A stretch of DNA of 64,000 bases, from positions 15,536,642-15,600,641 of the forward strand of contig OZ037770.1 in assembly GCA_964035545.1 (NCBI GenBank). The letters are read 5' to 3'. Source of the stretch: Bugula neritina. Taxonomy: Eukaryota > Bryozoa > Gymnolaemata > Cheilostomatida > Bugulidae. The notes under the pieces are model-generated. The model was not told where the DNA came from, made no database searches, and saw only the letters and a program-made list of their open reading frames with translations. Shown here piece after piece: positions 1 to 64,000 of this stretch. The translations under genes and the position numbers were made by a program. How positions within the stretch are numbered: the first letter of the stretch is position 1; each line of letters starts with the position of its first letter.

Positions 1-2236
1 TAATAGACAGTCTATTCATGTATAAAAATAATTTAGCAGTACTTTTGTAAATAATTCGACATTTAGCAACTGAAATAACAAAATAAGCAATGATGCACTT
101 TTCTTGGTGCAGTCTGTGGCACTAGTGCTATGCTGCATTATTATTGGTAATATAGGTAGGTGCTGGAAATCAGTGTCCCACTAGGTTCACACACTTGAAC
201 AGATTGAATGTGAATGTACAAAGCATTAGTTACATTTTAGAAACACAAAGTTGAGTTCGAAGAGATATGCTTAATTTTCTAACTTGACTCTTGCATAACT
301 TGTAATTATGTCTGAACTGAAGTACATTTTGCAATGTTTAAATTTTTACAAAGTTTGGAAACAATGCTTTCTATTACTTTTTGCGCTTTAAAATAGGTAA
401 TTTTTTTGTATGTAAATTTTCAATGTCGATTTTCTACATTTAGAAATATGTGATTCAAATAGCAAATATTTTTATTTATCTTAACAAATCTTACTTCCTG
501 TAACTATGAGGAAGCAATGAATCAATAATATAATAACTAGAATTTGAAATTTTAAACCTTGTAAATAATGCAAAGAAACCGATGAACCCGAGGTGACGTT
601 TCATAAGCAGAAGGTGATTGTATACTCAATATTTGAGAACCAAGACTTATAATGATAAAAAGAAGTTTGATAGGGATTTAAGTTGGAGTGGGGAAAACAA
701 CAAGTAATGGCAATTTTGTTTTATGAGTTTCACATATTCACATGTGATTTCTTGTTAAATACAGATTGAATTGACATGTGCATATAAAGGTGTTTTTATC
801 ACAATGAGTTGAAGTATTTCCATTTGCTGCTTTGGGTCTGCTTCAAACTTTTCAAGGATGGGTTTAATCAAATTGAGTACCTATAAGTACTTTTTCAGCT
901 CTTATCTATTTTAGAACATTGATTTACGGAGTTGCCGTTGAAGGGAAAGTGCAAACTCAGATGTTATTGTAGTCTCAGTTCTCTCATATGCTTGATATAT
1001 GGGTGGTGTGTGCTTTGTTTACTGAAGCTAAACTGTGACAAATAGATAGTCTTAACAAAGGTGGTATCAGAATACAAATATAAGTGCTATAAATTCATGA
1101 CTTTCCGATGTGCTAAAACTATTATCTACAGTAAGTACAGTCATGATACAACTTCTGCTACTTCTAACTACCTCAATGCTAACTTTGTGCAAGCCGTGCT
1201 TTTAGAATTCCTATTAATTCCACATTAATTTATTGAGCTAAAAGTCTAACTAAACCGAATTTTAGTATATCTCGTACTCGTTATTGATGTTGCCGGTCAA
1301 ACTTTCCATGTTGGGCCGATATGTAACTCAATAGCTGAGGTGTTTACACCAGCAGCTTATGAGGGCAACAGATAGCTTAAGTTTCTTATCATTAGTAGAG
1401 AGGTTTGATTGTTAGAATCATGTTTAGCAGGCTGTTATAAATATTTTTGTAACTTGAATTTGCTGAAATCAAAATGTTGGCAGAACTTGGCCAGTGAAAT
1501 AAGAAGAGTTGAAAGACATGTGGTTGGATTGTATAAAGAATTTATTTGACATGATACAACCAGACAAATTCACCACCTGCTATCTATAAATATAAAAGTA
1601 AATAAGTACGTAACTACATAACCATATTAGTTAGGATGGGTGCCGCTACCCCCCCCCACATGCATAAAAATAATATGACTTGCAAGCACCTTTTTTGTTA
1701 AAGTTATTTATAGCTAAAACTCTGACCAACATACTTCCCTACAAAATATAGACACTTCAACTATTAATACTGATTTTAAAAATAATTTACATCTTAGCTG
1801 AATTCTCAAGCTGGAAAGTAATAAACAGAAATAAATCACAGACGAGATTGTAGTAGACAGGAATATAATATTAGTATTACATAACAAACCCCCCTCCCAC
1901 CACAAGGATCAGCTTTACAGTTTATTACAAAGTAAAACTAATAATTTAAAAACCCACAAAACAATCACAGTAACTTGTAACCACACAGTAACAGTTCTAC
2001 CATATCGTTAAGATACATGATTACACAGTAATAGTTCTATAAAATCACGGAGACATGTGACTAAACACTACCAGTTTTACCATATCGCTGAATTAAGTGA
2101 CTACACAGTAGCAGTTCTACCATACTGCTAAGACATGTGACTACACAGTAACAGCTAGATGCATGTGGCACAGCAATACTGATGCTATAACTGAAAATAG
2201 AGATTAGAGGAACGTGAATATCCACACCGAAGAACA
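1..2236. other. Intergenic region downstream of DOP1
   Basis: AT-rich sequence with no ORF that looks coding. It lies 3' of the DOP1 stop codon on the minus strand. The plus-strand hexamer tttatt at 1921-1926 reads AATAAA on the minus strand, about 310 bases past the DOP1 stop, and could be its poly(A) signal. A degenerate repeat with a unit of about 55-60 bases, containing cacagtaacagttctaccat, occupies roughly 1968-2155. Nothing else is recognisable. Confidence 0.6.
1968..2155. repeat. Degenerate ~55-60-bp tandem repeat
   Basis: About four imperfect copies of a unit containing gtgactacacagtaacag and tctaccatatcgctaagaca. It lies just downstream of the DOP1 stop codon, probably within or beyond the 3' UTR. 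Confidence 0.6.
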
Positions 2237-5200
2237 TCACAGCACGGGCTCAATGATGTCGTTGTCCAGTACCGAATTAGCTTCCTTAAGATGATCACAT
2301 GACTGAGCTCTTCGATGATTGGCTGAAATTCTAGAGAAAAATGGCTGAAGGTCTCGCAGGGAAGAGATGGTCTGTTGCTGCAGTAAGAGAGCTGCATTCT
2401 GATTGGCTGGAAATCTGTGGTTTCCAAACTACAAGTAAACATGAAAGAATAACCTCAGTTCCTCTGTGTTGAATGCAGCACTAGGATAATATATCAAATA
2501 TACAGAGAAGATGATAATGTAGTGTACAGATGGTAGAGATAGACAAACTGCGTAAACAACTTTACCTTAAATGACATTCGCTGGCAGATGTTAGGCACAT
2601 GAGCAGAAAATTTAACAAGAGTCTCTCCATTGGCTACAGAAACCTCATCATTGACAGTAGGCTCTTTCTTATTGGCTGGTCGAGTTTGGTGATGGCCATT
2701 GATTGGTCGAGCAAATTCCAGGTTGGTATCGTCCACGCCACAGAACATCCAAACATAACTACAAGAGAAGGTATAGAGGTAACTATAAGAGAAGGTATAG
2801 AGGTAACTATAAGAGAAGGTATAGAGGTAACTAGAAGAGAAGGTATACAGGTAACTAGAAGAGAAGGTAACTACAAGAGAAGGTATAGAGGTAACTAGAA
2901 GAGAAGGTATAGAGGTAACTAGAAGAGAAGGTATAGAGGTAACTAGAAGAGAAGGTATACAGGTAACTATAAGAGAAGGTATAGAGGTAAATGTAATATA
3001 AATTCATAAAAGATAACACAGCAATTCATATCTATTATGAAACTCACTGCTGAAAGTCTGGCACCAGGTGAGCTGGCAGGAAGGTGACGAGGTCAAGGAG
3101 CTTACAGGCAGCGAGGTAGAGGGTGAGCCAGGAGGCAGACTGGTGGACGTTGACGTCAGTCGGGTGAGAGAATGAGTCTAATTCGCTGACTCGGCTCAAC
3201 TGTAGTCTAGAATATACAGTAATACGGTATAGAGTATACAGTAATACGGTATAGAATATACAGTAATACGGTATAGAATATACAGTAATACGGTATAGAA
3301 TATACAGTAATACGGTATAGAATATACAGTAATACGGTATAGAATATACAGTAATACGGTATAGAATATACAGTAATATGGTATAGAATATACAGTAATA
3401 TGGTATAGAATATACAGTAATGACATAATTATATTGTAGAGAAGTACAGTATTGTGGTGGATGTATGTAGTAATACTGTCAGGGGGTACAGTCTAGTGGT
3501 GGATGTATGTAGTCATACTGTGAGGGGGTACAGTCTAGTGGTGGATGTATGTAGTAATACTGTGAGGGGTACAGTCTAGTGGTGGATGTATTTAGTCATA
3601 CAGTCAGGGGGTACAGTCTAGTGGTGGATGTATGTAGTCATACTGTCAGGGGGGTACACAGTCCAGTGGTGGATGTATGTAGTCATACTGTCAGGGGGTA
3701 CATTCTAGTGGTGGATACTCACTCATCATCATCAGATAACACCAGCTCATCTTCTATGTACACCATCACGTTCACCTGAAAGCAACAGAATATACTAGTC
3801 AGTAACAGGCAGTACATTATTCAGTGTGAGGTTACAAAGAGTACGGTAAGCTATACGTGTATTGTCACTCTGGTCTTTCAGTTAGATGTGAAATAAACTC
3901 AACCTTGACCCAGCAGTGTATAATCAGCTCTGAGAACACAACTCCAATAACATAGTATTACAGCTGAAGCTAACTGCTGCAGGTAGATTAAACTAGTCTG
4001 TTGGAGCAGAGCAACTCACCAGCTCGGTGACGATGGTGGGCCAGAGAGAGGTGAGGGCACTCGGGGACATCCTGAGGAGCAGAACCCGGAAGCAGAGGAA
4101 GACTTGAGTCAGCACGGCGGGTGACTGGTTGAGTCTCAAGTTCTCCGCAAGTCTCTCTACAACAGCAGTCAAGTCTCTACTCAAGTACTCAAGTCTCTAC
4201 TCAAGTACTTAAGTCTCTACTCAAAACTCTCTTCTCAATTGTCAAGTCATTTACCCTGTGTATCTCTACAGGAGTCACTTACCCTGTATATCTCTACTCA
4301 AGTACTCAAGTCACTTACCCTGTATATCTCTACTCAAGTACTCAAGTCACTTACCCTGTATATCTCTACACGAGTACTCAAGTCACTTACCCTGTATATC
4401 TGGCATGTAGTTTTTATAGTAGTCCAGATCCCCACAATAAATAAGGAAAGACAACTTCTTCAGATTGTGAGCTCTCTGCACAAACTCCAAGTCTTTGTTA
4501 CCAAACAGCTGCATGGCTGCGTTCCCCGCCAGCATGAACTTGGCTACAAAGGAAGTGAGAGATTCGTGTCATATTGCGTGCTTCATAAATACTGCAGAGC
4601 AAAGCATTAAAATATTCTTAATTATTTCAGTTGGTCACATTGTCCTTCAACCTATTAATGGTCCTTATTTGAATATAGCCTGAGTATATGCCTCAGATAG
4701 TCCTGGTTATGGCAGAGTACAACAGTAACTAAATACTTCCATTAGTGTACTATCAGTTAACCAAAGAAAACTGCTGCACATCCAAGACAGTGGGAAATTC
4801 CAAGACAAGAGGAAATTCCAAGACAGTGGGGAATTCCAAGACAAGGGGAATTCCAATCCGGGAAATTCCAAAGTGGAGGTTTTGGTTGTCTCCCCGCTGG
4901 ACAAAGAACAGAGAGCCAACATAACAGCTCACTTCTGCTCTCACAGTGAGTGATAAAGCAGAGGGTTGTAGTGCACAGCCTACCCAGGAGGTCTTTCAGC
5001 ATGGCCTTCTCATGAGTCACCAGGTTGTCTGTGAGAACCTTCCAGAACTGCAGAGACTGAGTATCCATCTTAAAGAAGTCAGCAGAGAGTAAGATGTCAT
5101 ACACGTCCCGTCTCCATGTGCGTCTCGTGTACTGGTAGGAACTGATGCTAGCTAGTAACTTAGAGCTTGACTGGAAGCAGGACATGTTTAGTAAGCTGAA

Positions 5201-8200
5201 ACATACAATGGGGTGAGTTAACAGTTGTGGGCTGGCATGTATACAAGGGGAGAAAGTATCAAATTGACTTTCTTTTTAAAGTCATCATACAAATTGTTTG
5301 AAATATTTATTTAAGCCCTAATAAAAGTGCTGCTATTAAAATAAATATTTTCTAAAGTAATATTCCATCCCACTGTGTAGAATTTACACAAAGTCTCTGA
5401 AAATATTAATGGTATGAGACACAACTTCTTAACTAAAATAAAGTGACAGTAATATTCTAAACTAAGGTACTACATCTAGTAGCTATAGCAGTCTAGAGTT
5501 ATTACCTGTGGTTTCTGAGGTAAGGAAATACTCTACTAAGAATATTGTTCAGTAGAGATGTTACTTTGTCTTTATCTTCACTCGGATAAACTACGTCCAG
5601 TAGACCAGCTGTTACCTAGCAACACAATAACATAATCTTACTCTTACAGTTACCCTAACTAGCACAGGTTTACTCTTACAGTTGCTCTAGCTAGCACAAG
5701 TTTACTCTTACAGCTACCCTAGCTAGCACAGGTTTACTCTTACAATTACCCTAGCTAGACCAGGTTTACTCTTACAGTTACCCTAACTAGCAGAGGTTTA
5801 CTCTTACAGTTACCCTAGCCAGCACAGGTTTACTCTTACAGTTACCCTAGCCAGCACAGGTTTACTCTTACAGTTACCCTAGCCAGCAGAGGTTTACTCT
5901 TACAGTTACCTCGGCCAGCAGAGCTAGAGCGTGTGAAGTGTACTCTGACTCGTGCTCCTCAGTTGAAGTCTCATCAACTGATATCCCGGGTGCAGTAGAA
6001 CTCATTGAGTCTGATGCCATGTTGTAGAGCTCATTGCTAGAATCTGATGACGGTGCTTTGACCTGATGATATGAAAAATATCATGTGGTTAGAGTTGTAA
6101 GCCACGACCTTTAAGACTGCAACTGTGCCTCTCACCATATGAGTTGAGGACAAAGTAAAGAAGGGTGAATATAAAACACTGGAAACAAACTCATAGTGCA
6201 TCTCAAGCAGAGAAACTTCAACACGATATTGATACTGAGACATAGGATAGAAAACTTTCTGGAATAAACATGAGTTCTACAGAGTACTGAGGAGATGTGT
6301 ATAACATACTAGACACACTGTGTAACATACTAGACACACTGTGTATATCATACTAGACACACTGTGTATAACATACTAGACACACTGTGTATATCATACT
6401 ATACCCACCTTCACCGTGTAATTCTTTCTGATTGTCCAAGAGCTGGCCTCCAGTTGCGACGAGACAATTTGACAGCAGGCTTCCAGAACCTTCCCTACGA
6501 TCTCCTGAAAACATTTGTATACAGAATACTGTACTTTGGTGAAGAATTGGACATCTAAATCAAACACCTGACACCAAGAGAATGATAAAATGGAATTTCA
6601 GTAATATTCAGTGAGTAGATTGAAGGTTGAGTAAGTGACTGAGTGATGCTATTATCTCATAACCCAGTCCTAAAGTTACTGATGGCGGTAACCCAATAAA
6701 TGTGTCATAGTAATGACAGCAGACCAAAGCCTAAGGCTTTAACTTGGTAGAATTTACCAACAAAGATTTTACCTGCAGATCCTTGATGACTTTCTTGTCG
6801 TCAAGATTTCCGAGTTTATGTACGAACTCCGTCACCGTCCTAAAAGAGACAGAAGGAAGAATATATTGTACAGTTCTAGTACAAACAGAACACAGGATGA
6901 GTTGAAGTTGGTCAGTAACTTACTCTAAGAGTAGCAATATTCCAGGGGCGGGTAGTCCGAGCTGCAAACAATGCTTGAGCAGCACGCACACAGAACTGAG
7001 GCTATTCTTAGCTATAGAACCCGTCTTGACGATGTAGCCTTTGAGAAACTTGAGACAACTGAGTTGGAGAATAACCTGTAGGATCAGAAAGAGGAAGCTA
7101 ATGCTACGAAGGGAACACAAACTACAAACATATCTCCTGTAATCCATACACTCTACACAACTGAGACGGGTTCAGTAGACTGAGTTGGTTCCACATGCAG
7201 TGACTTAGCAGACGGACAACTGCAGACGTGGCATGACGGGAGCAGACAACTGCTGGTAACATGACTAAGCTATGTGCAGGTGAACAGGGGATAAGGTAAC
7301 AGGTAGACTAAATATTTACATAATATGAAACTATAAAGGATTATTAACTTTGCCAATTTCATGTATCAGCAAATTTGATTGGTTAAATATAGACACTAGA
7401 ATTAGAGAGTTGAAGATACGCATGACATATATTGTTATTAAGTAAGTCACATGATGTACTAGCTGCAGGCAATCTGGTAGACAACTCCTCAACACAGAGA
7501 GAGGAGGTAACTTGGGAATTCCATGACTTACAAAGGTACTGTAGAGTTCACTGCTACTAGACGTTTAAATACATGACATGCAGGTGTCAACAAGCTCATA
7601 ACCAAAGCATGCGTATAGAGAGAAACTGAGCCAACCCTGGCATTATCTCTCCACTAACACAGAATTATATAACTCTCATCTTTAGATGGTATAGATGTTA
7701 GTTTCTGAGTGAAATCGTATGATAATAAAAGATGTCATTTGGTCTTGTTTGAAAAATCTTGAAAGTAGATTAAAATTGTAGTCAAAGCTGTTGAGGAATA
7801 TTCTAAAGTGTGTTAAATGTGCAGCTCAGTAGTTCTCTGCAATTAACTTGGTAATGTGGCACAGGAAATGCTTGCGCAGTGTCTCTCTACAGGAAGTGGT
7901 GGATTTACCTGATCCGTCTGCGAGAGGCAGTTAGTGTAGACAAGATGGAGCTGTTAGATACAGTATAACAACATTACGTCACAGCTATTACGTCACAATG
8001 TAGCATGATGTTATTATGGCAGCACATGAAGCTGTACAGTGGCAGCGTTCACCAGATAAGAAGTAACATGGGTGAGTAGGCAGTATACTGACAGCGACTT
8101 TACAAAGATTCTTACTTTTCTAAATTTCAAAAGTTTTTTTTCAACAAAATAATATTTAGTCAATATGAAAACACATTTTCTGAACAGCTACAGATGAAAG

Positions 8201-11200
8201 CGTAGCTCAATAGAAATTAAATTTGTTAGGCAGATTTTAAGTGGAAAACATATTATAGCAACGTTTCCCAATCCACACCAATACATTAGAAACACATCGT
8301 AGAAAAGTCACTCTCAGCTGTGGTTAGTTAAACCCATTTCTTACAACAGCCAGTGATGTGTCACTATTTGATTGGTTTACATATTTACTTTTGAACCCTG
8401 CAACAGAATTGTATATTAGGAAAAACCATGTAGTTCAACTACTGGTCTCATATTCAGGAGTTATCTTTTCATTATTCTCTCATTATATCTAGAAGTTATC
8501 TTCTTATTATATCTGGGAGTTACCCTCTCAAAATATTTAGAAGTTATCCTTTTACTATATCTAGGAGTTATTCTCTTATTACATCTAAGAGTTATCTTCT
8601 CATTATATCTAGGATTTATCCTCTTAATTGCCTATAGTGCATACAAACAGTTACATAGACACATTCTACTCAATTTCTGAGTGCAGAATACCAGCATGAG
8701 AGATTGATTATCCTTTCCAGTACTAAACTAAAGCATTTAATTAAAGTTTGCTCCAAATATATCAAGTGGAGATAACAGAGAAGGTAAAATATAGATACGA
8801 CAGCAAGCTCATCCTGGTATTTTACAAACAAAGAGTTACAAGTACATTCAGGTGTCTTACAACATGTAGTGAGAGCAGTTGCTACGGCAACCAACTGTTA
8901 GGAAAGACAACTCTTAATTAACATATTTTCATATTTGCAAACCTAAAGTCTAAAACTCTTAAATAAAATTAAACTAATGAAAATTGGCTACTGCATAATC
9001 CATGTTCATTTACAAACCTGCACCATCTGACAGATTCAGTTTATTTACTATGACACCCACTTTTAGCGTCTTGTCATAACTGGCAGGTGTGACATTTGAC
9101 ATTACTGACAGGTGTGACATTTGACATTACTGACAGGTGTGACATCTGACATTACTGACAGGTGTGACATTTGACATTACTGACAGGTGTCACATTTGAC
9201 ATTACTGACAGGTGTGACATTTGATATAACTGACAGGTGTGACATCTGACATTACTGACAGGTGTGACATTTGATATAACTGACAGATGTCACACCTGTC
9301 ATAACTGACAGATGTCACATGACACACACACTAGTGACAAGCATCCAACAGCTACCTGACACCATCAATCACTTGCTAACTGAATAACCAGACACCTGTC
9401 ACTCACCCTGGTATTAGTCTGATGATCAGTGGCAGGTGGTTTCTTCATGACAACAGCCAGTTTGTCCACTATAGTGTCCATGGGCAAGGCTTTAATGGAT
9501 ATCAGCAGGTCTACCAGAGTAGATTGAGTGAGGTGGGCTGATTTTATCACATCCTGACTGAAACATCATGGATAGTAATATAGGTGAGACTGTGTCTAGT
9601 CCAACCTGCTGTTGTGTATGTTGAGAAGTTCTCAGAAAAATCTAGACAGAAATTAGCTAACCTTTTGCTACGAAATGTAAAGAAGTTGCAAAGTCAAATT
9701 GTCAAAGCCTAAAGCATTTAGGTTTAGAGTGATATTTAAAGTTGCTGGCAAGCACTGTTATTTGAAAAGAGTTAGGGATTAAAAAGGTAACAAGTGGGTA
9801 TAGGCTTGGCTGAATATATATGAATATCTGAGAAAACTGAGTAGTGACTTATTAGGCAAGCAATGAATAAACAGCTATCAAGTTATACTAATATATTTTC
9901 CATATAATTTACATTTTTTAGCTGTGGTTATAGCAAAAACAAAGCAATTCATTAAAAGGCATCAAAGATATAACTTCAGAGATTTACGAAACCAACATGA
10001 ATAATAACAAAGTAATGGATTTCTAGCAAATAAAATTAATAAGAGTACTATTACAGCAGTACACTAAGATAAGAGCACTATTACAGCAGTACACTGAGGT
10101 AAGAGCACTACTACAGCAGTGCACTGAGATAAGAGCACTATTACAGCAGTACACTGAGGTAAGAGCACTATTACAGCAGTACACTGAGGTAAGAGCTGTC
10201 ACTGTTAAAACATGCAGGTGTGAAAGATTTGGCTGAGAGTGTGAATTTTATTACTGAAAATTTGTTTGCAAGCATTACACGCAAATAGCCTTATATCATA
10301 TTTCCTTAACACAGAAACAGTAATCTCACTGTACAAATTGCAACAGTTGGAAGTTGTGTAGAATTTTGATATCAGTGCAAAACCAACAACGTCATTGATT
10401 TCAAATACAGAGAATTTTAAGACTGACAACTTTTTGTTTTGTTTGTCATAGAAAGATTTAAGAGTCAAGAATTTTAACGGAAGTGTCTGTGAAACATAAG
10501 CTGGTGAAGGTAGGAAGCAGATTTACAGTACAGGAAGTAGTAAGGAGCTTTAGATGTATATGAGTCAAGGTAAAGACATACAGGTAAAGGTAGCACTGTA
10601 GTCAAGATAAAGACATACAGGTAAAGGTAGCACTGTAGTTAATGTAAAGACATACAGGTAAAGGTAGCACTGTAGTCAATGTAAAGACATACAGGTAAAG
10701 GTAACACTGTAGTCAAGATAAAGACATACAGGTAAAGGTAGCACTGTAGTTAATGTAAAGACATACAGGTAAAGGTAGCACTGTAGTCAATGTAAAGACA
10801 TACAGGTAAAGGTAACACTGTAGTCAAGGTAAAGACATACAGGTAAAGGCAACACTGGGTAATTAGTTAATACAATGCTGTAACAGGTAAATAGAACAAG
10901 AGGTGAATGCAGGTAAAAAAGGTGACCGCAGGTAAAAGAGGTTAAACTCACCAGACTAGTCTATAGCTAATGAATACAACAGAAAGATATACAGACGTAC
11001 AGACATACTATGGTTAACACAGCTACATAAGGGGCTTACAATACAGTGGTGATAGAAAGATGGACTACAAGGAGGTAAAAACAAGGGAATTATTCAATAA
11101 CTGTCTGGGCTCCATGCTACAATATATAGAAAGGATAAACCAAAGTTACCAAGAGGGTACTACTGAGCAAAATGGAAGATCTAGAAACAGTGAGAGAATG

Positions 11201-14200
11201 TAAGAGAAGACAAACCTGTCACTCCAGACCACTGAGACAGACCCAAGCAGCTCCTCCGCGTAGTTGTGTAGGATGGGACTGAAGTACTCGTTGACCAACT
11301 GTACCACCTGCAAGGGGAGCAGAGACTATGAGTAACTATGGTGCTGTAAGCCCCGCCCTGCTGTAAGCCCCGCCCTGCTGTAAGCCCCGCCCAGTTCTGC
11401 GTACCTAATATACTATTGCACTAACTCATGGCTGTTCATAAAACGATTAAGATTCAGAAACTCTGCTGTGAGCATAACTACTGGTACACAACACAGCCAC
11501 ACCCACAGCACAGAGCCACGCCCACCACCACGCCCACAACACACAGCCACGCCCACAGCCACGCCCACCGCCACACCTACAACACACAGCCAACCCCACA
11601 ACAGAACTGCCTGTAAGGACAAAGATGAAAATTACTTTGGAGTTGTCAGCCCGTTGGTAGACCCTCCAGAGGTTGCTGACGCTGGCGAGGATCTTCGGCA
11701 GAATACTGAGGAGGCTGTCCCTGCACTTTACTCTGGGGTCATAGTAGACCTTACCTGTGCGATACAGTGCATGTATTACAGTATAAGACATGTATACTAC
11801 TCTGGGGTCATAGTACACCTTACCTGTGCGATACAGTGCATGTATTACAGTATAAGACATGTATACTACTCTGGGGTCATAGTACACCTTACCTGTGCGA
11901 TACAGTGCATGTATTACAGTATAAGACATGTATACTACTCTGGGGTCATAGTAGACCTTACCTGTGCGATACAGTGCATGTATTACAGTATAATACATGT
12001 ATACTACTCTGGGGTCATAGTAGACCTTACCTGTGCGATACAGTGCATGTATTACAGTATAATACGTGCACTTTACTCTGGGGTCATAGTAGACCTTACC
12101 TGTGCGATACAGTGCATGTATTACAGTATAATACATGTATACTACTCTGGGGTCATAGTAGACCTTACCTGTGCGATACAGTGCATGTATTACAGTATAA
12201 GACATGCACTTTACTCTGGGGTCATAGTAGACCTTACCTGTGCGATACAGTGCATGTATTACAGTATAAGACATGCACTTTACTCTGGGGTCATAGTACA
12301 CCTTACCTGTGCGATACAGTGCATGTATTACAGTATAAGACATGTATGTTTGGTAAAGTATAATGAAATACAATACCTTATATCATGTGCAGTAACAAAG
12401 TTAAAAGCTAAGAAACACGGCCTACTAACAGGTATACCTGCGGCGTCATGGTCCGCACTCGGGTTGCCCCCCTTTCTGGTGAGGGGGTTGAAGACGCTGA
12501 CCAGGTTAGAGAAGATCTGACCGGTGCTGATTCCAGGGGGTTTGGAGTCCTCCAGAGACTGGGAGGCAGACACCTCCATGAAGCAGAGGTGACAGATCAT
12601 GGTGAAGTCTTCTAGGATCTGCGGCACGTAGTCCGGGGGCAACACGCTCCTGTGATATTATGGTAGCTGAAGTTTAGAGAGTAAAATCAACAAACAGGTG
12701 TGGATTAAAGGTGTGGTTAGGTAATTGCTTGAGATTTCACTTTGATAGTAATTTGGGTGAAAATAGGCAAGGCAGTTGAATCATATTTATAAATAAAGTA
12801 TGGGACAGGAACATGTTTGCTTTATCAATTCACATCACAATGTAGTCACTCTCACTGTCACATCACAATGTAGTCACTCTCACTGTCACATCACAATGTA
12901 GTCACTCTCACTGTCACATCACAATGTAGTCACTCTCACTCACATCACAATGTAGTCACTCTCACTGTCACATCACAACTAAAGTAGTCACATCACAATG
13001 TAGTCACTCTCACTGTCACATCACAATGTAGTCACTCTCACTGTCACATCACAATGTAGTCACTCTCACTGTCACATCACAATGTAGTCACTCTCACTGT
13101 CACATCACAATATAGTCACTCTCACTGTCACATCACAATATAGTCACTCTCACTCACACCACAATGTAGTCACTCTCACTGTCACACCACAATGTAGTCA
13201 CTCTCACTGTCACACCACAATGTAGTCACTCTCACTCACATCACAAACGGATTGTCAAAGTTGGCACAAATTCTGTCGAAGATGCTGCAGACGGAGGAGA
13301 CGACTGACTGCAGGAAGTTGGCTGTGATTGGCTGAGAGATGACGTGGGGGAGAGAGTTGTTGATAACGGAGAGCCAGTGGTGATGTACAGCTGCCAGTTT
13401 GTCCTCAGAGAGGTGTGCTGTTATACTAGAGAGAAGGGAGGGGTGGGAGAACATCCGCCTTTTGAACAGGTGGGGAGCTAAGCCTACAGTCAGTAGTTAG
13501 AACAGTACAGTATTACAGCAGTATACTGTAGACATAGCAGAGTATACTGCATACATAACAGAGTATACTGCATACATAGCAGAGTATAGTACAGCAATAG
13601 AATAGTATAATACAGTAATAGAATAGTATAATACAGTAATAGAATAGTATAATACAGTAATAGAATAGTATAATGCAGTAATAGCAGAGTATAATACAGT
13701 AATAGAATAGTATAATACAGTAATAGAATAGTATAATACAGTAATAGAATAGTATAATACAGTAATAGAATAGTATAATACAGTAATAGAAGAGTATAAT
13801 ACAGTAATAGAAGAGTATAATACGGTAATAGCAGAGTATAATACAGTGATAACAGAGTATAATACAGTAATAGAATAGTATAATACAGTATTACAGAAGT
13901 ACCATTGTCATGTAATAAACAATATTGAAGTCACGAAGAGATGGAGGACAGAAAGGCGAACCTTTGTTGGCAGCACTCTGTCCCTCGTGAACCGTCTGCA
14001 GTTTAGACTCCAAGAGGATGAGACCCTCGGTGAGCAGCAGACACTGTCTGAAGAGTGAGACGTTTGCGGTCGGATCATGTAGTACTCCTGTAACAGTAGA
14101 GTAAGCAACTCCTGTAACAGTAGAGTAAGCAACTCCTGTAACAGTATAGTACAGACAACTCCTGTAACAGTGTAGTACAGACAACTCCTGTAACAGTATA

Positions 14201-17200
14201 GTACAGACAACTCCTGTATCAGTAGAGTAGACAACTCCTGTAACAGTAGAGTACAGACAACTCCTGTAACAGTAGAGTACAGACAACTCCTGTAACAGTA
14301 TAGTACAGACAACTCCTGTAACAGTATAGTACAGACAACTCCTGTAACAGTAGAGACAACTCCTGTAACAGTATAGTACAGACAACTCCTGTAACAGTAT
14401 AGTACAGACAACTCCTGTAACAGTATAGTACAGACAACTCCTGTAACAGTATAGTAGAGACAACTCCTGTAACAGTATAGTAGAGACAACTCCTGTAACA
14501 GTATAGTAGAGACAACTCCTGTATCAGTATAGTAGGGACAACTCCTGTATCAGTATAGTAGAGACAACTCCTGTAACAGTATAGTACAGACAACTCCTGT
14601 AACAGTATAGTAGAGACAACTCCTGTATCAGTATAGTACAGACAACTCCTGTATCAGTATAGTGCAGACAACTCCTGTTATCCTCACCTAAACCCTGCAG
14701 ACGCTCAGCTCTCTCCTCCATCAAACTCTGGAGGTGAAAGACGCAAGTCTTGACAACTTTGTACTTGTGTAGGATATCCACGAGGTAGGAGGGGAACCCC
14801 TTGGGGGAGTCAGCGAGGATGTGACAGAGGTCAAAGGTCAGCGCTGACAAGAGATGCACCGACTTGAGTTGCACTTGACTATTCCGTGAGATGGAGTTGT
14901 CGCCTCTCTTGTCTATGGTGTTGCTATGGTAACTGCAATACAACAAATACTAAGATATAGATAGAGTTATCTCTCCCCTCTTGAATACACAGTTGCCATG
15001 GTAACTGTAAAGAGGACAGACAACTACTAAGATATGGACGTAGTCGACTACGCAGAGTATTACCTTCTCCAGAAGTAGAGACAGAGAGTAACAATGATCT
15101 CTAGCAGTCTAACGTTCCTCAGAGATACGAGATCCTCCTGGGAGAGGTCACTGTAGAAGTTGTGTCCCTCTAGAGATCGAGTGTGTCTAGCTAGTAGACT
15201 GAGCACCTTGTTATCAGAGCAGGTGGAGGTGGTGAGTTTGGAGAGAACAAGGCTAGGCTCTACTTGTATTATTTTCTACAAAATATTATAATATATATTA
15301 CACATAACATACAGTACTGTACACTGTATATACTATATACTATACTGTATACTGTATGCACCATACATACTATACTATATACTATACAGTACTGTACACT
15401 GTATATACTATACATACTATATACTATACAGTACTGTACACTGTATATACTATACATACTATATACTATACAGTACTGTACACTGTATATACTATACATA
15501 CTATATACTATACAGTACTGTACACTGTATATACTATACATACTATATAGTACTGTACACTGTATAAACTATACATACTATATACTATACAGTACTGTAC
15601 ACTGTATAAACTATACATACTATATACTATACAGTACTGTACACTGTATATACTATACATACTATATACTATACAGTACTGTACACTGTATATACTATAC
15701 ATACTATATACTATACAGTACTGTACACTGTATATACTATACATACTATATACTATACAGTACTGTACACTGTATATACTATACTATACTATGTACTATG
15801 CAGTACTGTACACTGTATATACTATACTATATACTGTATATACTATAGTGCAAGTTCTAATAACTATACCTGAATAATACTGAAGGCAAACAGCACACGC
15901 TCCGTATCATAGCACTGGTCATATATGAGAATAAAGCCCAGGATACCTGCAGTACCTTCACTCGGGCTATCAGCAGCCACAGCTTCAGACTACAACACAC
16001 ATCAAAGAGACAGTGATAAAATAATAGTGAGGTACACGCGTAGTGATGACATCATCAGAACACGCAGAGCAGAATAGCACCTGTTGTTGTCTGTCACCAG
16101 AGGAAGCAGTAGACTCTGTGCTGTTAGCAGAAGACAGGCCACTACCGCGACGACCTTCTAGAGCATTCTCTTTCACCTCTGACCTTTCAGCTACCAATTC
16201 TTCAGCTGTATCCGTGTCGTCTGCCACCACAGCACCTTCCGGAAGACAACCAGTGTCCTCCACCAGAGGGGGTGGCTGCTCCACCACCCGGTGAGGCATG
16301 TTGGTGTCCGGCAGCGGAATGGCTGTGCTGGCACACGGCAGCGAAGTCGCCTTCACGTCTTCATTATTTGCTGACTCAGTGTCATCTTTGGAGGTCAAAC
16401 GCTTCACTTTAGACTTTCTCTTCGGTTTGACTGGCGGCTGAGCAGGCGGGGCTTCATTAGATTCGTCCACAGACTTCCTTTGACTAGAACTTTGATCTAC
16501 ATCATTAGATTTACTGCTGACATCGTTTCCTGTGCCATCAGGCACCACCGGGCAGCGGTCAGGTGGTGTGGCCATCTTGTCTGAAGTATTTTGGGAAGAG
16601 TCAGAGGGTGTTTCCGCTCCAAACACGATGCCTTCTTGTTTACACGTCTCTTTATCCAATCTCTTGGCCTTGGAGACTATAGACTGGTAGCTCTCCCCTT
16701 TATTAGAGACAGCTGTAGACCTGTTCATTACAGAAGGTAAGAGTTTGAACGGCAGAACAACATTGTGACACTTGAAACAAAGTGAACTCAGATTGAAAAC
16801 AAAAAAAAATAGTTTGAAAAGTATCAATCAAACTGTTCGAAGGAGCTGAGGCTAGAAATATTTAGGAGAATTAACTAAAGTTAGTAGCAGCCAACATTCA
16901 AGGTGATCATAGTCATATGCAATTATTTAGATAAAATGGCTAACCAATTTCTTCTTCTTTCTGCATGTTTCACAACCACTTCCCATTCAACAAGTTTCAA
17001 TTTCAAAAATAAAAGAAAGTAAAAGCTGATGTTAAAGTAGAGTATTTATGAGAACTTAGAAGAAGCAGATGACAAGAAGCAGACGACAGGAAGCAGATGA
17101 CAGGAAGCAGACGACAGGAAGCAGACGACAGGAAGCAGAAGACAGGAAGCAGAAGACAGGAAGCAGACGACAGGAAGCAGAAGACAGGAAGCAGAAGACA

Positions 17201-20200
17201 GGAAGCAGACGACAGGAAGCAGAAGACAGGAAGCAGACGACAGGAAGCAAATGACAGGAAGCAGAAGACAAGAAGCAGAAGACAACATGACTCACCATCT
17301 GCTCTTCAGAATCTCGTGAGGTGTGAAGCCCTCAAAAATCAGATGATCCAAATCACTGGAGTTACCGAAAGGGTTGAGGGCAAGTCCGGCACTCCGATAC
17401 TGAGTGACATTCTCACAGTCTAAGGGCTCCGTCACCAGCTGTGAAGGAGTCACGTGACCTTCCTTGGTTACTACAGACTGCGTGATTGGTCGAACTGGTC
17501 CTGTCTTGCTGCCACCTGGTGAATACTTGTATGCGTCATGTGAGAGAGAAGGCAATTGCTAACAGCTGTTTAACACTTGAACAGTTTAATTACAGAGAGC
17601 TGCCATATTATACACAACTTGATAATAAACTGACTATAAGTAAACAACTGACAATCTGTGTATACATAAAAATTACGCAAATATTGATGTGGGAGATGAG
17701 AAGACATGTTAACTGCAGGCTATTATACTACTTATGATGGAATGTTCACCATACAGTGTTATATAAACCATATAGTGTTATATAAACCGTACCAGTTTTC
17801 CGAGACACCCTGCCATCACTGCTAATAGACTGTATGCTCTTCTGGGCCGTCTCAAGAGACTGTGCGAGTAAATCTTCCTTGGTGGGTGTCGGCTCTTCTG
17901 TCTTTCTGTCTGTGAACATACAATACTAGTTGCAGTAGATACCAGTTATTACTAACTCAAGTCTCAGTAGATACTAGTAGATACTAACTGCGGTGTTGAA
18001 CACTGATACGGCTCGTGTCTGACTCGAGGAGGTGTAAAAGGAGCGGCTCCAGCACTCTGCTGATGTCATCACACTGTACGCAGTGAACTATCCAATCACG
18101 AACCACTTCCTGTATAATCTCCGCCTCCCCCATTAAAGCAGAGAGGGCCACCTAGTAATATATACTGAGTTACTAGTAATATATACTGAGTTACCAGTAA
18201 TATATACTGAGTTACTAGTAATATATACTGAGTTGCTAGTAATATATACTGAGTTGCTAGTAATATATACTGAGTTACTAGTAATATATACTGAGTTACC
18301 AGTAATATATACTGAGTTGCTAGTAATATATACTGAGTTGCTAGTAATATATACTGAGTTACTAGTAATATATATTGTGTTACTAGTAATATATACTGAG
18401 TTACTAGTAATATATACTGTGTTACTAGTAATATATACTGTGTTACTAGTAATATATACTGAGTTACTAGTAATATATACTGTGTTACTAGTAATATATA
18501 CTGTGTTACTAGTAATATATACTGAGCTACTAGTAATATATACTGAGTTACTAGTAATATATACTGAGTTACTAGTAATATATACTGAGTTACTAGTAAT
18601 ATATACTGAGTTACTAGTAATATATACTGAGTTACTAGTAATATATACTGAGTTACTAGTAATATATACTGAGTTACTAGTAATATATATACTGTGTTAC
18701 TAGTAATATATACTGTGTTACTAGTAATATATACTGAGCTACTAGTAATATATACTGAGTTACTAGTAATATATACTGAGTTACTAGTAATATATATACT
18801 GTGTTACTAGTAATATATATACTGTGTTACTAGTAATACATACTGTGTTACTAGTAATATATACTGAGTTACTAGTAATACATACTGTGTTACTAGTAAT
18901 ATATACTGAGTTACTAGTAATATATACTGAGTTACTAGTAATATATTTTAATGAATTAGGAGTTATGTTACCATGAGAACTTGCTGTGTAAAGGCATAGT
19001 CTGTTTGCGAGTCTCGAGTTTGGTGCCAGAAATACGTGAACTTCCTGTAAGCCTCGAGTCTGACGTCTGCAGCAGAATGAAGAGAAGTATGAGTGTAAAG
19101 TTATGATAACATATATCTAAGTATGCACAGGACATATAGTAATGTTCTTAGATATATTTTAAAATGACTAAGCCTTTCAATTATTCAAACAATCTTTAGC
19201 AAAAGCGCTACAAATGTTTTCACAATGCTTCTTATTATAGTCAGATGTTATTATGAGTTTATCACAGTTAGACAATAAGTATATTAATATGCAGCTGGTC
19301 TATTAATATACACCTAGTCTATGAATACACAGACAGCTAGTCTATGAATAGACAGACAGCTAGTCTATTAATAGACAGACAGCTGGTCTATGAATAGACA
19401 GACACACCCATATTCTTATGAATCAGATCTCTAATCATTATAGTCTGTAAAGATTCCCTCTTCGCGTCATCAGAATCAGAATGAGCAGAACTGGTGAAGA
19501 GAAGGGCGGATAGGAGCAGACTAGATTCTCTGCTGAACGCCAACTCTTTGATATCCATATGAGACCAGACATGGGCAAACAAATCCTACAAACAGGGGAG
19601 ATAATAAACAGAGAGTGTTTATACTTTGTAATGGGTCACAGAAGAAGTATTACAGAGAAACGGTAACTCACAGAGAGATGAGAGAGTATATACAGTGAGA
19701 TGGAACTGTCAACCACGGGACTTATCCTCAACACGGGCCGGTGATCAGTGAGCGAGAAACTGTCTATAGATGGCGACACACTTCCTCTGTGTGACCTATA
19801 TTCCTTCTCCTCGCCTGATAGGTTGGCCAGTCTAACTAGGTCAATCAGGAATGCTGTGCTAATGAGCTTTGTCTGCATATTGCTGACTCTTTTACCGACC
19901 GCTGTATCGGACAGTAGCTGGATCCATTCTGGAACACCGTCTGGAGGTTCTACATATAGATACCTAGATCTTAGAATATGTAGATATAGACATCTTAGAA
20001 TATGTAGATATAGACACCTTAGAATATGTAGATATAGATACCTTAGAATATGTAAATACAGATACCTTAGAATATGTAGATATAGACACTTTAGAATATG
20101 TAGATATAGATACCTTAGAATATGTAGATATAGATACCTTAGAATATGTAAATACAGATACCTTAGAATATGTAGATATAGACACTTTAGAATATGTAGA

Positions 20201-22736
20201 TATAGATACCTTAGAATATGTAGATATAGATACCTTAGAATATGTAAATACAGATACCTTAGAATATGTAGATATAGACACTTTAGAATATGTAGATATA
20301 GATACCTTAGAATATGTAGATATAGATACCTACACCTTAGAATATGTAGATATAGATACCTACACCTTAGAATATGTAGATACAGATACCTGCAGGAACT
20401 GATGATTTGGGAGAACAAACGGGAAAACTGGAGATTTCTATGAGCAGGAAACAGCAAGACAGCAGAGCATACTTCCTGTTCTCTTCATCCATTTCCTCTT
20501 TAGAGTCGACAGAGAGAATAGACGAGCAGAGAATTTCTTGTAAGGAAGGGACACTATCCTGTACGGTGACCTCAGCAGTGCCTGTAATTCAGCATACTGT
20601 AGTGAGTACTGTATACACTGTAGTGAATACTGTATACACTGTAGTGAGTACTGTAGTACACTGTAGTACACTGTAGTGAGTACTGTAGTACACTGTAGTG
20701 AGTACTGAAGTACACTGTAGTGAGTACTGTAGTACACTGTAGTGAGTACTGTAGTACACTGTAGTGAGTACTGTAGTACACTGTAGTGAGTACTGTAGTA
20801 CACTGTAGTACACTATGGTAATGTGTTATGAACCTTCGTCTGCTGAGTGAGTGTCCCGTGGCAAGGCGACGCTAACTAGACGTCTGCACAGCATGAGTAC
20901 GTGCGTCATATCACCCAGACTTGTGTTGGCTATGTTCTCCTTCAGCATGGTCAGCAGGTTGTACAGTAGTCTGGGAAGATGCACTGTCTGTGTCTCTACA
21001 TAACTCTCCTGTAACACGGCAGACACGCACGCAATCATCAACCTAGTCTCAGGTGCTATTCATTGGGGCAAAGTTGAAACTTTCCAATGTCATCATAAAA
21101 CAGAAGCAAATACATCTTTACTATCCATATTACACATTGGCCCGAGGGGGGGTCAACTGTTTATTAAAACACAGGCTATATATAGAGAAGCTCAAGAATG
21201 GGTGGATTAGTTTCAAGTTGCAGACATGAAGAGTAATGAGAAGATACTATAACTGAGCTCACACCTGTATTGCTGCAATGTCACATTCAATGCATCGATA
21301 GAGATCTAAGTTGGTGTGAAACCTAATGAGTAGGTTATTATGATACATACAAAGGTAGTAGGTACTTTAGTAGTTGACATTTCCAGACAGGTGTCCTGTC
21401 ATACGGTTACTCACCAGTGGAACAATAGAGAGGAGCATATTGGCAATGTCACAATACTCTGACATGTCCAGACAGGTGTCCTGACGGACCTCACTAGGCC
21501 AGAGCACCTTCTCATAAACGTCTGCAAGAAACTCCCACAGGAAATGAGGTTCCAGAGTGGCGAAGAGGAGGTTACACGTCTTCAGCAACTCCGAGAAGAG
21601 TTTTGGGGCGAGTTCTGTCGTGCTAAAGATGTGTCAAAAGGAGTTTTAAAATAACTGCATGAGTCCTGATTGAGAAATTAAATAAAACAGATTGGATAGT
21701 GAGTAGAGGTACCTGGTAGGTGATGTGGAGAATAAGTTCAGGTCAATGTTAAGTGACTCGGCTATACTGCAGGTACACAGGTCTGGACTGGAGAGAAGCT
21801 GTTTCTCTGTGTGCAGAGAGTAGAACCTCCGCACGAACCTGAACACATTGACTAGAATGTCCTCCAGAATCACAGAACCTATCTCTACTCTATCCAGGAG
21901 ACTGATTATTACTCGCAGAGGTTTCATCATCTCGTAGGAGTCTGTAGACATGCTGTGGAGATGTGACCTTAGACTCTGTACCAGTAGCCTACAATATGAA
22001 CATACATTAGACTCTGTACCAGTAGCCTACAATATGAACATACATTAGACTCTATACCAGTAGTCTACAGTATGAACATACATTAGACTGAGTACCAGGA
22101 ATCTACAGTATGAACATACATTAGAAGTAAAGCTAAGAGACATCTATATACCAAACTGCACGTTGAAAAGGTAAGTTACACTTACTTTCTAGAGTGTACG
22201 TTGAAGTACTCCAACTCCGGTTCACTCGCAGAGCTGCTACCGCTGTCGTTTCGCTGTCGCTCAGTTTCGGAGTCGTTCCTCGCTTTCTTTACCATCCTAC
22301 CCCCTTCACAATACACACCACACACATGTACACAATACACAAGCAATAGAATATTGTACAGAACATCTGGAGAAGAGAGAGTCGAGGATGACACACTACT
22401 GTGTTGCTATGAGATGATTGGATAAACTGACACTGACAGTCACTTGTATCCCACTGCTGTAAAAGGAAGACTGCTAAGGTAATAAGTAGAACAACAGCTT
22501 ACCAGTTGCGGTGACCCCCAGCAGCCACCCGTAGAGTCTCCTGTTCAAGGACATATCCCGTCTCAACAAGACCAGCAGAGCAGACTCGATCACGTCTGAT
22601 TGGTCGGGTCTGCTGAGTTGACTGCCGTGGAAGGGGAAGGCAACTGCTAATATGTCCAGAGTGTTTCTCTGTACCAGGACAGCCGAGTCCTCCAGACAAC
22701 CCCGGAGAGCTAAAACCTGGACAGACAGACAGAGAG

Positions 22737-22773
<37 letters not shown>

Positions 22774-24639
22774 CATTATATATATATATATATAATACGT
22801 AGAATAAGATAGTATATTGAGCTATAGCGTAGTGTATGTACGTACCAGTAGCCCGAGATCGTTGCCTAGCAGGTAGAGCTGATCCTCCATACTCCTAGTC
22901 TTGTCTATATGAGAGAGTAAGTAAGATGTACCTGCGAGTCTTACACTGGGACTAGAGTGGAGACAACCCCATACGTTGGTGTAGAAATGTTCAGAGCCTA
23001 AAGACTTGCAGAAACTCTCCAGTAGCAGGTTTGTTCTGGAAAGAGACAAAAAAGTAAAGAAGATAAATACAGGGAGATCAGTATTTGTATATTTCTACTA
23101 AATAGAAGAATCTAGAAGGAAGAGACATTAATGACAAGAATTCCCGTATCTCTAACTTTAACCAATGAAATGCTGACCTTTCGTTGAACTCTGACCCTTC
23201 CTCCAGACCTGGCAGAATGCCAAGTATGAGCCCAGATGCCGCTGATTTGATGGAGAGGCTGAGAGGCAAGACAAACGTTTCGTAGAGGTTGAGTAAGACC
23301 GGCTTCACGGTCATGGAGGCGTGGCTTAGCAGAGGGAGGAGTCCGGAGCTGAATGAGTCATACATTACACATGTTACCTTATTACATAGTATCAGTTAGG
23401 TTATTATATAGTATCAGTTAGGTTATTATATAGTATCAGTTAGGTTATTATATAGTATCAGTTAGGTTATTATATAGTATCAGTTAGGTTATTATATAGT
23501 ATCAGTTAGGTTATTATATAGTATCAGTTGGGTTATTATATAGTATCAGTTGGGTTATTATATAGTATCAGTTAGGTTATTATATAGTATCAGTTAGGAT
23601 ATTATATAGTATCAGTTAGGATATTATATAGTATCAGTTAGGATATTATATAGTATCAGTTAGGTTATTATATAGTATCAGTTAGGTTATTATATAGTAT
23701 CAGTTAGGTTATTATATAGTATCAGTTAGGTTATTATATAGTATCAGTTGGGTTATTATATAGTATCAGTTAGGTTATTATATAGTATCAGTTAGGATAT
23801 TATATAGTATCAGTTAGGATATTATATAGTATCAGTTAGGTTATTATATAGTATCAGTTAGGTTATTATATAGTATCAGTTAGGTTATTATATTGTATCA
23901 GTTAGGTTATTATATAGTATCAGTTAGGATATTATATTGTATCAGTTAGGATATTGTATAGTATCAGTTAGGATATTGTATTGTTAATATCGGTCTGAAG
24001 TGTATTAATGCAAAGAGAAACTGGAGCAAAAGCGTCACATAGTAGAAATAACCTGAGTACAGACTATGTATACAACAAGCTAGTAGCATGAGGAAACAGA
24101 GAAGGGTGGCAATGCATCCTCCCGTACCTGTATATAGGAAAGTCTTTAGCTAACAGAGTTGGCCCGATGACCTTGAATATGACCTCATACAGTTCAAGAG
24201 CTTTAATGTGCACTCCTGCAGGTAAAGCTGGGTGTAGACATTGTGCCAACCGCTTACCTATCGTTATCTTCTTGGGCAAATATGTGTAGGATTTATTGTT
24301 TGATATTACCTGCAACAGAAAAAATAAAAACCATTTAAAAACATAGAGTGCAAATATTGGGGTGATAATTTCCCACGAAAAGTTTGTAATTACTCATGCG
24401 ATGTATGACGAAGAACAATAACATAATAGTTGCATTTTCTTAGCCCCATACAGGAAACAAGTTTTAGTTAATTCAAAGAAGATAGAAAGTTGAGTTGCCT
24501 TGATGACTTTAGCTAAAGCACTGATGAGATCTGCCCACTCATTGGTCGACTCAAACGCCCGAAGAGCTTTGTCCATAACATTGACATAACTTCTGTACTT
24601 TGAGTCACTCAAGGCTAACTTCTGCTCTTCACTCTGCAT
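2237..24639 (-). CDS. DOP1: DOP1/Dopey family membrane-trafficking protein
   Basis: DOP1 (Dopey) proteins are large peripheral Golgi/endosome proteins that work with MON2 in endosome-to-Golgi transport. Exons were assembled by hand from splice sites and matching phases: 24499-24639, 24128-24309, 23178-23348, 22846-23035, 22503-22716, ~22186-22309, 21713-21988, 21415-21622, 20834-~21050, 20390-20581, then smaller exons down to 2568-2761 and 2237-~2434. Family-typical stretches are the N-terminal WADLISALAKVIK, GKRLAQCLHPALPAGVH, LPGLEEGSE and LLRRDMSLNRRLYGWLLG, and the C-terminal ALALLAEV, SSYQYTRRTWRRDVYD, FRVLLLRMSPSALTSLWPT and WLTLYLAACKLLDL. Exon 17 (~16083-16716) is a Ser/Pro/acidic linker, poorly conserved as in other DOP1 proteins. 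The C-terminus ends at a TGA at 2237-2239. Junctions between exons 8 and 9 and between exons 26 and 27 did not phase, so a small exon is probably missed at each. Many introns are filled by minisatellites. Identification is firm; some exon edges are approximate. Confidence 0.93.
2757..2992. repeat. 24-bp minisatellite spanning a DOP1 3' splice site
   Basis: About ten copies of a 24-bp unit. On the minus strand each copy carries CCTTCTCTTATAGTTACC, which matches the real acceptor of the penultimate DOP1 coding exon (CCTTCTCTTGTAG followed by TTATG at 2761). The array therefore repeats the junction and extends away into the intron. Confidence 0.85.
3209..3422. repeat. 22-bp minisatellite in a DOP1 intron
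   Basis: About ten copies of aatatacagtaatacggtat plus two bases. The array abuts the exon at ~3047-3213; on the minus strand the acceptor CTGTATATTCTAG shares its pyrimidine-rich half with the unit. Late copies have tatgg instead of tacgg. Confidence 0.9.
3452..3716. repeat. ~43-bp minisatellite in a DOP1 intron
   Basis: About six copies of a unit containing gtggtggatgtatgtagt and catactgtcagggggtac. It begins a few bases after the donor of the small exon 3734-3778 (minus strand), which encodes VNVMVYIEDELVLSDDDE. Confidence 0.85.
4243..4408. repeat. 36-bp minisatellite repeating a DOP1 5' splice site
   Basis: Five copies spaced about 36 bp apart. On the minus strand each carries GATATACAGGGTAAGTGACT, which is the last bases of exon ~4396-4544 (encoding MPDIQ) joined to its GTAAGT donor. 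The true junction is the copy nearest 4396. The array fills almost all of this ~230-bp intron. Confidence 0.8.
4785..4872. repeat. Short ~18-bp tandem repeat in a DOP1 intron
   Basis: Four to five imperfect copies of gggaaattccaagacaagag-like sequence, in the intron between the exons at ~4983-5200 and ~4396-4544. Confidence 0.6.
5632..5912. repeat. 32-bp minisatellite repeating a DOP1 5' splice site
   Basis: About eight copies of a 32-bp unit. On the minus strand each reads CTGCTGGCTAGGGTAACTG, nearly identical to the end of the exon at ~5909-6063 (CTGCTGGCCGAG, encoding LLAE) plus its donor GTAACTG. The unit thus includes about ten exonic bases and the 5' splice site. Confidence 0.8.
6288..6402. 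repeat. ~25-bp tandem repeat in a DOP1 intron
   Basis: About five copies of catactagacacactgtgta with variable spacers, next to the donor of exon 6410-6507 (minus strand). Confidence 0.7.
7150..9404. other. Long DOP1 intronic stretch with unresolved exon
   Basis: Between the exon at 9409-9561 (encoding SAHLTQSTLVDLLISIKALP) and the exon at ~6922-7081 (encoding LSCLKFLKGYIVKTGSIAK) the reading phases do not match. At least one small coding exon should lie here, but I could not place it. A degenerate repeat related to atatctaggagttatcctct occupies about 8450-8625. Confidence 0.5.
9078..9312. repeat. 25-bp minisatellite in a DOP1 intron
   Basis: About nine copies of actgacaggtgtgacatttg plus acatt, with copies drifting to acatctg and gatataac. 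It lies ~95 bases downstream (minus-strand sense) of the donor of exon 9409-9561. Confidence 0.88.
10046..10196. repeat. 30-bp minisatellite in a DOP1 intron
   Basis: Five copies of a 30-bp unit made of aagagcactattacagcagt and acactgaggt. It is within the intron between exons ~11215-11310 and 9409-9561. Confidence 0.88.
10564..10852. repeat. 37-bp minisatellite in a DOP1 intron
   Basis: About eight copies of a 37-bp unit, aaagacatacaggtaaaggt followed by agcactgtagtcaatgt. It is in the same intron as the 30-bp array at 10046-10196, so this intron carries two unrelated arrays. Confidence 0.88.
11731..12345. repeat. 69-bp minisatellite with nine in-frame DOP1 3' splice sites
   Basis: Nine copies of a 69-bp unit starting inside DOP1 exon 11636-11754. 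On the minus strand each copy contains GCGATACAGTGCATG-rich sequence reversed as ...CGCACAG then GTAAGGTCTACTATGACCCC. This is the real acceptor plus the first 20 exonic bases, encoding GKVYYDPRV. Exon-start positions are 11754 and every 69 bases up to 12306. Because 69 is divisible by three and the unit is open, any of the nine acceptors would keep the frame, each adding 23 residues. Confidence 0.9.
12838..13245. repeat. 28-bp minisatellite at a DOP1 5' splice site
   Basis: About fourteen copies of cacatcacaatgtagtcact plus ctcactgt. On the minus strand the donor of exon ~13234-13482 reads TTTGTGATGTGAGTGAGAG, and the repeat reads TTGTGATGTGACAGTGAGAG. The unit therefore includes a slightly altered copy of the junction and the last exonic bases. 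Confidence 0.85.
13545..13902. repeat. 21-bp minisatellite in a DOP1 intron
   Basis: About sixteen copies of aatagaatagtataatacag plus t, with variants containing gcagag. It lies between exons ~13961-14091 and ~13234-13482. Confidence 0.88.
14088..14682. repeat. 26-bp minisatellite repeating a DOP1 3' splice site
   Basis: About twenty-two copies of actcctgtaacagtatagta plus cagaca. On the minus strand each carries ACTGTTACAG followed by GAGT. These are the same ten intronic and four exonic bases as the acceptor of exon ~13961-14091, whose first codons encode GVLHDPTANVS. The array fills essentially the whole intron up to exon ~14692-14934. Long ORFs in all frames here are artefacts of the repeat. 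Confidence 0.88.
15300..15848. repeat. 42-bp AT-rich minisatellite in a DOP1 intron
   Basis: About twelve copies of a 42-bp unit containing cagtactgtacactgtata and tactatacatactata. It fills the intron between exons ~15869-15988 and ~15063-15280. The unit is rich in self-complementary tatac/gtata, so strand-symmetric ORFs appear. Confidence 0.88.
17059..17288. repeat. 14-bp minisatellite in a DOP1 intron
   Basis: About sixteen copies of gacaggaagcagac/aa, strongly purine-rich on the plus strand. It starts about ten bases after the donor of exon ~17296-17520 (minus-strand sense). Confidence 0.9.
18152..18948. repeat. 21-bp minisatellite at a DOP1 3' splice site
   Basis: About 38 copies of tactgagttactagtaatat plus a. 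On the minus strand every unit contains TATATATTACTAG, and the copy nearest 18152 is the acceptor used for exon ~17988-18152 (first residues VALSALMGEAE). The array runs from this splice site to close to the donor of exon ~18973-19070, so it fills almost the whole intron. Confidence 0.9.
19280..19410. repeat. ~21-22-bp tandem repeat in a DOP1 intron
   Basis: About five copies of agctagtctatgaatagaca with partial units, next to exon ~19404-19586 (minus strand). Confidence 0.65.
19962..20390. repeat. 24-bp minisatellite filling a whole DOP1 intron
   Basis: About seventeen copies of accttagaatatgtagatat plus agat. The array runs flush from the donor of exon 20390-20581 (minus strand CCTGCAG then GTATCT) to the acceptor of exon ~19673-19948 (CTATATGTAG). 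The intron consists of almost nothing else, and the GTATCT donor hexamer recurs in most units. Confidence 0.88.
20595..20816. repeat. 22-bp minisatellite in a DOP1 intron
   Basis: About ten copies of gtagtgagtactgtagtaca plus ct. It fills the intron between exon 20834-~21050 and exon 20390-20581. Confidence 0.88.
21969..22122. repeat. 38-bp repeat duplicating a DOP1 3' splice site
   Basis: About four copies of a 38-bp unit containing agactctgtaccagtagcct and acaatatgaacatacatt. On the minus strand each holds CATATTGTAG followed by GCTACTGGTACAGAGTCT. This is the acceptor and the first ~18 coding bases of exon 21713-21988. The first copy lies in the exon; the others extend into the intron. 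Confidence 0.82.
22738..22796. repeat. (TA)n microsatellite in a DOP1 intron
   Basis: Two TA runs interrupted by ttacatta, between exons 22846-23035 and 22503-22716. Confidence 0.95.
23393..23986. repeat. 22-bp minisatellite in a DOP1 intron
   Basis: About 26 copies of gttaggttattatatagtat plus ca, with variants (gttggg, gttaggat). It sits ~45 bases upstream of the acceptor of exon 23178-23348 (minus strand). The ttagg core is not a telomeric repeat. Confidence 0.92.
24310..24498 (-). other. GC-AG intron 1 of DOP1
   Basis: Exon 1 ends ATCAAG and is followed by GCAACT rather than GT. The acceptor is TGTTGCAG before GTAATATCA. Joining these gives ...LAKVIK then VISNNKSYTYLPKKITIGKRLAQ, which aligns without gaps to the DOP1 N-terminal domain. 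No GT donor nearby gives this alignment. GC donors with an AAG context are a known minor class of U2 introns. Confidence 0.75.
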
Positions 24640-26787
24640 TGTTTCTTCTCACAGAATGGGATTCGGCATGTTGATTTGCTGGCACAGTAGGGTACAAATC
24701 AATTGTAAACTCAAATGAATACATTCAACACAAAATATCAATCTAGTCTTGACTTAAACTGACTGGTAAATTAAACTAAAGAAGTTATAATTGTTACAAA
24801 ATAAAAAATAAACTAATTTCATAGACTAAACGAAAAAATATTTATGGAAATCAACATAGCCTTCCACAATGATTGAAAGTTTAATTGGAATTTTAACTTT
24901 AGGAATAGAAGCAAGACAGACGGTGACGATACTAGCTACAATTAGTATTACAATGATTGTTGCTTCTAATAAAAACAATTTGTAGTTTAACTTACATCAA
25001 CAATTTTTTTATTATTTAATAAATAAATTTTACAATAAACTTTCAATTATACTTGTACTTATAGCTATTTCCAAAACATCAAGTTTAAATCAATTTATAA
25101 TATAAATAATACTAAGACTAAAAGCAAAATAACTAATGGGTTTATCCTACCATACATTCAATTTTATTAGTATTTAATCCATTGTGATTGTATTTGTGAA
25201 GTTATTTTTTCACATTTAACAAATAATAAATTTAATAAGTTACACTTAATCTTATAGGCATGCTGGTCAAAACTAAAAATTTTAAATTGATATTAAACTT
25301 TATATTTAATTTTACATCTGATTGTCATAGTAATTGTCCTTATCATTAAGTTTATGATTATGTCATTGTCAATAACTCAAAGTCAGTGATACTGATACTC
25401 AAATGATTATGATAGTCAAAGAAATGGCTCAATCACAATTACAATCAGTATCACAATGACAATTAGTGTGAATCACTCAATCAATATTAATATCATTATA
25501 TCACAATTATTGACAATCAGTGTGAGTGTCACAATGAAAATGTGAATGTCATTTTTATTTTACAACAAATTAAATAAATTTAAATTGGTATACAGCTATA
25601 CTATCTCGATTTTTAAAACCAACAGCTTTTACAAAAGATATTTTTATAAAATCGTTGCTAAACAGCGAAAATACAAGAGAAATAACTATCATTATGAGTG
25701 TGACTATAAGTTATAGTATAAGTATAACTAGGAGTCACTAGACTTGAAGTTGAAGACTAGCAATATTGCACTGCAAACCGGAAACTAATAATTGCCTAAG
25801 AGCATGATTTATAACTGCTTGTAAAAAACTTTATCGAGTATACTCAGGTGAAAACTGGCTTTTCCTCCATCTTTTTATTAAATAGAAACTAACTAAATTT
25901 TAGTGAGTCAATCTTGTTTGTTAAATTACGCATCCGGTATTTTCATGATTAATATTTTGGCATCGGTTTGCATTCCGATTAGTCATTAGATTCAGTGGAA
26001 GTTCAGAATTTAACTGTAATTGCATCTATAGTGTGTCAATTAAAAAGCTTGTTTTTAAATTAAATGTATTAATTGCTGGAAACTCCAAATCGTTGGTGTT
26101 GCACGATCTGTAAGTTAACCTAAAAATTGACCAAAAAAAATAAAATCAAAATGAAAAAATTATAAATCAATCAAGTTTAACTCAAAACACTGTTTTATGT
26201 GTTTAACTTGAAGTTTTGCTTAGATTTTTGGCACTAACAGTGAAACTGAAGCTGTGCATTTGAAAGTCAAAGTGTAATACTTATAACTAAGCTGATAATT
26301 CAATTTGAATTTATTTTTACATTTTTTATTATTATTTAATTTTATTTGAAACATTTACTTTTAGTTTTAGTTTTAGTTTTTTTTTTAGATTTATCATTAG
26401 TATTAATATTAGCAATATGATTACCATAAGCTTAAAGCTTATGCATAAGATTAAGTTGGTGATAAGTATAAAAAATCATATTTTAAATTTAATAATTGTG
26501 CTAATAATTATATTATGATTATAATCCGTGTAAATATATATATTTACTAAAACCATAATGATAATCTTAAAGTTGATAGAATTAAATTATTTATATTTAT
26601 TTTAATTATTATACTACATGAAAAATTGAAACTGTTGTAAAATTGTTACATTTATGAACATATGATATTTATAATGGCTTTTGTATAATTCATTCAAATT
26701 CTTACGGATAGTTGGACCGAACCCTTTCAGTTTGATTGGTTTGGCAAATTTATTATCTTTTGTATTTAATAGTGAATTGATTTAAAC
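24640..26787. other. Divergent intergenic region between DOP1 and the BAK-like gene
   Basis: About 2.1 kb of very AT-rich DNA between two start codons pointing away from each other. It must contain both promoters and 5' UTR sequence. No ORF, CpG-rich block or clear TATA arrangement can be singled out among the many TA-rich runs. Confidence 0.6.
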
Positions 26788-29700
26788 ATGGATGGTGACA
26801 CTGGAGCCTTCAGTCTGACTGAAGATTCCATCTCAGATGACTGTGAGTTTTATTCAAAATTAGAAATGTGTTAATATATTTATCAACATTCACATCACTT
26901 TATTGAAATAGTAGGTGAAAATTCGCAAGCCTAAAGTGTTTTAGAAAAAATGGAAACATGTATAATAATTTCTTTATGAACTTATTCACTGATTCTTAGC
27001 TGATATTTTGTGGGATTATGTTTCATGATTGGTAGTTGTTTCATGTTCTCCCACAGCTACTTATGCTACTGCTCAGACTACACACAAAGGTGATGAGAAT
27101 TTTGCAGACACTAGTGCAGCAGCCAATGAAAGTGTAGAATACATAACTCTAGTAACCAATGAAAATACAGAACACATAGGTATGCCATTTAGCATAAATA
27201 CGAATTATTTTACCTAACTCTAATCTATGTGGCATATCAGTTCAAATGTTTATTTGTCATATGATGTACAAGTTACAACATTTGTTTATATGTAGTACTT
27301 ACTGAGCTTTATTTAGGTAATGAGGTTAAATAAAGTGCAGGTCATGTCTAGATTAAAATATAATAAGCTTGCCTGATAACTTTAAGGCAAAAACATGTAA
27401 ATAACTTTGGCATGAGATGAAATGCAGGTCACTAGCTGTGAACACATGGTCCAACTTGGCTCTAGGGTAGAAATAGCCTTAGATATCAAAACGTATGACA
27501 GGAAGGTGTGCAACCCGCCCTCACTGTGCTAGATGAACTCAGTCAACTCAAAGGTTGCATAACATGTTCTGTTGCCAAGATAATTGCTGTGGATATTGAT
27601 GTGGCTAGATGATTTTATTCTTGACATTCTTTCAACTGCGAATAGGTGACTCACCAAATGGTGGACCTCAGTCTAGTTCTCAACAGCTACAGGGCGAGAC
27701 TGTACCACCCCCATCTGGTATGTTAATATGTGTTGGTTTTGTGGGAGTCAATAGTTCTTTTGTTTGTATAGGAAGTCACTCGTTTATTTTTAGGTATTGT
27801 CTTTTGGAAATTCCAGTTTGTGTTCAGTGTAACCACATAGCTGTCACATCCTTGTTTAATTTATCACTCAATCAAAAACCCGTCATATATAATTATTAAA
27901 GCATTCCTCCCTTACGCTCCCTCTGTCCTCTTCAAGTAGTGGGACAATTATTTAGGCAATGGTTGGAGTTGTGCCTCTTTAATTTAGTTTACCAACTTTT
28001 CTCAACTAAAGAAATTGATGCATATTTATTACCAACATTTTTTGAAAATTGTTCGGTTGGTTTTTGTCAGAATCTTTCCTGAGTGTTGATATCCTAATCT
28101 GGTTTAGTCTGTTTGCACAGTCTGTTCATATAGTCTATTCACTCCCCCCCCCCCCCCCATTCTTACTGTAGATGAGAACAATACAGTAGTAGCTCCGCCT
28201 ACTGACACAGATACCATTGTGACTAGAGACACGCCCACATCTGATTCCACATTAGCTGATACATTAGACCAATCAGCCGACACACTCAACTTGCCAACTG
28301 ACCAATCAGCTAATAGACTCTGTGAAGCTGCTCAGGCAGATGTCGACCGGCCGTCTGCGGCAGCTAAGAGTCAGAAGTCAGCAACTGACAGCTCTACCTC
28401 TAGTCCCTCTCAAGCCCCCCTCCCCCCTCAGGTCAGACAATCATCATCTCCACCCCACTTCTCTATCGGCGTAGACCCGTCCCAGAAACCCTCAGCCTAT
28501 CCAGGTACGGATTCAGTATAATATATAACCACTCTAACTCGTAATATTCTAGAATATTCCATACCCTCCATACCTTCTTCTCCTGCAGAACAAGAAAGAC
28601 CCCGCAGTCAATCCACTCCTAAACCCTCCCCCATTGATCCCGGTCGAAAGAAACATCTGTCAGGAAACCCGCCTGGCGTACGTGGTGAGTTTGTCCTTGA
28701 ACTTTAGAGTAACTGTCAGTGACTAGTATCAGTGTGTAGAGTGTATACTATATATAACTCAGGTGTAGAATGTATACTATATATAACTCAGGTATAGAAT
28801 GTATACTACATATAACTCAGGTATAGAATGTATACTATATATAACTCAGGTATAATGTATACTATATATAACTCAGGTGTAGAATGTATACTATATATAA
28901 CTCAGGTGTAGAATGTATACTATATATAACTCAGGTATAGAATGTATACTATATATAACTCAGGTATAATCATAGAATCTACAAAGTCGAGAGAGAATTC
29001 ACCCAACAGATCTCCCGGGTTGAGTCCCGGTTTCCTAGGAGACAGAGTCTTTGTGTTACCTCCAGAAGTATCGCCTCGGCATGGTGGTTTGCCAACCACC
29101 AGCGTCAGTGACTATTCCATACACTCTGGTAGGTCACATGACTATTCCATACACTCTGGTAGGTCACATGACTATTCCATACACTCTGGTAGGTCACATG
29201 ACTATTCCATACACTCTGGTAGGTCACATGACTATTTCATACACTCTGGTAGGTCACATGACTATTCCATACACTCTGGTAGGTCACATGACTATTTCAT
29301 ACACTCTGGTGGGTCACATGACTATTCCATACACTCTGGTAGGTCACATGACTACTTCATACACTCTGGTAGGTCACATGACTATTCCATACACTCTGGT
29401 AGGTCACATGACTATTCCATACACTCTGGTAGGTCACATGACTATTCCATACACTCTGGTAGGTCACATGACTACTCCATACACTCTGGTAAGTCACATG
29501 ATATATTCAGGTGGAGCAGGAAGTGGGGGAAGTTCGACACCTCAAGGAAGTAGCTCCGAGACCGGAACTCGTCCGAAGACGACGCCGAGGCCGGTGAGTG
29601 ACAGACGTCATCTACAGAAGAGAGGCTCTGGTCGGTTCAGACGGCTCTCTGGCGGCTCCGGCAGCATCCAGCTGCAGCTCCAGAGGAGGAGGAGGGAAGT

Positions 29701-32005
29701 CAGCGACAGGGAGAGTTTCACGGTAGTTGTCTTCACATTGCTCTCTGTAGTTGGTGTTTATTGTGTGTCGGGATAACTCGGCACGTGATCTCTCTGGTTC
29801 TCTCTCTCTACAGGATGATGAGAGTCTGAGTGAGAGTTCACAAGAGGTCGTTGACCAGAGCGAAGAGATCATGCAGAATTTCATGTTTGAGAGATACAAC
29901 CGGGACATGAGGTCTCCAGAGAAGTCTTTCACTTTACCGAGATCTCCCGGCGTGATTGAGAATTTCTCTCCGTCTCCTACAACGTGCGTCACAGAGCTTA
30001 CTTAGTATACTATATACTCTTTAGTCTACTATATACTCTCTAGTATACTATCTACTCTCTAGTCTACTATATACTCTGTAGTATACTATCTACTCTCTAG
30101 TATACTATATACTCTCTAGTATACTATCTACTCTCTAGTCTACTATATACTCTGTAGTATACTATATACTCTGTAGTATACTATATACTCTCTAGTATAT
30201 TATATACTCTGTAGTCTACTATATACTCTCTAGTATACTATATACTCTGTAGTATACTATATACTCTGTAGTATACTATATACTCTGTAGTATACTATAT
30301 ACTCTGTAATATATTATATACTCTCTAGTATACTATATACTCTCTAGTCTACTATATACTCTGTAGTATACTATATACTCTGTAGTATACTATATACTCT
30401 CTAGTATTCTATATACTCTCTAGTATACTATATACTCTCTAGTATACTATATACTCTCTAGTATATTATATACTCTCTAGTATACTATATACTCTCTAGT
30501 ATATTATATACTCTGTAGTATACTATATACTCTGTAATATATTATATACTCTCTAGTATACTATATACTCTGCAGTATATTACATACCCTGTACCATATA
30601 ATATACTCTGTACTTTATTATACACTATAGTATATAACATATTACACACAACTTGTAGTAACATCTCAGCCATAGGCAGAAGGTTGGCCACCATCGGAGA
30701 CGAAATAGACGCCAGATATTCCCGGGAGTTTGCTCAGATGACAAGATCTCTCAACATAACCCAGGGGGCCATGGAGGAGGCGTATGATGCTTTCAGGGGC
30801 GTAGCCATGAGGTTAGTTGTCGAGGGGGGAATCATTACATTGCTACCCTACACCACTGTATTAGTTATTACTAGTTATATACTATTTATATATGCTATTC
30901 ATATAATATTCTTATACTAGTATATGCTGCCCCATGTAGGCTGTTTCAACAAGGGGTCATGTCTATGGGGAAGATAGTGGCTCTCTTACAGTTTGGTTAT
31001 CGTCTGGCAATGGACGTGCTGAGTAAAGGAATCGGCGATTTCATGTCTGACATCATCAAGTGGCTAATCAGGTGCCGTCTATACTCTACTATCTATTATA
31101 TAGTTATATATCTATACTCTACTATCTATTATATAGTTATATGTCTATACTCTACTCTCTATAATATAGTTATATGTCTATACTCTACTATCTATAGTAT
31201 AGTTATATATCTATACTCTACTATCTATTATATAGTTATATGCCTATACTCTACTCTCTATAATATAGTTATATGTCTATACTCTACTATATGTCATATA
31301 GTTATATGTCTATACTCTACTCTCTATAATATAGTTATATGTCTATACTCTACTATCTGTCATATAGTTACATGTCTATACTCTACTATATGTCATATAG
31401 TTATATGTCTATACTCTACTATCTATTATATAGTTATATGTCTCTACTCTACTATCTATTATATAGTTATATGTCTATACTCTACTATCTATTATATAGT
31501 TATATATCTATACTCTACTATCTATAATATAGTTATATATCTATACTCTACTATCTATTATATAGTTACATGTCTATACTCTACTATCTATTATATAGTT
31601 ATATGTCTATACTTTACTATCTATAATATAGTTATATGTCTATACTCTACTATCTATTATATAGTTACATGTCTATACTCTACTATCTATTATATAGTTA
31701 CATGTCTATACTCTACTATCTATAATATAGTTATATGTCTATACTCTACTATCTATTATATAGTTATATGTCTATACTCTGCTTGTTTCAGATTCATAGC
31801 CGTAGAGAAGATCAAGAATGTTGCCAGTCACACCTACCAGTCTATCGCCGAGTGGATAGCGAGTCGCGGCGGGTGGCAGGCAGCTGCCGAGACGCTCACA
31901 GACATCGGCAGCACGCTGACGGACTCCTCTGTCTACATGGTAGCAGCTTTCGGAGTCGTCTGTGTGTCATTGATCGGCATAGCCTACTATTTTAGACACA
32001 GATAA
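26788..32005 (+). CDS. BAK-like pro-apoptotic Bcl-2 family effector with long N-terminal extension
   Basis: Eleven exons with matching phases: 26788-26842, 27057-27179, 27646-27717, 28172-28504, 28589-28684, 28964-29128, 29511-29722, 29814-29983, 30659-30811, 30940-31071, 31792-32005 (TAA). Predicted length is about 574 aa. The C-terminal ~240 residues are a BAK-type fold: helix 1 (SEEIMQNFMFERYNRDM); BH3 RRLATIGDEIDARYSREF with the LxxxGDE signature; BH1 region GKIVALLQFGYRLAMDV; BH2 AEWIASRGGWQAA; and a C-terminal membrane anchor (VYMVAAFGVVCVSLIGIAYY) ending in basic residues. BAK permeabilises the outer mitochondrial membrane. The first ~350 residues are Ser/Thr/Pro/Gln-rich and look disordered; vertebrate BAK lacks this extension. 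Exon 6 ends in a 30-bp array of alternative donors. It converges on the second Bcl-2 family gene. BAK-like identity is strong; the N-terminal exons rest on phase and composition only. Confidence 0.9.
28141..28159 (+). repeat. Poly(C) run upstream of an acceptor
   Basis: An uninterrupted run of C residues after actc, ending ~12 bases before the acceptor of exon 28172-28504 of the BAK-like gene. It may serve as its polypyrimidine tract. Confidence 0.8.
28726..28963 (+). repeat. 29-bp minisatellite repeating a 3' splice site of the BAK-like gene
   Basis: About eight to nine copies of gtatagaatgtatactatat plus ataactcag. Every copy ends in ataactcag followed by gtata/gtgta. The last copy is the acceptor that begins exon 28964-29128 (GTATAATCATAGAATC, encoding GIIIES). 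The array fills most of the intron. Confidence 0.87.
29114..29507 (+). repeat. 30-bp minisatellite with thirteen in-frame 5' splice sites (BAK-like gene)
   Basis: Thirteen copies of tgactattccatacactctg followed by gtaggtcaca. Each copy holds the end of exon 6 plus a donor hexamer (eleven GTAGGT, one GTGGGT, one GTAAGT), with donor G at 29129 and every 30 bases up to 29489. The unit is open and encodes RSHDYSIHSG. Any donor can join in frame to the acceptor before 29511. The last donor would leave a 22-nt intron and is unlikely to be usable. Confidence 0.92.
30004..30605 (+). repeat. 19-bp minisatellite in an intron of the BAK-like gene
   Basis: About 31 copies of tagtatactatatactctc. The array begins ~20 bases after the donor of exon 29814-29983 and ends ~55 bases before the acceptor at 30658. 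Confidence 0.92.
31074..31786 (+). repeat. 33-bp minisatellite filling an intron of the BAK-like gene
   Basis: About 21 copies of tctatactctactatctatt plus atatagttatatg. It starts within a few bases of the donor of exon 30940-31071 and stops just before the pyrimidine tract of the acceptor at 31791. The 348-codon ORF over this region is exon plus intron read-through. Confidence 0.92.
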
Positions 32006-33265
32006 CAGGTGCAGTGGGGGCGGTTGCTCACCTCCCCCCCCCCTCATCTGCCTGATACTGGAGAAGTTCAACTTCTGGTGCTCGTAGTTGGAATTGTTAG
32101 ATAATTATTTAGTTTGTGTTTCTTGTGAGTTGTTTTGACGGAGGTTGTGCAAGATGGGCTCCCACGGCTCAAATCCTCGAATAACCTGTGACTCTTTTTA
32201 CTTAATGTTTTATATAGCGAGTCACGTTATCACTACTTCTATTTTGTTTCTTTCTCAAGCCACTTGACTGTCTGCCCGCCAGTTTCGGTAGACTACATCA
32301 TATCATGAGTTTTTAGGTTACTGTCTAGAATTATTTTACGCATTTAGAGTTGATGAATCATACAAATTCCCTGCCAATATATATAAAACTAAGTTATATA
32401 CTATTCTCTCTGTCCACTATAACAGTACTTAATTCACTTTATTTATATCCAAATAAATTTTAAAATATATTCAGCGAATCTTAAAAATGTCACGTTATTT
32501 CATTGTTGCTATACAGTATCTATGCGACATGGATCATACTGTAACAACATATCACTAGTTGTGCTATCAATTATTACTGTTATACCTTCCCGGTGCGGTG
32601 GTTGGTTAAACGCAGAGGATGTGGAAGACCAAGTAGCAAACTGCAACAGGAAGTGGTTTCCTAACTTCACATTACACTTCCTTCCTCTTATAGTTACTCC
32701 CCAAAGTCGCACTTGGAGTTAATATAATCACCTAGCGTCATAGTCTACCACTTCAACTAATCGTATTTATACTGGTTTGATCCTTTATTGATAATAAACT
32801 ATATTGATAGATAAAATAAAACTGTAAATGAAATAACCAATACATGTAGAAACAAATGGTTTTAGCATAATTCTTGGTGAATTATATATTCTCAGAAATC
32901 ACAAGCAACCATCATAGCCGAGGACTTTAAGAGCAAATCAATAAAATCAATACACAATAATTTCCCAGAGTAATAGACATAAGAGAGGGTAAATAATCTG
33001 TAAAATTAGCTATTAAGTATAAAAATTGGAACGGATTTAATATAAATATTTTCCAGAGGCTTTGAATGTAAATAGAACTTGTATATGACAGCACCACTGG
33101 TTGATTGGAGTAACAGGTGGTAGAAGTAAATGGAGTTCCACTAATAGTAATAAAGCTAACGAAGTAAAAATGACTGTACTAGGAAAATGATAAATTATTT
33201 CTTTGCCACATCATCTGAGCAATTCTAAATTAAATTGAAAAGTTTTGCTATGAATATGAGGGAAA
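32006..33265. other. 3' UTR / intergenic region between convergent Bcl-2 family genes
   Basis: About 1.26 kb separates the two stop codons. AATAAA occurs on the plus strand at 32452-32457 and 32793-32798, and on the minus strand at 32784-32789, so the two transcripts may end close together or overlap. Nothing else is recognised. Confidence 0.6.
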
Positions 33266-35144
33266 TCAATGCTTGAGCCACCACAACGCTCCGATCATGA
33301 GGAGGTTACCACTAACTATGACAGCCGCGTCTCTCCAGGTCACCGAGGGCACGATATACTGTCTGACAGCAGTTAGCAAGCTGTACATCCCTCCTGCCTT
33401 GATGATCCAATCGGCAATTGTCAGCCTCTCCCCTGTCTGTTGATCAGTAACTATCCGCAGGTTATGAATATTCCTAAAATAAACAACAGCATTGGAGATT
33501 TTCCAGAACTAAAGATAGATTTCTTTGTTTATTCCACCTGCTGGTACATGGTATGGACTAGCGTGAAAGTAGATTCATTATTGAGATTGGAGATAATAAT
33601 TTAATAGAGAAACTGGAAAATAATTCACTCATGAATACATGGGAATTTCCAAACAGTCTGACTGGATAATGTGCGGGGAATTCCCAAATATTGTGACTAT
33701 AAAATATAAATAAATTATAGGATATTCGAAGTTTGTAGTGTGAAACTCAAAAACTGACTTTAAAGCAATGCACACAACAGCTGGTAAAAGTCAATTGCTT
33801 TCCTCCAAAACCTGTGCAGAGATTTTAGGTCCAAGTTTAATTATCAACCGTTCAAAATATTATTAGATAGAAAGTGAATTGACTGTAGAAATAATCTGGG
33901 CTGACCATAATCATGTCGATTATCCCACACCATGAGATGTTATTTAATAAACAACGGATGTGTTAATAGCAATGCAACCTCATAACTACATTACTACTCA
34001 TCAAATGACAGGGATTGTTATAAATTGTAGCATATAACAGAATTGATAAATCATACCAGACTACGATCCTGACGAGGGCGATTATATTCGGTCCCAAGTG
34101 TCTATTTATAAGTTGCAGAGTCATTTCGTAGACAGTTTGTAGAAACATGGAGATCTTAGATATGGAGCAGCCAGATTGGAACACACTGAAAATATATGAG
34201 TAAGTAGACATTCCACGTGCAAATGGCCATCTTTCTGCGAACCAACCACGGGAGGTAAAACTATTCTTCTGGGGATGAGCACTGTGATTGGACATCATGA
34301 GGTAGCGAATTCATGAAATATTGACCACATTATAATGGTGATTAGTCATACAGAAATGTGAAACATATCTACAATGAGTTCTACACCTACCCCCTAGCCA
34401 TTCCTGAAACCATGTCTTTAAAATCATGCATTGTGGTGTTTTCATTGACATTGAACCCGTGTTTCACCATGCGCTGTATACGATTTCCGTACAGGTCATC
34501 AAATTCCGCAGCATAATCAGCAATTTGCTGTCCATAAACAACATATGTCCTACAAGAGAAGGTTTGTATTTATGTGAGAATGACTACAAGAGGAGGGTAA
34601 ATATCCACCCACATGAGTATGACTATAACAGGAGGGCAAGCATCTAATACTCTTACCAATTACCAAAAATATACAAACGAAAAGCCCTCTACTAAGTGAA
34701 ACTTAAAAAGATATTTTGATTTTTGCTTTCTTTATAAAGAAGATCTCTTTGAGTTTTCTATCATTTAATGTGACTAGAACAATAAACAGCAGCAGTTACA
34801 GCACTCCTTCAGACCTCAGCATATATATCAGTACTTCCAGTAGAGAATGCAATTTAGCAATACCTTCTGTTGCTAGGAGTTTCTGGTCTCTCAGGGTGAA
34901 TGACAGGGGTGGGTTCAGAGAGGGGGATAGGGGGCAGAATAGCATCTAGTTCAACCGGCAGAGGGCCGACCTCCCAGCCATCATCGTTGACTTCCCTCCT
35001 CAACATGCGGTTACGATGAGTCTGCAACAGGAAACCAGCGACATACTGCTGGGTCTCCTCATGCTGCCCACTCCCATCCATCATTCTCCCATCCACCACT
35101 TCCCAGTTAGGAGAGCTCAGTCTGCTAACTTCAGTGGACTCCAT
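33266..35144 (-). CDS. Divergent multidomain Bcl-2 family protein (BAX/BAK/BOK-like)
   Basis: Four exons with consistent phase 2 junctions: 34864-35144, 34391-34549, 34057-34185, 33266-33473 (TGA), giving 258 aa. Helix 1 resembles the equivalent BAK helix (HEETQQYVAGFLLQTHRNRM). A BH3-like segment reads YGQQIADYAAEFDDLYG; the usual GDE is replaced by GQQ. A BH1-like helix reads SISKISMFLQTVYEMTLQLI. A BH2-like segment reads ADWIIKAGGMYSLL, and the protein ends in a hydrophobic anchor (AAVIVSGNLLMIGALWWLKH). It is probably a tail-anchored mitochondrial or ER apoptosis regulator; whether pro- or anti-apoptotic cannot be told from sequence. Exon 1 also encodes an acidic, proline-rich linker. It is tail-to-tail with the BAK-like gene. 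Family assignment is good, subtype uncertain. Confidence 0.8.
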
Positions 35145-37135
35145 TTTGATTCAAAGTTGAACACTCAAACTAAAATATACAACAGATAGTATGAGTAGAC
35201 AAGCATGATAAATAAACTTGAAAGAGGCAGAGCCAAATTGAAAGCCAACTAAACATTTGAGTTACATAACTGAACTGACTACTTCAACTTTCAATAAAAA
35301 TTTTATCTTGAGATAAAGTATAGAATTGATTGAACATAAATTCAGATCGAGTGCCACTTTGGAAAGTATACGTAAGATTAGTGAGGAACAATTAGTCTAA
35401 CAAGTAGTCAAAATGAAACTAGGTACAAAAATATGACCTAAACCTTATACTTTGACTTTAGGTTCACAGTCATGATTTCGACCCTAGCGACTTTATTATT
35501 TTCTTAGTTGAGTCATATAGTTCTCTTCAGTCAATACTAGTGACAGTACGTATCACTAGTACACTATACTATGAGTATGACTATCCCTAATAGCAATTCA
35601 GAAATACTATTTGATTAAAGTTAGCTCTAAGTTTAAGCCACAAACTCCAAACCTCGGGGTGAACATCGAGACTATTATAAATATGATGATCATAGCATAG
35701 TATAAGTATTAATCATGATTACACCAAAAATTGTAAACTATGAGTATAATCGTAATGGTAATTTATAAACCTAAAGAGCAAAATCAGAGGGTGTAAGTTA
35801 TACTTATACTTTCAATTCAACTTAATCATTAATGTTTTTCACTCAATTAAATTTACATATTAAACTTGGTGCTACACTAAACTTAAGACTTACCTATGCT
35901 TTAGCCTGGTCTAGAACTTGGCTATAACCTTCGCTTTTCAGACTTGATATAGTAGCTTCGACTTGCTTGCACTTACAGCTACTTAATTTAATGTTAACTC
36001 ATCATGATCAATTTCAAAAGTTTCACTTTAATTCAATTTGATTTTGAGCCACACAAAAAAATTAAAAATGAAACTCAAACTGCAATATAGTTTTAACCAA
36101 GGCTATTCTACGTGTTACCCTATGATACTAATAGCTCAAAATCAATCACCAGAAACTATTACAATAGGAGTATAAAAACAATATTAAATATCTGTGGTTA
36201 TAAGCTTCTGGTTTAGTTGCAGCCAATAAAAATAAAAATAAAACAGAAACCAGTAGCGCTACTACTTAATTCCTCCAAACCAAAGTTCTCAAATTAACTT
36301 TTTTCTCTAACTTTCATAAAACAATTGGGACTGTTGGTGACGGTAACGCATGTGCTTATAGCTAAGATATTAGGCTAAGTCTCGCTGTTTCCGACTAAAG
36401 CGAATTGCAATTGGAATTTCCCTACGTTTTTCGTATACGGATTTCCCAGCACGTCGGTCGTTTTAGAATTTAGATGTACGGCAAATGCAACAGATTATTC
36501 TGTTTAATTAACATTACGAATACCTTGTAGAATGTAGACCCTCATTATTCATGACAAATAAATTTAAAGATCTGGCTATTGAAAAACATGATACATATAT
36601 TTCTGTAATTATCAATTTTCTATAGAGGTTTGATTTATGGTGGCACTGTCAACAGTATTTTGAAAGCATAAACACAACAAACCATTGTGTAAAATTTTAT
36701 TAATCATTTGCATCAACATGATTAAATGTCATATCTGTGAATATATTTTGCCTGAGATTTCTGTCAATTTCTGTAAATTATATTTTATGATAAGCTTTGG
36801 TATTTGTTAGACATAATATATGAAACTAAGACAATATTGTTGTTTCAGACAGGTTTCCGAGGGTATATGAATATATTAAAACTGTTCTAGCTTACTTCCT
36901 ATAGATTACAGTATAATTAGTATATGCTATGTGCAGTTGACCACAATTAATCATGTCCCCAATACCAGACACCTACTAGGCACGTGTGCACACCAGCAAA
37001 CCGTGCTGCAATGTGGTCATTTCAGCTCTCGTTACAAATAGCGTGATACTAGTATCAGCTCTACACAGAAACGTCTCAGTGAAATAGTGAAGCTATAAAT
37101 AGAAAGCTGAGTGAAAGAGAATCAGGACCTATTAG

Positions 37136-37200
37136 GAGCGTGATGCATGAGGTCATGGGTTCAAATCCTAGTCAGAGGTCTGTAGTCATCCTTCCATTTT
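37136..37200 (+). other. tRNA B-box-like motif, possible SINE relic
   Basis: The stretch gggttcaaatcctag at about 37158-37172 matches the polymerase III B-box (GGTTCAAATCC). No convincing A-box or cloverleaf can be drawn around it, and no poly(A) tail or target duplication is obvious. Confidence 0.25.
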
Positions 37201-37442
37201 GAATGAGTTGCCAGTATGGCCAGAGCGACAACCCTTTAGAGCTTACCAACTATTAATATCAGGACTCCCACAAGGACTGATAAATCCCGTGTATTACTGA
37301 CATATGAAGAAGCTGTTAAATTTACTACAATACAGTATGTTTCTTTACACCACATAATACATAAAATATGTTTGTTTAGAGCTCCGCATTTTATTTACTG
37401 GCTCAGTTTTGAATTATATGTATAATCTGTTTTCTTTTCAAG

Positions 37443-37459
37443 ACAAACACACACACACA

Positions 37460-37495
<36 letters not shown>

Positions 37496-37530
37496 CACAC
37501 GCACGCACGCACACACACACACACACACAA
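37443..37530. repeat. (AC)n/(GCAC)n microsatellite
   Basis: A compound run of acac and gcac units in intergenic DNA, a typical slippage repeat. It accounts for the cysteine/valine-rich ORF on the opposite strand. Confidence 0.95.
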
Positions 37531-37956
37531 CACACCAGCCTATTCTTATATGATATACTATAGTATGCAGTATGGCATTAACTAAAATGTCAAAATATAC
37601 ATAATATAGTAAAATGTTATAAATGGTAGTGAAAAAATGCGTGGTCTTTGGACACAAAAACTTCTAATTAAATTTATGAAATGAATATAACAAGATCTTA
37701 TATTTTATTTTGCATAATATACTTATGTAAAAAATACACTATATTATATTATATTTGTGTTGATGAACATATAAGAATTTTTATTATAAATGATTACCAA
37801 ATAAAATATATTTTCTGTGGAATTTGGATATCATAACGCTACATGTAGAGCAGCCGATATAATGTTGATTAATATTCATTCACAGAGATATAAAGTTCAG
37901 GATTCATATAGTGCAATAACTTCTACTAAGTTTGGCTGTAGAGATCATGCAGCACT

Positions 37957-39834
37957 CTAAGCAAACCCGGGATGTGACTGAGCAGCCGAAGCAGGCTGTG
38001 ACCCTTTCGTCCATTTGCAGTTCGGGTCACCAAGCTCCTGCCCATTGGTCAATCCGTCGCCATCTGAGTCCTTCGCACACAGATGCTTCTTCCAGAAGTT
38101 GTCCTCAATGTTGTGCTGCAAATGATAGTCACAACATTTACTGGTCACATGATCACTATACACTGGTCACATGATCACTCTACACTATAGTCACATGATC
38201 ACTATACACTATAGTCACATGATCACTATATTATACTAACTATATGTCACATCATAACGATTGTAGTTTGCTAATCAGTATTGTATAAGTCTAAGATAAA
38301 TGTAGATGACTTGCAATATTTGACTGCTACAGCTACTAATAATATCTCTGTGAGTTTACATCTTTCAAGGTCATGGCACAACTGATAACATCTCCCACCT
38401 GGGAGAGGTTTCAGATGTTTAACAACACCTGTTTGTTCACAATATGACTAGGTACAGAGCTGTAGTCTCTTATCTGATGGTATCTTATGATAGTTATACA
38501 ATATGCTGTTGACTGATTCCAGCTAAGAGCTCAACTAGTAGTAATATAAAAGTAATATAATATTTTAATATAGAGCATATGACGTTTATATAAATTGAGT
38601 TGTTTTGTGCTGCAGCTGAAGAAAGTTACAAGAAAGTCCATTATGTATGTATATGTGCCATAAATAAGCAGCACATAATATTCTTCTAAATATATAGCTA
38701 AATATATAGCTAAATATATAGCTATATATGTTTAGCTAAATATATAGCTATAGATATATAGCTAGATATAATATAGTTTAAGTAGCATACTGTATACTCT
38801 GTAAGTTCAAGTAGGGCAGATGGCGTTCAAGTAGCAAATAAGCCAATTGAGTAGCAGAGAAGATCTTTAAATATAGCAGAAAAAGTAAATTTAAGTAGTA
38901 CATATGGTACTCAACTAGTGGACGAGGTAAAACATTGCTACGCTTAGCGGAGTTAGATTAACTGCTGATACAATAACTTGTGGTGAGTCGTAAGATGTGC
39001 CAGAAGCTGTAAGAAATAAAATAAATAAACACTATATGGTCACACGCAGCAGAAAATATAGCTAATTCACTTTCTAACAGCAAAGTATCATGATTCTACC
39101 ATTTGAGATAAAGCTTCAAAGTCTGCACCAAATAGATTTCTTGGACCACTGCCAGCTTCGTCAACATGACCAACTCCTCTCCAGAACTGACCAGGTTGTG
39201 TCGGGTGGGGCACCTTGTACCCATTAGGAATGTAGTCGACATAGAAAGGGTAGGCCATGGTGATGCCTACAACAAGTTATAGAAACAGTTACAGAGCAAT
39301 GCTTTCACATAACCTGTCCATTATGAACACACATCACACACTATAATATGATAAGCCACTATATGTAACCATTAATATCACAGTTCAAATATTGGAAATA
39401 TATTATTATATGCATAGAATGGAGTTCCGTGTCCAGCTGGTTTGAGAGTTCTGCATGGCGAGAGACACATATAATTGGCCTATAATTTTAAAGATATTTT
39501 AAACTAATATTTTGAAACAGTCACTTTTGATTAAAAAATTCTGTCAAACTTTCACCAGTAAGAAGTTGAAGTACCTGTAAAACCTCAACTCACTAGGTTA
39601 TGCTATAGTACACAGATGGTTTGGTGAGCTAATTAGAAAGATGCTTTCATTAGACTTGTAATTAGTATGTATAAACTGTGATAAGAGTTTGAACCTAGCA
39701 CTGTCTAGTATGGCTATGTAGAGCCACGATCTGTTGATGTAATACATTCTACATGTGTTTGTTAGACGCTGGTCTACATCCTTAAACTCACCTAAGAAAG
39801 CAAGTAGTGTGACTAACTTCAACAAGGACTCCAT
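37957..39834 (-). CDS. Temptin-like secreted protein
   Basis: Three exons: 39792-39834, 39100-39266, 37957-38115, giving 122 aa. Residues 1-14 form a signal peptide (MESLLKLVTLLAFL). The mature part matches the temptin family in order: YVDYIPNGYKVPHP, FWRGVGHVDEAGSGPRNLFG, FEALSQM, FWKKHLCAKDSDGDGLTNGQ, LGDPNCKW and SHPGF. The cysteine pair around the DSDGDGLTNGQELGDPNC segment fits the temptin disulphide domain, and its DxDxDG pattern resembles a calcium-binding loop. Temptin was described as a water-borne pheromone component in the mollusc Aplysia, and relatives occur in many invertebrates; the role here is unknown. Phases 1 and 0 agree at both junctions. Confidence 0.88.
38140..38230. repeat. 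~24-bp tandem repeat in the temptin-like gene
   Basis: Four copies of ggtcacatgatcactataca and related units, ~25 bases upstream (minus-strand sense) of the last exon's acceptor. Confidence 0.75.
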
Positions 39835-42832
39835 CTTGTTTCTTCCGCTGAACACCTTTGAGTGGGAGAAGGTAAACTGGGGGAGAGGAGGAGATTATCT
39901 CCTAGATATACGTGACAGCTGGCCAATCAACAGCTGCTTTGGTTCTAGTCGTATTATTGGTTATACAACAAGAAGTTGGCTCAAGATTTGATTGGTTACG
40001 TCAACACGTGTGGGAGAAATTGGTTGTCTTGGCAAGTGAGATGGCCACTAATTAACATAAATACCATTTGGTACCAGGCAAGCCTGCAGTAGTTCACTTT
40101 GTTATTGTTTCAGGCCATATTACTCCATACAAGTAACTAACTGAGTTATGTTCTCGGAGTACTTAATGGTTGCCATGTTGGAAGCTGGCCTTTATGTCAA
40201 ACACTTACATTGTGATTATACTTACATTGTAATTACACTCACATGGTGATTACACTTACATGGTGATTACACTTACAAAATGACATTCCACTTTCAATAA
40301 GATTTACACTCATACTAATACTTACAATTATAGTAAGGCATAATATAGTTAAACTTGGTTGTTATTGCTATTTGAAGTGCCTATAATATACCTGTGTATG
40401 GCTACAGAGTTGCAATGACATCTGTTAGACGCATCATAACAATGACCTTAGCTAAACAATATGCTATTATTCATTGTAAAAGACAATTAGCCACCGCATA
40501 TCATTAGTTCTACTGATATGATAATTTATCATAAAAATAAGGCAAAGTATAATTATATGCTAATGATTTAATGTCTAAGAAATTAAATTGTTTTTACTAA
40601 ACAGATGAAATATTATGTTTATAATTGCACAATAATTGTATGTGAAGTTTTGAAGCAAACAGGCAGGTGTATGTTGAAAATAATTTATTCATGAGCGGAG
40701 TGAGACTTTATTATTTGCTATTGAAAATCTATCGTCTGCGTGACCTATGAATAGATACATGTAAAAACTAGTGAGTAATAGGCAGCTGTTTAATTCCTCA
40801 TTCCAAAAACACTAATATTGGCACATATTTGCTTAAATTATCTTGTCTAATATAACTTTTTATTATGTGTCAGCTAATTCTTCAACTAAATTACCATGTT
40901 TAATTACTGAATTAATATTCATGTATATTTGATGATCAGGTCTAATGAATGAAGAATGGCAGTTGTATATACATTATATTCGCTGACAGAAAACATATAA
41001 TATAATAAACTGCAGTCACTGCCTTTCACTTTGACACATTATAAACACTCCATGACGCATTAGCTACGTTATATCTTAGGTTTATATGCATTATATACTA
41101 TATAATATAATATGTAGTATACTATGTATATATAACATATCATTATACTGATGGCTACATGACCCTAAAACATGCAAAGTCATTTGCATAAGCATCATAA
41201 ACATGCAGGTATAATTTATTCAATGATATTGAAATTTTGGCGAAATTAACAAATTGTTACTACCCTTAGCAGGTTATACATGTAATTAAATTACCAAATT
41301 CATTTTAATACAACAAATTAGTTAGTTTTGAAAGAGGAATAATTAGCTATAATTGTACAAAATTGCAGCCTGTTTTCCCTAATTGAGTATTAATTGCAAA
41401 TTATTATTTATTTTATCTTCTAAAAAAAGATTATAGTTACCTTGCCTTTTATAATGACTGCATGCTTTATAATCTGTCAATTATCCGTGGGCAAAAATAT
41501 AGAGAAAACATAATATGGAAACTACATTGTCAATGTTGGCTAAGTTAAATCGCAGGGACATAGCAGTGCACATTTATGCAAAATGTTTTAGACTTCTTGT
41601 ATGTCATTGTGTTGCGTCGTAAAATCAATTTTGCATTTATATAAGTTTCAAAATAGAAAAAGAAACTGGCAGTCTAAACATAGCATGTATTATGTAACAA
41701 AAGATGTAATATTATTATAATAAATATTATTATTTTATTGCATGCATTAAATGACGGAGTTATCCTACCTATAAGCAACAAAATATAAGAGAAAAAGCAA
41801 TAAAACGGATACGTGAGATATGTCAAGGACTTTTTGCAATTTGAGGCAAATACTAAAATGCGGGTGGATCAACAGAGTCGCCAGCTCTGTTTTGCGTGAG
41901 ATTAGAACACGAACTAAGTAAACTTGCCGTAAGTCAAATTTTCTCAGCCTGACCAAATTTTGGCAAATATATACCACATCTCGCGTGCATAGTAATACTA
42001 ATAAGTAATAAGTAGTAGGCAAACCCACTAAAGTATGGCTTTAGTTTAATATTCATACTGATACTTCTTAGTATGCTGATTGTATTTTAATCATGGCTTG
42101 CTTTTATGACCCGATTATTTAACTGCAAATTTTTATTTTGCTCTTACTCTTACTCCTACGGCTACTGTGAGTCCTAGTTCTAATCTTAATAACAATCACA
42201 CTGACATTGTAAATGTTTATCACTTTTTATGTCTTGCTTTACCAGTATGAGTATCACTATCACTATGTCTAACTCCTATAGTTACACTTAGACTTAAAGA
42301 GTTACAAATACTAATAATAATACTGATACTAATAGTAATTTCTATTGGTAATTACAATCACAATGATACTAATAGTAATTATTGCGTATTCATAGTTAAC
42401 TATCACTATGAGTATCAGTACCTATGTACTTATCACTTATGTCTTATGACTTATCAGTTATAACTAAAATACTTATACTTATAGTTAAACTTAATGTTAT
42501 AGTAAATATAACAAAATTAAAATAAGATAAAATCCAAAAGCAATATTCATATTACTATTAGAATTACTAATACGAATAGTATTAAAGTAATAGTTATCGT
42601 GTATGCACTGACACTAACAAATGCCTAAGTGTCCTTTTAGCATATTTCTTTGAGGGTGACAGGTTTGTGCCTGTTTTGTCATTGGTGAATCAAATGAGTT
42701 CTTGTTATAGACTAGTTTTTCTATCTGTCAACATGTATGTCAATCTACTTTAAGAATGTTAGTGAATTTGATTGCTTGTAGTTGTAGACTGGTTATTGTT
42801 GTGACAGAAGCAAATCAACGCAAATAAACAAA
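39835..42832. other. Intergenic region between temptin-like gene and OXA1L
   Basis: Three kilobases of AT-rich sequence between two divergently transcribed genes. No conserved coding ORF, repeat array or RNA gene was recognised. Short ORFs here lack support. Confidence 0.6.
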
Positions 42833-45800
42833 ATGGCAGCCAAACACAGTTTTGTTTGCTTGCTCAATCAACAGACATTAATTCACTCAAAACACAAGTT
42901 GTTTGTAAACAGACTCTACTGCAAGCATTTGTTGGTAAGTAGAGTTTAGAATTCTGTTTCTTTTAATGCTAGTAGAATATTGATAGTGCTTTTTGATTTA
43001 GCTTGTAAGTTTCACTTTGTATCTTTGGCAATTGAACTGTACTAAGAACCAAAACTACTAAATTTTGCTCTCTGGAAACCATGTATTTACAATGCAACCC
43101 TCAGGATGTGTAACAATTCTTATGTTCAAAGTTACTTATGTGTGATACAGACGCCCAGCTACATCACCTGTTCATCAACAGCTACTCACTGTGACAGAAG
43201 AACTCAGTCTAAACGTAGCCTGTCTACCCACTTTCCACGTCTACTAACTGGACACAGCAATTTGTTCACTCAAACAGTGAGAACTAATAATTCAACTCTC
43301 TATTCTAGAAGATACAAATCTACTGCTCCACCAGTTCAGGTGAGACTCAACAACTCATTTGAATCAACAGTTCACTTGTCTTCAATGTTTTAATTGATTG
43401 CCATTTTCACTTTATTTCCGTTGGTTTATATCCTGACGTAAAATTACCCAGCTAGAACTATGAGGCTGATATGAAAGTGTTTTATTGGTGCATTCTGATA
43501 TATCAGCAAAGACCTCTACGCCATATGTTCTCTATTCTGTTGCAGTCGAGTGTTCCTCAGGTCGAATATATCCCAGAACCACCCACCCCAGTGACGGATG
43601 CATACGAACAGCTATCGGGGTTGGCGGAGCCCACATTATCTAGTCTGGGGTTGTGTAACTACACTCCTGCGGGTGGGGTGCAAAAGATTCTGGAATGTAT
43701 GCATATATATGGAGACATGCCGTGGTGGGCCACCCTTACCGCTTGTAAGTATTCACTGTGTAGAGTAGGTATATACCGTGTAGAGTAAGTATATACTGTG
43801 TAGAGTAAGTATACACTGTGTAGAGTAAGTATATACCGTGTAGAGTAAGTATATACCGTGTAGAGTAAGTGTACACTGTGTAGAGTAAGTATATACTGTG
43901 TAGAGTAAGTATATACTGTGTAGAGTAAGTATATACTGTGTAGAGTAAGTATATACTGTGTAGAGTAAGTATATACTGTGTAGAGTAAGTATATACCGTG
44001 TAGAGTAAGTATATACCGTGTATAGTAAGTATATACTGTGTAGAGTAAGTATATACTGTGTAGAGTAAGTATATACCGTGTATAGTAAGTATATACTGTG
44101 TAGAGTAAGTATATACGGTGTAGAGTAAGTGTACACTGTGTAGAGTAAGTTATTTAGTAAGAGGTGGGAGTGGTATTGAGAGAGACTGCTAATTATATTT
44201 CCAGTTGCCGTTGCGTTCAGAATGGTGATCATACCACTGCAAGTGTACACCATGAGGGCCTCCATCCACTACCAGAATCATATGCCCACCGTGACCAAGT
44301 ATCAGGAGAAGATTGCGAGGGCAACGGAGCTGAAGGATGTTCAGACAGGTTATTTTATATATTATTATATTATACAGTGTAATAGTATATTATACAGTGT
44401 AATAGTATATTATATAGTGTAATAGTATATTATATACAGTGTAATAGTATATTATACAGTGTAATAGTATATTATATACAGTGTAATAGTATATTATATA
44501 CAGTGTAATAGTATATTATACAGTGTAATAGTATATTATACAGTGTAATAGTATATTATACAGTGTAATAGTATATTATATACAGTGTAATAGTATATTA
44601 TATACAGTGTAATAGTATATTATATACAGTGTAATAGTATATTATACAGTGTAATAGTATATTATACAGTGTAATAGTATAATATACAGTGTAATAGTAT
44701 ATTATATAACTTATATATACACTATATATTGTGTTGGTTTCCTTCAGCCCTCCTATTCTCTGGTAAACTACAGCATCACATGAATACACACAAACCCAGC
44801 GTATTCAAGGGAGTTGGATCTCTCTTCTACCAGGTACGTCTGTACTCTGTGTCTGCAGTCAGCCTCACGTAGCATTCAGTCAGGTCACGTCTCATGTGTA
44901 CACAATATACTCTCACCTGTACTACTCTCACCTACACTACTCTCACCTACACTACTCTCACCTGTACTACTATCACCTATACTACTCTCACCTATACTAC
45001 TCTCACCTGTACTACTCTCACCTATACTACTCTCACCTACACTACTCTCACCTACACTACTCTCACCTACACTACTCTCACCTATACTACTCTCACCTAT
45101 ACTACTCTCACCTGTACTACTCTCACCTGTACTACTCTCACCTATACTACTCTCACCTATACTACTCTCACCTACACTACTCTCACCTATACTACTCTCA
45201 CCTACACTACTCTCACCTACACTACTCTCACCTACACTACTCTCACCTACACTACTCTCACCTATACTACTCTCACCTATACTACTCTCACCTATACTAC
45301 TCTCACCTTTACTACTCTCACCTATACTACTCTCACCTTTACTACTCTCACCTGTACTACTCTCACCTGTACTACTCTCACCTGTACTACTCTCACCTAT
45401 ACTACTCTCACCTATACTACTCTCACCTGTACTACTCTCACCTATACTACTCTCACCTATACTACTCTCACCTATACTACTCTCACCTACACTACTCTCA
45501 CCTATACTACTCTCACCTATACTACTCTCACCTATACTACTCTCACCTATACTACTCTCACCTATACTACTCTCACCTATACTACTTACCGTCTGTCTGT
45601 TACTATTATGACGGCCATTTATCTACAATATAAGAGTATTTCCTCTCCGTCTCCCGTCTCCAGGTGCCGATATTCCTCTCCGTGTTGGCCGGTATCCGGG
45701 GGATGTCCTCACTTCCTGTGCAGAGTATGACGACCGGCGGGCTCTACTGGTTCCCTGACCTCACAGTCCCTGACCCCTACTTCGCGCTGCCAATATTGAC

Positions 45801-47667
45801 GGCAGCGACGCTATTGGCTAATGTCGAGGTACTGTCAGCCAGCTTAGTAGATGACGTGACGTCGCGCAGACGTGTTTCTGTGTTACTTCAGCTCAGAGTA
45901 AACTAGTGCTGATATTAGCAGAATCTTCTTGTGGTAGAAATATATTAGAACATGGTATATATAGATGTTAAGATGTGTGTTTATATACTTTGCTATGAAG
46001 TGCACTATTTATACCCTTTTCCAATTGAGTATTAGAGTGGTTTCTTCAAGTCGCTGATTGAGTTTGTTGTTGCTGTGAGGTATTTCCTGTTTCCTGTTTG
46101 TACAGCTCGGAGCTGACGGAATGAGAGCAAAGAGTCTGCCTTCTAAAACCAAGTGGATAACTCGGGGAATGATTGGGTTGGGTGTTCCCGTGATGATGTC
46201 CTTCTCCCCCTCGGTATGGCGTTGTAGCTGCACACCGTATAGTAGTAACATTGTATATGTACACTGTATAGTAGTAACATTGTATATGTACACTGTATAG
46301 TAGTAACATTGTATATGTACACCGTATAGTAGTAACATTGTATATGTACACTGTATAGTAGTAGTAGCGTTGTATCTGCACACTGTATAGTAGTAACACT
46401 GTATCTGTACACTGTATCTGTACACTGTATCTGCACACCGTATAGTAGTAGCGTTGTATCTGTACACTGTATAGTAGTAACACTGTAGCTGCACACCGTA
46501 TAGTAGTAACATTGTATATGTACACCGTATAGTAGTAACATTGTATATGTACACTGTATAGTAGTAACACTGTATATGCACACTGTATAGTAGTAACATT
46601 GTATCTGCACACTGTATAGTAGTAGTAGCGTTGTATCTGCACACTGTATAGTAGTAACACTGTATCTGTACACTGTACCTGTACACTGTATCTGCACACC
46701 GTATAGTAGTAGCGTTGTATCTGTACACTGTATAGTAGTAACACTGTATCTGTACACTGTATAGTAGTAACATTGTATCTGTACACTGTATAGTAGTAAC
46801 ACTGTATATGCACACTGTATAGTAGTAACATTGTATATGTACACTGTATAGTAGTAACACTGCATATGTACACTGTATAGTAGTAACACTGTATATGTAC
46901 ACTGTATAGTAGTAACATTGTATATGTACACTGTATAGTAGTAACACTGTATCTGTACACTGTATAGTAGTAACATTGTATATGTACACTGTATAGTAGT
47001 AACATTGTATCTTCACAGGCCCTCGGTGTCTACTGGCTCACCTCTAACATCATGGCCGTCATTGTTATCAACATCCTCAAGATTCCCACCATCAAAACCC
47101 GTCTTCAGATTCCCGACTACGCCGTGAAAACAGAGACTAAATTCTCAAAGGAGTCGCGGAAAGATAGCGTATTGTCCACAATAACCTCCAGTGAGCATGC
47201 TCCACATTTCCTCTGTCATTGTGTAGTGTAAAGTAGCAGTTACCTTCTCAGTTTAGTCTGAGATATCTTACTTGTCACTATATCCCATGTGACAGGAAGT
47301 CACTTAGCACCACGTCTCTCTCATCACTCTGTCCTTCACTAGAGTAACGACCTCCTCCATTGTCAGATAGTCTCATGGCGTGTGTAACTTTCCAACTTCT
47401 GGAAGTCAATTCAGTATAATAGTTTACTCAAATAGAATAGACACAGCCTCTAGCTAGACGGAAACTGCTGTCATTCTCTCCGAGTTCTTTATACTCGTGT
47501 CAAGGTCGTATTCCTGTTATTTACTTTCAGCTTACAAAGAGAAACGAATCAAAGCCACCATCAGCGACGCAGAGAGTATAAACGCCAAAGCGTTCCACGA
47601 GGCGGGAAGAGCTAAAATTGTGAAGACATTTAAATATGATCCAACAAAGACGGTGAAAAACAGCTAA
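42833..47667 (+). CDS. OXA1L: Mitochondrial inner-membrane insertase OXA1L (YidC/Oxa1 family)
   Basis: Nine exons with consistent phases: 42833-42934, 43151-43339, 43546-43744, 44205-44348, 44748-44833, 45664-45828, 46106-46213, 47019-47190, 47531-47667 (TAA), giving 433 aa, a normal family length. Oxa1 inserts mitochondrially translated and imported proteins into the inner membrane. The first ~100 residues are rich in Ser, Thr, Arg and Lys with almost no acidic residues, as expected of a mitochondrial presequence. The insertase core is clear: MPWWATLTAFAVAFRMVIIP (TM1), VPIFLSVLAGIRGMSSLPV, TTGGLYWFPDLTVPDPYF, LPILTAATLLANVELGADG and ALGVYWLTSNIMAVIVINIL. The C-terminal tail is lysine-rich and would bind the mitoribosome in known relatives. 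Four introns are largely minisatellite. Confidence 0.95.
43745..44152 (+). repeat. 20-bp minisatellite repeating the OXA1L exon 3 donor
   Basis: About 20 copies of gtaagtatatactgtgtaga. The array starts exactly at the donor of exon 43546-43744, so nearly every unit repeats the GTAAGT hexamer. Variants include gtaggt and gtacac. It fills most of intron 3. Confidence 0.92.
44372..44703 (+). repeat. 20-bp minisatellite in OXA1L intron 4
   Basis: About sixteen copies of gtgtaatagtatattataca, some with two extra bases. It fills most of the intron between exons 44205-44348 and 44748-44833. Confidence 0.9.
44902..45585 (+). repeat. 15-bp minisatellite in OXA1L intron 5
   Basis: About 45 copies of tctcacctatactac with variation at two positions (cctgt, cctac, ccttt). 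Because 15 is a multiple of three, three plus-strand frames stay open for ~245-278 codons. None is a gene. On the opposite strand each unit contains GGTGAGAG, a donor-like string. Confidence 0.93.
46216..47010 (+). repeat. ~29-bp minisatellite filling OXA1L intron 7
   Basis: About 27 copies of gtatatgtacactgtatagt plus agtaacatt with shorter variants. It begins right after the donor GTATGG at 46214 and ends just before the acceptor at 47018. A higher-order duplication is visible: segments near 46360-46490 and 46600-46730 share the same series of variants. Confidence 0.9.
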
Positions 47668-50600
47668 CTAGCTCCATCTAGTGACTGGAGTTTATGAATA
47701 GAGAGTAATGATGTTTTAGAGTTATCTTCTCGTATTTATGTGTCTGAATGTGGTGTAACTAGAACCATGTTGATTGGCTGTCCGAAAACGTTTGAACTTC
47801 TCTATTTCTGCATAAGCAAGCTTTAATCCTACTTTGTGAATTGTGTTCCAATTGTTTAACAGTTTCTCACGAGATATTGACCGTCTCCTAGCACATTGAA
47901 TTTAATTTTGTTTCATGAGTAACACTCCTGTGTTTTTAACTAACAAAAAATTAAACAATTATGTTTACAATATTTGTAAGTTGTCTCCCTCGGTATTTGT
48001 AAATTATGTCCCATTTTATGTAATTTGTCATAAATATATTCTTTTTTTATACTTTTGCTTAAAAAAAGACAGTTTCCCATCACTTGCAATGCTAGTTCAC
48101 CCGATAAAACTTTCAGCTGTTTGTAAATGAAATTTTAACTTCTTGAATTTATATAATGAAACAATAGTCTTTTTGAACTCAACAATAAACTAGAAACATT
48201 CTACTGGTTTGATTATATCTTTCTTTCCACACCTGAAGGTTTTCTGTGTTCACCACATCACGGATTATTGATGCAGTGACATTGTGCTGATCAAAGTAGA
48301 ATTTCTTACATTATTATTTAGAATATGTATCTCCCAGCTTTCCATACTCTGCTGCTTCAGAGTTCCCCGTCTCACACTTTGCTATCTTCTAGCAGAATAG
48401 TCCTTGCTTCACAACCACTAACTACTCCGTATTACAATATAGGTCATGATATTAACATCATATATGCAAGTTTATTCACTAGTATATTGCAAAAAGCACA
48501 TAAAATATTTGTTGAAGAGTAAAAAAATAAACACAGTGTTATAATTATCTAATGCATGCATGTTGAGCTAACAACACAATTCTATATCCATGACATTTCT
48601 ACAAGTTCCTGTATAATATAAACTAACTATACAGAACTGAATACATTTAGTCATAACACAATATATAATATAATTCAATATGGTCTATTTTGTGTTCAAG
48701 TTGATGCCCTCACATAATGAGTCTATAGTCAACATTAACATTCAGATAGGAAGAGTTAGTTAATAATTATAGCCTATAAAATAATCTGAAGTTTATTAGG
48801 ACCTTTTCTTCATTAAAAATAACTACTTAGGACTGGTGAAAAGTAGTTACCCCATGGCTTTAGTACATTGCTTGCCAATGCATAGCAACAGAGAGCTTTC
48901 CTAGCAACACTACATACTTGAATAAATAAGCCCTCTAGAAGAAATTAATTTAGCTTGACAAACAATGCAAATATAGCAACCGAAAACTTAAGATAATATC
49001 AGGGAAAATTCTACCCCCCCCCTTCCCGTACACTTACAGCGTGATAAGGTTATTAGCCTATGGAAATCAACTAAGAAGCATTCTTAGCACTGCTTGTACA
49101 GAAAAACTGCTTGTTATAATACTCCTCACTTGCAGCTGCGTTATTTTTTCATGCATTTGTTTTTATTAGTAAAATCTCTGATATTTTCACCGTCCTAATC
49201 CTTACTAAGTGTAAATTAGGTGTAGATAAAGACTGCCTTTACTTCACTACGTTTATCAACTAATAATTAAATAATAATTAGCCGTATACAAATGTCTCAC
49301 TAAGCATTGTGGTAATAAACTCTTTGCACAATTCAAAACACTGTGAACTAAATCATTCTAGTTTAGGGAGACAGAGCCGACAAGGGCAGACAATTAGTAA
49401 TATCACTTAACAGACAGCTGGTTATTGTACAGGTTCTTGTCTGTGTTATACTTGGCTGTGTGAGAACCTTTCTATTTCCAGCCATTAAACTTACAACTGC
49501 AATTTTCACTATTGAGATCTCCAACCCATATAAAATTTAAAGATACTTATTGATGTTACTGAGTGCATACCATTCCAGTTATATATTTGCTTTTCACAAT
49601 TTATCAGCTCTTAAGCTGTTGGAGTGTTCAGCATAGTGATAAGATTGTAAGAAGTGTGTAGCCTCAGTCCCAGGATAACAGAGTACACATACTCAACAGC
49701 TAAGGATAGCGACATTGTTGATAAAGTTACTTTACTGCTATGCTTTATTACTACAAGCTATAAATGGTCACATGATAACTGTAGTGAAGCTAGCAACGCC
49801 CTATATCCAGTACCACTCAGAATATTATATTGAAGAGATGTGGATGGGAAGAACATTCATTACTGTAGATGCAGGTAATTACTCACTATTATATTCTATC
49901 TCTCTTATTCTGGTAAGATATGTGCTATATATAAGAGAGATATCATATTATGTTTAGCACTTTATGTTTGAAACACCATGAGGTGAGTAAGAGTGACACT
50001 ATAAAAAGAAAGTAGGACAAATGAGTGTTGAGTGCTAATGAAGAAAATCATACCAATGGTTTTAGGCACCAATATTTAAAATCTTTGGATCATCACTTTT
50101 TACTTTGCAATGGGGAATTTATTGTACAGAGTTATGTTAAAGTAGTAAGGTATAACCTAACACTCTAAAGTCTAAGCTATTTCAAGGTTATACACTGTTG
50201 TACCTATACTTATAATAAGGTGGGTTGTGTGCATGTAGTTAGTAACATTCTATTGCAATCTAAACTAAATTATTGTTTAGATTTTATAAAAAGCAGACAG
50301 GCGACATTTTTCTGGATTTGATATTCTTTACTAACTGAACGAAACCGAGACTGCACCAAGTCATAATAGTGAAACTCTTACAATATTTTCTCTTTAATGT
50401 TACTAGAAATCAGCTTGTATACTTCTGTGTTACTATAATATCTGTCAGGTCTAGCAAACAAGTGCAATTTTGTTGATGGCATTTTATATTAATACATGGG
50501 CATACATTTTGTAGTCCTTATTTCACTAATTTTTTCATGAGACTATTGTGGGTTAGTTCACATACAACAGCATGTAGTATATTTTGTCTAACACTTTGAT

Positions 50601-51039
50601 ATCTTTTTGTCATAAACATACCCTACTTCTATAATCACCAAGTTTGTGACATAACATTATTTTTTAAACTCAAATCTCCTATAGATTGTTCAACAGGTTT
50701 ACACCAGTATCAACTTGACTGTCTGTGTAAAGGTATAACTAAAGCTGGAGGGTAGCCTTAGATCACTATTTATGAAGCTAGGTTTACGGTTTAAGGTGCA
50801 AGTCTAGCAGATAAGCAGTAGCTAGGAAGTTTATATATCTCTAATGTTAATGTGAATTGGTTACCTTTAATATTTTCCTTTTAGTATTTCAGTATTTTCA
50901 AGTTACTTGAAATCATAAATGAAAGTCCAGCTCATACCTTGTTAGAATTGTGATTATTTATGCCTTTCCAGTATTTTGTTAGTATAATAATGACAGCTGT
51001 TTATTTACCTTCTAGCTATATTATACTGATTGTATTATA
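47668..51039. other. Intergenic region downstream of OXA1L
   Basis: About 3.4 kb of AT-rich sequence. AATAAA at 48184-48189 could be the OXA1L poly(A) signal. No coding exon with support, RNA gene or mobile element was recognised before the transposon at 51040. Confidence 0.6.
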
Positions 51040-51060
51040 GGGGTAACGGGGGCACAACGG
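51040..51060 (+). repeat. Left terminal inverted repeat
   Basis: 21-bp G-rich repeat identical in reverse complement to 52339-52359. Confidence 0.9.
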
Positions 51061-51223
51061 GCCGAATTTTGCATTTGTTGCTCTCATTCGTCTGTTTTTC
51101 AAGTTACTAGTTCAATAATTTCTAGTCTTAATGCTACATCTGTTGTCTATTACAGGTACCAGTTTGTTGTTTTTATCTCTTTCACAACTTTCAGAATAAT
51201 GAAATTTTCATGACGAAAAAATT

Positions 51224-51259
51224 GGCCCATTGTGCCCCGGTACCGGGGTACAATGGGCC
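51224..51259. repeat. 36-bp near-perfect palindrome of TIR-related sequence
   Basis: Two inverted copies of ggcccattgtgccccgg meet head to head with a single mismatched pair (g/a in tgtgcc versus tgtacc). It lies inside the TIR element and resembles a paired transposase binding site. Confidence 0.85.
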
Positions 51260-51952
51260 ACTGGGTGGAACGCAACAAATATATTGAAACTTTGCAGATT
51301 TTGTTACATCTGATCTTTATTTATTTAATATTACAAATAAATAAAGATACTCTTTCAGATCTACAGCAAAATTCATGTTTTAGCTGTACAGTTTGTGCCA
51401 CTACGGATAGCAGAGGAAGGCAAAATCAAACGCACGTCACTCAGTTCTGCAGTGCCATTATCATTACTGTTTAGAACTAAAAATGTTTTGTTATTTTCAC
51501 TTCAGAGCAACGTTTATTAAAAAAAACTTTACTAAAATGTACTATAAAGTTCTGAGTGAACTTTTTCAATGAACTGTAGCTAAGGTGCATGCATGGCTGA
51601 GGTTTGTGACTGGAGTACGGAAGGGAGAGGGGGGAGCAAATTAGCAAATCACAATTTATTTCAGTCAAATGCATGTATATTCCCTCAATGGTGTAATATA
51701 TAATGATTATCATGACTATCTACTAGTAGCAACAGCAGAGTGTTTTGTATTATGTATAAAATGGCAAAGCTTTAACCTTACCAGATGTATGTATTAGGGG
51801 AGCTTCAACTTGTAGTTTTGTAGTCTTACCATGATGTCTTTGATATTTTACAAAAAGGTCAGAAATGGCTATATTTATAAATTTTAGTAACAGTTCAACC
51901 AACTTTTTGGGCAAACAAACTAATAACAGTGATCAGGGTGCAATAATCAGGT

Positions 51953-51992
51953 GGCCCATTGTGCCCCGGTCAGCGTGGCCCATTGTGCCCCG
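51953..51992 (+). repeat. Two direct copies of the TIR-related motif
   Basis: ggcccattgtgccccg occurs at 51953-51968 and 51977-51992, 24 bases apart, inside the TIR element. Confidence 0.85.
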
Positions 51993-52338
51993 TGTGGCCA
52001 AATCGAAAATAAATGTGCCTCAAGGAAAATTTATTTCAGTGTTTGCTGTTATACTAGTTAAGCATTGCAGAGACAAGCAATGGCAACAATATTAGTAAAA
52101 TTTAGGCTTCTTGCATTTGAGTGTAAAAAGTTATAAGGCTTCAACGACATCCTAAGAAATTTACAAAAAGTAGGTAAAAACAGTTTTTTACTCGCTTTTT
52201 CAACACGAATGTTCCCCAAGTGTTGAAACTACATGCAGAGGCTGAATAATTATGTCAATATCTTTTTATGAAAAAAAAATCACAACTCTAAGTCAATAAG
52301 TTCTCTCACAATTTGGCCGGCTTTTTGTACCCCTATGA

Positions 52339-52359
52339 CCGTTGTGCCCCCGTTACCCC
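52339..52359 (-). repeat. Right terminal inverted repeat
   Basis: Exact reverse complement of 51040-51060, followed by the TA target dinucleotide. Confidence 0.9.
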
Positions 52360-52474
52360 TACCAATACTCATGTCTGTTTGTAACAGATAAGAGGGAACA
52401 TGTTATCACTAGATACGAAGATTCTGATTGGCTGATGTGAAGCTGTGTTGTCTGCTATTGGCTGATTTCACAAG

Positions 52475-64000
<11,526 letters not shown>

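Follow-up and report, generated by a model that had tools for sequence, protein, structure and literature searches.

Junction-reaching minisatellite arrays in short introns occur near the rate expected of chance founding

Why should minisatellites sit on splice sites? In the 64,000-nucleotide stretch of DNA analysed here (the window), tandem arrays abut or cross exon-intron junctions in three genes on both strands, and a sequence-only reading had proposed a mutational process that amplifies DNA at junctions, or selection for redundant splice sites, as a possible undescribed and genome-wide feature. The frequency of junction arrays agrees better with small duplications falling at random in short introns than with a mechanism that targets splice sites.

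Gene models were built by hand and frame-checked, each with one open frame through all junctions, for DOP1 (2237..24639, minus strand; 38 exons, 37 introns), a BAK-like gene of the Bcl-2 family (28172..32005, plus strand; 8 exons modelled, 5′-partial) and OXA1L (43106..47667, plus strand; 8 exons). Altogether they hold 51 introns and predict proteins of 2251, 447 (partial) and 414 amino acids. The DOP1 protein matches Pfam Dopey_N and TPR_DOP1_M, with DOP1_C slightly below its cut-off, the BAK-like protein matches Pfam Bcl-2 (5.8e-9) and the third matches OXA1L in the PDB. The spliced copy at each array was inferred from frame and homology; in the window and myosin models the exon-proximal copy leads to an open, homologous protein, and at DOP1 intron 23 and BAK intron 3, whose array periods are divisible by three, other copies preserve the frame too. 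Arrays were those of Tandem Repeats Finder (TRF) at a score cut of 60, with periods below 10 and scores below the cut excluded throughout. They occur in 30 of the 51 window introns (22 of 37 in DOP1) and make up 11,589 of 21,452 intronic bases, against 576 of 33,201 bases of the window's remaining DNA, which may contain unmodelled genes. Array density in the introns is thus far above that in the window's other DNA, and simple neutrality is no explanation.

All 11 arrays originally named were recovered by TRF, each with an edge on a modelled splice site, confirming that arrays are anchored on splice sites in the three genes. At acceptors, DOP1 (minus strand) carries a 24-bp array at intron 36 (2756..2990; acceptor at 2759) whose unit includes CTTGTAG|TTA with 3 exonic bases, a 69-bp array of 9.0 copies and frame-keeping period over intron 23 (11729..12347; CACAG|GTAAGG, 26-33 exonic bases), a 26-bp array occupying intron 20 up to the acceptor (14084..14678; CTGTTACAG|GAGT, 4-5 exonic bases), a 21-bp array ending exactly at the intron 13 acceptor (18152..18946; TTACTAG|GTGG, no exonic bases in the unit) and a 38-bp array over intron 6 (21969..22125; 20 exonic bases), while a 29-bp array lies over the BAK intron 2 acceptor at 28963 (28729..28970, plus strand; ACTCAG|GTATAA, 7 exonic bases). 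The donor arrays comprise, in DOP1, a 36-bp array over intron 33 (4273..4401; 11 exonic bases, the exonic AGATATACAGG recurring within the intron), a 32-bp array from intron 30 (5638..5910; about 14 exonic bases resembling CTCTGCTGGCCGAG, 10 of them identical consecutively) and a 28-bp array over intron 22 (12830..13246; TTTGTGAT|GTGAGTGAG, 7 exonic bases), and on the plus strand a 30-bp array over the BAK intron 3 donor at 29129 (29109..29501; 20 exonic bases) and a 20-bp array starting at the OXA1L intron 2 donor (43745..44150; GTAAGTATATACTGTGTAGA, no exonic bases in the unit).

Further junction arrays lie at DOP1 introns 10 (both ends), 12, 15, 29, 33 (acceptor, 3 exonic bases in the unit) and 35 (acceptor), BAK intron 7 and OXA1L intron 6. 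A 22-bp array ends at the DOP1 intron 35 acceptor at 3207 (3208..3421, minus strand), and a 42-bp array starts 6 nt inside the donor of the same intron (3444..3716, minus strand); a 23-bp array starts at the intron 29 donor (6296..6408, minus strand). Whole introns may be array: a 24-bp unit fills DOP1 intron 10 from donor through acceptor (19954..20391, minus strand; 99% of the intron), a 33-bp unit 98% of BAK intron 7 (31077..31780, plus strand) and a 29-bp unit 99% of OXA1L intron 6, ending 1 nt from the acceptor (46223..47017, plus strand).

That the duplication began across the junction in several arrays is borne out, exonic bases being repeated in introns at donors and acceptors of unrelated genes on several contigs; both the arrays and the exonic copies are observed directly. 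Boundary-spanning units with exonic bases include those of DOP1 introns 6, 23, 30 and 33 and BAK intron 3, among others, and by eye those of myosins m8, m12, m13 and m11. When own-exon 20-mers were scored against their own intron at a threshold of at least 11, copies were found at 2 of 51 window donors (0.2 expected) and 4 of 51 window acceptors (0.08 expected), one of the latter (OXA1L intron 4) stopping short of the border. Control exon segments 31-50 nt away gave 0 of 51 at this threshold on each side of the window introns, the mean score of the donor-side controls being itself slightly elevated (permutation P 0.015). Given this excess of own-exon copies, extension of array edges by chance was rejected as the whole story in the window. 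DOP1 intron 19 holds a diverged, older two-copy duplication of the acceptor and exon start (14933..15063, minus strand; score 11 against its own intron), which is absent from the TRF output.

Outside the window, 13 myosin genes carry arrays in 34 of 158 introns, 7 of those arrays reaching a junction; the set omits 21 of 179 introns with weak flanking exons and matches on the small contigs C90, C114 and C115. Array density in the myosin genes is about one-fifth of that in the window. Own-exon copies in the 158 myosin introns barely exceed chance (donors 5 against 1.0 expected, acceptors 1 against 1.3), and clear boundary-spanning duplication is therefore demonstrated mainly in the window. A Rab6 array ends at an acceptor; it is the sole other reported place matching window positions 1-3000, in a 3-kb probe search that skips common words. 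A donor-anchored array was found in an ECH1-like gene at an arbitrarily placed locus. Altogether, the genes with junction-reaching arrays are spread over six contigs (C1, C3, C4, C6, C7 and C9), and the observation thus extends beyond the window.

How often chance would bring an array to a junction was calculated for 80 arrays, 36 from the window and 44 from the myosins. In the founding null the unit was placed uniformly on the collapsed intron, straddling of the ends being allowed; collapsed length varies with the TRF period retained (e.g. 15 or 33 in BAK intron 7). Junctions were reached by 26 of 80 arrays against 21.3 expected (P 0.09), contrary to the expectation that random intronic satellites should rarely do this, and the founding null accounts for most array positions. 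Arrays spanning the junction by at least 4 exonic bases were fewer than this null predicts (10 against 15.2; P 0.05). Edges exactly at junctions (-3 to +5) were overrepresented, with 16 among the 80 arrays where 6.5 would be expected (P 0.0003); the window contributes 12 of these (4.7 expected) and the myosins 4 (1.8 expected; P ~0.1). We suspect constraint on the exonic copy as the cause of this excess. When ancestral introns are made no shorter than the median of array-free introns, 7 of the 36 window arrays (6.8 expected) and 3 of the 44 myosin arrays (2.6 expected) span a junction by 4 or more exonic bases. If the ancestral introns are assumed to have had a normal length, arrays touch junctions more often overall than expected: 19 do so in the window, where 9.7 would be predicted (P 0.0003), and 7 in the myosins, where 3.9 would be (P 0.08). 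With finished arrays placed uniformly in present introns, arrays within 5 nt of a junction or across it, found in 18 of the 30 window array introns, exceed the 10.6 expected (P 0.0001), and touching in the myosins stands at 7 of 34 against 2.6. The refuting test proposed with the sequence-only reading thus has a mixed outcome: edges lie closer to junctions than random placement predicts in present introns, and exact edges exceed the collapsed null, but total contact is near the uniform-founding rate and spanning is not in excess. Both boundary types are reached about equally (window 10 donor and 10 acceptor edges; myosins 4 and 3), as a position-blind process predicts.

The arrays are probably ordinary, locally born minisatellites, mainly intronic, founded anywhere in short introns including across their ends, tolerated there and then amplified. 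A small tandem duplication, its unit mostly 14-70 bp, would arise anywhere in a short intron, ends included. One straddling a junction would be tolerated because splicing would keep to the exon-proximal copy of the site and leave the mRNA unchanged, and selection would remove duplications within exons. Slippage or unequal exchange would then amplify the unit, homogenising the intronic copies and not the constrained exonic one; in the window genes the remaining unique intron DNA may have been lost until roughly splice signals and array were left. We infer this order of events. The account is in keeping with the short non-array remainder of window array introns (median 56.5, as opposed to 142 in array-free introns; P 0.010). 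As recorded, the period is divisible by 3 at 8 of 27 touched junctions, which gives no sign of extra copies in the mRNA. The identity of terminal units to other units was 0.778 for the first and 0.790 for the last, against 0.827 for internal units (P 0.06 and 0.07; 39 arrays).

A process directed at junctions, in which exon-intron border DNA is preferentially duplicated, for instance through co-transcriptional RNA-DNA hybrids or splice-site breaks, is not required by these counts and seems to us unlikely. It would accommodate the exact-edge excess, the contact in present introns, the own-exon copies of the window, the Rab6 and ECH1-like arrays, and splice-like sites at the edges of the 44 myosin arrays, 24 inward against 12 outward (P 0.03 at the lowest threshold); the lack of excess in spanning over uniform founding and the non-significant excess in total touching argue against it, as does a null edge test, underpowered, in 32 arrays outside modelled introns (11 inward, 8 outward). 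Selection for redundant splice sites, by which arrays would be retained when their unit has a donor or acceptor, is disfavoured and very improbable. Sense donors and sense acceptors each occur in 11 of the 26 junction-reaching arrays (antisense 4 each), as they would because of array position, and for 12 of the 27 junctions touched, a decoy within the array equals or outscores the real site. However, at another 12 of the 27 the array offers nothing within 1 nat of the real site, and among the 54 arrays that do not reach a junction, sense motifs are not clearly overrepresented (donors 10 sense, 16 antisense; acceptors 11 and 6).

Introns might instead have been born from arrays, in that a tandem duplication within an exon, carrying AG|GT, turned into an intron and then expanded, a route proposed by the lancelet globin authors that we consider improbable here. 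In 17 of 30 window array introns the non-array part is smaller than any array-free intron (the shortest has 79 nt); these cannot simply be a normal intron plus an array, which counts against the founding account and in favour of such births. Also in line with them, myosin array introns are less often at positions common to paralogues (11 of 34 against 63 of 124 array-free; P 0.08), AG|GT stands at both ends of DOP1 introns 23, 29 and 30 and OXA1L intron 4, and GTAAC begins both DOP1 intron 30 and the next exon. Most introns lack the double AG|GT, however, and it is little enriched, being present in 5 of 64 introns with arrays (in 4 of 25 where the array touches a junction) and in 10 of 145 without; of the 7 myosin arrays that reach a junction, 4 occupy introns at paralogue-shared positions, which therefore predate their arrays. 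A single mobile element family inserting its copies in introns is likewise disfavoured as the source of the arrays, and scarcely credible. Among the 56 of 80 arrays retained for family, hexamer and dinucleotide tests (those with fewer than 4 copies omitted), 27 of 1540 pairs are alike at E 1e-3, against 4 with reversed control sequences, the two best at 77% over 528 bases and 83% over 234 bases, and the arrays share hexamers. Unit lengths and sequences nevertheless differ, the likeness mostly tracks a bias in dinucleotides (TATACT was counted 18 times, against 14.5 in dinucleotide-shuffled units), and the 3-kb probe, in its search skipping common words, matched only the Rab6 array among other reported places. 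The arrays share this dinucleotide signature, and conceivably, though we hold it doubtful, minisatellites are seeded in transcribed introns by a lineage-specific, intron-directed and sequence-biased amplification, which prefers alternating DNA rich in TA/AC/GT with little AA or TT and has locally replaced nearly the whole intron body. If so, as many as a dozen equal decoys would lie beside a splice site, and the minimum length of an intron would depend on its array.

Nor is the kind of feature undescribed. Minisatellite-like duplications of intron-exon boundaries are known in lancelets as mirages (Adh3, the globins BflGb6 and BflGb9, troponin C and PGBD5), for which splicing and length or somatic instability have been measured. 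As here, they are tandem duplications over 5′ and 3′ boundaries; exonic bases form part of the unit, many copies contain splice signals, and the unit lengths, given as 10-72 bp in Adh3 (PMC3087553), overlap those found here. Unlike the mirages, the present arrays affect DOP1, the BAK-like gene, OXA1L, several myosins, Rab6 and the ECH1-like gene in a 216-Mb genome and run to as many as tens of copies, with whole introns consisting of array. Boundary-spanning arrays, in the literature consulted reported from a handful of lancelet genes, are thus found in many genes, probably of another kind of animal. Intron gain by tandem genomic duplication, as described under the AGGT model for the potato RdRp gene (PMC4974935), also involves duplicated DNA with splice signals, whereas here paralogue-shared introns are older than their arrays and double AG|GT is uncommon. 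The intronic minisatellites of C. elegans are similarly short-unit tandem repeats concentrated in introns; CeRep25B is described as a sequence family tied to alternative splicing (PMC4039745), whereas here the unit mostly differs from intron to intron and some units lie over a junction. Distinctive of the present case are the density of arrays, introns reduced to barely more than the array and the common dinucleotide signature.

The junction arrays are natural splicing experiments, with up to 12 acceptor copies in a single intron scoring as high as the real one and presumably one chosen.

The window, C6:15536642-15600641, belongs to an assembly that comprises 215.8 Mb in 295 contigs. Exons of the window's genes were drawn by reading both strands over the genes, and a script then checked every model for splice dinucleotides and for a frame that stays open when the exons are joined. 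The frame-checked models are DOP1 (minus strand, 38 exons, 2251 aa), OXA1L (8 exons, 414 aa) and a BAK-like gene whose 5′ end is open (8 exons, 447 aa), and these three alone supply the window's sample of 51 introns. Pfam matches to Dopey_N, TPR_DOP1_M and Bcl-2 give the family calls for DOP1 and the BAK-like gene, with the DOP1_C domain of DOP1 scoring just below the Pfam cut-off; OXA1L is assigned from a PDB match to OXA1L. GT starts 50 of the 51 introns, and the best model for DOP1 intron 1 (24310-24498, minus strand) is GC-AG.

Minisatellite arrays, called with TRF at a period of at least 10 and a score of at least 60, occupy 11,589 of 21,452 intronic bases in the window; exons have 104 array bases in 9,347 and the rest of the window 576 in 33,201. 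Of the 51 introns, 30 hold one array or more. The sequence-only reading had placed 11 arrays on splice sites, and all 11 lie on one in the gene models. Its claim that repeat units include exonic bases is borne out by intronic copies at DOP1 introns 6, 19, 20, 22, 23, 30, 33 and 36 and BAK introns 2 and 3. The exonic stretch repeated within window introns runs from 3 to about 30 bases, and the shortest could be chance. When 20-mers of each exon were matched to its own intron, scores of at least 11 came up at 2 of the 51 donors, where other exons predict 0.2, and at 4 of the 51 acceptors, against an expected 0.08; control segments 31-50 nt into the exon gave 0 of 51 on both the donor and the acceptor side, the donor-side control mean score also being slightly raised (permutation P 0.015). 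The match at OXA1L intron 4 lies 9-20 bases within the exon and cannot count as a clean match to the boundary.

Elsewhere in the genome, myosin heads were located by Pfam search and 13 myosin genes on the large contigs C1, C2, C4, C6 and C9 were modelled with a purpose-written spliced profile aligner, giving 179 introns, of which 158 with exons well aligned on both sides were kept. Arrays are present in 34 of the 158 and take up 9,081 of 85,808 intronic bases, or 10.6 % against 54 % in the window, so array density is roughly fivefold higher there. The window sits on a 16.05-Mb contig, about 450 kb short of the contig's end. In 7 of the 34 myosin array introns an array either crosses a junction or has an edge no more than 5 nt from one, where uniform placement predicts 2.55 (P 0.003). 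By eye, the array includes exonic bases at four of these junctions, numbered in gene-strand coordinates of the joined loci: in myosin m8 at 5962 (C4:2244001-2254000), which reads TGTTGTAG before the junction and GAAGAGTA after it, in about 13 units; in m12 at 282 (C6:9222001-9232000), which reads ATTACAG and then ACGTATGTA; in m13 at 4609 (C9:4253501-4268500); and in m11 at 2124 (C4:7585501-7595500). The exon-copy test is weak in this set: at scores of at least 11 it finds 5 of 158 donors (1.0 expected), and acceptors show no excess (1 of 158, 1.3 expected); the two controls give 1 and 3 of 158. The set's single strong acceptor match, in m2 (locus L036, intron 2376-3376), comes from the exon start being present again inside the intron (score 16 over 18 bases), perhaps as a duplicated alternative exon.

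Searching the genome with window positions 1-3000 reported a sole other place, on C7, in two overlapping matches. It is an array that by eye stops at an exon's acceptor; the translation of this exon is identical to a solved Rab6 at 38 of 38 residues. At an arbitrarily placed locus (L053, C3 at 10.0 Mb), a 30-bp array of 11.3 copies begins at the donor of an exon in a gene that we take to be ECH1-like, and an intron of a presumably MPP5-like gene is almost wholly array, with edges 7 and 12 nt short of junctions placed by eye. A second arbitrary locus (L052) holds a single large array, around which no gene was recognised. Junction-reaching arrays are real and occur in genes on six contigs.

The feature had been proposed as possibly undescribed, but the same kind is known from lancelets. 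The portions consulted of one source describe mirages, tandem repeats across exon-intron boundaries in lancelet Adh3 (units of 10-72 bp) and globin genes, which are regularly spliced, show length and somatic instability, and led to a proposed model of intron gain (PMC3087553). Excerpts of two others add PGBD5 and troponin C to the lancelet genes (PMC3902484) and report intronic minisatellites in C. elegans (PMC4039745). In the parts of the literature searched, we recognised no description of boundary-spanning arrays outside lancelets.

The sequence-only reading offered two possible causes of the arrays, a process amplifying DNA at junctions or selection for redundant splice sites. Edges do lie closer to junctions than when finished arrays are placed at random in the present intron (18 contacts among 30 in the window, 10.6 expected), but this null misleads because the finished array is not what arose, and touching comes near to expectation when a founding unit is placed uniformly on the intron with its array collapsed to one unit. 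With straddling of the ends allowed, 26 of 80 arrays touch under this founding null against 21.3 expected (P 0.09), and fewer than expected span the junction by at least 4 exonic bases (10 of 80 against 15.2); for collapsed lengths of at least 80 nt, 15 of 66 touch against 10.5 (P 0.07) and 6 span against 7.3. If ancestral introns are taken as no shorter than the array-free median, spanning stays at 7 against 6.8 in the window and 3 against 2.6 in the myosins, while the window has 19 touching arrays for 9.7 expected (P 0.0003) and the myosins 7 for 3.9 (P 0.08). Edges exactly at the junction, mostly in the window, are still in excess (16 against 6.5, P 0.0003). We take this excess as a probable effect of coding constraint, which would hold the exonic copy while intronic copies drifted together, with unique intron DNA perhaps also being lost as far as the splice signals. 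At DOP1 intron 30, for instance, TRF cuts off some 14 exonic bases that have diverged. Outer units are somewhat more diverged (identity 0.778 for the first and 0.790 for the last against 0.827 internally; P 0.06 and 0.07). Because the steps that would explain the exact-edge excess are putative, founding by a junction-directed process keeps some standing, though we consider it unlikely. The myosin results of the founding null and of the edge test lean slightly towards it. In the edge test, an annotation-free count of splice-like sites, the edges of 44 arrays in modelled myosin introns give 24 inward against 12 outward (P 0.03) and those of 32 other arrays 11 against 8 (P 0.3).

Selection for spare sites fares worse: of 54 arrays away from junctions, 10 carry a strong donor in sense and 16 in antisense, and 11 and 6 an acceptor; of 1482 segments of array-free introns, 318 and 309 carry donors and 479 and 309 acceptors. 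Sites in the array come within 1 nat of the true site at 15 of 27 touched junctions, 12 of which have an array site that equals or beats it; the other 12 junctions have none this close. The period, recorded as a short one where TRF offers several, is a multiple of 3 at 8 of the 27, a near-chance share that suggests that extra copies do not enter mRNA. Many small duplications in short introns, tolerated where the exon-proximal splice site would be kept, probably explain most of the pattern. This explanation does not extend to the exact-edge excess, the near-total replacement of the window's introns or the sequence signature of the units.

Birth of the introns from their arrays is, on balance, an unlikely reading. 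Four of the seven junction-reaching myosin arrays lie in introns whose positions are shared with paralogues, so these introns are older than their arrays; 11 of 34 array introns occupy a shared position, a smaller share than the 63 of 124 among the others (P 0.08). AG/GT stands at both ends of 4 of the 25 touched introns, 5 of the 64 with arrays and 10 of the 145 without. In the window, the non-array part of array introns has a median of 56.5 nt against 142 nt for array-free introns, and in 17 of 30 it is shorter than any array-free intron, of which the smallest has 79 nt; those with a short non-array part could not, shrunk to one unit, stay normal introns. In the myosins the medians are 461 and 366.5 nt, and none falls below the shortest array-free intron, whose 42 nt may be aligner error.

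Units with at least 4 copies (28 window, 28 myosin) are enriched over array-free introns, in window and myosins respectively, in TA (1.71, 2.03), AC (1.71, 2.17) and GT (1.68, 1.25) and depleted in AA (0.43, 0.44) and TT (0.35, 0.46); overall base content resembles array-free introns, and the bias is absent from the non-array parts of array introns. On either strand, TATACT occurs in 18 of the 56 units and TACAGT in 16, against 1.7 and 1.4. Dinucleotide-preserving shuffles give 14.5 for TATACT, accounting for its count, and 9.2 (maximum 15) for TACTGT/TACAGT against 19 observed, of which half is explained.

Single-frame motors were also met on C90, C114 and C115 (myosin) and on many small contigs such as C213, C189, C52 and C283 (kinesin), with reading frames rich in TAA and TAG that nearly lack TGA; from their codons, these small contigs look like contamination by a ciliate reading TAA/TAG as glutamine. 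In the window, long minus-strand ORFs at 58107-63445 resemble Ty3/gypsy-type gag and pol, and a 354-aa minus-strand ORF at 53729-54793 resembles the last part of a Penelope-like element, its tail looking GIY-YIG-like.
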